DNA of 64,000 bases, from positions 930,001 to 994,000 of the forward strand of contig NC_060254.1 of the NCBI RefSeq assembly GCF_921293095.1. Reading direction: 5' to 3'. This stretch comes from Ischnura elegans (lineage: Eukaryota > Arthropoda > Insecta > Odonata > Coenagrionidae). The translations under genes were made by a program, and so were the position numbers. Below are positions 1 through 64,000 of the stretch, piece after piece. Under the pieces are notes generated by a model that did no database searches, had not been told where the DNA came from, and saw only the letters and a program-made list of their open reading frames with translations. Each line of letters begins with the position of its first letter. The first letter of the stretch is position 1.

Positions 1-2
1 GT

Positions 3-999
3 GATGAAACATGGTGCGGTGCTAACCATACTGTGAAATACGCATGGCAGGAAAAATTAATGAAATCAGAGGTGGAATTGATTTTGATCGAGGAATAATT
101 CAAGAGGTAAATAATCACAAATTTCCATAATAAACTTCGCATATGTATCGAGAATTTTCCAATTTCACATTTAATTTAATCATCATGCGTAATAATGAAA
201 TCAATAATTATCACTATTTCAGGTAAATGGCTGGAAAGGTGGAATTTTGACACCTTCGGGAGCAGGAAGGCGAGTGGTTATTCTGCACGTTGGAAGTGAA
301 AGTGGTTTTCTCCAACCCGAGGAAGAAACAATGCTCGTCTTCGAAGGGAAGAAGGACAGTGCAGATTATCACTCCGAGATGAATGCTCTCCATTTCGAGG
401 AGTATTTCAGAAGAATATTAAGGCATCTGCCAGAAAATCAGTTTTGGTAATAGATCAAGCGCCCTATCACACCATGCAGGATCCTCAGACAAAGAATCCT
501 AATTTGAAGTGGACAAAGGTAGAAATTATTGACTGGCTTGTTAAGAATCGCATCGAGCCAGCTGTCAACGAAGATGGTACCCAAGATAATTATGAATCTT
601 TAACAAAAAGTGAACTTATCGAGTTAGGAAAACAGAAATTTAAAACCTTTAGGTATCTCCATGATACTGTCATTCAGGAAAGTGGGAAAAGGGTAAAACT
701 TCTGTGGACTCCAGTCGCACATTGTGAATTTAATGCTATTGAATTAATTTGGGCGTGGGTCAAAAACTGGGTGGCAAAGAACAATAAAACACATAAGATC
801 AAAGATGTTCTTCAGCTTTGTGTTCAGGCTCTTGGAGACGTAACAGTGTCGACGTGGAAGAACGCTGTGGAGCATATTTAAAAAAATAGAAGACTACTAC
901 TGGATAAAGGACCGTTTGGTGGAGGAATTCACCGAACCCATTATTATCAACTTGGAGGACGAAAGCAGCAGTTCTTGGAGTAGCAGCGATGAGGATTGA
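3..999 (+). pseudogene. IS630/Tc1-mariner-type DDE transposase, 5'-truncated and broken
   Basis: The window opens inside a cut-and-paste transposase gene. The first codons read DETW, the usual context of the first catalytic Asp in IS630-type transposases. A GT-AG intron probably spans about 107-221; before it lies an in-frame TAA at 96-98. The next exon has GSESGF and DYHSEMNALHFEEYF. After a frameshift near 437-443 comes VIDQAPYHT (second catalytic Asp), and then FNAIELIWAWVK, which carries the final acidic residue (Glu) of the DDE triad. A second frameshift near 875-885 leads into an acidic, Ser-rich C-terminus ending at 999. With one stop and two frameshifts it cannot make an active enzyme. 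The N-terminal DNA-binding part lies left of the window. The family is assigned from motifs only. Confidence 0.75.
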
Positions 1000-1035
1000 T
1001 TCGGGAAATGAAATTTGAAAGGAAAATATGTATAT

Positions 1036-2340
1036 GTACAGGAAATGGGTACGGTACATTATGTTTCTTTGAGCAGACCTGGTAGTATCGTACTTGAGGA
1101 GTTGGTATTTTTTGTAACGTCCGTATAAAAATGTTGCTACGCATAAATCCAGTATTATCGTATCATAGAAAAATTACGAATAAATTAAAAAGTGTTTCTA
1201 TCAGTTTAATTTTTCTTTCCTAAGAAATTGTAGGACTAGATAATGTTTAAATATTTTCATTAATTAATAACAAACAATGCGTTTCAAAAGTATGAAAAGG
1301 CCTTTTTATGCATCTCCAGTAATTTTCGCAACTTATTGTGAAAGATGAATACTGTAGACCTAGTAGTTTTTCCCTAGGCTGAGTTACAAAGTTGCTGAGG
1401 TTGACAAAACGGCAAATTTTAGGGTGCGCAGAGTCATTTATTGCACTGGCGTGTCCACAATTTTGAATTTACATTTAAAAAATAAACTCAACATTAAGAA
1501 TAAAATTATCTTTGAAACGACGCATTACTCGTTGTTGTAGCATTCGCACAAATCCAGATATAAATTTGCAAAGTACAGCGGCATATCATTTTGACGCCGA
1601 CAGTAGATATGGATTATTGTTACTGCTTGAAGAACGGTTTTATTTACAATATAATTAAGAAGAAAATACTTTAAATGTTCAAGAAATGGATAGAGTACAT
1701 TATATTTCTTTGATCCGCGTTCGGAGCAGGGTCAACGGACTTGCACTCCTACCTCTGTGCAACAAACAGCCTCGCTTCCCGCGAACCAGCAATAGTCCCG
1801 CGCGGCCCCGATTCAACGGGCCGTTTGGCAACATGGCATCAATATATTTTATTAACAGTCACAAATATCAATATTTTTATAGATTTCAGATCATAGAAAA
1901 ATTACAAATAAATTAAAAAGTGTTCTATTAATTTAATTTTTTCTTTCGGAGGAAATTGTAGGACTAGATAATGTTTAAACATTTTCATTAATTGACAACA
2001 AACTATGCGTTTTAAAAATACGCCAAATCCATATTATTTATCTATATTAACGTGTACAACTTATATTGGAAGATGAATACTGTAGACCAAGTAGTTTTTC
2101 CTAGGTTGAGTTACAAAGTTGCTGAAGTTGACAAAACGGCTAATTTTAGGGTGCGCGGAGTCATTTATTGCACTCGCGTGTCTACATTTTTGAAATTTCC
2201 ATTAAACAAAAAGTAAATTAAAATAAGGAATAAAATTATCTTTAAAATGACGTATTATTTGTTGCTTTAGCATGCGCACAAGCTCAGATATAAATTTGCA
2301 AAGTACAGCGACACATCATTTTGACTCCGATAGTAGGTAC
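1036..2340. repeat. Diverged direct duplication, offset about 728 bp
   Basis: Two related blocks lie head to tail, about 1036-1612 and 1679-2340. Shared tracts include the stretch from ATCATAGAAAAATTAC at 1162 and 1890, AAGATGAATACTGTAGACC at 1342 and 2070, and TAAATTTGCAAAGTACAGCG at 1561 and 2291. The second copy has about 87 extra bases near 1720-1850. No coding potential is seen. The duplication begins just after the transposase C-terminus, so it may be the non-coding tail of that element. Confidence 0.7.
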
Positions 2341-2884
2341 CGACCCCTTAAATCTTAATTTTTTGCCACTATACGACCGTGCACCATTCGAGCATGCTTT
2401 GTTCCTAAGTGCTCTTTATGCACAAAATATTATAAGTATGTGATACAATTGTGTTCGTGAATTATCAAGGAATTAAGGAAATGAGCAGGGCTTCAACAGT
2501 AGATATAAATATTTAAGGAAGAAGAAACGACGCAGTCAGTTCACGGATGTAGATCAATGTGGAGAGATAGTTAATTCTTGTGTATAGTGTGCAAGGGATA
2601 GGAAGAGCTATTTTTTATAGGATTTAAGGAGAAAAGTAGTGAAATAACTACTTTGCCATGAATACACCTGACGTTCGTTTTAAGAATAGGCCAACAACGA
2701 AAAGCATGAATTCAAGACTAAATTCAGACATTGAACTGGTAGAAAAAGAAAGTGGAGAAATACGAGGCTCAAAGTTATCTACAGTGAGGGAAGTACTGTG
2801 TGTTTTCTCTATCACCTAATGGGTTCGAAATGTATTTGACTTGATGCGCGAAAAAACATAAGAAATGCGTTTTACCCACGGAAC
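2341..2884. other. No recognisable gene
   Basis: AT-rich sequence that leads into the degenerate coding stretch downstream. I see no promoter, RNA gene or convincing open frame. Confidence 0.4.
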
Positions 2885-3118
2885 AAAACGAGAATTCCTG
2901 ATATTACAGAGAATAAGGCGATTGAAAAGTTGGAAAAAGTACACAACGAATGGATGAAGGTGCGACGGCATTAGAAGAGAGCGGGAATTACCGTAGAGAT
3001 GAAGAGAAGAGAATCCTTCGTGACAAAACTTGATGATTTGTTTGACATTGCAAGGAGCGGTGCCATTGAATTTTTGATGCACAAGGAGGAATGTGCAGTT
3101 GATCTCTCGGAAAAATGA
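2885..3118 (+). pseudogene. Remnant of an unidentified TE-associated arthropod protein
   Basis: One frame, broken by TAG at 2972-2974 and closed by TGA at 3116-3118, reads through RIPDITENKAIEKLEKV and then FVTKLDDLFDIARSGAIEF. The KLDDLFDIA motif recalls a group of uncharacterised arthropod proteins found in many copies, probably transposon-borne. I cannot name a domain. Flanking sequence gives no further conserved frame, so this is a short decayed piece. Confidence 0.4.
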
Positions 3119-3436
3119 GCTTGGGCTGAAGAAATAATATTCTTACGCAATCAAAGAGGAGCACGGAATGCAGTTATTGGAGGGATATATTTCAATATGT
3201 TCAAGAAGAAATGAAAATATGTGGTTCTCCGCTCCTTTTGTTGCATTAGCTCCCATCAGAGACCCGTAGTTCCTAAAAAGACTTGTTAATTACGAAAAGG
3301 TTAATCTGGACTTAAGGAAAGGAGTACAAAAGAGGTTTTCAAACCACTAGTGGTACCTGAGTGAATAGTTGGTAGGCCTGTCTTTCATTGACGGATCCTT
3401 TTCTAGTATTAAAAAGGAAAACGTGGTACGCCGTAC

Positions 3437-3702
3437 CAGTGGCGGATACAGAGAAAATTCAAGGGGGGGGGGGGGCGCAAAAGACATCTTGAGTTACCTT
3501 TACTTTTATTGCAATAAAAAATAATCAAGTCACATGCAGAGCTTCAGAAGTTTTAACTACAGTGATTTAACACACATTCAAGACAATGCCATCTTATGAT
3601 ATAAAAAAGTTAAAATTATGGTTCTGCTATGTTTGGCAATACGGGTGGCCCCGCAAAGGGGGGGCGCGCGCCCCCTGCGCCCCCCATCTGTATCCGCCAC
3701 TG
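3437..3702. mobile_element. hAT-type MITE with 8-bp target duplication
   Basis: A 266-bp element opens with CAGTGGCGGATACAG and closes with its exact inverse. It is flanked by a perfect 8-bp duplication, CGCCGTAC, at 3429-3436 and 3703-3710. CAG-type ends and 8-bp duplications are typical of the hAT superfamily. The interior has a G-run near the left end and a C-run near the right end but no transposase, so it is non-autonomous. A relative lies at 9790-10050 and a fragment at 9328. Confidence 0.85.
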
Positions 3703-3722
3703 CGCCGTACGATCGTACGGCG
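3703..3722. repeat. 20-bp perfect palindrome at the MITE insertion site
   Basis: CGCCGTACGATCGTACGGCG is its own reverse complement, and its first 8 bases are the right-hand target duplication of the neighbouring MITE. Before insertion the palindrome was intact, so the element landed at the edge of a short cruciform-capable site. The start of a further CAGTGGCGG sequence follows at about 3723-3745. Confidence 0.8.
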
Positions 3723-3745
3723 TAGTGGCGGATACAGTGGCGGAC

Positions 3746-5209
3746 ACTTAATTGTGATTGCTTGGAATACAACAAGAGAAGAAAGGATGTTCGTCTCTTT
3801 CCATTTGCCTTTTAAGGAATCCTTCCAGATTCCTCGAGAGGGTATCAAACTTATTTACTTGCTTCAGCAGCATCTAGATGAGTAGATTATTAAAATTCCT
3901 ATTAGCCAGATTTTATATTCATTCCATTTTGAACCATTTCCACCAAGTGGATTTCTAGAATATATTTTGCCCACGCCAAACTCTTGCAGACTTAAACTTA
4001 AATAACTCTGGAATAGATCATTGCATTTTAAAGTGATTCAGGTCATCAATTAGATAATTGTTTCTACTGACCAGTTTCTTAATGAATAATTTCAATTTTC
4101 GGACGTTTTTTGCGTTAGAATTATGGCAACTCGAAGAGTTTGATACCAAATGAATCTTTAACACACTGCAGCCATCAGGTTTTTCTTCATGTTTACCAAA
4201 TTTCAAAATTTTACTGAGCATTCTTATTGGCATTCTTTAGTTCTTAAATTTAATTATTCTCAACAACTATGCCTCATGCGCCATGAGCGGAATCGTTGCC
4301 TTCCTTTTAAAATTTCCTGTGGGAATCAGTCATTGGGATAAAATGAAAACCTTATTATTTTCGCATAACATGTTTTCTGCGAAAGCGCGGTGCCTCAATG
4401 CAGGAATTTTGTCAATGGACTACTGCATCTCTATTGTACAGATTCTAGCTAGGAGGAATCGCACGTTCACAGTAAATATATGAGTTGATATTAAGTAAGC
4501 TGTTGGTTTTAACGCTATGATAATATCTGATTACTTGTTAAAGTTGAAACCCTAGTCTACAAGATAATTGCGCAGACAACAAACAATCAAGAAGTCCACA
4601 AGGTAAAAATGGTTCACAATATTATGGATATAAATGCTGCCTAGTATGAATTTCAATACAAAAAAATCTACTCACCCAGTTCTGATGAAGCAAGTAAAAG
4701 AATCTCAACGGTCGAAACCCTTTCGAGTGATCTAGAAGTACACAGAATGTAAACAAAACACCGCACTGTCAGATAACCATTGATTCGCAGCTCAATGCAC
4801 ATGGTTGCAACTTGATTTGGATCACAGTAACACTCCTTAAAGCACTATAACTTTGCATTCTAAGGTAACACTCATAGTCATTAAGCAAGTTGATGCAAAT
4901 GTGGCATGCGGTGGCAGGAAACAGCAAAATGGTGGACATTTTCTATCGATGGCAATCGAGATACGATTAGATCGATGGTAGCCGGTAGATCGATAGTTTT
5001 AAACTACGAGCGGGAGTTTGAAAATAGGCATTCAGGAATGGGAAAAGCGGACTGATGGCTCGAGTAATATTCACCACTGGGAGAAGTACCAAATATATTC
5101 CATCGCTCCAATGGAAAAAAAAAAATTAAAACCATATTTCAAAGTGTTTTTGAAACAAAAGATACTTTACTGCTTCATCAATATTTGTTTCATAACAAAA
5201 TTTCTCACT
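3746..5209. other. No recognisable gene
   Basis: AT-rich intergenic or intronic sequence. The only local structure is a cluster of ATCGAT-containing motifs at about 4942-5002, bounded by CTATCGAT and ATCGATAG, a weak inverted repeat. Short open frames here resemble nothing I know. Confidence 0.4.
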
Positions 5210-5640
5210 AGGCCACAAAAATGGTTAAGTCAAAAGTGAGTAAAAAAATCCTGACCAAATGTTTAATAGTGTACATACTTCATGAATTGCATTTTAAAAT
5301 ATGCTTTTGGAACTTAGATTTTTGACTCATAACATAACATCAGCAGATGATGTCGGTCCTATATAGGCTGCCAATATGGGACCAACATTGGCAGAATGAT
5401 GCCAATGAGGGGCAAATGTTCTGGGCCAGAAATGCTAAGTCCAAAGTGAGTAAAAAAATTCTTGACCTAATTTTTAATAGTTAACATACTTCATGAATTG
5501 CATTTTAAAACATGATCTTATTGGCACTTAGATTTTTGACTCATAACATAACATCAGCAGATGATGTCGGTCCTATATAGGCTGCCAATATCGGGCCAAC
5601 ATTGGCAGAATGATGGCAATGAGGGGCCGATATGCCAATC
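5210..5640. repeat. Two-copy tandem repeat, period about 214 bp
   Basis: Copies at about 5210-5423 and 5424-5640 share GTGAGTAAAAAAAT, CATACTTCATGAATTGCATTT and ACATCAGCAGATGATGTCGG at an offset of 214. Each copy ends in a run of near-palindromic words around CCAATATTGG and CCAACATTGGC, continuing to about 5700. That style resembles the word arrays of the transposon ends elsewhere in the window. Confidence 0.7.
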
Positions 5641-5700
5641 TGAAGCCCATATTGGACCAATATTTAGCCGATATTCATGGCTACTTGGGGAGGACATGTG

Positions 5701-6610
5701 AGGGAAAATATGATCCACCGAAGAAGGCATTCTATAAACATAAAGGAATGACTAAGGTCTATATCTATATCAAATTTTGTCACTACTTATTCGAGAAAGC
5801 TTTTTAATACATTGGAAATACGGGCGGCATTCTTTGATGTGCCCATGTGATAATGGGTTGAACTTACTGATTACAAGAACGATTTGCAAATAATTCGGGG
5901 TCTTCAAGTGGTAAATGATCGTGCAGGGAAATGGGTGAAACTAATTCAAGATTTAAAGTCAGTCACGTAGGAGAAAGAGTGAATTACTAAGTGTGAATTT
6001 TCATCGTAACACGACCCCAACGTGCGCAACGATACTTTAATTGTCAAATATGGGGTGTCAGTGAAAGATTAGAAATACGCAGAAAATGTATTTTATTTTG
6101 GTTAATATGTACCGAAAATCATGGACAGAGTGAAAATAAATTGATCACTTGGATTGGAAATACTGTCATGGCAATTAAATCCGTTAAACGGAAGCACATT
6201 TCTTCAAAGACTACATCTTGCCTATAGGAGCAAAGACTTTGCTGAGGGAGGGGAGGGGGTGGAGGGGAAGTCTCTAGTAAGTGGTGCGGGCCGTACCTCA
6301 GCGGCGCCGCGGTGCGGGGTAGCGCCCTAGAGGGTGGATTACATTACGACGCACAATATCTCGTAAACGATTAGAGATAGGTCAAAACGAACAGAAAATC
6401 GGCCCTCTAAAACTTTACTTTTACGTTTTACATAGGAACAGCACTTTTACGGCCCCAAAACATTCATTTGAGGGTCCTTAGTACTTAGGGCCCTTGGGGC
6501 ACGGGTTCCCGTTATTTTAAAGTAACCAAATTTTAACACGCGAATATATACCTCATTTGGATCATTTTGAGACTAGGAAAACATAACTTTTCTCAATTCT
6601 GAAACATAAG
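5701..6610. other. No recognisable gene
   Basis: Mostly AT-rich, with a G-rich run at 6245-6270 and a short GC-rich patch at 6283-6320 containing the palindrome GCGGCGCCGC. No supported coding frame until the integrase fragment begins. Confidence 0.4.
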
Positions 6611-6631
6611 GGCCGGCCTAGTGTACAGTTA

Positions 6632-7897
6632 ATGTGTGATGCCTCAACATCCAACGTGCGACCATATGTCACACCCGCTTTCCGTCGCCAAGCATTCGAT
6701 TCTATCCACAATCTTGCACACCCTGGAGTGAGAGGCACCGTAAAATTAATGACAACTCGTTTTGTGTGGCCATCAATCAAAAAAGATTGCCGTCAGTGGG
6801 CTCGTTCCTGCATCCCCTGCCAGCGATCAAAAATCACACGGCACGTCTCCTCACCTCTTTCTAATTTCTCTCTGCCAGGAAGGAGATTTGAACATATACA
6901 TATAGATCTCGTTGGTCCCCTCCCCATCTGCCGTGGTTACCGCTACTGCCTCATCTGTGTAGACCGTTTTACACGGTGGCCTGAGGCCATTCCTGTGGAG
7001 GACATCTCCGCCGAAACTGTGGCACGTGCCTTCCTTCGGGATTGGTTGTCATGCTTCGGCATGCCTCAGCAAATCACCACGGACCAAGGCAGACCATTTG
7101 AGAGTGCCCTTTTCTGCCAACTCTCAAATATAGCCGGTGCAGTCCACTTGAGGACATCCGCTTATCATCCAGCAGCAAACGGGATGGTGGAGCGCTTCCA
7201 CCGCCAACTAAAATCTGCCATCCGCTGCGACGAGACGCAGCAGTGGGTGGATGTACTGCCAGCTATCCTCTTGGGTTTCCGATCTGCGCTGAAGGAGGAT
7301 ATTCAAGCCACCCCAGCGGAGCTCGTATATGGCGAGCCACTACGTCTTCCAGGAGAATTCCTCTCCCCCACAAGTGGCCCCTCCCCCAACGCCACCTATT
7401 TCACCTCCCAGCTCCGGGAACACCTTCGAGGCCTGAGTCCTCGACCAGCAGTACGCCATGGCACACGGCATGCCTTCATCTTTAAGGACCTGCCATCAAC
7501 ATCTCACGTTTTTGTGCATCATGACGCAAGTCACGGTGCCCTTCAGGCCCCTTACAATGGTCCATACAAGGTCCTACAGCGGGTTGGTAAAACATACAAA
7601 GTGTGTTTGCCAAACCGTGATGCTAACATTGCCATTGACCGCTTGAAACCTGCCTACATCACCTCTGGGGAGCCAATCATCCCTGAGGAGCCAATCATCC
7701 CTGAGGATAGGAGCGAAATCCTCATCCCGACCACCAGGATGCAGTCATCAGCGCAGGTGTTGCCATCTAGTAGCATTCCACCAGCTGATGACCCAACTAT
7801 TACACCTGCAGCTCACAGGGCAGAACATACGCTGCCTAGCGGCCGCCCTAAGAGACGCGTCCGTTTCCCGCAGCATCTGTTGGATTACCACCTCTAA
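6632..7897 (+). CDS. pol: Ty3/gypsy integrase, C-terminal part of a pol polyprotein
   Basis: A 421-residue open frame covers the integrase end of a retrotransposon polyprotein. It has the HHCC zinc module (H26, H30, C60, C63), the catalytic core with HIDLVGP (D92), TTDQGRPFE (D151) and [10 protein letters not shown] (E187), and a C-terminal GPY/F-like module with DRLKPAYI before the terminal RVRFPQHL. Integrase joins the cDNA to host DNA. Coding continues a few residues upstream of the first Met, with no gag, protease or reverse transcriptase to the left, so the copy is 5'-truncated at about 6610. The layout resembles the complete CsRn1-like element at 37730-42435. The frame is unbroken but cannot be a functional gene by itself. 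Confidence 0.88.
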   Translation: MCDASTSNVRPYVTPAFRRQAFDSIHNLAHPGVRGTVKLMTTRFVWPSIKKDCRQWARSCIPCQRSKITRHVSSPLSNFSLPGRRFEHIHIDLVGPLPICRGYRYCLICVDRFTRWPEAIPVEDISAETVARAFLRDWLSCFGMPQQITTDQGRPFESALFCQLSNIAGAVHLRTSAYHPAANGMVERFHRQLKSAIRCDETQQWVDVLPAILLGFRSALKEDIQATPAELVYGEPLRLPGEFLSPTSGPSPNATYFTSQLREHLRGLSPRPAVRHGTRHAFIFKDLPSTSHVFVHHDASHGALQAPYNGPYKVLQRVGKTYKVCLPNRDANIAIDRLKPAYITSGEPIIPEEPIIPEDRSEILIPTTRMQSSAQVLPSSSIPPADDPTITPAAHRAEHTLPSGRPKRRVRFPQHLLDYHL

Positions 7898-8012
7898 CCT
7901 TCTCCATTTTTTTTTCTCCTCCACATATTTACCAATTTTCTGCTTTTTCTTTCTTTTCTCTTTTTTTTTTAATTGTTCTCCACTCTAGGGTATCTCACTG
8001 CCAGGGGGGTGA

Positions 8013-8291
8013 TGTGGCGGAGCCCTTCGTTACGAGCGCCGTCACCAAGGTCAGCCACCTGGTTGAGGTCATTGCCCTGGGACCCTGAGGTCCCTGCCGC
8101 TGCCGCCAAGGTACGCGGAAGGTAGCGCCAGCAAGGTGCCGCGAGGGTGAGATGTGGACGAGAAGGCGAGAGAGAAGGACTTCTGCCTGTCGAGGGATCT
8201 GTATCGCTCAAAATCGGAATAAACGTGGTCGAATATACTTTCGTGTATTAATTGAGGCGAGGTTAATATCGCACAACCCTAACCCCCTTCA
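8013..8291 (+). repeat. 3' LTR of the truncated Ty3/gypsy element
   Basis: A purine tract (CCAGGGGGGTGA, 8001-8012) directly precedes TGTGGCGG, the same LTR start as in the complete element at 37730-42435. The LTR runs to CA at about 8291 and includes AATAAA at 8218-8223, a likely polyadenylation signal. No matching 5' LTR lies upstream. The end position is inferred from the CA and is less certain than the start. Confidence 0.7.
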
Positions 8292-8656
8292 TCCGTGAAT
8301 AAAAATACAAATTAAATATCTAATAAAACTGACTCATAGACATTTAAAAGCATATATATTATAAAAGCAAATATATATATTTAATGAACTGTGTTGTTTA
8401 TTTAAGACAATCTTTGAAAAATTAATTGTGAATGAACCAAGAAAACATTTTATACTTTCTCGTAGGTTTGATTGTATTTGATACTAAGTTAAGCTTATTT
8501 TCAAGTTTACATTGTAAGTGTATGATACGTAAATATTATTGTACTGCGCCAATTGTTTAAAAAATAAAATAAACAATTCTAATTAAGTAGACGTAGTCAA
8601 TCTTATTGTTCCTTGGATTTGTAAACGTTTTTAAACTGGGTCCCTTCTTTCACGAT
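8292..8656. other. AT-rich, no recognisable gene
   Basis: Very AT-rich sequence between the LTR and the next DNA element. Nothing supported in it. Confidence 0.4.
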
Positions 8657-9306
8657 AGTGTGGTTTCCTAATTTTTTTATTGCCTAAATCAGAAGTTTAT
8701 TACTCCTTAAGAACGTATTTCACGCTTTTAGATTTTTAAATGACGATTTCTATTTTTCGAGATTAAATGATAAGTGAAAATTATCAAGCGCGCGAAAATG
8801 TGATGGCTAAGTATGAATGCTGGAAAAAGCCTCTGTGACGCCCATGAAAAGCGTGCATTCTGGTTCTGGCTGCCGATGTGTGAGGCCACCTTGGTGAGAG
8901 GCTATGAGCGCCGCAATGATGTAGGCTGCTAGTAGGTAGGGCTTGTCTTAAATAAGGTTTATTAATACCCTATCAAACAAAGGAAGGTTTCCGGCCTTAG
9001 GCAATTTTAATAGGTGATTATTAAGACATGTTTCCCTGAGCTCTGTGCCTCATGCATGCATTGGTAACCTCAGACGATGAAAACTCCTATCTACTCATAT
9101 AGAAACTAGGTCCCTTTGACGTCACGTGTAGTGGCATCGCATGGGTGCCAATCTGGCCTTTTTCAAATGAGGATAAAATTGACCCTTGCCATTCGTATAA
9201 ACTGGTATTTCTAAAACCAAATAATTTGTATATTATGAATACACTAACTGTGGGAAATGAATCGCAATCAATGCCTTTCGTTTTCTTAGATGAAAGAAAT
9301 TTCCCT
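8657..9306 (+). mobile_element. Non-autonomous TIR element, family A, copy 1
   Basis: A roughly 650-bp repeat with ends like AGGGTGGTTTCC and its inverse, flanked by AT on both sides (8655-8656, 9307-9308). Related copies lie at 16272-16861, 35507-36158 (reverse) and 56091-56707. Shared internal tracts include TTTTAGATTTTTAAATGA and CCAAATAATTTGT. There is no transposase, so it must be moved in trans. Superfamily unknown. Confidence 0.75.
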
Positions 9307-9327
9307 ATTTTCAATTCAGGCATTAAT

Positions 9328-9560
9328 CAGTAGCGGATACAGAAAATCTCAAAGGGTGGAGGTGCTCAAGATATTCATCTACATCTACATCTACATAATA
9401 CCCCGCAAGCTAGCTATATTGTTAGCTACCTTTACTTTTTTGGAATGAAAAATAGTCAAGTCACACGGAAAGTTAAGAAAGTTTTATTTTCACTTATTAT
9501 TCACATATATACAAGACACGGCCATCTTATTTCATTTAATTTATGTATGTTGAGATTAGG
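9328..9560 (+). mobile_element. Decayed hAT-type MITE fragment
   Basis: It begins CAGTAGCGGATACAG and follows the 3437-3702 and 9790-10050 elements through ACCTTTACTTT and AGTCAAGTCACA. A CATCTACATCTACAT microsatellite interrupts it at about 9376-9415. No right-hand inverted end is visible, so the end coordinate is approximate. Confidence 0.55.
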
Positions 9561-9789
9561 TTGGATAAAAGATTAGAGTGTCCCAATTCGTCATCGTCTA
9601 TGCCAATCCCGGGATTTGTGCATGACGCCATTTTGGAAGGAGGTGTGAACTCATTAGCCAGCTGCGTAAGGGAGGGAATTTGAGCAGTCACGTTGGCTGT
9701 CAGATTTGGGCATCCTTCTCCCCACTTCAAAGCGTGGAAAGCATCTTTAGAAAGAAATCAGAGGAAAGGCAACATGGCTGTCATCAAGG

Positions 9790-10050
9790 CAGTGGCGGAT
9801 ATAGAAAACATTCAAGGGGGGGGCGCAAAAGATATATTGGGTTGCCTTTACTTTTATCGTGATAAAAAATAATCAAGTCACAGGCAGAGTAAAATAAAAT
9901 TTTACTTAAAGTAATTATACACATATATAAGACAATGCCATCGTTTGATATAAAAAAGTCACAATCGTGGTTCTGCAATGTTTGCCAATACGTCCGGACC
10001 CGCAAGGGAGGGGCGCGTGCCCCCCACGCCCCCATCTGTATCCGCCACTC
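9790..10050. mobile_element. hAT-type MITE, second copy
   Basis: It opens CAGTGGCGGATATAG and closes CTGTATCCGCCACTC. Flanking 8-mers CATCAAGG (9782-9789) and CATTAAGG (10051-10058) match at 7 of 8 positions, consistent with an aged 8-bp duplication. The interior aligns with the 3437-3702 element, including the G-run, the C-run and the ACAATGCCATC tract. Confidence 0.82.
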
Positions 10051-10058
10051 CATTAAGG

Positions 10059-10610
10059 GAAAGTATTTGTTTGCAAGTAGTGTTGATATTTTGAGGCAGC
10101 ACCTGCATATGGGTGTCCCAATTTATGCTCCCTTTTGGTTGGCTGCCCAAATGCGTGTTTTCAATGGCTAACGCGTTGGAACACAGCTTAATTAACACAA
10201 GGCACTTTTTATGAGCAAATTCTTCATTAGCAAAAACATTATCTTCACATCCAAACAAAAGAAGCACAAAAATCAAAGAAACTGTAAGTCGCCATGGCTC
10301 TCTTGTCCTCGTCGTCTGAGGGAGCATCGGGAAAGTCGTGCAGAAAAAGGAAGACTTCACATGACGGAGCAATCACACTTTTATTGCTGCATCATTCACG
10401 TACCCACGCCGACTGCCCCAAGGAGCCGTCGCGTCGCCTTCCTCTCTCTCGCCATTATTGGATCGGGTGCGTGCGGCTAGATCCCGTTCACAGCATGTCT
10501 TACCTTACTTTGTAGGGGGTTGGGAATGGCAAGGAAGTGCTGAGTTTGGATGGGAATGGAAATGAGGCAAGGAATACAACAGCTGCCTCTTATGTCCCCC
10601 CCAAAAATTT
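10059..10610. other. No firm gene; possibly retrotransposon-derived
   Basis: The stretch from 10290 to 10600 is more GC-rich than its surroundings and abuts a reverse-transcriptase remnant on the minus strand. It could be part of an old LTR, but I find no matching partner and no clear ends. Confidence 0.3.
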
Positions 10611-10850
10611 TCAAATGTGAAGGGCAATTGGATGTTCTTCCCCGTCGATCTCCTGAGAAAGCACTGCCCATATTGCGAAGTTAGACGCATCGGTTGAAAT
10701 AATAAAAGGTTTGTCGAAATCTAAATATGACAACACAGGGCTGTTAGAAAGGGCATCTTTTAATTTCTCAAAGGCCCCAAAGCAATCTTTATCCCAGTTG
10801 AGCACTACGCCGTAGGGTTTCGTATCCACTGCTTCAGTATCCGCCACCAC
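10611..10850 (-). pseudogene. Ty3/gypsy reverse transcriptase/RNase H fragment
   Basis: Read on the minus strand, this has FEKLKDALSNSPVLSYLDF followed by FIISTDASNFAI, the junction of the reverse transcriptase thumb and the first RNase H strand of Ty3/gypsy polyproteins, with the first RNase H Asp in STDAS. Only about 65 residues are recognisable; no active site, integrase or LTR is attached. It differs in sequence from the CsRn1-like pol at 38170-41385 and so comes from another lineage. Confidence 0.7.
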
Positions 10851-12512
10851 AGTTGTCCGAGTGAGTTGGAAGTTAGTCCTGTTGTTTAGTAGCTATGTGA
10901 AGTCTTTTTAAATATTTCAAGTGTTTAATTGTTCATTATCATATTTACGGGTTTTATCTACATATTTTCTTTACATACAGTGCATCTTTAAATGTAAGTC
11001 ATTCTTTTCATTAAGTGCTATTTAGAGAGAATTTTTAATAAGTTTTGTTTTCCTTACATTGACTGTCTTTACATCTTCACACCATGTTTTTATAATTGTT
11101 GCTCTGTGGGATAAAACTCTGTGGGTGGTGACCCAATTTTACCCCTCATTTTGAATTTAATGTTCATTAATATTCAAAAACTATTTCCTATTTTTTAATA
11201 ATAGTGATGAAAAAATTGATTATTGATCACATTAGTTTTAATATTGAAATAATTGCTTCTTCTGTTGCGAGATGTATTCAAAATTTAAAGTCAATGAAGG
11301 TTGGATTCAATGGAATATGCACCAAAAATATGTTCATGAAGCTTTCTTCTATACCAAGGAAAAAGATGAATCATTTGTTTGTGATTACTGTACTGATGTA
11401 AAGTTTGTTTAGGTCTAGTTAAAATGGCTCTATTTTTTCCAGAAAGTATTCTATAGTTAAACAGGCATCCTAAAATTTTTAAATAACAATTTTCTGTCAC
11501 AACACAATGACTTAGATCAGCTCTAACAATTTGGCATTGGTTTATTCCTGTTAAATAAAACATATTTGTTGACTTAGGTAAATTTTTACATGTATTTTAA
11601 CAGTGTCCTACCTGAAACCTAACCCTACCTAAGAGGCAAAACTGGGTATTTGCATGCTTTTCATTAAAAACTATATATAATAAAACAAAGAATCATAATG
11701 CTTGTTTAACACATGCATTTGTTTATTATATTTTTTAGTATTTAAATATGTCTTATGTTGCTCAATTTACTGAATACATATTAAGCATATGTAATAGAAA
11801 AAACTAAACATTAGCATCCCGATTATGCCCTACCCTCCCGTATTGTATATTTGGACTGTTTTGTGTTCCACCAAAGTTCACCCACCCATCTCTTTCTTGC
11901 CTCTCTTCTTCACCTCTCCCCTCCTTCTCCTATTGCCTAGCCATTCCCGACCCTCAATTCAACGCTGCGGACGTGGGTTGAGGTCATTGCTTATTGGGGG
12001 GTGGTGGTTCTTTATATCTATTCCATTGTGCCTTGGCAGATGCTGACAACCGTCTGAAGTCTGATATGCATAAACTGTGGTTTGTAGGCATTCATCGATT
12101 ATTTTCAAAATTGCTTGCTAAGATAGTGAAACGAAACACTTTTATTGGAGAGATTGTAATTTTTTCAATTTCTCTCTCTTGGAATGAGAAGGAATGGCGG
12201 CTACCCCCTCTCCCAGTCTCTTTCCTTCATTTACCCTTCTTCTTCCCTCAATATTGGCCACTTGCACCCAGTCCGGTCGCTGGGGAAGGGAGAGAGAAAG
12301 GGGGGTTGTATCTTTTGTTGTTAGTCTTGATGAAGGTGAATAAATTTGCCAAAACATTTACATCCTGAATTTAAAATCATATCCTGGCCAAGACTGGAGG
12401 AAAGACAGCATTATGTTGTTCTAAGAATTCCTATAGCTTAAGACTGGGTCAATATGTGAAAACTATGCTGTCTACCATAGAAATGATCATATCTGATTTT
12501 CAATTTTACCAG
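10851..12512. other. Intronic or intergenic sequence before the LRR exon
   Basis: AT-rich, with a C/T-rich patch at 11880-11960. I searched for upstream exons of the LRR gene and found none that continue the leucine-rich pattern. Earlier exons may lie further left or outside the window. Confidence 0.4.
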
Positions 12513-12827
12513 GAATTGGCGGAGTTCACCAACCTGCAAATCTTATATTTACACAACAACATCATTGAACACCTTGTGTACGTGAAAAGACTGGTTCCAC
12601 TGAAAAAATTGGCAACCCTAACTCTATATGGGAATCCAATCGAAGATAACTATCATTACAAAGCATTTATTCTCTACTTCTTCCCTGAACTTAAAAGTCT
12701 TGACCGTGTGAGGATACTGCACAGTGAACGCAAGCTTCCGATTCCACCTCGTGCGGTGCTAGATGAGCAAGAGCCTGAACCTTTCAGCGGGACTGAGGAG
12801 GATATGGTTGCATTCATTAAGAAATGA
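12513..12827 (+). CDS. Terminal exon of a leucine-rich-repeat protein, LRRC51-like
   Basis: A polypyrimidine tract and CAG at 12510-12512 give a plausible acceptor, and the open exon then runs to TGA at 12825-12827. It encodes two leucine-rich repeats (LQILYLHNN and LATLTLYGNP) and a cap with FFPELKSLD, then an acidic tail. The order LYLH-N-I, a spacer, then LTL-GNP-E followed by a Tyr-rich helix resembles the C-terminal half of LRRC51. The role of that protein in arthropods is not something I can state. A 3' UTR and AATAAA follow. This is the only stretch here that looks like a host gene rather than mobile DNA. Other small LRR proteins share the motif, so the name is tentative. Upstream exons were not found. 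Confidence 0.6.
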   Translation, partial: ELAEFTNLQILYLHNNIIEHLVYVKRLVPLKKLATLTLYGNPIEDNYHYKAFILYFFPELKSLDRVRILHSERKLPIPPRAVLDEQEPEPFSGTEEDMVAFIKK

Positions 12828-13185
12828 TGAAGGGTGCTACAGTCTAGATATGTATGTGAGCATAAGTTATGGTTGTGCTAATAATAGTTCACTCATAATT
12901 TCAACAAAATGTTTTGTAAAAATGAAATCTGTAATATTTCATTTGTTAAACTGCATAATCTGAACACATAAATGGTCCTTCTTCTTCTTTTTGCCTGTTC
13001 ATGAATGCTTCATTTGCAAACGCAATCCTCTTCCTGAAATTGTTACTGTAGCAGATGATGATCTATTGTTAAATTTGGAATTCCTGAACCAATGGTTCAG
13101 TAATGTCTGTAAAACATCTTAATTAAAGGTTGGCAACAGTGTGTTGTGGTTATGTGATGCTTGTAATGCTATTTTGGTTGAGGTT

Positions 13186-13191
13186 AATAAA
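13186..13191 (+). promoter_or_regulatory. Polyadenylation signal of the LRR gene
   Basis: AATAAA about 360 bases after the stop codon of the LRR exon, in a TG- and T-rich context, fits the end of its 3' UTR. Confidence 0.5.
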
Positions 13192-13599
13192 ATTTATCTT
13201 CATTTTGAGCTTTGACCACTGGTTATTTTTCAAAAACAACTAACTACCACCTATAAAGCACCGCAGATATGTAGAATAGTGCTGTGTCTTTTTCCTTCTA
13301 TAATGCTGCCCAAGTAATTAAATTGCTCTGCCTTCTCAAGTTTGTGCCATCTGATTTTCTATTAAGCCTTGCATTCCTTTCTCTTGATGCTTTACAAAGG
13401 CTTAGATCTTTCGGTGATTATTGATGCAATGCATTATCCAATGTGATTTCACTCATTAGCTTATCAAAGCCTGTGATCATCATTAAACATCTCAGATTTA
13501 AAGACAATTTCAAGATGACAAAAATGAGATCCACCAACGGGCTTGAGAAGATCATTATAGAAGAGAGTTAAGAAAAGTTTTGTGATGAGTTTGATTTAG

Positions 13600-13745
13600 A
13601 ACACGATGCTGTGCAGTGCAGAAACATGGATGCTGAGGGATGAGGAAGTTAAAAGTCTGGAGGCATTTGAGGCATGGGTTTGGAGAGAGAGAAGAGGAAG
13701 GAGAGAGAGGAAGATGAAGTGCTGGGTGAAGAGGAGATGTGATAC
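13600..13745 (+). pseudogene. Fragment of a LINE reverse-transcriptase ORF
   Basis: The frame reads LCSAETWMLRDEEVKSLEAF then EAWVWRE. It matches the C-terminal signature of many LINE polyproteins (GSETWTL, a charged stretch, then a LEA-E-W-W pattern). The rest of the element is absent, and purine-rich GAGA sequence follows. Confidence 0.55.
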
Positions 13746-13904
13746 AGAGGGGACAAGAGAGAGAGAGAGAGCACACGAGAGATGTTTAAAAAACCTGTTC
13801 GGAGGAAAGCATGTTGGGTGAGCTGGTAATGGGAAGGGAGATAATAGGAATGAATGGGGATAAGCATTATTGTGAATTTAAGCAGTTCAATGTGGTGTGG
13901 CATT

Positions 13905-14130
13905 TTTTAAGTGTTGCCCCCCCCCCCCCCCAAAATTTCTGGTACCCCCCCCCCCCCCCAGAAATTCCTCGAACTTCCTCCGAACTTATCCGCAGAACTT
14001 CTCCCGCCAAGAGCAAAATCCTGTCTCTGGAAATCCTGCCTCTGGAAACTCAGCCTCTGGAAACAGCCTCTGAAACAGCCTCCGAAACAGCCTCCGAACC
14101 AGCCCCGAACCAGCCTACCTGCAATGCAAG
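13905..14130. repeat. C-rich low-complexity sequence and short tandem repeat
   Basis: Two long C-runs flank AAAATTTCTGGTA at about 13917-13958. They are followed by 6-8 imperfect copies of a 12-13-base unit, GCCTCTGGAAACA, decaying to GCCTCCGAACCA (about 14020-14120). Open frames on both strands here are products of the repeat. Confidence 0.7.
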
Positions 14131-15441
14131 ACTTATATAGGACTACTGCGGAGAAATACTTCTCCTTGGCAAGCAAGGGGAAATCGGTGCTAAGGCCTTA
14201 GTATTGCACTTGGAGTGAGAAGTTTTACCATTGTCCTATCACAACTCTGTCTCCCTCCAACACCTCACCCCAGTATCTCCCTCCCCTCCATGTGTTCCAA
14301 TGAACTATCCCTCTGTTTCCTCTGATGTCTCCAACCCAGAAGTTGAGGGGAAAATTCTGGGTGCAGTGCTGTTGTCTCAAAACCAGGGGAAGGCTGATTT
14401 TGTGGAGCGGCCGTCCTATGCAGAGTGGGCGGTTGTTGAATTCGCCTGGCTACCCCTCCACTCCCTGGAAGAAGCCCTCCCCTCAAATGCTGTCTCGCCT
14501 TGCATAGGCAAGCTCTTTCTGATCGTGACCTGCTGGGAGTCACATGTCTTGTGAGGCATGAGATTTTTAGAGCAATTTTCTGCTGGTATTTAGCTGGTAA
14601 TGTTTCCTTTGGGATCATGAATTTACTATCATTGTTTTCTGTAATACTTCTGATTTTTTGAATACTCTACTTTGAATAGATATCGTACGGTAATAACTCG
14701 TAAATTATTTTTGGCTACCTTTTTCTTGTGAGCTGTTTTTCTTGTTTGTGGAGTCTTACCCTGATCCAGCATGTGACCGACGGTTGGAGTATTTCCCTTG
14801 TCTGGACTTACGTGAAAAATCAACCAGATTTTACGACGTAACGTCACAGTGGAATGGGTGATAGGTCTGATAATTCATAAAAGTGCTCCAGGTAAACCTA
14901 ACTTACCTGAATGGAACCATACATTTAATACCTAATAAAATTAATGAACACATGAGTCAAAAAAGCTACCCTATAAAAACGCAGAGTAGAAAGCTCAATA
15001 TTGATATTTGCATTACACAAAATTATTCATTGTGCTAAATCATCTTACAAATTAAGGTAATGCATCAAATTTGATAAAGGGAGCCTGGTTTATTATTAAT
15101 AAGAAGAGCAACAAAAATAGTGCCCATAAAACAGAGAAAGTGCTTGGCATTCAGGTACTCTAGTGACTGAAAAACTGTTGCAAATGTTTTTAATGACTAC
15201 TTTATAGGGACTCAAGGGAGACTCCTCAATGGTTTTAATAGTTGCTGCACCCATGCTACTAAAGTTACCCATCATAAGCCACCTGCATCGAAATGCTGTA
15301 ATGCACCTCTTATTTACCCTGCTACCCCACAAGAAATTTTACAAAGAGGCTGCACTCTACATAGTAAAATGTCATCTAGTTTTAATGGTTTCTGAAACGA
15401 TTATAAAAGATTCTATTCCCACCTGTGTAATTTGTCAATTT
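14131..15441. other. No recognisable gene
   Basis: Mixed-composition sequence with short frames on both strands, none resembling a known protein. It leads into a decayed reverse-transcriptase piece. Confidence 0.4.
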
Positions 15442-15610
15442 CAGAAGGTATTTCCCCAAACAGTTAAATAGTAGTAAAGTTTTCCCTCTAGAGGAGCTCT
15501 ATCTAAAGGGAGATAAAACTGTGTGAACAAATACATATAAGCTCATTAGCTTACTCTCAGGTCTCTCTAAGATATTGGAGAAGGTCGTTTACTGTCGAAA
15601 TCAAAAATAG
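15442..15610 (+). pseudogene. Decayed LINE (jockey-like) reverse-transcriptase fragment
   Basis: Across frame breaks the sequence gives FPQTVK, then KGDKTV, then LISLLSGLSKILEKVVYCR. This is the order of the conserved FP-x-x-LK, FKKGDK and NYRPISLL-x-x-x-SKILEK blocks at the start of jockey-type reverse transcriptases. Several stops and shifts lie between them. Confidence 0.6.
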
Positions 15611-15780
15611 GGCAACAAATTGAGAGGTGCCACCTTCGCTGAAGTTTGGAAAAGTAGTTTCAGTGTTTTCCGAAGTACCATCAGGAGAGGGATTTTAAGA
15701 ACATTATTCCTTCCCAAAATATTTTTATTTCTACATCATTAAAGGGAGATGTTTACTGGATATGTGCAATTTTTAATACC

Positions 15781-15945
15781 ACCCCAGACGGAACACTTAC
15801 GTGTTCTGCCTGGGGTGAATTAAACACTTAACACCAAGCTTGGTGTAATACGCATGTATTACAGCTGTATCACATATAATTCACATATAATACTGCTGTA
15901 ATACATGAGTAATACACCAAGTGTGCTATCTGGGACATGAATTGT
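15781..15945. mobile_element. Compound hairpin repeats related to the CCC-ended elements
   Basis: A 36-base hairpin (15781-15816) pairs ACCCCAGACGGAACAC with GTGTTCTGCCTGGGGT. A second hairpin (about 15838-15935) pairs GGTGTAATACGCATGTATTA with its near-inverse around ATATAATTCACATATA. The block ends GTGCTATCTGGG, the inverse of the CCCAGATAGCAC end used by the element at 31359-34846. No left partner end is clear. Confidence 0.55.
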
Positions 15946-16271
15946 GTAGCTCATGCTAGATAATAAATCCATTTCCAGAACTTCAATTTACCATCTCTCA
16001 TAAATTGGCGAATTAGCAGTTGAAGTATATTTTATTTCAGTTAACGCTGTAGTTTTTTGATGAGAAACAAAAAATATAAAATATAGAGGATCTACCACTA
16101 TATCACTGCAAATAATGCCACTGTGTGCCAAAAATCAGTTTGATTCAGTTTCACTAGAAGACTGGTTTGTTCCCGTGCATGACTTGAGAAAACTCCTAAT
16201 GACGCAGCAGTGGCATCAGTGAGTGAGTTGGAATAGTGGTAAACCAGTGGATTTTCCACTTTATATGTAAT

Positions 16272-16861
16272 GAGGTGGTTTCAGATCATGCTTTTAGATT
16301 TTTAAATCATAATATCTATTTTTCGCAATAAAATGAAAAGTGAAAATTTTCAAGCACGTGAAAATGCGACAGCTAAGTATGAATGCTGGGAAAAGCCCGT
16401 GTAACATCACTCTTGTTCTGGCTGCCACCGTGTTAGGCCACCTTGGTGTGAGGGTATGAGCGCCAATACGATGCAGGGTGCTAGCAGGTAGTGCTTGGCT
16501 TAAATAAGGATTATTAATACCCTATCAAACAAAGGAAGGTTTCCGGCCTTAGGCAATTTTAATAGGTGATTATTAAGAGATGTTTCTCTGTGCTCTGTGC
16601 CACATGCATGCGTTGGTAATCTCAAACGATGTAAAACTCCTGACTACTCGTGTAGCATCTAGGTCCCTGTGATGTCACGTGGAGTGGCATTGCATGGGTG
16701 CCAATCTGGCCTTTTCCAAATGAGCTTTAAAATTGACCATTCACTATCGTCTATACTGGGATATCAAAAAACCAAATAATTTGTGCATTATGAATACGCT
16801 AATGGTGGGTAACAAATCGCAATCACTGTCTTTCATTTTCTTTGATGAAGGAAACTACCCT
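16272..16861 (+). mobile_element. Non-autonomous TIR element, family A, copy 2
   Basis: It aligns with the other family A copies from AGGTGGTTTC to GGAAACTACCCT, with a deletion near the left end that removes about 60 bases. It lies just left of the LINE insertion. Confidence 0.7.
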
Positions 16862-16903
16862 CTTATACAAATGTGGTGTTTTAAACCTGCCCGGGGGAGT
16901 ATA

Positions 16904-16935
16904 CCTAATAATAATAAAAATAATAATAATAATAA
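16904..16935. repeat. TAA microsatellite, LINE target site
   Basis: About ten TAA units immediately precede the LINE. Another short TAA/ATA run sits at its 3' end (20882-20896). Dong-type LINEs are known to insert into TAA repeats. Confidence 0.85.
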
Positions 16936-19900
16936 CCCGTGTGGGGTTTTCCGTCCCCCATCGGGCGCGTCCCCAGGTGGCGGATAGGGGAATGCTCGGC
17001 AGATATGCAGGGTAGGTGGGAAATAAAATACCACCCGCGGACCAAAACGGAACCCAAAATCCAGGCGTGTCTGTTCCCACATTGGGCGGCGTCCTGGTCA
17101 GCGTCTGTTGTCCATGTGAGGACCGGCTGCATTATAAACCTGGCTGTAGGTATAAAAAGCTACACCCATACATTTTGGATATGGAGAATATTAATTTGCC
17201 TCGGAAAGGGTCGCTGCCTGGGGATCGCCAGGGCAGGTCTGGAGCTGGTGCTGGATCTGACAGCATACGGACCACCAGTGATGAGAATGCGCTGTGGCAG
17301 GCACTCATCGGGACACCCGAAAATACTACTGCCACCGAAATTGAGGGAAACCAACAACCACTTACCTCTCCTGCTGAACGTGCTTTGCCTGATAGAACTC
17401 AAGCAACCACAAAAGCAGGTAGACCGAGGCAACGTATTGAATGGACTACTAGCCTCAATGAAGAAGTCATGCGTTGCTACTACATCAGTACTAAAATGGA
17501 GACCGATTTGATAAGATATAGATCCAGGATGCTACAGTTATTTATAAATGCACACTCTGAATTGGCCGGTAGAATCTCGGAACAGAACCTTGCAGATAGG
17601 AGAAGAGCAATAGTCACGCGCAACCTTCTCTCCAATCTTGAGCTGAATAGAATCAAAGCACAAATCAAAAGTGATAACGCGAACCAGGAAAACGTGAGCA
17701 CAACAGAAGGTATCAACACCTTGATCGAACAAGAAAGAGAAATAACTCCAGAGATGGATCCAGTTACATTACAGGATAAGGGAAGTGATAATGAGGAAGA
17801 AAAAATTATCTTGCGCAATTTTTATGAAACAAAGGAGAAATACTTTGGAACCGATCCCACACTTAGACCCTACATTCCAAAGATCACAACATCTAATAAA
17901 GCGATTCGAATAATGGAATACATCAATAATAAAATACTTCCAAATCAAGCTTCGAACTGCAATAGCATAGAAGAACTTCAACTGCTTTTGTACTGTGCTG
18001 CAATATGCACAGTCACATCACTAAACATGAAGGTGGACACTTTCAATGGAAGACGTAAGCCGAAGACTGAGTCAGCTCCCCCATGAGAGAAAAGATTAAC
18101 GAATCGGATTGAAAACATACGGAAGATACTGGGCCAGCTAACACAATATAAAAGAGGAACACATACAAGAAAACTGCTCAAAAAAGTCAAACAGATAATT
18201 TATCCTGCTCGTGAGGAAGATCTTTCTGCTCAGAAGATCACAGAGGTAATTGATAAGTACTCGCAGCAACTGGCCGTCTACTCTAAAAGGCTAAGGAGAT
18301 ACAAAAAATGTACAGAGCGGAAGCGCCAAAATAATCTCTTCCAAAAGAACGAAAAGCAATTCTATAGAAATTTAATGAACGCAAAAAGTAAAACGCAAAC
18401 CGAATATCCCCCCATAGCACACTTAACAGAATATTGGTCTAATTTATGGGAAAAAACAGATACACACGACAACAACACCGAGACACTCTGTGAAGAACGA
18501 AACAGGGTCGCTGATGTAAAAGATATGCCATCAGTCAGAATAAGTGAACACGACGTTCAGGAAGCCATTAGCAAAACACTAAACTGGAAATCACCTGGCC
18601 CGGACAAACTTCAGAACTTCTGGATTAAAAAATTCACTGCTTTGCATGCCACCATAGCAAGAATATTTTGCCATATATTACAGAAACCAATAGATACTCC
18701 TGAGTTTTTGGTTAGAGGATGCACTTTTCTCCTTCCCAAAAACGATGCAAATACAGATCCTGCAAACTACCGACCAATAACCTGCCTACCAACCATGTAC
18801 AAACTACTTACTTCAATACTCACCAATAAAATCCAAGCTCACCTCGATGCGCAAAAAATAATGACAGAAGAGCAAAAAGGCTGCTACAAATTTTCAAAAG
18901 GATGCAAAGACCAATTAATAATAGACTCCATAGTAACGCAACAGGCCCTGAAGAAACAGCGAAACTTAAGCATAACTTACATAGACTATAAAAAAGCTTT
19001 TGACTCGATACCTCACTCTTACTTACTGGAGGTACTTAAAATATATAAAATTGCCCCAAATATATTAGCCTTCCTTGAACTGATAATGCAAAAATGGTCA
19101 ACAACAATTAAATTGAACACAACAAATGGAACGCAGCAGTCTAGAACAATATACTTCCGCAAAGGGATATTCCAAGGCGACTCCCTCAGTGCTCTATGGT
19201 TTTGTATGTGTCTAAACCCTCTAAGTAAAACACTGAACCATACAGGTTATGGGTTTAAGATAGCCACAAGCCCGAAAAACAACAACTACACCCTAAATCA
19301 TCTGTTATACATGGATGACTTGAAGCTGTACGGGAACTCGCCCATGCAGTTACAAAAACTGCTAACCATAACTAACAATTTTACTAAAGGCGTCAGAATG
19401 GAATTCGGTATAGACAAATGCAAATCCATTCATCTACAGAGGGGAAAACTAACAGCCACAGATGGTTATACCCTCGATGAAAATACTTTAATAGAAAACC
19501 TTAAAGAAACCGAAAGTTACCGATATCTAGGCATTGCCCAACTAATGGGCATACCCCATACACAGTTAAAAGACAACATAAAGAAAGAACTTAACAGCAG
19601 AATAGAAAATATCCTGAAAACGGAACTTCACGGGCGGAATAAAGTAAAAGCCATCAATACTTTTGCAATACCAATCCTTCTCTATACCTTTGGAATTATC
19701 AAATGGACCTTGACCGATCTTAATGAAATAAACAGAATTGTGAGAACCCTTCTTACAAAACACCGTTTACACCACCCAAAGAGCTCCACAGAAAGAGTAA
19801 TACTTCCCACACATGAAGGAGGACTTGGTATTCTTGATGCTGTACAGCTTCACTATAAGCAAATTGCTGATCTAAGACAATACTTCTATGGCAAAGGAGT

Positions 19901-20896
19901 CAAATGCAAACTTTTCGAAATAGTATGTAAAACAGACAGTCACTACACACCACTACATCTAAGCAACCGTGAACTAGACATCCCGAATCAAACTACAGAA
20001 CAACTTATCAATCAATGGAAAAGTAAAGAGCTTCATGGGCACCATCCTCATCAGTTAAACATGCCGCACATAGATAAAGAGGCTTCAAATATATGGTTGA
20101 AACAAGGGAATATATATGGGGAAACAATCGGATTTATGAGGGCCATTCAAGATCGCATAATATTGACAAGGAACTACAGAAAGTTCATATTAAAAGAAAA
20201 CATAAACAGCGATCAGTGCAGAAGATGCAAGAACCAATCTGAGACAATAGAGCATATTATGGGAAGTTGCACGGCTCTAGCAGCAAATGAATATACCAGT
20301 AGACATGACAATGTAGCTAAAATCATGCACCAAGAACTGGCAAGAAAAAATAGAATCCTGGACACCGATGAACCATACTACAAATACCATCCACCTGATG
20401 TTATGGAAAACAATGAGTGCAAACTATACTGGAATGCAGAAATAAAAACTGACCGAGCAATTAAAAACAATAGACCGGACATAGTTATAATAGACAAAAT
20501 AAAACGGCACACTACCCTCATAGACGTGACAATTCCCTTAAACCATAATGTACAGAAAGCACAATCCACCAAAATTAATAAATATGCAGAACTTGCAGCA
20601 GAGATCAAAGCCTTGTGGAAGATGCAGTCAGTAGATATATGCCCAATAGTGATAACAACAACAGGAATAACACCGTGCGAAATTCTACACCAGCTAAAAA
20701 AGCTAAACTTGGAGAAAACTCTACCAAAAATACAAAAGTCAGTCATCCTGGACACCTGTCATACTGTCCGACGGTTCCTTTCTATAGAATAATAAAGGAA
20801 GTAATAACAAAACACATTTGAACTTGACTTGGTCCGTTCACTGTGAAAAATCCTTGTAAGATAGCAAGAGGGAAAAATGAAAATAATAATAATAAT
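16936..20896 (+). mobile_element. Dong/R4-type non-LTR retrotransposon, near full length
   Basis: The element starts directly after the TAA array and ends in a TAA/ATA tail, with one long reading frame, a 5' region of up to 245 bases and a 3' region of about 90 bases. Its reverse transcriptase, CCHC motif and C-terminal restriction-like endonuclease place it in the R4/Dong group. Completeness at both ends is unusual for LINEs and points to a fairly recent insertion. Confidence 0.85.
17016..20792 (+). pseudogene. R4/Dong LINE polyprotein with a single nonsense codon
   Basis: One frame spans the element, broken only by TGA at 18084-18086 after APP; a Trp there (TGG) would fit the family. The better start is probably ATG at 17181. 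The N-terminal part has no clear domain. In the second part (residues counted from Met at 18375), reverse transcriptase has TYIDYKKAFDS (D204), FQGDSLSALWF and YMDD (312-315). A CCHC motif, CRRCKNQSETIEHIMGSC, follows near the C-terminus. The restriction-like endonuclease has RPDIVIID and LIDVTIP. The protein would copy its RNA at a nicked TAA target. Removing one base change would give an intact ORF, so inactivation is recent. Confidence 0.85.
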
Positions 20897-21517
20897 TTTT
20901 ATTGTTCCTAGAGATCTCAATTGTAGTGGTGACATTGGAAGTCATCAAAAAATAATAAAAATAAACAATAATAGTTACAAATAAATGAAGTGATAGGAAT
21001 ATTTACAATTTTTGTACTTTAAAGGAAAAGTTACCACTTTTTGTGGCTGATGGACGAAAATTACTCACAGAGCGCAGCATAAAATCTTTCAGGCTATAGT
21101 AGTTATTTTCCATTTAATATGTCTTCAAAGCATTCTTGAATGGTGTAGGTGGAAGACATTTGATATTATAGGTAATTTGTTATGTAATTTTGATAGGGAG
21201 AATAAGGGTCCTTTTTGGCAGGAGCTGTTGGGGTAGTCTTCGAGGTGAACATCATTTCTGGTGGTCATTTCTGATTGCATGATTATGAAGAGAGCTAGAG
21301 TATCAGAGTATCAATGGATCAATGGTAGTTACTTCGGCAAGCTTTCTTATAACACTGGTTGGCATCAAAATCCTCCCACAAGGGTGAAAGGGTGTACTGG
21401 ATAGATTTCGAGGTGTTAATTACGAATATCTCATTGAGAAAGTTCCAGCACGTAAGGTTTATTTTTGGCAGGGTGCTGTTTCCATAATCGATTGAAAAAT
21501 TTTTGACAGATGTATTT
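20897..21517. other. No recognisable gene
   Basis: AT-rich flank between the LINE and the tnp2-like gene. It may contain the 5' part of the tnp2 element, but I cannot find an end matching the CCC-type ends. Confidence 0.35.
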
Positions 21518-21545
21518 TTGGTATTTAACACGTGTTAAATACCAA
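21518..21545. repeat. 28-bp perfect palindrome upstream of tnp2-like gene
   Basis: The two half-sites TTGGTATTTAACAC and GTGTTAAATACCAA are exact inverses with no spacer. It lies 24 bases before the first Met of the tnp2-like ORF and could be a binding site for the element's own protein. That role is inference. Confidence 0.75.
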
Positions 21546-21568
21546 GGAAGGAAAGTGACCTCTTAATT

Positions 21569-23734
21569 ATGAGCTATGCCTTGCGTTTTGGGTTGTCTGA
21601 CGTAGCCTTAGAACATTTAATTGAACTAGTTGACTGCCACCTACCCACCAGAACTCACGGTTCTCTCCATATGTTTCTGAAAAGATTCGCAACGTTGCCA
21701 GAGGTCAGAACTCACTTTTACTGTGGTGACCGGAATTGCCTTAAGCTCATAAAATTTATGAATGGAATGGAAGAGAAAGAGTGTGAGTGTGGATTGAGGT
21801 GGTCCATAGATGAACTGAAGGAGAAAGGGAGTTACTTCATTCAAATCCCTTTGCAGGAGCAATTGGCTAAACTGCTGAATGATGTAACTTTTTGTTCTGC
21901 ATTGCGGTGGGACGTTGATAAAGAAACGGACGTGATTAGTGGCAAAGTGTACAAAAAGTTGAAAGAAAAGAGAGTAATCTGCAAGCCTGACATTACTCTA
22001 CAGTGGAACACTGATGGCGTGAAGATTTTTAAATCGTCAAAAGTTTCACTCTGGCCAATTCAGGTAGCCGTGAATGAGTTGCCTTTTAAGAAGAGAAGGG
22101 AAAACATAATGCTCTGTGGGTTATGGTATGGCCCAAGTAAACCGAACATGAACACTTATCTCCAGCCATTCATTGAGGAGCTGAATGTTTTGCATACTGA
22201 AGGCATCCAAATTCAATTGCCGGATGATTTAGAGGTTCGTAACATTAAAGTTCATACAATCCTAGCCTCTGTGGACTCCCAAGCAAGGCCTTTATTGCAA
22301 AACTTAAAAACGTTTCGTGGAGCTCAAGGATGCCCTTTCTGTTTGCACGAAGGTGAGGAAATTGCGGTAGGTCGTGGCCAAGCACGAATGTACAGGGGAG
22401 ATGTAGGACTTCCGAGAACGCAGGAACAGCACCTGCGTGATACACGAGAGGTGCAAAGGACGGGGAAGACCATAAATGGAATTAAAGGACCCTCGGTGCT
22501 TTTGCTTCTGAAAGTTTTCAATATCATTGTGTCCTTCGTCCCAGAATACATGCACTGTGTGCTACTTGGTGTAGTGAAGACTCTGGTGTGTTGGTGGCTT
22601 TCTCCCATGAATCAAAGTCAGCCCTTTTACATCGGTAGCAATAAAAAAGGTAAAATAATTGATAATGTCCTTCAGTCTGTGAAACCACCAAGTGAAATCA
22701 CTAGAACACCTCGCTCATTAAGTGACATAAAATTATGGAAGGCATCAGAGTGGAAAAATTTTTTGTTGTACTATTCTGTAATTTCTTTAAAAGCTGTTAA
22801 TTTTCCAATGAAATACCTTGACCATTGGTCCCTTTTGGTGTATAGCATTAAAACATTCCTTCAAGAACATATCAGCCCGAAAGAGTTCTCTTTGGCTGAG
22901 AAAGCTCTGAGGAAGTTTGTGCTATCAATGGAGGATGTTTACAATACCCCACAATTATTGAAATTTAATTGTCACTTGTTATTGCACATCCCAAAAAGTG
23001 TACAAAATTTTGGATCTCTGTGGGGAGTATCAGCCTTCCCTTATGAGCACAACAATGGGGTCCTGGCCCGAATGTTCCAAAGCTCACAAGCAGTACCACA
23101 TCAAATATGCAAGTCGTATTTAAGGTTACAGTCACTTAGGGAAAAGGCCTCTGAAATTATGGAAACATCTCAATCCAACTGTGCAAAGTAAGCTTACTAT
23201 GGGAAGCTTACTTATGCTAAGCATAGATCAAGTTTATGCGAAAATCATAGTGATTATGTGAGATTGTTTGGTGCTCCAGACATTGTATCCTTGACTTTGG
23301 CTCAGAAAGTGACGGTTGAAAATTTAGTTGGTGAGGAAGTATATTGGAACAATGCAATTTCATTCCAGAGATTTATTTATAAAAATGTTCTCTTTCATGT
23401 TCAAAGCTATACACGTATGACGAAACGAGTTAATTATGTCGTGCAGCTCCAAAATAAGCAATTGATTTTTATTACGCATGCTCTCAAAGTTAAAACTGTG
23501 AGCTCCAATAAAATGACATGCATTATTTTAGGAGTGAAGCTACACCAAACCAATGAAACACTTTTCCGAGAAAAATCAATTGGTATTACTTCCAATGCCT
23601 TCCCATATATTTCTGAATTAACTCCTGAATGTATTGCTGTATTTCCAGAAATGTTGTGCAACAAGTGTGTTTTGATTCCATTTGAGAATAAATTATGTAT
23701 ATTTCCTCTGGTTAACTCTTTGGAAAGGGACTAA
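21569..23734 (+). pseudogene. tnp2-like (CACTA/EnSpm) transposase with one in-frame stop
   Basis: A single frame runs 722 codons, broken only by TAA at 23189-23191; the stretches before and after are in the same frame. An N-terminal Cys cluster (C52, C57, C72, C74) precedes QWNTDGVKIFKSS (D149), LASVDSQARP (D236), a knuckle CPFCLH (255-260) and PEYMHCVLLGV (about 326-336). These match the order of motifs in the second tnp2-like gene at 45101 (NIDGVPI, VCDAPARA, LDYMHLVCLGV). Such proteins are the presumed transposases of CACTA-like elements. The AAGTAAGC at the stop could also be a splice donor, so a GT-AG intron is an alternative to a nonsense mutation. Which element ends belong to it is unclear; the CAGTATT word array downstream is the best candidate. 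Confidence 0.75.
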
Positions 23735-24014
23735 AAGTACTTAAAATGGTCAATAAATAATGTCATTGTTTTCAATAACTTATGCATCCAGTTATTTGGT
23801 GATACACCTATCTCTTCATTCAAGTGGGTAATCTAATTTATGACACATCACGAAACATTTTATAGTATATGACATGAAATGCATGATCCAGTTGAGATAA
23901 AAGTTTTTTGTGACAAAAATGGAGGCAGCATTTTTTTCCTTAGCACCCCAGATTCCAAAATTTTTAATGCTAAATGGTGGCCAGCAGTGAAGTCACTTGC
24001 CTAATAATAAATTT

Positions 24015-24363
24015 CCCTAAAATCATTGATGCCAGTATTTTCAATACCGAGATCCAGTATTAAAGGCACTCTTCCAGCATTGAAAATACTGGTTGTCAGT
24101 GATTTTAATACTGAAAAACACTAGAGCCAGTATTTTTAATACTGAGATCCAGTATTAAAGGCACTCTTCCAGTATTGAAAATACTGGTTGTCAGTGATTT
24201 TAATACTGAAAATCACTAGAGCCAGTATTTTTAATACAGGGAACCAGTATTAAAAATACTGGCTCTCAGTGATTTTAATACTGAAAATCACTGAATCCAG
24301 TATTTTTAATACTGTATTTCAGTATTAAAAATACTGGCCACCAGTATTAATTTTCTGTAAGGG
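24015..24363. repeat. Word array of CAGTATT/AATACTG hairpin units
   Basis: About fourteen copies of CAGTATT or its inverse, mostly paired as CAGTATTTTTAATACTG, are spaced by short linkers. The block is bounded by CCCTAAAATCATTGAT on the left and the inverse of CCCTTACAGAAAATTAAT on the right, which are loosely similar ends. It lies 280 bases after the tnp2-like ORF. It may be the 3' subterminal region of that element or a separate non-autonomous copy. Flanking dinucleotides do not match (TT and AC). Confidence 0.65.
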
Positions 24364-25125
24364 ACATTCACTGCTGGGCTAAATTTCTTTAGCCTCCCCG
24401 ATGGCTGAAATGTTTTATTTCTTAAATATTCTCTTTTTGACATATAGAAACTATATCTAAATACTTTTTTGCATTTTGGACATTGTTTATAAAATAAAAC
24501 GACTTGCGACACAGTGTCACAGTGGGAGATATTTTCCGAAAGCTCCTCCTTACTTCCGATTATCTAATATTCAATAGTTTTGTATGTACAAATGCTAAAA
24601 GAAATGTTTCAAAGGATATACGAAACTTACTTGTATTAGAGGAGCCAACTTCTGATGAGGACAGTGACGCCCTGATAAAAATAAACTCTTCCATTAAGGA
24701 GAGGTTTACCCTCCATTGAGGGTACAGGAAGGATAGGTGTACCCTTCCTGTACCCTTCAGCAAGGGTACACGAAGGGTATTTTAGAACATTGGTGGGTAC
24801 GCTCTCTCCTTCCTGGAGGGTACGGGAAGGGTTTGGCCTGCCTCGATGAAGGGTACAGGAAGGATAAGTGTACCCTTCAGCAAGGGTACACGAAGGGTAC
24901 CTATTTTAGAACATTGGTGGGTACGCCCTCTCCTTCCTGGAGGGTACGGGAAGGGTTTGGCCAGCCTCAATGGAGGGTACAGGAAGGGTAGGATTAATAT
25001 AAAAACTAAAAATCCATAAATTAACATAAAAATTTAAAAAATCGCTAATAAACTAAATTAAACGAATGGGGATGAGTTGCAACAGTGATTTCTAAAGTTA
25101 TAGGGCATAAAAAAAATTAGCCTTC

Positions 25126-25205
25126 ACGTGGTCTTGAACCCAGGACCTACATTTTACAGGATCACGAACTAGAGATTTAACAACCTCGGCTATCGAGGTA
25201 CTTGA
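25126..25205 (-). repeat. tRNA-derived (SINE head-like) sequence
   Basis: On the minus strand, TAGCCGAGGTTGTTAA resembles a tRNA A box and GGGTTCAAGACC a B box, at tRNA-like spacing. The acceptor-stem ends do not pair, so it is not a functional tRNA. It sits inside the 24670-26690 element. Confidence 0.55.
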
Positions 25206-25459
25206 TAGGATGAGTTTCTCAACGGAACTTATACTACAAAATCTTAAGATGAGAATCGCACCCGGGCCTATGTGGAAGAAAGCTGTGACTTTTTTCTACC
25301 ACACCTATTTCGTTTCAGAAAATAAGATCGGCATTCTAATACTGAACATCACTCTAGCGACGTCTCATTGTCAGCCACACAAATAGGTTACATCCTAAAA
25401 CGTGAATGGAAGAACTTCTAAATGAGCTTTTTTCACACAATTACAGAAACTATTGTGTA

Positions 25460-25722
25460 CAGTGGCGTAGTCAGGAATTTCGTTTGGGGGGGTCCAAAAC
25501 CAGGTGGGAAAAGTTTTGAAAAACAGGATAGTAAGTATTGGAATTCAACTTATTCAAACACTTTTCATAATCGAAAAAACTTCAATAGTCAAAGAAATAT
25601 TTTTTAAATTCATTATTTTTTAATATTTTGATTTCTATTATGAAGGAAAATGATTGTGTTTTTATACTTCAGGGGGGCGGAGGGTCCGAACCCTTCGGAC
25701 CCCACCCCTGGATACACCACTG
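25460..25722. mobile_element. hAT-type MITE nested in the foldback-like element
   Basis: It starts CAGTGGCGTAGTCAGG and ends GGATACACCACTG, with the typical G-run after the left end and C-rich sequence before the right. Flanking 8-mers ATTGTGTA and AATATGTA match at 6 of 8 positions. Confidence 0.7.
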
Positions 25723-25898
25723 AATATGTATATTATTGTTTTCCTTAAGGAAATTTTAAAGATTAGTTGTGTAGCCCGTCTATATTTGCTTTCAAAGACT
25801 GCTTATGTTCTTGTACGGAACTCAATACTCTTTAGCAGGTGAAAGTAGCTAAGGAGAGTCTTTCAGGATATGTTTTCTTCATTTATAAATGCTAAGTC

Positions 25899-26593
25899 CC
25901 AAGGAAGGGTAAACGAAGGATTATTCTCTCCTTCCCTTACCCTTAATGGTGGGTAGAGGAAGGGTACACGGATGGTAAGGGAAGGAGTTCCAAGGAAGGG
26001 TACACGAAGGATTTTTCTCTCCTTCCCTTACCCTTAATGGTGGGTAGAGGAAGGGCACACGGATGGTAAGGGAAGGAGTTCCAAGGAAGGGTACACGAAG
26101 GATTTTTCTCTCCTTCCCTTACCCTTAATGGTGGGTAGAGGAAGGGTACACGGATGGTAAGGGAAGGAGTTCCAAGGAAGGGTACACGAAGGATTTTTCT
26201 CTCCTTCCCTTACCCTTAATGGTGGGTAGAGGAAGGGCACACGGATGGTAAGGGAAGGAGTTCCAAGGAAGGGTACACGAAGGATTTTTCTCTCCTTCCC
26301 TTACCCTTAATGGTGGGTAGAGGAAGGGTACACGGATGGTAAGGGAAGGAGTTCCAAGGAAGGGTACACGAAGGATTTTTCTCTCCTTCCCTTACCCTTA
26401 ATGGTGGGTAGAGGAAGGGTACACGGATGGTAAGGGAAGGAGTTCCGAGGAAGGGTACACGAAGGATTTTTCTCTCCTTCCCTTACCCTTAATGGTGGGT
26501 AGAGGAAGGGTACACGGATGGTAAGGGAAGGAGTTCCAAGGAAGGGTACACGAAGGATTTTTCTCTCCTTCCCTTACCCTTAATGGTGGGTAG
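25899..26593. repeat. 91-bp tandem array, 7.6 copies
   Basis: CCAAGGAAGGGTA recurs at 25899 (slightly variant), 25990, 26081, 26172, 26263, 26354, 26445 and 26536, exactly 91 bases apart. Each unit is internally self-complementary: CCTTCCCTTACC near its middle pairs with GGTAAGGGAAGG. Units differ by only a few substitutions (for example GGGCACAC for GGGTACAC in alternate copies), so the array has been homogenised or expanded recently. Confidence 0.93.
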
Positions 26594-26692
26594 GGCGTGG
26601 GTTCTGCAAGGGTAACTACCCACCATGAAGGATGCCACCCTTCCTGTACCCTTCCTGTACCCACCATGGTGGAGTTTATTTTTGTCAGGGCG

Positions 26693-27322
26693 GCTGGGAA
26701 TCCGATGAAAACTGGTGAGGATGGTAAATTTATCCCTAATGTTTTCTCATGTTTTATATATTTATGTTAATATATTATGGTTCATAAATAATTTTATGTG
26801 GCATTTTAGTTTATGGTATAAATTTTTTGCTAGGTGATTTCTTATGTGTGTCCTTTCAGACAAAATGTTAACGCAAAATTAGTTGACTAAATCATTAATA
26901 ATGTTTAAAAAAATAATTTATGTATTTTATATGAACATTTTATTTAAATTATTAAATTTCATGTTAAACTACTTACTTTTTTATTCCTTACTATTAATTT
27001 CTATTAAAAGTTCCCTATTAACTGAAGCGGTCCAAATAGTCGATTTTTGGTTTTGTTCCGTCTCCGCGATTTTGTTTAAAAAATTTCCCAGGACCAATTT
27101 TTCAGCAAAATGTCTTTATATTCATGTTATATAACCCAAATATGAATAGTAGGAAAAATTTCGTCGAGCTAATTATAAAAATATGGAAGATATGATTTTT
27201 GGCCAGCTTTTTTCGATTTCAGCCCACTGTGCGCCGTACGAAAGCCCCTAGAATAGGCTGTGCTTATGCAGTCCCGCAATACACGGGAATTCCTGCTTGT
27301 TGACATTCGCTATGGCATACTG
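26693..27322. other. No recognisable gene
   Basis: AT-rich sequence to about 27230, then more balanced sequence. One short open frame at 26883-27134 is unlike anything I know and is probably chance in AT-rich DNA. Confidence 0.4.
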
Positions 27323-27650
27323 CCCAGACGGCACAGAACCCTCCGTATCTAATTCGTATGTACATAGTACCCATTGACTAAGGGGATACTATGCCGCTCC
27401 GTCGCTTTTCGTCAATGGATACATTCCATTCGCGGCCTGTCGACGAAGCGCGTACGCAGCATGTGAATGTCCGCTACTAAGCACGTACGATTGGATACAA
27501 AGCGCGCAGGAACACGGCACTCAGGCTAATCTCAATCGATTAGGTCGAAATTAGTTATATCGTAACTCGCACGATCGAAAAATGTATCGAACGCAACACA
27601 ATCGATAACTACCGACCGTAGCGAAAACCTTGATACGAATCATTATGAAT

Positions 27651-27797
27651 TGTAAGTTCTCAATAGGTAAATAACACCATATCATGAATTCTAATTACCA
27701 TGAAAGACTCACGACCGACAAAGTTTTTGTCGGTTGTGAGTTTTTCATGGTAATTAGAATTCATGATATAGTATTATTTACCCATTGAGAACTTACA
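27651..27797. mobile_element. 147-bp hairpin MITE inside THAP element copy 1
   Basis: The sequence is almost wholly self-complementary, starting TGTAAGTTCTCAATAGG and ending with the inverse, with CGACAAAGTTTTTGTCG at the centre. The same hairpin occupies the same site in copies 2 (34309-34455), 3 (36161-36307) and 4 (60662-60745). Confidence 0.9.
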
Positions 27798-28704
27798 AAA
27801 CTTACTCGGCCACTTAAATAACTCTGCGAAAAATGAGATTCTCACGGCTAATTCACGCATCCCCAGCATCCAGCATTGTTAAGTGGCTCGTACTTACATG
27901 GAAACCTTGAGATGTTAATGAGAGTAAATTCTTATTAATTTTGACACTAAATAAGACATCACATAGCCCACGAGCATTAAAAAGCTTACCCTAAAGCCTG
28001 ACGAAATAAAAGTTTTAAATAAAAATTGCCGATGAAACAGGATTGCTGACACATCTGCTATTAGTATGATCGAATTCATCAAAATGCAAGCAAAAATTAA
28101 CGTATAGTTCAGTCTCAGCTACTAAAACTTACCCATATCAGGCGCTAAAGTATTTGAAAAATTATTTGGGATGAGTAAAAGTCTCTAGGTCACTGCAGTA
28201 AATGTATCAACCTATTAAAAATATGAAAGTCCTGCCAAATCACCAGCATAAACACTTGTAAAATAAAACATGGTATCTCTTAGATCACACCTCCGATTTT
28301 ATACTTACTTTGCATGAAGTCACCACCGCAAGAAATTTTAAAGAGGCAGGAAAGAAAAAACCCACAGAAATACAATACATATATTACGTATTTTCTATTG
28401 TCAACCACAATAATATTTCCAATTTTCTCTTCTATCCCACATCTAATTTAGCGAAACAATTACTCTTATTCTCTTTCGAATAGAAAATTATTTAAAAGAG
28501 GACTGGTCGATACATACAAACTATCGTCAATACTTTCTCCGATAAACGTCCACTATCACTGCACCAACTTGCACAAATCAAATCCACATCCACAAATATG
28601 TCACTTCTGCCACAATGTCTGTCTTCTTGGCGACAGGTAACAGTGAAGCAATGGTACCTTCCTCCAATCTGGGTAACTTCAATTCAGCAAGAATTTTCTC
28701 CTCG

Positions 28705-29204
28705 CCCAGTGAGAAATGAGTGGTGGAATCCACGTGGAACCCACGTGGAATCCACGTTGAGTGGTGGATATTTGGTGGTGGTGGATATTGAGTGGTTGGA
28801 CCCACGTGGAATCCACGTTGATTTCAAGTGGATTTGTGGTGATTAGCATAAAATGTTAAACAGAATTTCTAATTTGTGGAACTTAACTCTCTGGTGACAT
28901 TGCGTCATTTATAATCCTGTTACCATGCTAGTTATGTGAAAATGTATCGCACATTCTATTTTTATATAATTCGTGGAAAGGCAGCCATGAGAGCACATGA
29001 AAAATCGTAGACACATATATAGAAGGTTTAGATATAGAGTGGTTGAGGTTTTAATGGTTTTAGGACTGCACCTACTGCTGTTTTAATTTTTCCACCAAAT
29101 TTCCACGTGGATTCCACGTTGATTCCACGACCAAAAACACGTGGTATCCACGTTAAATCTCCACGTGGGTTCCACGTGGATTCCACCACCCATTTCTCAC
29201 TGGG
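28705..29204. mobile_element. CCCAGTGAGAAATG element with CCACGTGGAATCC words
   Basis: A 500-bp element has ends CCCAGTGAGAAATG and its inverse. Both subterminal regions are made of GTGGAATCCAC/CCACGTGG words (28718-28835 and 29100-29190). The unoccupied site is visible in copies 2 and 3 of the host element as CTCCTCGTCTTC, so the insertion duplicated CG (28703-28704, 29205-29206). No coding capacity. Confidence 0.9.
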
Positions 29205-30966
29205 CGTCTTCTCGTCCAAGGCCACAGATTATTTTCTGATATCACAAGGTGCGATGTGAATCTCACACACCTAAAATTAATAAATAATAAAATACCATGT
29301 AACTTATTACGTCAAATCATTTCCAATTTTTGGTATTTCTGCATGAGAAATCAAATTACTATAGGCTCGTAAATATAGTAAATATTTGTATGCCTGATAT
29401 TTTTATTGTTTTAAACTATAGCATAAGATAATTTGAAATGATGAAAGCCGACGTGTAATACACCATAGGGCAAGCTAAGAAGCAATATTCGATCCTATAA
29501 ACTTGGCAGCTTATTCCTAGTTTCTCCTTTACACACGTTTACCGAATGAATTAATACAAAAAAGACAACTAAAATGCAAGAATTTTCAAAAGAATTGCTG
29601 CTACAATATTTTGAATCACCATTTTTAGTACTGAATAGTACTATAGTACTTCAGTACTGAATAGTTCGGGATGTTGATGCATCAACATCCCGAAGCCACT
29701 TCTAACTTAAAATTACATCCAAATAATTACAGCGAGAAAGAGTACATACCTCACAGTTTTTCGTGGGGGTGAAATGTTTTCTTCTTATCGCCCAAATGCA
29801 CTTCTTCTTCAACTCAGGATCTTTTGGAAAGCTAAAAACTTGAGCCATGTCCCGGAGTTTCCATTACATCCCGACATTACACACACGGAAGGCATTTTTA
29901 ACAAAAATATCTCACAAACACGTTTCTGAAGCCCAGAGAATGAAATTAAAGAATAAGGGAAACTTCACCATTACCAGACACTATTTTTCACAAACTTAAC
30001 CACAAAAATCCCTGAAATGTGGTGAGACGTGACGTTAACCATGTCATCTCCAACGGCTTGTGAAGGCATGTGATCTTTCTAGGAGGATATGGCACGATGG
30101 CACCAGATGGCACCACCCGCGAAAGAAAATAGTCCCAGACCGAATACAGTTTTATCGATGAGATACAATTTTACCGATGCATATGAATTTGCCAGTCCTC
30201 TTGCATCTTTTTTCGTCATTAAAGGAAATAAAGAAACAAAACCTTCTAAGTAACTTCCTAAGCGCGATTTTTGTATCTTGATTGTCCACCCTCGTATTTA
30301 GGTACGAAAACTTCCTGTGCCGTCTGGGTGTATTTGTGGCAGGTTTTGTATTTATCCAGTTTCCTAAGAATTTGTATACGGGCTCAATAGTTATAGATTA
30401 TTTTAGTGCTAGTCATTTTTATGCTTGCGCAAGCATTCGAAAGTGGCGAACGATTATGTGTGCGTAGATCACCGCCAAAAGCGCGTAGATTTTTGGGCAC
30501 ATGCAAAATATATCTCATATAACAACAGGAATACACCAGTGTATCGCTTTAAAATAGTTAATCTAGGTTACTCGCACACACACAACCAAATAAAAATTTG
30601 CACATGAAATATAAATTATTGAAAGAGCGTAAAATGTAAAAAATCCATTTCCTCGGTTGGATTTTCCAAATAATGTTACTTTGTCAGATTCTCTCTTTAT
30701 TCATGTCAGATCAAAAAGTTATGTTTATTGTAAACTAAAGATATATAGTTAAGATCCAAATCAATTTTACCTTAATATTACACATTTTTACCATCCATTA
30801 CTTTTGGACATTGAAACCAAGTAGGTATACTTTCCCGAAACATAAAATATTTATTTCACCATCCTTATGAACACATTCTTACAAGAGAAAAATGTATAAT
30901 TATAAATTTCAAATGGGTAAGATGTTTTTTACAAAGAGGAATATGTAAAAATATCAGTACAGTCTT

Positions 30967-31358
30967 TCATTTATAGCCCTGAAATCGTGCAAAACAGCTT
31001 TCAAGACATAATCCTGGTTTGCCTGGACATAGATCGCAGTAATAGCTCGACTCTATCCGCATATTTGCATTTTTACAGATGATACATCTCTTTCTTACTT
31101 TTATTTTTTTCATTCCGGGGAACGTCTTTCGAAATATGGATGTTTTTTGACTTGGGATCTTCTGCCCATGATTCTGGAGGTGGACGATGTTGATAAATCA
31201 GTGATTGAATCACACTATCCCGAAATTGCAAGAGAGTCAGTTTTTCATTATTGCTGAAAATATTATACAGTATAAAGGCATTGTTAAGTATAACATGGAA
31301 TATGTGAACGCCAACTTTGGCATACCAGCGAAGAGTTTTTCTTTCACAGGGGTAGTAT
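30967..31358 (-). pseudogene. piggyBac transposase, C-terminal piece
   Basis: The minus strand encodes YYPCERKTLRWYAKV and a hydrophobic helix with NNAFILYN, the region after the third catalytic Asp in piggyBac transposases. After a frameshift near 31085 comes the Cys-rich tail, with CIICKNANM, YYCDLCPGKPGLCLESCF and stop at 30967-30969. Its upstream end coincides with the insertion at 31359. Joined to 34849-35130 with one AT removed, the frame continues through the GVDRCDQ region without a gap. Confidence 0.88.
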
Positions 31359-31759
31359 CCCAGATAGCACAAAGTAAGTGAGTTAACCGTTTCTTATGGT
31401 TTTCTTACGGAAAAAATTGATAAGCAGCTTATCGTAAGCTAAGGGACTTATATAAGGCTAGGGTAAGACGTTAGGGACGTTTAGGTAAGGAATGCCGTCA
31501 AATATCCTCAGGCAATGTAAGTCACTTCTGTTGGAGCGCCAAAGGCGGCTGAACAGCGTACTACACATGCTACGCGGCTCATCTTGACATGAATTTAAAG
31601 GCTATTGGGGAAATTTAGCGAGTTTTTATAAGGGCTGAACAGCTGATAACAGATTTTCCCGTAAATAGAAAAAAATTAATAACTGCAAGCAACCGGCTAG
31701 TGAAGATATGAAGCATAGTACAAGTACTCTATCCATGCGGCGGAAAGAAAAAAAATTAC

Positions 31760-31826
31760 ATCAGGGTGGATCCGAACGTGCGACCCTCGGAACCGAAGTA
31801 CTACACGCTAACCACTACACCACGGC
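31760..31826 (-). repeat. tRNA-derived sequence
   Basis: The minus strand reads GCCGTGGTGTAGTGGTTAGC (A-box like) and then GTTCGGATCCACC (B-box like) at tRNA spacing. The acceptor stem is imperfect, so it is probably a SINE head or tRNA pseudogene rather than a working tRNA. Confidence 0.6.
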
Positions 31827-32738
31827 AGTTGTTGTAAATTGGAGGCGTAGTTACTAATTAAATATCCAATTATGTAAAAAAAAACTTGTTTGGCATGTGC
31901 ATGAAAAACTGAATTTATTCAAGGCCCATACATTTTAACATTTATGAATTTTAAATTATGGTTTGATAACCCGATGACTGCAATACGTATATTAGATGTT
32001 CCTTCCGGCATTTTTATATTACTCTACGTTGGTATTCTTGTGAAATTGTGTTTTTCTTACGACCTTCGTTAAGCTATCAGTTCATAAATGTGAATGATTT
32101 TCAAATTATGGCGGTATGATGTTATTTCTCCTCATAATATAGAAGCGCCAACAATAAAAACATTTTCTTAATGCATGAAGGCCTTAATTAACACTCTGTA
32201 ACGATGGGATAATAACAGCATCTACGGAAGTGCTGAAAGTTTGGCATCCATTTTGCCATTACTCTGGATGTTTGTCGCCCTGGCCGTAAGAAACCCATAA
32301 CAACCCAGACGGCACAGGAAGTTTTCGTACCTAAATACGAGGGTGGACAATCGAGATACAAAAATCGCGCTTAGGAAGTTACTTAGAAGGTTTTGTTTCT
32401 TTATTTCCTTTAATGACGAAAAAAGATGCAAGAGGACTGGCAAATTCATATGCATCGATAAAATTGTATCTCATCGATAAAACTGTATTCGGTCTGGGAC
32501 TATTTTCTTTCGCGGGTGGTGCCATCTGGTGCCATCGTGCCATATCCTCCTAGAAAGATCACATGCCTTCACAAGCCGTTGGAGATGGCATGGTTTACGT
32601 CACGTCTCACCACATTTCAGGGATTATTGTGGTTAAGTTTGTGAAAAATAGAGTGTATGGTAATGGTGAAGTTTCCCTTATTCTTTAATTTCATTCTCTG
32701 GGCTTCAGAAACGTGTTTGTGAGATATTTTTGTTAAAA

Positions 32739-33531
32739 ATGCCTTCCGTGTGTGTAATGTCGGTATGTAATGGAAACTCCGGGACATGGCTCAAGTTTTT
32801 AGCTTTCCAAAAGATCCTGAGTTGAAGAAGAAGTGCATTTGGGCGATAAGAAGAAAACATTTCACCCCTACGAAAAGCTGTGAGGTATGTACTCTTTCTC
32901 GCTGTAATTATTTGGATGTAATTTTAAGTTAGAAGTGCATCAACATCCCGAACTATTCAGTACTATTGTACTATTCAGTACTAAAAATGGCGATTGAAAA
33001 TATTGTAGCAGCAATTCTTTTGAAAATTCTTGCATTTTAGTTGTCTTTTTTGTATTAATTCATTCGGTAAACGTGTGGTTAAAAGGAGAAACTAGGATTA
33101 AGCTGCCAAGTTTATAGGATCGAATATTGCTTCTTAGCTTGCCCTATGGTGTATTACACGTCGGCTTTCATCATTTCAAATTATCTTATGCTATAGTGTA
33201 AAACAATAAAAATATCAGGCATACAAATATTTACTATATTTACGAGCCTAGTAATTTGATTTCTCATGCAGAAATACCAAAAATTGGAAATGATTTGACC
33301 TAATAAGTTACATGGTATTTTATTATTTATTAATTTTAGGTGTGTGAGCTTCACATCGCACCATTGTGATATCAGAAAGTAATCTGTGGCCTTGGACGAG
33401 AAGACGAGGAGAAAATTCTTGCTGAATTGAAGGTGCCCAGATTGGAGGAAGATACCATTGCTTCACTGTTACCTGTCGCCAAGAAGACAGACATTGTGGC
33501 AGAAGTGACATATTTGTGGATGTGGATTTGA
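32739..33531 (+). pseudogene. THAP-domain protein gene of the CCCAGACGG element
   Basis: Exon 1 (32739-32884) starts MPSVCVMS-CNGN, the first Cys pair of a C2CH THAP zinc finger. It then shifts frame before VFSFPKDPELKKK, W-x-x-IRR and FTPTKSCE. A GT-AG intron (32885-33339) leads to exon 2 (33340-33531), which begins VCELH, the closing C-x2-H of the finger, then has an in-frame TGA and a charged helical tail ending at 33531. THAP domains bind DNA and occur in P-element transposases and relatives. No transposase catalytic domain is present. The same frameshift is in copies 1 and 3, so it predates their spread. An ATG at the start of the second frame (MAQVFSFP) might allow a shortened product. 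Confidence 0.78.
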
Positions 33532-34308
33532 TTTGTGCAAGTTGGTGCAGTGATAGTGGACGTTCATCGGAGAAAGTATTGACGATAGTTTGTATGTATC
33601 GACCAGTCCTCTTTTAAATAATTTTCTATTCGAAAGAGAATAAGAGTAATTGTTTCGCTAAATTAGATGTGGGATAGAAGAGAAAATTGGAAATATTATT
33701 GTGGTTGACAATAGAAAATACATAATATATGTATTGTATTTCTGTGGGTTTTTTCTTTCCTGCCTCTTTAAAATTTCTTGCGGTGGTGACTTCATGCAAA
33801 GTAAGTATAAAATCGGAGGTGTGATCTAAGAGATAACATGTTTTATTTTACATGTGTTTATGCTGGTGATTTGGCAGGACTTTCATATTTTTAATAGGTT
33901 GATACATTTACTGCAGTGACCTAGGGACTTTTACTCATACCAAATAATTTTTCAAATACTTTAGCGCCTGATATGGGTAAGTTTTAGTAGCTGAGACTGA
34001 ACTATACGTTAATTTTTGCTTGCATTTTGATGAATTCGATCATACTAATAGCAGATGTGTCAGCAATCCTGTTTCATCGGCAATTTTTATTTAAAAATTT
34101 TATTTCGTCAGGCTTTAGGGTAAGCTTTTTAATGCTCGTGGGCTATGTGATGTCTTATTTAGTGTCAAAATTAATTAGAATTTACTCTCATTAACATCTC
34201 AAGGTTTCCAAGTAAGTACGAGCCACTTAATGCTGGATGCTGGGGGTGCGTGAATTAGCCATGAGAATCTCATTTTTCGCAGAGTTATTTAAGTGGCCGA
34301 GTAAGTTT

Positions 34309-34455
34309 TGTAAGTTCTCAATGGGTAAATAATACTATATCATGAATTCTAATTACCATGAAAAACTCACAACCGACAAAAACTTTGTCGGTCGTGAGTC
34401 TTTCATGGTAATTAGAATTCATGATATGGTGTTATTTACCTATTGAGAACTTACA
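34309..34455. mobile_element. 147-bp hairpin MITE inside THAP element copy 2
   Basis: Reverse-orientation counterpart of 27651-27797, at the same position relative to the host element, with loop ACAAAAACTTTGT. Confidence 0.88.
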
Positions 34456-34848
34456 ATTCATAATGATTCGTATCAAGGTTCTCGCTACGGTCGGTAGCTA
34501 TCGATTGTGTTGCGTTTGATCGTGCGAGTTACGATATATCTAATTTTCGACCTAATCGATTGAGATTAGCCTGAGTGCTGTGTTCCTGCGCGCTTCGTAT
34601 CCTATCGTACGTGCTTAGTAGCGGACATTCACATGCTGCGTACGCGCTTCGTCGACAGGCCGCGAACGGAAATTATCCATTGACGAAAAGCGACGGAGCG
34701 GCATAGTATCCCCTTAGTCAATGGGTACTATGTACATACGAATTAGATACGGAGGGTTCTGTGCCGTCTGGGAAGCTTACTTGAGAAGCGACTTCCTTAT
34801 TTCTTCCTTTCACCTTATCTCAATGACTTATAATGTGCTAGCTGGGAT

Positions 34849-35130
34849 GCTAATAATTGGTCACATCTGTCGACCCCTCCCATACACTCTCGTTATATTT
34901 TAGGACAGCCTCAGGTTTTTGAGTAACCTTACCAGAGCGGGATTTGTGTTCAGACATACGGACGCCAAACTATGAGGACACAATAAGAACGTCACATTTG
35001 TCTCGCCATTTGAGAACACAGATGCCATTATTAGAGTAAGTTGCTTGTACATTACCAGGCTTCAACTTTTTTTTGCACTAAATCTGATGGGTTACCTTTC
35101 CGGTTCGCCTTCAAAGTTCCTGTTACGTAT
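34849..35130 (-). pseudogene. piggyBac transposase, third piece (third catalytic Asp)
   Basis: The minus strand continues the piggyBac protein: VTGTLKANRKGNP, then after a one-base slip in an A-run ICVLKWRDKCDVL, then KPEAVLKYNES and, after another slip, GVDRCDQLL, the context of the third catalytic Asp. Both ends stop exactly at insertion boundaries (34846 and 35131). The preceding piece (58743-59034) ends DRKT and joins here as RKTYVTGT when one AT is removed. Confidence 0.88.
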
Positions 35131-35506
35131 CCCAGATAGCATGCAAGCTTGCAGCAAACTTGTCATAGGCTTGTCATTGCCCAGACGGCACAGAACCCTC
35201 CGTATCTAATTCGTATGTACATAGTACCCATTGACTAAGGGGATACTGTGCCGCTCCGTCGCTTTTCGTCAATGATAATTTCCATGCGCGGCCTGTCGAC
35301 GAAGCGCGTACGCAGCATGTGAATGTCCGCTACTAAGCACGTACGATTGGATACGAAGCGCGCAGGAACACGGCACTCAGGCTAATCTCAATCGATTAGG
35401 TCGAAATTAGATATATCGTAACTCGCACGATCGAAAAATGTATCGAACGCAACACAATCGATAGCTACCGACCGTAGCGAGAACCTTGATACGAATCATT
35501 ATGAAT

Positions 35507-36158
35507 AGGGTAGTTTCCTTCATCAAAGAAAACGATAGGCATTGATTGCGCTTCGTTGCCCACCATTAGTGTATTCATAATACACAAATTATTTGGTTTT
35601 TGAAATACCGGTTTAGACGAATGGCAAGGGTCAAAGTTTATCCTCATTTGAAAAAGGCCAGATTGGCGCCCATGCGATTCCGCTCCGCGTGACGTCACAG
35701 GGACCTAGTTTCTACACGAGAGGATAGGAGTTATACATCGTCTGAGGTTACCAATGCATGCATGAGGCACAGAGCTCAGGGAAACATGTCTTAATAATCA
35801 CCTATTAAAACTGGCTAAGGTCGGAAAGTTTTCTTCGCTTGATAAGGTATTAATAAACCTTTTTTAAGCCATGCGCTACCAGACAGGAAGGTACTCGGCT
35901 ATCCGCTAGCATCCTGCGTCCTATCAGCGCTCAGAGCCTCGATCAAGGTCACTTCACAAGGAGAGAGGGGGAACCAGAAATGCGGCGCACGGACTTTCCT
36001 ACTTACGCGTCGCGTTTTTGCGCACTTGAAAATTTTCACTTTTCATTTAATCGCGAAAAATAGATATCGTCATTTAAAAATCTAAAAGCGCGAAATACGT
36101 ACTCCAGGAGTAATAATCTTTCGATTTAGGCAATAAAAAAATAATAGGAAACCACCCT
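35507..36158 (-). mobile_element. Non-autonomous TIR element, family A, copy 3
   Basis: A 652-bp copy with intact ends AGGGTAGTTTCC and GGAAACCACCCT, flanked by AT on both sides. Copies 1, 2 and 4 of the THAP element show the empty site GAATTGTAAG, which fixes both the boundaries and the 2-bp duplication. No ORF of note. Confidence 0.88.
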
Positions 36159-36160
36159 AT

Positions 36161-36307
36161 TGTAAGTTCTCAATAGGTAAATAACACCATATCATGAATT
36201 CTAATTACCATGAAAGACTCACGACCGACAAAGTTTTTGTCGGTTGTGAGTTTTTCATGGTAATTAGAATTCATGATATAGTATAATTTACCCATTGAGA
36301 ACTTACA
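36161..36307. mobile_element. 147-bp hairpin MITE inside THAP element copy 3
   Basis: Nearly identical to 27651-27797 and in the same orientation. Family A copy 3 inserted directly beside its left end. Confidence 0.9.
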
Positions 36308-36890
36308 AAACTTATTCGGCCACTTAAATAACTGCGAAAAATGAGATTCTCAAGGCTAATTCACGCATCCCCAGCATCCAGCATTCTTAAGTGGCTCGTA
36401 CTTACTTAAAAACCTTGAGATGTTAATAAGAGTAAATTGTTATTAATTTTGACACTAAATAAGACATCACATAGCCCACGAGCATTAAAAAGCTTACCCT
36501 AAACCCTGACGAAATAAAATTTTTAAATAAAAATTGCCGATGAAACAGGATTGCTGACACATCTGCTATTAGTATGATCGAATTCATCAAAATGCAAGCA
36601 AAAATTAACGTATAGTTCAGTCACAGCTACTAAAACTTACCCATATCAGGCGCTAAAGTATTTGAAAAATTATTTGCGATGAGTAAAAGTCTCTAGGTCA
36701 CTGCAGTAAATGTATCAACCTATTAAAAATATGAAAGTCCTGCCAAATCACCAGCATAAACACTTGTAAAATAAAACATGGTATCTCTTAGATCACACCT
36801 CCGATTTTATACTTACTTTGCATGAAGTCACCACCACAAGAAATTTTAAAGAGGCAGGAAAGAAAAAACCCACATAAATACAATACATAT

Positions 36891-37600
36891 ATTATGTATT
36901 TTATATTGTCAACCACAATAATATTTCCAATTTTCTCTTCTATCCCACATCTAATTTAGCGAAACAATTACTCTTATTCTCTTTCGAATAGAAAATTATT
37001 TAAAAGAGGACTGGTCGATACATACAAACTATCGTCAATACTTTCTCCGATAAACGTCCACTATCACTGCACCAACTTGCACAAATCAAATCCACATCCA
37101 CAAATATGTCACTTCTGCCACAATGTCTGTATTATGTATTTTCTATTGTCAACCACAATAATATTTCCAATTTTCTCTTCTATCCCACATCTAATTTAGC
37201 GAAACAATTACTATTACATAAAAAATTATTTAAAAGAGGACTGGTCGATACATAAAAACTATCTTCAATACTTTCTCCGATGAACGTCCACTATCACAGC
37301 ATCAACTTGCACAAATCAAATCCACATCCACAAATATGTCACTTCTGCCACAATGTCTGTATTATGTATTTTCTATTGTCAACCACAATAATATTTCCAA
37401 TTTTCTCTTCTATCCCACATCTAATTTAGCGAAACAATTACTCTTATTCTCTTTCGAATAAAAAATTATTTAAAAGAGGACTGGTCGATACATAAAAACT
37501 ATCTTCAATACTTTCTCCGATGAACGTCCACTATCACAGCATCAACTTGCACAAATCAAATCCACATCCACAAATATGTCACTTCTGCCACAATGTCTGT
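36891..37600. repeat. Tandem triplication within THAP element copy 3
   Basis: ATTATGTATTTT begins at 36891, 37131 and 37361, giving units of 240, 230 and about 240 bases, each ending GCCACAATGTCTG. Copies 1, 2 and 4 have this segment once. The second unit has lost about ten bases near 37210-37220. The segment includes the end of THAP exon 2, so two extra truncated coding ends were created. Confidence 0.9.
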
Positions 37601-37729
37601 CTTCTTGGCGACAGGTAAAAGTGAAGCAATGGTACCTTCCTCCAATCTGGGCACCTTCAATTCAGCAAGAATTTTCTCCTCGTCTTCTCGTCCAAGGCCA
37701 CAGATTACTTTCTGATATCACAATGGTGC

Positions 37730-38017
37730 TGAGGGGGAAGGTGCAGTACAGTCAAATAAACCACCTCAATTAAACAATAACAATGTATTTTCGTTAGATC
37801 GTTCAATACAGAATAACGCCGGTTGGCGTGGTCACGGTAGCGTGCGCACAGATCACCAGATTCGGTCGGACTCTCCGGAAAAAGTAATGGCGGCGCCCAG
37901 TCAGCGGCGTGGTCGACCATTGCGACCTCTGGCTGTGTCGTCTCCGAACTCTCGCGACAATTGCCGGTCGCCAGGCGCACCAACGGCTGGCGCGCGGATT
38001 TAAATTGTGCCGCCACA
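37730..38017 (-). repeat. 3' LTR of the CsRn1-like element
   Basis: On the minus strand it starts TGTGGCGGCACAATTTAAAT and ends CCTTCCCCCTCA. It differs from the 5' LTR (42148-42435) by G/A in the GCGCACA-ATCACC tract and by ACGGCTGG versus ACAGCTGG. Confidence 0.93.
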
Positions 38018-38031
38018 TCACCCCCTCCGCA
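38018..38031 (-). promoter_or_regulatory. Polypurine tract
   Basis: The minus strand reads TGCGGAGGGGGTGA directly before the 3' LTR, in the position used to prime plus-strand synthesis. Confidence 0.85.
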
Positions 38032-38169
38032 GTCTTTAGGCCACTAAAGAATTTAGAGAAAAAAAAGTAATTAGTGACAATCAATAGGGTTGGGGGGGGG
38101 GGGGGAGGGAATGGAAGCCACAGTGCAGTGACCGCCGCCAGTGATATTGCAAAAAAAATAATATATCGC

Positions 38170-41100
38170 CTAGGTGGCGAACTCCTCCAAGTGCTTGGGG
38201 AAATGGACCCATCTCCCGGAGCGGGTTGCTCGTTGCGCCTGTCCGGGATCGGTCAGCGATGTCGCCGGAGGGTCGATGGCAGGCGGTGTTGTGGTGCTGG
38301 CTGGCGGTGGTCCCGATGTACCACCGGCGTCGTGACGTCCGTCCTCCGCTGCCAAGATGTACGATGGTTTCAGGCGGTCTAAGGATACCGCCTTCTCCTT
38401 GCCCTTCATGTCGACCACGAAGAACTTGGCGTCGCGGCTTACGACGCGGAAGGGGCCCTCGTACGGCGGTTGCAGTGGGGGCCGGGTGGCGTCCGTTCTC
38501 ACGAACACCTGAGAGGCTGACTGGAGGTCCTTGTGGACAAAGACTGGCCTCTCTCCGTGATGCGAGGCGGGAACGGGTTGGATCCGTCGGAAGTGTCGGC
38601 GCAGCTTCACGACGAATGACTCGTCCTCGTTGTCAGGCTTGGTAGGAGCGAAGAACTCTCCAGGAAGGCGAAGAGGCTCTCCGTAGACAAGTTCCGCCGG
38701 TGATGCGCCGATGTCGGCTTTCCAAGCTGCTCGAATGCCGAGAAGCACAGCAGGTAGAGTGTCGTACCAGCTGTCGGTCTCGTGGCACATGATAGCAGCC
38801 TTCAACTGCCAGTGGAATCGTTCCACCATTCCATTGGCAGCGGGGTGGTACGCAGTGGTGCGCAGATGACGGGCACCGGTGAGCACCGAAAGCCGGTGAA
38901 AGAGAGCAGACTCGAACTGCCGGCCTTGGTCCGTGGTGACTCTCAATGGGGTGCCGAAACGCGAGATCCAGCCGCGAAAGAACTCGCGTGTGACCGTATC
39001 TGCTGTTACGTCTGATGTTGGGATGGCTTCAGCCCATCGCGAGTAGCGATCGACACACGTGACGAAATAGCGGTAGCCATTGGACACTGGCAGGGGTCCT
39101 ACGATGTCAAGGTGGACGTGGTCGAAGCGCTGCGATGGGGAAACGAAACTGGCGATGGGGGACACTGTATGACGATGCACTTTGGACCGTTGGCACGGGA
39201 TGCAGGCTCGCGCCCAGGTGCGGCAGTCCTTCCGCATCGACGGCCACACGAACCTTTCGGAGACCATTTTGGTGGAGGCCTTAATGCCAGGGTGGGACAA
39301 TTGATGGAGGGAATCAAACACCGGCTTACGGAACGACTCCGTAAGGTAAGGTCTTACCGTTGGGGTCGAAACGTCGCACCAGACTTCACCATTGCATCCG
39401 GGGACGCGCACTTTCTTTAACTTAAGGGGATTGTCAAGTTCATCGCACTTGGAAAAGGATTGCGCCTGCGAGCGTGCAAGCGCGTCAAAATCAATTCCAC
39501 CTGAGAGCGCTTCAACTCGCGAAAGGGCGTCCGCGACAACGTTCTCCCGACCGGCGACGTGTCGAATGTCGGTGCTAAATTGGGCCACAAAATTCAAGTA
39601 CCGGAACTGCCGGGGGGAACACTTTTCGGGCTTCTGTTGAAAGGCGTAAACAAGGGGTTTGTGGTCCGTGAATATACAGAATTCACGCCCTTCCAACATG
39701 TGTCGAAAATATTTCACTCCTTCGTAAACGGCAAGAAGTTCACGGTCGTATGGGCTGTACTTACGCTGGGGCGGCTTCAGCTTACGAGTGAAAAAACCAA
39801 GTGGTTTCCACTCGTCACCCTCGCGTTGATTCAATGCACCACCTATTGCGTTATCTGACGCGTCACAAAAAAGGGCCAGCGGCAATCGCACATCCGGATG
39901 AGCCACGAATGTCGCGCTCACGAGAGCGTCTTTGCATTCATTGAAAGCGCGGTCTAACGTAACCGTCCACTCAATGGCATCACTACCCCTCACTCCTCCC
40001 TTTAACACTTCGCACAGGGGGGATTGCACGTCGGCGGCATTCGGAATTAACCGTCTATAGAAATTTACCATCCCAAGGAACTGACGTAGTTCCCTGGCAG
40101 TCTTGGGTATGGGGTAGCACTTCACAGCGTCAATTTTGTTCGGGGTGGGCTTAATGCCAGAGGCAGTCACTGTATGCCCAAGGAAAGTCACTTCGTCAAC
40201 ACCTAATACACATTTCGCCGGGTTAATTACAATACCGAAATCACTGAGCCGTTTAAAAAGAGCACGCAAGTGGCACTCGTGTTCATTGGCGTCGCGCGAT
40301 GCGACCAGAATATCGTCAAGGTACGCATACGCGTGATCGAGGCCTCGCAGCACTTCGTCGATAAAACGCTGGAAAGTCTGTGCAGCGTTGCGCAGGCCAA
40401 AGGGCATGCGTGTGAACTCGAAGAGTCCAAAGGGAGTGGTGAGGGCGGTTTTAGGGACACCTTCGGGGGCCACTGGGATTTGGTGGTAAGCACGCACTAA
40501 GTCTATGCGGGAAAACGCGCACTTACCGGCTAAATTGTGGGCGAAGTCCGCAATGTGTGGCACCGGGTACAGATCGGGGACGGTTCGCGCGTTCAGTGCG
40601 CGGTAGTCGCCGCAAGGGCGCCAGTCACCATCCTTTTTAGGCACTAGATGAAGTGCCGATGCCCAACAGCTGTCGGAGCGCTGCGCTGTGCCGTTCCGCA
40701 CCTTCTCCTCGAACTCCTGTTTGGCGATGTTCGCCTTATCCGGTGCAAGGCGGCGGGGCTTGCAGGCGACTGGCGGACCCGGTGTCGTCTTGATGTGATG
40801 CATCGTCGTGTGAGGAAAATCGCTGGGGGTCCCAGATGGCCGAGTGATCTGGGGGAACTCAGCCAACACCGCGTGAAAACGAGAACTATTTACAACAGTC
40901 TTCACTTGCGGGTGATTGGAGGTCACCTCACGGCCGCGGGTCGTCAACGAGGTTATGCCGTCGATTAATCTACGCTCGCGAACATCCACAAGTAGATTAA
41001 AAAATGAAAGGAAGTCGACGCCAATTATCGGTCTGTCAACGTCCGCGACGACGAATCGCCAGCGGAAGTGGCGTTTGAGACCGAAATTGAGCGACAAGTC

Positions 41101-41385
41101 GATCCATCCGTACGTCGCGATCACGGTGCCGTTCGCGGCGAACAACTGATAGGCGGATAAAGCTTTCCGTCCCTTCACTTTTGTACGGGGATAAACACAG
41201 AGGTCGGACCCTGTGTCGACCAAAAACTCTGTCTTCGTTGCGGCATCAATGACGAAAAGGCGGCGGGGCGTAGAGCAACGGCCATCGGCCGCCATTAACC
41301 GCTGCTCTTCGGGTTTTCCGCCACATAAGCACAGGGGGGGCGGCACTTGTGGGCAGCAGCACCAAACTTCCCGTGGTAATAGCAA
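38170..41385 (-). CDS. pol: Ty3/gypsy pol: protease, reverse transcriptase, RNase H, integrase
   Basis: This is a 1071-codon open frame with no stop. Protease has FLVDTGS (D57). Reverse transcriptase has [10 protein letters not shown] (D295), [10 protein letters not shown] and AYLDD (355-358). RNase H has LFCDASDNA (D508) and FTDHKPLVY. Integrase has the zinc module H694, H698, C728, C731, then HLDIVGPLP (D760), TTDQGRQFE (D819) and NGMVERFHW (E855), with a GPF module and DRLKPSYI near the end. It makes cDNA from the element RNA and inserts it. The frame overlaps the end of gag by 91 bases in the -1 frame, so expression as a gag-pol fusion by -1 frameshifting is likely; GGAAAAC at 41313-41319 (minus strand) is a possible slip site. 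The first Met shown is within the overlap and probably not a real start. Confidence 0.95.
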
Positions 41386-42092
41386 AACCGCGGGTCACGG
41401 TTTCCGGATGGGCTGCGATGGCGAGGGCGGCTCTTGGATCGCGAGCGGGCGCGGTACCTTTGTGTGCTCAACGCTGCGACCTGCCTCGTTAGCTCCGCCA
41501 TTTGCTTTCGAAGTTCCGCCATTTCGGAATACGCCTCGGCGCTGGCGACCTGGGGTTGTGACGTCACCTCGCATACCTTGTCGGCCAGCTTCGCCAATCC
41601 CGCCAAATCCGTGGAATCCTGCGTGGCCAGGATCGCTTGGGCGGAGGATGGCAAGCGATTCACCCACAAAGTCCGCACAAAGTCGTCGGGTACGGAATTA
41701 CCCGCGAGAGAACGGATGTGTCGGAGGAATTGGGAGGGCTTCCGGTCCCCGAGTTCCTCGTGTTCGAGGAGTTGGCGGATGCGCGTCTCTTGCGAGGTGG
41801 ACAAACGCGAAATTAGTTCTTCCGTAATTCGTTTGTATGGGGATTCACTGGGGGGATTCACAATAATGTCCTCCACTTCCACGGCATGGCGGTTGTCCAA
41901 TTGAGCGACCACGTGGGAGAACTTTGTCAGTTCGCTGGTTATGCCGGCGAGGGAAAACTGCACCTCCAACTGGCTAAACCAAAGCGCCGGTCGTTCCGGC
42001 CAAAAAGGTGGCACACGCATGGCTACACGATTAACCGAAGCCTCGCCGGTAGGCGGGACTTGGTTCGGGGGAGTCGCCATTTTGGACGCCAA
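41295..42092 (-). CDS. gag: Ty3/gypsy gag with CHCC zinc finger
   Basis: A 265-residue capsid/nucleocapsid precursor. The N-terminal part has [20 protein letters not shown] and [10 protein letters not shown], typical of CsRn1/Mdg-type gag capsids. A short heptad region lies at about 189-210, followed by an Arg/Ser-rich basic stretch (213-230). One zinc finger uses C237, H240, C250, C254 (CHCC) instead of the usual CCHC, a known CsRn1-lineage character. Gag forms the virus-like particle that packages the RNA. The start is 53 bases after the 5' LTR in the minus direction. The frame is intact. Confidence 0.93.
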
Positions 42093-42127
42093 CTAACAGG
42101 ATGCACAAAAATAACTTAAACTCGAAG

Positions 42128-42145
42128 ATCACGTCGGGGTCACCA
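42128..42145 (-). promoter_or_regulatory. tRNA-Trp primer binding site
   Basis: Two bases inside the 5' LTR the minus strand reads TGGTGACCCCGACGTGAT, complementary over 18 bases to the 3' end of insect tRNA-Trp including CCA. Most insect Ty3/gypsy elements use other tRNAs; tRNA-Trp use marks CsRn1 relatives. Confidence 0.88.
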
Positions 42146-42147
42146 CT

Positions 42148-42435
42148 TGAGGGGGAAGGTGCAGTACAGTCAAATAAACCACCTCAATTAAACAATAACA
42201 ATGTATTTTCGTTAGATCGTTCAATACAGAATAACGCCGGTTGGCGTGGTCACGGTAGCGTGCGCACAAATCACCAGATTCGGTCGGACTCTCCGGAAAA
42301 AGTAATGGCGGCGCCCAGTCAGCGGCGTGGTCGACCATTGCGACCTCTGGCTGTGTCGTCTCCGAACTCTCGCGACAATTGCCGGTCGCCAGGCGCACCA
42401 ACAGCTGGCGCGCGGATTTAAATTGTGCCGCCACA
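42148..42435 (-). repeat. 5' LTR of the CsRn1-like element
   Basis: A 288-bp LTR beginning TGTGGCGG on the minus strand, with 2 substitutions and no indels relative to the 3' LTR. The adjacent GTGC is the target duplication. Confidence 0.93.
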
Positions 42436-43502
42436 GTGCGATGTGAAGCTCACACACCTAAAATTAATAAATAATAAAATAGCATGTAACTTATTAGGTC
42501 AAATCATTTCCAATTTTTGGTATTTCTAATCAAATTACTAGGCTCGTAAATATAGTAAATATTTGTATGCCTGATATTTTTATTGTTTTACACTATAGCA
42601 TAAGATAATTTGAAATGATGAAAGCCGACGTGTAATACACCATAGGGCAAGCTAAGAAGCAATATTCGATCCTATAAACTTGGCAGCTTATTCCTAGTTT
42701 CTCCTTTTAACCACACGTTCACCGAATGAATTAATACAAAAAAGACAACTAAAATGCAAGAATTTTCAAAAGAATTGCTGCTACAATATTTTCAATCGCC
42801 ATTTTTAGTACTGAATAGTACTATAGTACTGAATAGTTAGGGATGTTGATGCATCAACATCCCGAAGCCACTTCTAACTTAAAATTACATCCAAATAATT
42901 ACAGCGAGAAAGAGTACATACCTCACAGCTTTTCGTAGGGGTGAAATGTTTTCTTCTTATCGCCCAAATGCACTTCTTCTTCAACTCAGGATCTTTTGGA
43001 AAGCTAAAAACTTGAGCCATGTCCCGGAGTTTCCATTACATACCGACATTACACACACGGAAGGCATTTTTAACAAAAATATCTCACAAACACGTTTCTG
43101 AAGCCCAGAGAATGAAATTAAAGAATAAGGGAAACTTCACCATTACCATACACTCTATTTTTCACAAACTTAACCACAATAATCCCTGAAATGTGGTGAG
43201 ACGTGACGTAAACCATGCCATCTCCAACGGCTTGTGAAGGCATGTGATCTTTCTAGGAGGATATGGCACGATGGCACCAGATGGCACCACCCGCGAAAGA
43301 AAATAGTCCCAGACCGAATACAGTTTTATCGATGAGATACAATTTTATCGATGCATATGAATTTGCCAGTCCTCTTGCATCTTTTTTCGTCATTAAAGGA
43401 AATAAAGAAACAAAACCTTCTAAGTAACTTCCTAAGCGCGATTTTTGTATCTCGATTGTCCACCCTCGTATTCAGGTACGAAAACTTCCTGTGCCGTCTG
43501 GG

Positions 43503-43686
43503 TGGCTTGTCACGACAAACCTTGTCGTGGCAAGTTTGCAGCAAACTTGCTGTGACAAACCTATTCTGGCTTGAAAGCTGTACATAGCTTTCAAAAAGTT
43601 ATGTACAAGCTTGAATAAAGCTTACAAGTTATGTGAACACATACAAGCCGTAGAATAGTACATTACACCTGCAGAATACATGCCAT
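43503..43686. repeat. Word array of the CCCAGATAGC element, left part
   Basis: Continuation of the array begun at 35131, with CTTGTCACGACA, GCAAGTTTGCAGCAAAC, GAAAGCTGTACATAGCTTTC and AAGCTT words. It stops at the insertion at 43687 and resumes at 52008. Confidence 0.8.
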
Positions 43687-43719
43687 CCCTGAGAGCACAC
43701 GAAAAATTGTAGACGTATA

Positions 43720-44265
43720 CATTTGGGATATTTCTAGTCTACAGGTAACTTAACCGATGGAAGTTAGCAGTAGACCATAAATATACGCGATGTACTACTA
43801 CCGCAATTGGGATATTTCAAGTCTACTGGTAACTTAACCGATGTCAGGCTGTAGACCAAAAATATACCCGTGATGAAAAGTAAAGGAAGCATTAGTTATT
43901 TCACATAAATATCATGTCATGTATATTCATCATGACAGGTAGATTCCATAAAGTTACGCCTGAAACAGCCAATTATAAATATACGCGACGTATAATACAC
44001 GAAAAATTGAAGGCGTATACATTTGGGATATTTCTAGTCTACAGGTAACTTAGATGATGGAAGGCTGTAGACAAAAAATATACGCGATGTACTACTACCG
44101 CAATTGGGATATTTCAAGTCTACAGGCAACTTAACCGATGCAAGGCTGTAGACCAAAAATATACGCGGTGTACTACTACCGCAATTGGGATATTTCAAGT
44201 CTACAGGCAACTTAACCGATGGAAGGCTGTAGACCAAAAATATACGCGTGATGACTTTACAACAT
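43720..44265. repeat. Subterminal tandem array, period about 81 bp
   Basis: TTGGGATATTTC recurs at 43722, 43806, 44022, 44104 and 44185, mostly 81-83 bases apart with a spacer at 43880-44010. Each unit pairs GTCTACAGG with CTGTAGACC. It lies 30-580 bases inside the left end of the 43687-52007 element. Confidence 0.85.
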
Positions 44266-45100
44266 ATTTATATTACGCGCATTTTTTCGGTTGGAATCAG
44301 AAAAATATACGGATAATGGGTAAATGAGGCGATAATTATTCGCTCAGATGCATATCTAACATACGCTACCCACGCCAACCTTTTCTGTCGAACGAAAATT
44401 ATCAATCGCATTAATATAGCAATATTTACTGTACATCAGATGCGCTTGCGTCCTATTCACCATTCATTTTTTTTCGTCGCGCATAATTTGAACAGCACGT
44501 TATCGCAAGCCATAACGACGTTAAATGATCAACGGTTTCAATTTTTGGACAACGTTATCGTGAAACAACGTTAAACGAGGACACAATGTAACCTTGCCAG
44601 TTTGTTAAGGATTGCTAATCATTAATGAATTCATTCTGTTCTTATAATAGCAATTTAATTTAAAAAACCCTGTGCTTCTGAGAGGAAAGGCATTGACATC
44701 ATTTGGTAAGTCTTAATGAAAATGGCCTTCCTAAAATCACATTGCCTTAGACATTTTCGTGTAATGTTACATTTTTCATCTTTAATTTAGATATATATTT
44801 TTTCAGATTGCGGAAAGGAAGTGGAAACATTGACGCAGAAGATGTCTGGTAACTATAAGAAATTAAATTTGATAAACTTAAATTACTTTGAATTGTATTA
44901 CCACGTGGAAAGTTAAGTGTATATTTTAAGATTTTTTGATGAAGTAATAATTTTTGTGATATCAAGAATTTTTATGTTATGGAATTGTATATATTTCTGT
45001 TGTGTAACATTTCAGCTCGAGTGTGAGGAACGTTAGAGCTTTGAATTTTATTTTCTCTAGATACCTTATATGGACGAAATTATAGAAGATTTTCCGAAAT

Positions 45101-46978
45101 ATGCCTAATAAAAGTTATAAATCAGTCGCAGGGTGTACAAGTCGCCAAAAGCATAGACGTAGAGTACAGCAAGGTGATATATTTATGGAGAAGCTTGCGC
45201 AACATGCTGAAAGTCAGGCAACAGCTAGTATGAATTCCGAGAATTTGTTTGAGATGGGTGATTTAGGCGAAGTTGAACTTGGGAATGTTGTCAATGAAGA
45301 AACGGTACCTAATTTCAATGATAATGAGGAAGTAGACCTCCAAAACTATTTATTAAATGACCCTGAGTTTTTGGAACCTGAATCTGATGACGAGGAGGAG
45401 GCAAATGCTAGGGGAAATGAGTTTAATTTCCATCAATTTCGAAATGCTCTTGCGGATTGGTCTCGCAGTAAGCCAAGACCAATGAGAAGCAAAGTAAATT
45501 CTCTTCTGAAGTTGCTTCGAACACATCCATCCTTCGAAACGCTGCCGCGGGATGTTCGAACACTGTTGCAAACACAAAGGAAAACAGTAATAAAAGAAAT
45601 AGAAGGCGGAGAATATTTTCATTTAGGAATCGAAAAAAATTTACTCCATCTCTTCCAACGATATTCATTTCTAACCAAAGAAACAACCATAACATTGCAT
45701 TGTAACATTGACGGAGTGCCAATTTCTGGTAGCTGTGGGAAACAACTTTGGCCAATTTTAATGAGCATTGCAAATCATCAAGAAATACCACCGTTTCCAA
45801 TTGGAATATACCATAGTAGGTATTCAAAGCCAATAGACGTTCAGGAATTTTTAGAAGATTATGTCAATGAAATGATTTCTTTAAAAACAGCTGGCTTAGA
45901 GTACATGGGTAAGAAGTTTGAGGTCCAAGTAACTGCTTATGTATGTGATGCCCCTGCTCGAGCTTTCATTACACAAACTAAGTGTCACACTGGGTATTCT
46001 TCATGTGCTAGGTGCACAGTTCATGGTGTCTATATTTCAAGCAGAGTTGCATTCGATGAATTTAATTGCCCATTGAGAACAGATGAGAGTTTCCGAAATA
46101 AATTAGATGATGATCATCACATTGGAACTTCACCATTGCTCGCTATACCAGGAACAAAATTGGTATCTCAAGTAGTTTTAGATTACATGCATTTGGTATG
46201 CCTAGGTGTAATGAGGAAAATGTTGTTTCTATTTCAGCGGGGAAACTTGAGAGTCAGACTACCAGGCAGGCTTACAGTTGAGCTAAATAATAAAATTCAG
46301 GGCATTAGAAATTTAATGTCATTAGAATTTGCTCGGAAACCAATAAGTTTAGGCGATCTTTCAAGGTGGAAGGCAACAGAATTGAGACAAATCTTACTTT
46401 ACAGTGGCCCATACCTTTTCAATGGGATACTGCGTCCCAGTGTCAGTAAGCACTTTCTATCGTTTCATTATGCTATAAGAATCTTAGTATCTGACAGTTA
46501 TTTCAATACATATATACAATATGCAAAACAATTACTACGTTATTTTGTCTCCAATTTTGGTTCCCTTTATGATTTAGAAAATCTTTCGTATAATGTTCAT
46601 GGTCTTCTACATTTAGTTGATGATTGTGAGAAATATGGGCCACTTGATAAGTTTAGTGCATTTAAATTTGAAAATAAGCTACAGGATTTGAAAAAGTCTG
46701 TCGTACAATTTGACAAAACATTACAGCAATTAGTCCGCCGAATCGAAGAAGAAATGGCAGTTGACCAAATTCCGGAAAATGTCATCACAAAAAAACAGAA
46801 TCAACAACCCAGAGCACATCAAACAACGGCTGGACCAAGCAATCCAGCTTCATTAAATACCGATGATAAAATTAACAAAACTCCAGAAGATTTCACTTTG
46901 CAAACAAATTATGAAGCAGACTTGTCAATAAATAGTAAGTATGCACAAATGAAATTATTCTTCTTCATCAAAGATTGA
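45101..46978 (+). CDS. tnp2-like (CACTA/EnSpm) transposase
   Basis: An intact 625-codon frame. Residues 1-20 are basic, 50-100 are acidic, and the presumed catalytic part begins with HCNIDGVPISG (D204), then AYVCDAPARAFI (D283), a knuckle CARC (302-305) and LDYMHLVCLGVM (about 371-382). Motif order matches the tnp2-like gene at 21569, but sequence identity is low. The protein presumably cuts the element ends. A consensus donor GTAAGT at 46935 lies in frame with an acceptor at 47259-47260, so the last 14 codons may be replaced by splicing into the DUF4806-like exons. No stop or frameshift is visible, so the gene may be functional. The first ATG follows an AT-rich 5' region with no earlier in-frame Met. 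Confidence 0.85.
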   Translation: MPNKSYKSVAGCTSRQKHRRRVQQGDIFMEKLAQHAESQATASMNSENLFEMGDLGEVELGNVVNEETVPNFNDNEEVDLQNYLLNDPEFLEPESDDEEEANARGNEFNFHQFRNALADWSRSKPRPMRSKVNSLLKLLRTHPSFETLPRDVRTLLQTQRKTVIKEIEGGEYFHLGIEKNLLHLFQRYSFLTKETTITLHCNIDGVPISGSCGKQLWPILMSIANHQEIPPFPIGIYHSRYSKPIDVQEFLEDYVNEMISLKTAGLEYMGKKFEVQVTAYVCDAPARAFITQTKCHTGYSSCARCTVHGVYISSRVAFDEFNCPLRTDESFRNKLDDDHHIGTSPLLAIPGTKLVSQVVLDYMHLVCLGVMRKMLFLFQRGNLRVRLPGRLTVELNNKIQGIRNLMSLEFARKPISLGDLSRWKATELRQILLYSGPYLFNGILRPSVSKHFLSFHYAIRILVSDSYFNTYIQYAKQLLRYFVSNFGSLYDLENLSYNVHGLLHLVDDCEKYGPLDKFSAFKFENKLQDLKKSVVQFDKTLQQLVRRIEEEMAVDQIPENVITKKQNQQPRAHQTTAGPSNPASLNTDDKINKTPEDFTLQTNYEADLSINSKYAQMKLFFFIKD

Positions 46979-47259
46979 ATTAAAATTTTTGAATATAAGT
47001 ATCATTAGTAGCATAGTGTTATACAGCATTTATAACAATATTCCTAATGAAATTTTATAAATTTAATGCATCTTGTTTATTTGTAATAGGGAGAAAACAA
47101 CAAAATGAATAATCAAATATGACTGTTCTCTCATCTAGAATGTTCTGAATTTTATTGTACACTTCCCTTAGGGTGTGATTCATTGACGGCATTTAATCTT
47201 GCTCTTATTCTTAACCACATTCTACACAACCTTTCTCCAATGGCTTCAAATTCTTTCAG

Positions 47260-48567
47260 ATATGTTGACCACAATTCTAAACGCTATTAAAACCAGCCAC
47301 AGCGATTTGAGCACCAAACTAGTATCTCTTGAAGAGAAAGTCAACAATTTAGAAATAAAGCTTGATAATATTACCTCGGCTGTGAGACAATCCTGTCTGA
47401 ATGGAAGTCCCCCGCAAGAGGTGGCGAACTTTTCGAATAAATACAAGTTTCCATTATCCAGCAAAACTGAGATATTTAAGCTTCAGGAAGAACTGAAGTG
47501 CAATAAAATTTTCATGGCTTGGTTTGTAAGTAATGGCAGTATATATTTCACTTCTACCAACACTCCTAAAATGGAATTATGTATTATTTTTTTCTGAAAA
47601 CCTGTAATTGAATTGGCATAGGCTTTAAATTGCATTGATACTCTTCATTTTACAAATGTCGATCAATGGAATTGAACACCAAAATTGGATTGGATTGCAT
47701 TATTTTAAGTTAGTATTTGCACACTATGAATTTCATATATTTAGATCAAAGTACAGCATCAAAAATTAATGTTATACTTTTGTGTTATGTATTTAAATGA
47801 AAATTATTGAATTTAAGTTTGAGGAAACAGAAGTAAAATACCACTTTTTTCTTTTTAGGTGACATACTTAAAAGACACATACATTCTACTTTGTTTCCTC
47901 CCTTGACAAAAACAAAGAAGGACATAGATGTACCTCAAGCTTTCGCTGTGAGGTGCATGATGAAATCTATAATGTCCAACGAAGTAGCAGTTCTTTTCAA
48001 TGTTCGAGGGAGTAATAAGAGAAAGCCAGGGGATGAACCCAAGATCGGGATTAGCATTGCATGCCCAGACATAATTAATGCTATCTTAAGTGAGAAAAAA
48101 TCAATTATTAAGACATAATTACTTAATATATACTGTTTTTCTTTTTTTTACATGGTTACAATACACTTAAGTGTAGATCTCTAATTTGAGAAAACTATAG
48201 TTTTCTCCAAGTGTATTTTTTTTAACTTGTATAACAATAAAAAAATATTTGCTATCACAAAAAATGTTAATTGGCTTTTCCAGGAGCTCTAAAAGAAAAA
48301 CTAAATTATAGCAACGGACCACCCACGGACAGCATTACCGTTGAGCGAGCCATTGGGGCATGGCTGAAACAATCATACCAAAGAACAGAGGAAGGGAAAT
48401 CTAAGAGAAGAAAAACAGATGAAAGTTCTAATGAAAATAATGTTCTTATAGATGATGTTTTAGATGATAACGTAAATGAAATGATGGACTTTGAAGATAA
48501 TGAATATTTTTTAGTACAGCTGGAAAAAGTGTACTATTATTATTTCATTTATCCTCTGGAATATTAA
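47260..48567 (+). CDS. DUF4806-like protein, three exons
   Basis: Exons at 47260-47529, 47859-48089 and 48284-48567 join in frame through GT-AG introns (donors GTAATG and GTGAGA). The first exon has a coiled coil (KLVSLEEKVNNLEIKLDNI) and then KFPLSSKTEIFKLQEEL. The second has AVRCMMKSIMSNEVAVLFNV and IACPDIINAIL. The third has TVERAIGAWLKQSYQR and an acidic tail. The FPL-x-x-x-L-x-x-LE start followed by an M-x-x-x-LFNVRG block resembles DUF4806 proteins, which are common beside arthropod tnp2-like genes. Its job may be to bind element DNA or assist transposase; that is inference. The start could be an internal Met at 47262 or a splice from 46934. The last exon ends 19 bases before the mariner-like insertion, so its natural end may be lost. 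Confidence 0.68.
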
Positions 48568-48585
48568 ATAAAAATTATGCATATA

Positions 48586-50943
48586 CAGGGTGTCCCATTT
48601 TAAGTTCCCACCCCGAATATCTCGAAATCTGAGCAAAATGAGAAAAAATGTTTCAGATAAAAGTTATAGGGTTTACAGGGGGACATACGATGGTGATATT
48701 GTAAATGACCTTGAAGTCGATTTTCAAGGTCAAAGAAGGGGTATCTTCCATTTCTTAAATGGAAAGCCATATTTTTTATTGCAGGATCGTATTTTACGGA
48801 AAAAAATACAAACTTCTTGTTGGAAACTTTTTATTGAAAAATGCATTCCTCCAGAGTTTTCTCATAAACTTCGCTCATGTTGTTATTTGTAGTGTCACAT
48901 GGATCCTGGTTGTGATTTAGGCATTAATTACCCTCTTCAGAACAGCGGAATGAATCATCATGTGTTGTGCCCGACATTTGACCGCCTCAAGCTTCGTAAA
49001 TTCTTGAATTTTTTAAGAGAGAGTGAGGTGACCGAGAGAGGTCCTCGCGCAAATCTGGCCGGCTAACAGGGGGCTACGGGAGGAACCCTCACGGATCGCG
49101 CCGCTTCCGGAACTGAGAAAAACACGGTAGTTTCACAACAACCTAGTATCGGGTATTAGTTTTTGTGGTGAAATAATAGTCTAGTTGTTCTCGTGGTCGT
49201 AATTTTCTTTGGTGAAATATTTGTTCAGGTGTTACCTTCGTCGTTTCGAACTACTATCGTCACAAAAAAGGTAGAACGCTGAACTTTAAGCATCCTATTG
49301 AAGCTCGATGGGGTCTCGTCATATTTCTGCTTACAAATTGTTTATTCAACTACAACAATGAATCATGGAACATTGTTTAAACGTAAACATTTAGTTTCTA
49401 CGGTAAAAAGAGTGAAAAGACCACGCGAACAACAATGAAAGCATCGACACGGTCGTCTCCTTCTTCTCGTCATAGGCATAATATTTGATTGGTTATTTTC
49501 ATTGTAATTTTTATAGACAGAGCAACATCTTCACATTTCGAATAGCTTTTTAAAATTAAATGTGACCCATTCCATTATTTTAAAAATGGCCGAAAGGTAG
49601 ATTTCAATTTCCGAGGTGTGGAGATGAAAATGAATATCGCAGTCACATATGAAATATGTGAAAAAAGTTCTAAACTTTTCATGTAAGGAAATTTTTATAA
49701 TTCCTCTTTTTTTAAATAAACCAAAAAGACGGAAATCACCTCGCGGCTATGCAGAATACTATAATGACGATTTTCGCCTTTTTGGTTCATTTTAAGTACC
49801 TAAGAAGAACAATATTTGTGTATTGAAAGAAGACAATTTCCCACCAATGATTTGTAAGGTTGCAATAATTAAATAAATTCACCCAGGCTCTCACGGTTTA
49901 GTGAGAATGGTGACCGTACAAACCCCATCAGGACAATTTAAGAGACCAATCTCAGAACTGTATTTTGCCTACTTCAAATAAGTTACAAGTTATTTTATGT
50001 AATTCTTTTCAGGAAAAAGTGTTAACATTTTTCAGCGGCCGAATAAACATTTCCTTACATGAGAGGTTTAGAACTTTTTTCACATATTTCATATGTGACT
50101 GCGATATTCATTTTCATCTCCACACCTCGGAAATTGAAATCTACCTTTCGGCCATTTTTAAAATAATGGAATGGGTCACATTTAATTTTAAAAAGCTATT
50201 CGAAATGTGAAGATGTTGCTCTGTCTATAAAAATTACAATGAAAATAACCAATCAAATATTATGCCTATGACGAGAAGAAGGAGACGACCGTGTCAATGT
50301 TTTCATTGTTTTTCGCGTGGTCTTTTACACTCTTTTTACCGTAGAAGCTAAATGTTTACGTTTAAACAATTTTCCATGATTCATTGTTGTAGTTGAATAA
50401 ACAATTAGTAAACAGAAATATGACGAGACCCCATCGAGCTTCGATAGGATTTTATACTTATGCTTAAAGTTCAGCGTTCTGATAGTAGATCTACACGCAG
50501 TGAGCTTTTCAACAATTTTCTTGTGAAATGGGGGATTACACACCTCAAGAGATCGTTGAAATAATCAAAGTCGTCGGGGTGTATGACAACAATTATAAAG
50601 CTGCTGAAGACCTCTACGCAAAGGTGCATTGGCCAGAATGGACACGCAATTGAGCATTTGATGTGAGAATAAGACCTAACCAAACGCATTTTTCAATAAA
50701 AAGTTTCCCACAAAAAGTTTGTATTTTTTCCGTAGAACACGATCCTGCAATAAAAAATATGGCTTTCCATTTAAGAAATGGAAGTTACCCCTACTTTGAC
50801 CTTGAAAATCGACTTCAAGGTAATTTTCAATATCACCATCGTATGTCCCCCTGTAAACCCTATAACTTTTATCTGAAACATTTTTTCTCATTTTGCTCAG
50901 TTTTCGAGATATTCGGGGTGGGAACTTAAAATGGGACACCCTG
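48586..50943. mobile_element. Mariner/IS630-type element with long inverted arms
   Basis: Ends CAGGGTGTCCCATTTTAAG and the inverse are flanked by TA, the Tc1/mariner target. The outer arms (48586-48850 and 50680-50943) and inner arms (about 49273-49695 and 50045-50484) are inverted repeats. The segments between them differ: the right one holds the start of a transposase and the left one a mutated stretch that may be its far end. The element is a rearranged derivative and not active. Confidence 0.8.
50528..50653 (+). pseudogene. N-terminal helix-turn-helix of a mariner-like transposase
   Basis: A 41-codon frame, MGDYTPQEIVEIIKVVGVYD followed by NNYKAAEDLYAK, resembles the DNA-binding start of arthropod IS630/mariner transposases (DUF4817-like: YT-x-x-E, then AA-x-LYA). 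A TGA ends it before the expected P-x-R-x-x-F continuation, of which RIRPN remains downstream. Confidence 0.55.
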
Positions 50944-51236
50944 TATATAAATATATATATATTTTATTTATCGATTCTTCCTTCTCGCTGTCATCTATAG
51001 AAACTATAGTGTCTTGAAGTTTCTTATTGTAGATTCTGTTATCCGTCCATCATTCTAGGCTTTTGTTGGTTTCATTGTGTTAACTCTATGCTGAACCTAT
51101 GGCCATGGGGGTGTTTCAGAGTCTCATAGGATTGGCGGCGTCGGAAACGGATTCATTCCGAGTCGATTGGGAACCTATCCTACGCTCGTCTTCTGTGCGT
51201 TTCATACATACTATCGCCTTTCTATGATATCTCACC

Positions 51237-51427
51237 CAGGGGCTGATCCAGGATTTCTTTCTGGGGGGCCACTTGCAAGGCCGTATCCAGGATTTTGTTC
51301 TGGGGGGACACAGGGATAGTAATACAAAACGAACACAATGATAATGGGACCGTATTAAAAATCTTGCATATAATTAAGGGCCTGGGGGGGGGGGGGGGCA
51401 CGTGCCCCCCCCCTAGATCCGCCTATG
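51237..51427. mobile_element. Short hAT-type MITE with perfect 8-bp duplication
   Basis: A 191-bp element from CAGGGGCTGATCCAGG to TAGATCCGCCTATG, with internal G- and C-runs. ATCTCACC at 51229-51236 is repeated exactly at 51428-51435. It lies within the right part of the 43687-52007 element. Confidence 0.85.
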
Positions 51428-51649
51428 ATCTCACCTTATCTGGCCAGTCAGATGAACTTTACAGATATTGAATGTCCTTCGCTAGAATTTGGAAATGCTA
51501 TCCTACCACTTTGCTGCTGCAGAAAATGCCAACCTATTAATAACAGGTATTAATTGACAATTTTTCAAAGGTAGTCATCAAAATTGCCATAAATTCATTT
51601 CAGTTGAAAATCATGCATTTGCTACAAGATTAGCAGTATAAAATGTATG

Positions 51650-52007
51650 TATTTGTAAAAAAAATTACGTCTACATTTGGTATAACCGCAGACCAAAATT
51701 AAACCATCATAGGTTACCAGTAGGCCAAAAAAGGAAGACATTTGCACCTTATGTAGACCTGATGTAGACCAAATATAGACGTCTACATTTGGTATAACCG
51801 CAGACCAAAATTATACCATTATAGGTTACCAGTAGACCAAAAAAGGAAGACATTTGCACCTAATGTAGACCGAATGTAGACCTGATGTAGACCAAATGTA
51901 GTCGCCTACATTTGGTATACGGCAAACCATTAGGTTTGCTGTATACCACATATAGACGTCTACATCTGGTTTACATGTGGTATTCTGCAAACTTTGTGCT
52001 CTCAGGG
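51650..52007. repeat. Right subterminal GTAGAC/GTCTAC word array
   Basis: At least ten GTAGAC or GTCTAC words, many in the form TGTAGACCAAATGTAG or CTACATTTGGTATA, lead up to the right end TGTGCTCTCAGGG. They match the words at the left end of the same element but are arranged less regularly. Confidence 0.82.
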
Positions 52008-52009
52008 AT

Positions 52010-52279
52010 ATTGCACCCATAGCAGATAATTCATATCATTCCTGCTGCAGACTTGCCATATCAAACTTGCTGCAAACTTGCCATATCAAACCTGCAGCTA
52101 ACTTGCCATATCAAACTTGCCATATCACACCTGCAGCAAACTTGCCATATCAAACCTGCTACTACCCACATAGCATGTAAGCTTACGTCAAACTTGACTT
52201 TTCCTTGCCTATGTCAAGCTACCCATATAGATTTTCCATTGCCATGTCAAGGTGGAAATATTTTCTGGTCAGAAAACTC
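52010..52279. repeat. Word array of the CCCAGATAGC element, continued
   Basis: CTTGCCATATCAAAC recurs about six times with CTGCAGC and AACTTGC words, resuming the array that stopped at 43686. At 52165 CCCACATAGCATGTAAGC looks like the left end of a related element, but no partner end is seen. Confidence 0.75.
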
Positions 52280-52472
52280 ACAAGGGGAATACACGACCTT
52301 CGCATCGCCGATCGAGCTCAAATTTTGCGAATCGGTAGTTTATGGGTACAAATGTAATATGCCAAAGCGAGACGACGCACTTTTCGTAAAATTCCGAGAA
52401 AAAAGCAATTAAAAATCGTTAAAAATGAAGGTACTCTATATAACCTGTTTTGAACGTTCATGTTTAACAATA

Positions 52473-52544
52473 GGGCGCCAGCCCAGTGGATACGGTGTCC
52501 GACTGTAGAGGTGAAGGTAGCGAGATCGATGCTCGCTCAGGGAA
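52473..52544 (+). repeat. tRNA-derived head in the left arm
   Basis: GGGCGCCAGCCCAGTGGATA (A-box like) and GAGATCGATGCTCG (B-box like) at tRNA spacing. No proper acceptor pairing, so it is a SINE-type head. Its mirror is at 54099-54170. Confidence 0.6.
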
Positions 52545-54098
52545 CTTTTTTTGGTGTTAATTTTTAAGAATTTTATTGTTTCAATTTTTAAAGTTCGTTT
52601 TCTTATCTTCGTTACTACTATGGAATATATTTTTAAAAGAGTTTTTTTAAATATTTAAATCAGGAATGGATCAGCTTGGGATTAGGAACTGAGGATGAAG
52701 GGTGGATAGAAACCCGGCGTCGGCATTAGCCTGCTCTTAACGAAAGGCGCCAAGGGGACCACGGCTTAACGTCCCATCCGACGGACGGTGTACTGCACAA
52801 CTAGTGTAATCCACATTACACGCAGGGATTGAATTTAGGAATGCCCCTTAATTCTTTACCGAGATTTGGATGTGGAAGGCCAGTACACTGCCTCACCACT
52901 CCAGTTAATCCTTTATTTGCAATTTTCAGGACGGAACTCATCATAAAGACATGCAAAGCAAAGTTATTTGCGGCACCACGAACAAGTAGAAAAGGCGTTT
53001 TTTCCACAACTGCAACGACTGTCCATAATTTTTTAAGGAAAATTTGAGGCACACATCATTTACATTTACGAAAAATTGTCTCGTGCCAGCGAGCTTCGAA
53101 GCAAACATGCATGTTCAATAATTTTCCCGGAAACATATAATGTTATGTGGGTACTTGATTAACCTGTAATAGAAGAATCGAATAATTGGGGAAAGTTTTG
53201 CAAATTTTTTCCCTTTTTCGCGGCCGACGGGCATGAGCGGAAAGGGGTGATGTATGTGTATTTATTACCGGAATCACTTTTGTATGTGCTTGGTTTGTTT
53301 TCTGTTTTTGAGTTTATTTGTTGTTTTATTTGTCTGTGAGGATGTTTTTTTTGCTTTGATTTTTTTTACTGATTTGATACTATGGTGAGGAGAGATAAAT
53401 AGTAGATTGTTAGGCAGAGAGCCATCTTGGAGTGAATGTACATAAGATACAGTTTGTCAAGTGATATTTTCCTTTGGTTTTATCGCTTTGATACGTTAGG
53501 GGTACACACTTCTTTTGAACATAGAGACTCTATCCTTGGATATTCCTACGGATGAGTTAACGTGTGCGTGGCACTATTGCTGGGAGCTGCTCATCGATAA
53601 AAATTATATTAGCTGCGAACCACGCGTTCAACATTCCGATAGATCAGCCTTTTCTGCTTGTTCGTGGTGCCGCAAATCACTTTGCTTTGCATGTCTTTAT
53701 GATGAGTTCCGTCCTGAAAATTGCAAATAAAGGATTAACTGGAGTGGTGAGGCAGTGTACTGGCCTTCCACATCCAAATCTCGGTAAAGAATTAAGGGGC
53801 ATTCCTAAATTCAATCCCTGCGTGTAATGTGGATTACACTAGTTGTGCAGTACACCGTCCGTCGGATGGGACGTTAAGCCGTGGTCCCCTTGGCGCCTTT
53901 CGTTAAGAGCAGGCTAATGCCGACGCCGGGTTTCTATCCACCCTTCATCCTCAGTTCCTAATCCCAAGCTGATCCATTCCTGATTTAAATATTTAAAAAA
54001 ACTCTTTTAAAAATATATTCCATAGTAGTAACGAAGATAAGAAAACGAACTTTAAAAATTGAAACAATAAAATTCTTAAAAATTAACACCAAAAAAAG

Positions 54099-54170
54099 TT
54101 CCCTGAGCGAGCATCGATCTCGCTACCTTCACCTCTACAGTCGGACACCGTATCCACTGGGCTGGCGCCC
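54099..54170 (-). repeat. tRNA-derived head in the right arm
   Basis: Minus-strand counterpart of 52473-52544 produced by the inverted repeat. Confidence 0.6.
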
Positions 54171-54363
54171 TATTGTTAAACATGAACGTTCAAAACAGGT
54201 TATATAGAGTACCTTCATTTTTAACGATTTTTAATTGCTTTTTTCTCGGAATTTTACGAAAAGTGCGTCGTCTCGCTTTGGCATATTACATTTGTACCCA
54301 TAAACTACCGATTCGCAAAATTTGAGCTCGATCGGCGATGCGAAGGTCGTGTATTCCCCTTGT

Positions 54364-56090
54364 CAGTCATGAGATCACCCTCAAGCAGGGATGAGAATTG
54401 CTTAGATTTACAAATACATTTTCTTGGATTAATATCCCACTTAAGAAACTGCCTCCAAAAGGCGCCTTGAGGGTGCCTTTCAGGTGTTATGGCGAAAATA
54501 TTTTTTACACAATTTCTATACGGGATGTGAACAATGTACACATTTTATATATATTTTTAGAGCCTATATAGTACTTTATACAGTGTTTACACGGTATAAA
54601 ATGTACACAAGTGAATACAGTGTACATACAAAAATGTATGCGAAAGGGTCCATTTGAAATCTATGCTAAAAACAATTACTTCCATTATAACGATAAAACT
54701 GGAAGGTTGGTTTTAAGGTTTTAATAATATTTACTTAATGAGAATTATAGTAATATAACAATATAATGTTATTTGATATAATTATCTTCATATTCATAAA
54801 AAACTCAAGTAAAAAAAAATTTCCCATTATATTACGAACTTATTTTAATATTTTGGATTAAAAATCGTATTTAGAACTCGCGCCAAAACGCCCGGCGGCC
54901 GTCTTGTGTACCACGTGACCTAACGGTTACTGTTATTTTGTGATTGCGCATGGCTGTGATTACAAGCAAATTTACGTTGAAGCGTAGCCTGTTGAAGTAT
55001 GCTATGGAAGAAGAAAATAATCCGTGCTTCGTAGTGAATACTGGCAAAAAGGGATTGGAAGTATGCTGTTTCATGCAACAAATCAACGCCTGAATAAGTT
55101 TTTGAATTCCCGGAAACAGTGGCTTTTAGCGTCACGAAGAGATTCTCTGCTGTGCGGACCATGTAAATGTAAGTAAATAAACATTTTTTTTCCATTCGAT
55201 ACTTATGTATGATTAATGAACCGCCAATTACTATCCAATAATTATTTAAGATTATTCATTATTTTATTCTCAGGGTAATTACAATTTAGCATGGTCTTTG
55301 CTTTCACTGGCATAGTGAAAAGAATCCATTCAGACGGTTAAAGTTGAAATATCAGGGTTCTCGCAGTTGAAGCCACTTTGTTAACAGTTCTTTATGACAT
55401 TAAAACATTAGTCTCAACCTCAATTAACTCGTTTATGAATGATTTTTCTTGAAAATGAGTAACTATTGGGAATATGTCGAAGAATAATAGCAATTAATAA
55501 GCTGTTCTAAACATAGCCATCAGTTGAACTCTCTCCGATCATTATAATTTAGGCATTGATTTGTGCTTTAGTACATTTTTTTACAAATGCCCATCTATAT
55601 ATCGTACATTTCTGCCAGTACATTCTTAACAGGCATGTTGCACTCAAGGGCATAAGTAACACATTTCTAAGCTGTTTCTGTGCAATAAGATTGCAATTCT
55701 TAAAATTTTTGAGATGTAAAGTAATCAATTACTCGTGTTTGTTGACAGAAAAATTAGTGGTATATTAAAATCTATGGTTAGCACCTGTTTGATAAGCATG
55801 TAGGCAGGATTTATGATGATTAAGTACCAAGTCTGCTAAGGTAGTGAGCAAATCAATTGGTATAAGTGTATTTATAACAATTTTATATTTACAGGCTGCA
55901 GTAAATTAAAACTACAGAATAGCCAGCTCCTCATGTGGATGGGAGAAATGGCACCTGGGTTTTCACGCTTGTAGAGGAAAGTAGATGCTTTATTGGCTTG
56001 TGACCCAAAGCGAAAGGATGCTGCTGTGGAGGAGATGAATTTCAGCCAATACGGTAGTTTCCGTAAGCATAGATTTCAATACGGTACGGT
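54364..56090. other. Interior of the CCCAGATAGC element, no firm gene
   Basis: It includes a GC-richer patch at 54870-54910 (GCGCCAAAACGCCCGGCGG), which could be a promoter region. After it lies a stretch to 55170 ending before a possible splice donor GTAAGT, and a possible exon after ACAG at 55895. These may be decayed 5' exons of the gene ending at 57757, but I cannot read a convincing protein. Confidence 0.35.
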
Positions 56091-56707
56091 TACTCCTGGA
56101 GTACGTATTTCACGCTTTTAGATTTTTAAATGAAAACATCTATTTTTCGCGATTAAATGAAAAGTGAAAATTTTCAAGCGCGCGAAAACGCGACGCTTAA
56201 GTATGAATGTCGGGAAATCTCTCTGCGTGACGTATTTCTGGTTCCCCCTCCCGCCCTGCGAGGTGACCTTGAGGCGAGGCTTAGCGCTGATACGACGCAG
56301 GCTGCTAGCGGCTAGCCTAGTACCTTGCTGTCTGGTAGCGCTTGGCTTAAAAAAGGTTTATTAATACCTTATCAAACGAAGAAAACTTTCTGAACTTAGC
56401 CAGTTTTAATAGGTGATTATTAAGACATGTTTCCCTGAGTTCTGTGCCTCATGCATGCATTGGTAACCTCAGACGATGTATAACTCCTATCCTCTCGTGT
56501 AGAAACTAGGTCCCTGTGACGTCATGCGGAGTGGAATCGCATGGGCGCCAATCTGGCCTTTTTCAAATGAGGATAAAATTTGACCCATGCCATTCGTCTA
56601 AACCGGTATTTCAAAAACCAAATAATTTGTGTATTATGAATACACTAATGGTGGGTAACGAATCGCAATCAATGCCTTTCGTTTTCTTTGATGAAGGAAA
56701 CTACCCT
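56091..56707 (+). mobile_element. Non-autonomous TIR element, family A, copy 4
   Basis: It aligns with copy 3 from ACTCCTGGAGTACGTATTTC to GGAAACTACCCT. The left end is missing beyond 56091; the right end is followed by AT. Confidence 0.75.
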
Positions 56708-56709
56708 AT

Positions 56710-56989
56710 TATGGTATGATTGGATTTTTGTTATTTCATATGCACTTGTGCACACATACTACATGTGCGTACTAACCATGACAATTATGTTAATTATTTT
56801 GGTGAATTTTTCTTCTGGCTGTAAAAATGATTTTTAAATATTAAACAATTATGGTATGATTGGATTTTTGTTATTTCATATGCACTTGTGCACACATACT
56901 ATATGTGCATACTAACCATGACAATTGTGTTAATTATTTTGGTGAATTTTTCTTCTGGCTGTAAACATGATTTTTGTTATTCTTGTATT
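56710..56989. repeat. Two-copy tandem repeat, period 140 bp
   Basis: TATGGTATGATTGG begins at 56710 and 56850; the copies share CATATGCACTTGTGCACAC and GGTGAATTTTTCTTCTGGC. Family A copy 4 abuts the first copy, so it inserted at or beside the duplicated segment. Confidence 0.88.
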
Positions 56990-57030
56990 AGCTGGTAACT
57001 CTTAATTGATCTGATCTTTTTTATCTCTAG

Positions 57031-57757
57031 ATGCAATGTTTGGTAGCAGTTGGTAGAAGAAATGAATGAGCACTTCTACAAAATATGTGCGTCGTCTTAG
57101 AATGACAATGTAGCAGAGCTGTATTCCCTAACAGGCAAACTTCAGAAGAATTCGGTTAAGAAATCATTTTCTAGCTCTTCAGTATGTCCTATTATTTTTT
57201 GTGAGTGCATCCAATAAGATATTCTAAGATTATTATAATAATTGATCATTGAAATGAACTTTTAACATATTACATTAAGTGACATTAACTAAGTTTAATT
57301 AATTTCATAGGTGTATGCAGAAGGGTCTACCATGATGCATCTGATGTGGTGCTGAAAGGGTGTCTGAGTAATTGGCTCAACCAGGCTAAAGTCAGGATAA
57401 TAAGAAAGTAAGTAGTCGCTTCTCATTTCCCTGCCACATTAATTCGATCATCCCAGACATTTTCTTCATATTTTCCATTCCCTCTTACAATAGGTATACA
57501 CTATAATGTTCCATGGAAGTTGATTCATTTACCGCCATTATGAGAATGTGGGGGTACAATATGGACATCTCATTTATTAAATCTGATTGCTTATTCTTTT
57601 TGGAATATTAGTTAATAATTTCTCAATTTACCTCCCTGATTTAAGCAAATGATACATGATATATCATTTCACATGGAGTAATTACTACTTTCTCTTCAGG
57701 GATTGGCAGGATAAACAGACTGAGGATCAGGCTGATGAAGACAATAATTTTGCTTAA
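57031..57757 (+). pseudogene. Decayed DUF4806-like gene of the CCCAGATAGC element
   Basis: Three candidate exons follow acceptors at 57030, 57311 and 57698. The first has NDNVAELYSLTGKLQKNS and VCPII, aligning with NEVAVLFNVRG and ACPDII of the gene at 47260-48567, after an in-frame TAG. The second (57312-57408) has VVLKGCLSNWLNQAKVR, aligning with VERAIGAWLKQSYQR. It splices in frame through GTAAGT to the last exon (57699-57757), a short acidic tail. The matching exon order shows both elements carry the same second gene. Upstream exons and a transposase were not found. Confidence 0.55.
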
Positions 57758-58374
57758 TAAGTTCATCAGTAACGATCTATAAGTATGCAACCATGTAAGT
57801 TCCATGCACAACCTTGTTCTCCCATAACTAAACAAGAATTCAAAAGAATGAATTTTAAATCCTCAAAGCCAATCAGCATACTTGTGAATGTTTTGATAAA
57901 ATTCGAGCAATATGTTTTTACCTTTTGAAGATTTCTGTATTTTAGTTATTACCATGTGTGGCCTAGGGGGTCATAAATTTTTTAGTGTTTCTGTCTTTGA
58001 TGTTTCCTATTCAGTTTGTAAGTATTTCACTCACTTCATTAATAATGATTAACTATCGATGACTAGATATCTATCTTCGGTATGTCCCCCGCTGCCTCAA
58101 CATGTACATAATTAATGAGAAAAATAAACTTCAGCATTTATTTGTTGCCCATTTTATTAAATAAATTTAGCAGCCAAATTCTGTGCATGTGAAATGACTA
58201 ACAATCGATAGAGTGGAAAATTTTCAATTTTGTTGTTGTAAATTGATCATTATTTAGGAGAGCATTTTATTTAGCAGAAATTTTAAGCCAGTTTTTCCTC
58301 AGCAAGTGTCACTACAGAAATGGTAGGTGTGGAACTAGATTTCCTAGTATGTAGCAGGTGTGACACTACACGTT

Positions 58375-58740
58375 TTCAGCAGGTGTGATGTGACAAGTTT
58401 GCAGCAGGTTTGATGCGACAAGTTTGCCGCAGGTTTGTTGCGACAAGTTTGCTGCAAGTTTGAAAAAGCGTAACTAGGAGGTTTGATTCAAGCTTGCCAC
58501 AAGCTTGCAGGCTTGTCATGACAAGTTTGCTGCAGGTTTGATGCGACAAGTTTGCTGCAGGTTTGTTGCGACAAGTTTGCCGCAGGTTTGTTACGACAAG
58601 TTTGCTGCAAGTTTGAAAAAGCGTAACTAGGAGGTTTGATTCAAGCTTGCCGCAAGCTTGCAGGCTTGTCATGACAAGCTTGCTGCAAACTTGCAACTTT
58701 GTCATGACAAGCTTGCAGCAAGTTTAGCATGCTATCTGGG
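58375..58740. repeat. Right subterminal AAGCTTGC/ACAAGTTTGC word array
   Basis: Two long near-repeats of about 140 bases (from about 58400 and 58540) are made of GACAAGTTTGC, GCAGGTTTG, CAAGCTTGC and TCATGACA words. They lead into the right end GCATGCTATCTGGG. The words match those beside the left end at 35131. Confidence 0.85.
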
Positions 58741-58742
58741 AT

Positions 58743-59034
58743 GTTTTACGATCAAGACAGTAAGCTGTTAAACCAACCCCAGAATAATAGTTATCCATAT
58801 ATATTGCATGGCCTACATCTAAGTGATCTTTTATAAGGTGTTTCACGACCTTTTCAACACGGCCCGATCCACCTACTACCTTATCAGCCGAACCCCAATA
58901 TATTCTAAATTTCAATAAGAGACCATTAGGCTGTGTCAACATGTATCTATAGTTTGGTGCCATATTTGCGCCTCTTATTCTGGATATATTGCCTGAAGAA
59001 AAGGCATACCCGCCATAACAATATTGACTCATCT
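58743..59034 (-). pseudogene. piggyBac transposase, second piece (second catalytic Asp)
   Basis: The minus strand starts in DES-ILLWR and continues FFRQYIQNKRRKYG, the block following the first catalytic Asp of piggyBac. After a one-base slip it reads LLLKFRIYWGSADKVV, then AIYMDNYYSGVGLTAYCLDR, which holds the second catalytic Asp (MDNYYS). It ends at KT where the 35131-58740 insertion begins. Upstream it meets the 59035-60284 insertion. Confidence 0.9.
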
Positions 59035-60284
59035 CCCAGTGAGAAATGGATCGTCGAATCTACGTCGAATCTTCGTCGATTCGACGACTATAGATCGATA
59101 TGTGGTCGACGTCGATTTTATTTGTTCAATCGACGTTTTTTCGACGTGTTATTCTCATTGGCCAGCGGGGTCAGCGTGTTGATTGGCAGAGGGGAGAACT
59201 TAGTGATGTAGTTTTAATGTCTTAAAAATAACGGTGAGACGCTATTACAACATATGTGTCTTAAATAAGAAATATAAAATTAAATAATTATTTTATTTAT
59301 CCATAAACATTAGTTTTAATCTCCGAGAACAATCGTTGATCCCTTTTAATTCTGTAACTTGATCGTTGAAGTTCGATTGCGTGTATCAGTTGAGCTGTTA
59401 GTCGTCATGCTGTTAGTTCTTCGCAGTAAACTCGGAACAGAGACATTCGGCACCGTATAGAAAATTTACTGTCGCATTTATTTTGCGCAACAAACTTTGC
59501 TAGCTCTAAATCCTGATATTGGTATTTAAAATCCTTCTGAAACTTAATGAGCTTTTGGATTCGTATTAATCATCGAAAAAGGCATTCCGTCGCTTAGTAA
59601 AGACAAGCTTCACTACGTCTTCCATACTTCGGAATCGGTCTGCTTTTGGACCGCTGTATGACAGGCAGGATTAGCTTCCCCTATTTAATGTGTTCAAGAT
59701 TTCCATATTCACACATTTGCCACATACGCCGGACCTTCTATTTGCGTCCAAGTTCTTACTTCTTTCCTGCGTGGTATGTGATATGCACAAGCTTGGCTTT
59801 GTGACTACGTTTACCTCATTTCGATACCTTTATACTCGCGTCATAGATGTCAACACCTCACATTTTTTCTCAAGGATTTCTGATTATTATTGAAGATGAA
59901 TACGAAGGACTTAAGATTACAAATCACCATTATAAATTTGTTTCAGCCTTCATTTGTTTAGACTTTTCGTGCTCGATTGAAATACGTCGTTGGCGCAGCA
60001 ATAGATGCTCTTTATTAGCCGAAAAGATGTATATTTCCGCAATTATTAGTAGGAATCGCAGGTAAAAAGACGATATCTCGTCGACATAGAAAACTCGTCG
60101 ATGGTGTCGACGTCGAAAACACGTCGATTGCGTCGACGTCGAAAACACGTTGATGGCTTCGACGTCGAAAACACGTCGATTTTCGGACCATATAGACATC
60201 GATCGATGTGTTACCATCGACGTTTTATCGATGAGTTCTTCGGCGTCGAATCGACGTAGATTCGATGATCCATTTCTCACTGGG
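59035..60284. mobile_element. CCCAGTGAGAAATG element with GTCGAATC words
   Basis: A 1250-bp element has the same 14-base ends as 28705-29204 (CCCAGTGAGAAATG). Its subterminal words are CGTCGAATC, GTCGACGTCGAAAAC and ATCGACG (59045-59150 and 60070-60270) rather than CCACGTGGAATCC. TCT flanks both ends (59032-59034, 60285-60287); removing one copy restores Ser-Ile-Asp-Glu-Ser of piggyBac. The interior is AT-rich with no recognisable gene. Confidence 0.85.
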
Positions 60285-60336
60285 TCTATGCTCAACTCTT
60301 TAGAGGGGTAATAAAGGTCTGACATTCTTTGATGAA
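60285..60336 (-). pseudogene. piggyBac transposase, first piece
   Basis: The minus strand reads FIKECQTFITPLKS and, after a one-base deletion, LSI, leading to the first catalytic Asp at the insertion boundary. The upstream part of the protein is cut off by THAP element copy 4 at 60337, and I did not find it further right. Confidence 0.75.
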
Positions 60337-61497
60337 CCCAGACGGCAAAGAACCCTCCGTATCTAATTCGTATGTACATAGTACCCATTGACCACGGGGA
60401 TACTGTGCCGCTCCGTCGCTTTTCGTCAATGGATAATTTCCATTCACGGCCTGTCGACGAAGCGCGTACGCAGCATGTGAATGTCCGCTACGAAGCACGT
60501 ACGATTGGATACGAAGCGCGCAGGAACACGGCACTCAGGCTAATCTCGATCGATTAGGTCGAAATTAGATATATCGTAACTCGCACGATCGAAAAATGTA
60601 TCGAACGCAACACAATCGATAGCTACCGACCGTAGCGAGAATGTTATGAATCATTATGAATTGTAAGTTCTCAATAGGTAAATAATACTATATCATGAAT
60701 TCTAATTACCATGATACAGTACTATTTACCTATTGAGAACTTACAAAACTTATTCGGCCACTTAAATAACTGCGAAAAATGAGATTCTCAAGGCTAATTC
60801 ACGCACCCCCAGCATTCTTAAGTGGCTCGTACTTACATGGAAACCTTGAGATGTTAATAAGAGTAAATTGTTATTAATTTTGACACTAAATAAGACATCA
60901 CATAGCCCACGAGCATTAAAAAGCTTACCCTAAACCCTGACGAAATAAAATTTTTAAATAAAAATTGCCGATGAAACAGGATTGCTGACACATCTGCTAT
61001 TAGTATGATCAAATTCATCAAAATGCAAGCAAAAATTAACGTATAGTTCAGTCACAGCTACTAAAACTTACCCATATCAGGCGCTAAAGTATTTGAAAAA
61101 TTATTTGGGATGAGTAAAAGTCTCTAGGTCACTGCAGTAAATGTATCAACCTATTAAAAATATGAAAGTCCTGCCAAATCACCAGCATAAACACTTGTAA
61201 AATAAAACATGGTATCTCTTAGATCACACCTCCGATTTTATACTTACTTTGCATGAAGTCACCACCACAAGAAATTTTAAAGAGGCAGGAAAGAAAAAAC
61301 CCACAGAAATACAATACATATATTATGTATTTTCTATTGTCAACCACAATAATATTTCCAATTTTCTCTTCTATCCCACATCTAATTTAGCGAAACAATT
61401 ACTCTTATTCTCTTTCGAATAGAAAATTATTTAAAAGAGGACTGGTCGATACATAAAAACTATCTTCAATACTTTCTCCGATGAACGTCCACTATCA
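60337..61497 (-). mobile_element. THAP-type CCCAGACGG element, copy 4, truncated
   Basis: It starts CCCAGACGGCAAAG and follows copies 1-3 to the tract GAACGTCCACTATCA, where similarity stops. The other half, including the THAP gene, is missing. It carries a shortened hairpin MITE at 60662-60745. Confidence 0.85.
60662..60745. mobile_element. Shortened hairpin MITE (84 bp) in copy 4
   Basis: Same ends and site as the 147-bp hairpins, but the central loop and inner stems are deleted between AATTACCATGA and TACAGTACTATT. Such deletions are expected from replication across a hairpin. Confidence 0.82.
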
Positions 61498-62594
61498 TGC
61501 CCCGTTCACATTACGATCGTCCGAGCCGTCGTCCTAACGATAGTTGACCGAACTAGCCGTGTGAATGCAAGTTCTGACTATAGTTGACGTAGTTCCGAAC
61601 GTTGCCACTTTACTATGGTTAGCATAGAGGTATCTGGAGGGGGCATAAGCGCTCTGAGGTGAAGCCAGGCATAACCAGGCATAATGGTACTTTTGCGCAT
61701 TTAGCCATCATGCAGTGCCCCGCTTCGTCGATTTGCCGTAAGCTTACACGTTAAGTAAATATTGTTTTTTTCTGAAACCAGTGGCTACATAGGTCATATA
61801 AAGGTACGTAAATATTTATTAGTGTGTTTATTTTCATGGATATTATTATCTACATCCGGAAACATTCCGTTAGGCAGATATATGCTATTTAAACTTTGCA
61901 TTCGCAGATGGTTTGCTGCTCGGCTTACGGATGCAATAATCGCTCGGAAAGAAAGAAAACAGGTCTTACTTTCCACCGGTGAGTAAAATATAGAATAAAA
62001 TAGTCAAAAAAATGCAATATTGCGTGAGATGTTCGCTACACCTGATACATATTGAATTTGTTACCTACAACGTGCTCGTGTTTGGGGTGCCTTTTAATGT
62101 GAATAGTTGATAATGTTATTAGTCAACGGTAGTAATTAAGTATTTTATTTGTATTTTAAGTGTCATGTTAACTATTTTGTTGCGAGTATAATATTTTAAG
62201 TGTCATGTTAACTATTTTGTTGCGAGTGTAATATTAACGATGGGAAATAATGCGACTGAAACACGTGTCACACACACCTTTTAGATGGATTGTAAGGTAT
62301 TATGCGGAGTTATGTGGTGTTCTGTAATTTTTCACTTAAAATATTGAAGAAGACATAGCAGTTATGATGCCCTGGAAGTGTGTAATATTAATTATTTCAA
62401 TGACGGAAAGAACTAGTGAAAAAGTGGCCTTAGCGTGCTTTATGCTGTGTTCATCGGTACTCATAATGTTTGAAACGTAGAGAAAGAAAGTATGATACCT
62501 AGGGATTTGTTACTAAGTTTGTGAATAAAGGTATTGGTAAAGAAATATTTGCAGGGAAGTGTGATTACTTAGCAATGTAAATTTAACTGTAGCT
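61498..62594. other. No recognisable gene; short tandem repeat at 62153-62233
   Basis: Sequence after the truncated element shows no known coding motif. GTTCACATTACGATCG and CTATAGTTGAC motifs near 61500-61590 may be the edge of another repeat. TGTCATGTTAACTATTTTG is repeated with a 40-base period at 62161 and 62201. Confidence 0.45.
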
Positions 62595-62726
62595 GCCCAG
62601 ACGGCACAGAATCCTCCGTATCTAATTCGTATGCAGATAGTATCCATTGACTATCCGCTCTGTCGCTTTTGTCAATGGATACTATCTGCATACGAATTAG
62701 ATACGGAGGATTCTTTGCCGTCTGGG
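62595..62726. mobile_element. 132-bp hairpin MITE with CCCAGACGG ends
   Basis: A near-perfect hairpin from CCCAGACGGCACAGAATCC to its inverse, with loop at CTATCCGCTCTGTCGCTTTTG. The ends and the CTCCGTATCTAATTCGTATG tract match the THAP elements, so it is a deletion derivative made of two facing left ends. Confidence 0.9.
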
Positions 62727-63704
62727 CAATCATTTGATCGTTAAACCGACCGTTGTATTTCGTTATGAATTAGGCAATAGTAGCTTTAGTGAGTGTATAT
62801 GCATTACTTCTCGCGTTGCCTTCAATATTATCCCGTATAGTTATGACGTGTAATTAATGAAGTGAATTAGTCAGTTTTATTTTTAAACTATCTGTTCCCT
62901 AAGATGCTGAAGTAGGATTTTAGAAGTTAAGGCGATTAGGTAGTAGATTAGAAGTTAAGTTAGAGGCGATTAGGTAGAATACACTTCATTGTTACAAAGA
63001 ATATGCGGGCAGTTAACAATGTCAATTTTCTCATAAGTCCAGCTTCTGCCCTTTGTAATTACCTTAAGGCATCACCGGACGCTGTTAATTACATTATTTG
63101 ATTGTTATTCTCAGCATATGTTAAACTTTACGGGGCAGGAAGAGGTAATTATTGTTAGTACCTTAATTTAAATACATTATCTATAGTAATATTTTTTGGA
63201 ATTGGTGTATTTATAAAAATAATCGTTATTGTAGAGTAAATTTTTTTCCACCTATACATATTCACTTTCGCAGCCTTTCTACTTTTTTCAGGATATCCTT
63301 GGAAGTTTGCTGGTCCTTTTATAAAGCCATTTCCGAAAACCTTACACCATTTACTTTCCTGTGATGAATCATGAAGAGTGGCAGTTGCTCACTGGAAAAA
63401 TTATGAATTGCAATCGCCTTATACTGTTTGCAGATCGGTTTTGCATTTTTGGCCTCACCCATGCATTGTGTATGTTTACAATTGCTGTTGATATGCCAAA
63501 GTTGAATCTTTTACTTGCACAATGTGAAAATAATTTTGTGTCGTGAATTAATCTTTTTGTAATTTGCCCATTAAATGAAATTTTATGCTTGATTTTATTT
63601 TTCTTTGAAAATCGTAATATTTCGACCTTTTCGTCAAGTTAAATTTAGAGGCACGCACTCAGACGAGTTCACTCGCGTGCAAAGGGGCATTACTTGATGT
63701 AGTA
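62727..63704. other. No recognisable gene
   Basis: AT-rich sequence. A short direct repeat, GAAGTTAAG/GGCGATTAGGTAG, occurs near 62920-62975. Short frames near 63361-63546 match nothing known to me. Confidence 0.4.
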
Positions 63705-63890
63705 CCCACACAGCACACGGACACCTTTCGGACATCCGGTGATTGTCCGCCAAGTGGCCTATGGACGTCCTACGGACGTGCGAATTCATGCCAAAGGATG
63801 TCCGCTGCAAGTCCGCATGTCAGTAAAAAAGGTGGCCTACGGACGCCCTGAAAGTGTCTGCTCCGGACACCTTCAGGACACGTTTAGGTT
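63705..63890 (+). mobile_element. Left part of a CCC-ended element with GGACGTCC words
   Basis: It begins CCCACACAGCACACGG, similar to the CCCAGATAGCAC and CCCACATAGCATG ends. About 170 bases follow packed with GGACGTCC, GTCCG, CGGACACC and AGGACAC words on both strands. The right end lies beyond the window or is lost. Confidence 0.6.
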
Positions 63891-64000
63891 AGGATTGCAT
63901 TTTGTTCGATACAAATAAATAATAGGTCCAGACAAGAATTTAAATAAATAAGGCATCAATTCCATGCACAATATTTATTTGGCTTCTTAAAATAATACAA

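Follow-up and report, generated by a model that had tools for sequence, protein, structure and literature searches.

A piggyBac remnant split by insertions in the genome of Ischnura elegans

How could a single piggyBac element come to lie in pieces scattered along a chromosome? The question is raised by a window of 64,000 nucleotides from Ischnura elegans (the whole stretch analysed; NC_060254.1, positions 930,001 to 994,000), in which a preliminary description saw one piggyBac transposase gene in four pieces. The idea of one element broken by insertions holds, but there are at least six pieces, spread over 36 kb. The reading preferred here, to which a probability of about 95% is given, is that four inserts, A, B, C and D2, together with one element of another end type, hit one piggyBac copy, with nesting following later.

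All six pieces lie on the minus strand. Piece 1 (60285..60336), the surviving 5′ edge of the remnant in the window, equals the copies L017, L018 and L022 at 52/52 bases and ends at the first catalytic Asp codon. Piece 2 (58741..59034; 96% identical to L017, L018, L020 and L022) and piece 3 (34847..35130; 98.2% to L017) each include one copy of an AT duplication, at 58741-58742 and 34847-34848 respectively. Piece 4 (30329..31358), 97.6% identical to L017 over 1032 columns, consists of the C-terminal zinc-finger coding part and the 3′ non-coding part. It reaches 30329 and not merely 30967 as first described; the earlier coordinates were otherwise right, and exact for the ends of inserts A and B. 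Piece 5 (27232..27322) is 97.8% identical to L017, L018, L019, L021 and L022, while piece 6 (24364..24518) matches L018 at 155/155 bases and stops 1 base before the 3′ end of the element. Among 10 related copies displayed, six show GTG directly followed by TTAA at that end (L018, L019, L020, L023, L026, L027), the motif being absent in L021, L022, L024 and L025.

Read through with X at the breaks, the four pieces of the original proposal match DDE_Tnp_1_7 (PF13843) with an E value of 7.9e-47, covering positions 116-349 of the 349 in the profile, as the check suggested at the outset had anticipated. The same profile is matched by joined pieces 1-2 and by piece 3 alone; piece 4 alone gives no DDE_Tnp_1_7 match, and matches the piggyBac-type zf-Tnp_2 (28.7 bits, cut-off 24; E 1.6e-6). 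At the DNA level, each of the six pieces is matched best by copies of one subfamily (L017, L018, L022), which agrees with the single family foreseen. Judged by these matches, all the pieces are the remnant of one piggyBac copy.

The unsplit copies that the preliminary description proposed to look for do exist, and they also settle whether the gaps might be introns of a multi-exon piggyBac gene. The pieces are indeed collinear and in frame over the gaps, as exons would be, but pieces 2 and 4 lie at a normal distance of 260-320 bp in 24 of the 27 genomic copies of piece 4. The gaps moreover start with CCCAG, end with CTGGG and are flanked by target duplications, which are not splice signals, and insert B holds transposon genes of its own. 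With such contiguous genomic copies at hand introns were rejected, their probability being practically nil.

Each junction was examined by removing the insert and one target copy and aligning the joined flanks to unsplit copies of the same genome. Around the piece 1/2, 2/3 and 3/4 junctions, 49/49 columns equal L017, and the 24 columns to each side are free of gaps in all 9 copies aligned (an alignment that leaves aside L019 and L021, both of which lack part of the stretch). The piece 1/2 join is identical to L017 at 109/109 bases; at the piece 2/3 join 119 of 120 bases align, all identical to L017. The piece 3/4 join is 97.5% identical to L017-L022, six copies in all, the single 2-bp gap lying about 40 nt away from the junction, and the piece 4/5 join across D2 (27323-30328) aligns without gaps to 11/11 copies. 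The target duplications are TCT at 1/2, AT at 2/3, AT at 3/4 and TG at 4/5; the 2-bp duplications first described were thus correct for A and B, but not for the first junction, where three bases are repeated. Splitting by insertions with exact ends is confirmed at A, B, C and D2, the sites being exactly placed because unbroken sister copies exist in the same genome. Misassembly at the four junctions was rejected.

Might the pieces nevertheless come from different piggyBac copies, joined by rearrangement or misassembly? Such an origin draws on the 5′ edge of the remnant and on the piece 5/6 junction. A search around the window (C9:900001-1034000) did not recover the 5′ part of the element, and in a whole-genome search (27/27 first-look candidates scored) the C9 matches lay only at 43.35 and 92.0 Mb. 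On its 5′ side the remnant is bounded by a D-type element (60337..64000) with candidate far ends at 62726 and 66507. Both are CCC-core ends, neither has a duplication that matches, and at 66508 the flank gives no piggyBac reading. Between pieces 5 and 6, the insert 24519..27231, which has CACAGTGGG ends, shares its first base with piece 6 and holds 91-bp tandem repeats, is not flanked by a clean duplication, and six bases of the target have gone. These features count against the preferred history as well. Beyond piece 6, an element ends at 24363; its left end was not found with as many as 6 mismatches allowed in 23 bases, and 11 matches with no more than 2 mismatches in 12 bases are apparently unrelated. 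Against a mixed origin stand the one subfamily matched best by all six pieces and the four exact junctions. Its chance is very slim overall; at the 5′ edge and between pieces 5 and 6 such an origin may still apply.

Insertion into a single copy also accounts for the reading frame, which continues across each of the three junctions between pieces 1 and 4. With cut-and-paste integration at a 2- or 3-bp staggered cut, the original order is restored once the insert and one duplicate are left out; frame continuity follows from such integration, and no other cause is needed. A frame recoverable at the junctions was rightly described, but within the pieces it is broken by two indels that only this copy has, by two more shared with L017, L018, L020 and L022, and by a stop codon. 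Because those two frame-breaking indels are shared with its nearest relatives, the copy was probably no working gene when hit. To call the victim a transposase gene was an overstatement, although its piggyBac identity stands.

What, then, are the inserts? Insert A (31359..34846; ends CCCAGATAGCACA / CCCAGCTAGCACA, AT/AT duplication) starts with CCCAG, and its inverted ends match at 12 of the first 13 bases. Its left end has 318 genome matches (up to 3 mismatches). The core of about 1.0 kb, in which no gene was recognised, nor any transposase by eye among its open frames, is accompanied by one apparently nested D-type element (32304..34772, AA/AA) with a weak THAP-like remnant. Insert B (35131..58740), CACTA-like, has CCCAGATAGCATGC ends and an AT/AT duplication. 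It likewise starts with CCCAG, its inverted ends match at 14/14 first bases, and its left end has 51 genome matches, this copy counted. Besides an open reading frame it carries younger elements: a D-type element (35180..43502; CCCAGACGGCACAG ends, TG/TG), whose empty site TTGGCTTG is seen in six B copies displayed (L042, L050, L052, L055, L038, L044), and, nested in this element on the minus strand, an LTR retrotransposon (37730..42435; GTGC/GTGC; LTRs identical at 286/288), which we take to be Gypsy-type from its domain order. Insert C (59035..60284) has CCCAGTGAGAAATGGATC inverted ends and a TCT/TCT duplication, with no transposase recognised by eye among its open frames. D2 (27323..30328), a D-type insert between pieces 4 and 5, is flanked by TG/TG in the joined-flank comparison. 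Within it, a C-type 500-bp element (28705..29204, CG/CG) is delimited in the same way, the joined flanks aligning across its site to two D-type paralogues with one gap about 40 nt off. By eye, no transposase was recognised in D-type open frames, and two THAP matches, at E 0.00056 and 0.028, are weak and fall below the cut-off.

With the identity of the pieces, the unsplit relatives, the exact junctions (A, B, C and D2) and the nesting all demonstrated, a history can be proposed. A piggyBac copy, of which about 1.9 kb remains, would have been hit after its own insertion. Three CCC-core elements in the stretch first described (A, B and C), along with D2 and an element of another end type, would have entered it; A, B, C and D2 would have integrated by cut-and-paste at a staggered cut. 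D-type elements would later have entered A and B, a C-type element D2, and the LTR element the D-type element within B. The insertions had been said to date one another: this holds for the nested ones, but inserts lying side by side are not ordered by position alone. The piggyBac subfamily itself may have spread via transposase supplied in trans. A further reading, that several CCC-core families insert by preference into or close to each other and into or close to dead piggyBac copies, would make attraction a cause of nest growth alongside the tolerance of junk DNA; it seems unlikely. These are ordinary nested transposons, very well documented. The locus is useful as an annotation case, not as a new mechanism: within one genome, the split copy shows, to the base, where members of several element families end and which target bases they duplicate, unsplit copies serve as internal controls, and a layered order is obtained for nested elements.

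Which transposases moved the inserts? According to DeMarco et al. (2006; PMC1636069), animal CACTA elements (TRC), among them SmTRC1 and Tribolium and Aedes elements, have CCC-core ends and 2-bp duplications, the quoted ends being CCCAGTCAAC for Aedes and CCCTAGTAGCACC... for Tribolium. CCC-core inverted ends are present on A and B, as is a 2-bp AT duplication established against unsplit copies. Both inserts fit the published TRC elements on these two features, and the earlier view of them as two unfamiliar elements is not supported. For the protein of B, the evidence runs both ways. Its plus-strand open reading frame (45101..46978, 625 aa), described as tnp2-like (CACTA), is 25% identical by BLASTP (E 3e-22) to ORF 21569-23188 of the window, which matches Transposase_21 at 8.1e-12. 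Among the five family members aligned, four match DUF4218, a domain linked to CACTA elements. Transposase_21 itself is unmatched at E 0.1 by the B ORF and its four aligned relatives (5/5), and the B ORF's own Pfam match (DUF1258, E 0.0022) is weak, below the cut-off. By sequence, the B protein may be a distant relative of a tnp2-type transposase, and types A, B, C and D may all have been moved by CACTA-type transposases. That weak Pfam match and the unmatched Transposase_21 profile count against this part of the history, as do the lack of a recognised transposase in types A, C and D and the weak THAP matches of the D types.

The AT-flanked inserts could instead be of ISL2EU type (PHIS superfamily), for which PMC4482050 gives AT duplications and a THAP domain, but also ends usually beginning with GG and an AATT target. 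GG ends and an AATT target are not seen here. Of the DDE-THAP transposase and YqaJ protein of such elements, the D types alone give weak THAP matches, below the cut-off, and no YqaJ or PHIS transposase was noticed in the inserts. A and B begin with CCC, their insertion sites being GTATGC and CGTATGTT; just 7 of 20 B-family left flanks (this copy included) end in AT, and B carries the putative tnp2-like frame. ISL2EU was rejected for A and B on these grounds, and is improbable.

Compared with known systems, the remnant resembles the piggyBac superfamily in its domain order (DDE_Tnp_1_7, C-terminal zf-Tnp_2), in its catalytic region and in the TTAA that follows the 3′ end in several related copies; it differs in that its frame is broken, its 5′ part is absent and no fewer than five insertions interrupt it. 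The inserts share with ISL2EU the AT duplication (A and B) and the weak THAP-like remnants (D types), but not the ends or the target sites. From the animal CACTA (TRC) elements they differ in end sequences, in the 3-bp duplication of one insert (C) and in the A, C and D types having no transposase recognised by eye in their open frames, whereas the CCC-core inverted ends, the 2-bp duplications and perhaps the tnp2-like protein of B are common to both.

The minus-strand pieces at 60285-60336, 58741-59034, 34847-35130 and 30329-31358 (pieces 1 to 4) of the window, which is G000:C9:930001-994000, are indeed piggyBac, as had been proposed, and both profile matches and unsplit copies bear this out. 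Joined in silico with an X at each break, their translation matches DDE_Tnp_1_7 at profile positions 116-349 (E 7.9e-47) and zf-Tnp_2 (E 1.9e-6). DDE_Tnp_1_7 is matched by pieces 1 and 2, joined and scanned as one (E 3.4e-18), and by piece 3 (E 2e-15); piece 4 matches zf-Tnp_2 (1.6e-6) without DDE_Tnp_1_7, and otherwise three families, all below cut-offs.

Unsplit copies are present in the genome. A DNA search of the genome (1.72 Gb, 110 contigs) placed piece 4 at 27 sites and piece 2 at 28, the studied locus being included in each count. In 24 of the 27 piece-4 places the two pieces lie 260-320 bp apart, as expected for an uninterrupted element; three of the 24 have an incomplete piece 2 of 122-153 bp. 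The remaining places are the studied locus, where 27.4 kb separate pieces 2 and 4, and two same-family copies split in the same interval by about 6.4 kb (G000:C4:5870928-5877930) and 18.5 kb (G000:C12:76304665-76323667). Identity to the four joined pieces is 96.8-97.5% in L017, L018, L020 and L022, unsplit copies of the nearest subfamily, 96.7% and 95.6%, over parts only, in its members L019 and L021, and 92.8-94.1% in the more distant L023-L027.

At each junction, the insert and one target copy were removed and the joined flanks aligned to the unsplit copies. With insert C (59035-60284) taken out, the piece 1/2 join equals L017 at 109/109 bases; without insert B (35131-58740), the piece 2/3 join is equal to it across the 119/120 bases that align; and without insert A (31359-34846), the piece 3/4 join is 97.5% identical to six copies, with a single 2-bp gap about 40 nt off the junction, private to the studied copy. 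For the piece 2/3 join, pairwise view gives one copy, L024, with a gap of 2 bp, and this falls over 50 nt off the junction. A ten-row alignment is gap-free in every row within 24 columns of all three junctions, around each of which L017 is equal in 49/49 columns. The frame is continuous across the junctions because integration was precise, with exact joins and target duplications. The duplications, described earlier as 2 bp, are AT at pieces 2/3 and AT at pieces 3/4, but TCT, 3 bp, at pieces 1/2.

All four pieces are real, but the remnant does not stop there: when 134 kb of the locus were set against the unsplit copies, piece 4 extended to 30329 and two further pieces appeared, 27232-27322 and 24364-24518 (pieces 5 and 6). 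Pieces 4 and 5 are separated by insert D2 (27323-30328; TG/TG), which is proven by its joined flanks, gap-free in 11/11 copies, and pieces 5 and 6 by an insert at 24519-27231 with ends CACAGTGGG and without a clean duplication, six bases present in relatives being absent here. This last insert contains 91-bp tandem repeats at 25804-26740 (eight 300-nt reference matches, 91-bp spacing), and its end is seen again at 66265, outside the window, within another D-type element (element types being named by shared inverted ends). Piece 6 ends one base short of the element end and adjoins another element's end at 24363; at the piggyBac 3′ end, GTG directly followed by TTAA is present in 6 of the 10 relatives displayed and absent in four. 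The neighbor, a CACTA-like element at 21569-24363 that carries both a Transposase_21 ORF and CCAGTATTTTTAATACTG-type repeats in an array, ends exactly at the cut 3′ end; a search for its left end did not find one. Farther out, left of the nest, lies an 805-aa RVT_1 ORF of LINE type (18375-20792). The opposite remnant edge, 60336, abuts a D-type element, and the copy appears truncated on this side, since an 824-base stretch of L018 from upstream of this edge matches 27 places in the genome but none near the studied locus.

Was this a working gene when it was interrupted? Two frame-breaking indels are common to the studied copy, L017, L018, L020 and L022 and absent from L023-L027, and two more are private to the studied copy. 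Within loci covering about 1.5 kb each side of piece 4, the longest open frames reach 127-405 aa in the six subfamily copies vs 264-630 aa in the other five (three above 550). Elsewhere the genome has family members that are not interrupted, for instance one with a 664-aa open frame at C19:105340480-105341556, adjoining a piece-4 match. The simplest reading is that the subfamily was already without a working gene and spread by transposase made elsewhere. Private substitutions, counted outside gap columns and among copies covering at least 90% of a piece, affect 14/1878 sites (0.75%) in the studied copy and 0.21-0.91% in its sisters, the figures for L019 and L021 being low as only part of their sites were compared.

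The preliminary description also held that the insertions could be dated relative to one another, which is true of the nested layers, ordered by position, but not of A, B, C and D2. The piggyBac element is oldest; A, B, C and D2 came next, in a mutual order that position does not give; the third layer consists of a D type in each of A (AA) and B (TG) and a C type in D2 (CG); and an LTR element (GTGC; LTRs 286/288) is younger than the D type of B, in which it lies. The empty site for D in B is shown in the six B copies displayed, and that for C in D2 in two paralogues. The original observation is thus confirmed and extended, while its interpretation must be amended as set out here. Nested transposons are ordinary in a repeat-rich genome; the worth of this case lies in its exactness.

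Inserts of types A, B, C and D share the start CCCAG. The left end of A has 318 genome matches at ≤3 mismatches and that of B 51 at ≤2. In 20 B-end loci cut out, the match begins at CCC and the flanks differ, 7 of the 20 ending in AT (studied copy included). Over about 1.4 kb compared, all 19 other B-type loci share with B only the first ~230 bases, and most are therefore relatives with a common end. Insert B also contains an inverted repeat of 721 bp at 52276-54367, its arms 100% complementary and 650 bp apart, possibly a young foldback element, as well as two of the four places (8671-9309, 16266-16864, 35504-36142 and 56090-56710) of a further repeat family with about 61-96% similarity.

The 625-aa ORF of B shares 25% identity (E 3e-22) with a Transposase_21-domain protein of the window and has at least 71 genome matches including itself (best 70 of 713 candidates scored). 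Among five aligned members of its family, none matches the Transposase_21 profile and four, the B ORF not among them, match DUF4218, a domain associated with CACTA transposases. The duplication of the C type is 3 bp in insert C and CG in its 500-bp relative. According to DeMarco et al. (PMC1636069), animal CACTA elements have CCC-core ends and 2-bp duplications, the latter in 7 of 14 copies of a schistosome element; by that account, A and B resemble them in both features, and the C and D types in their ends only.
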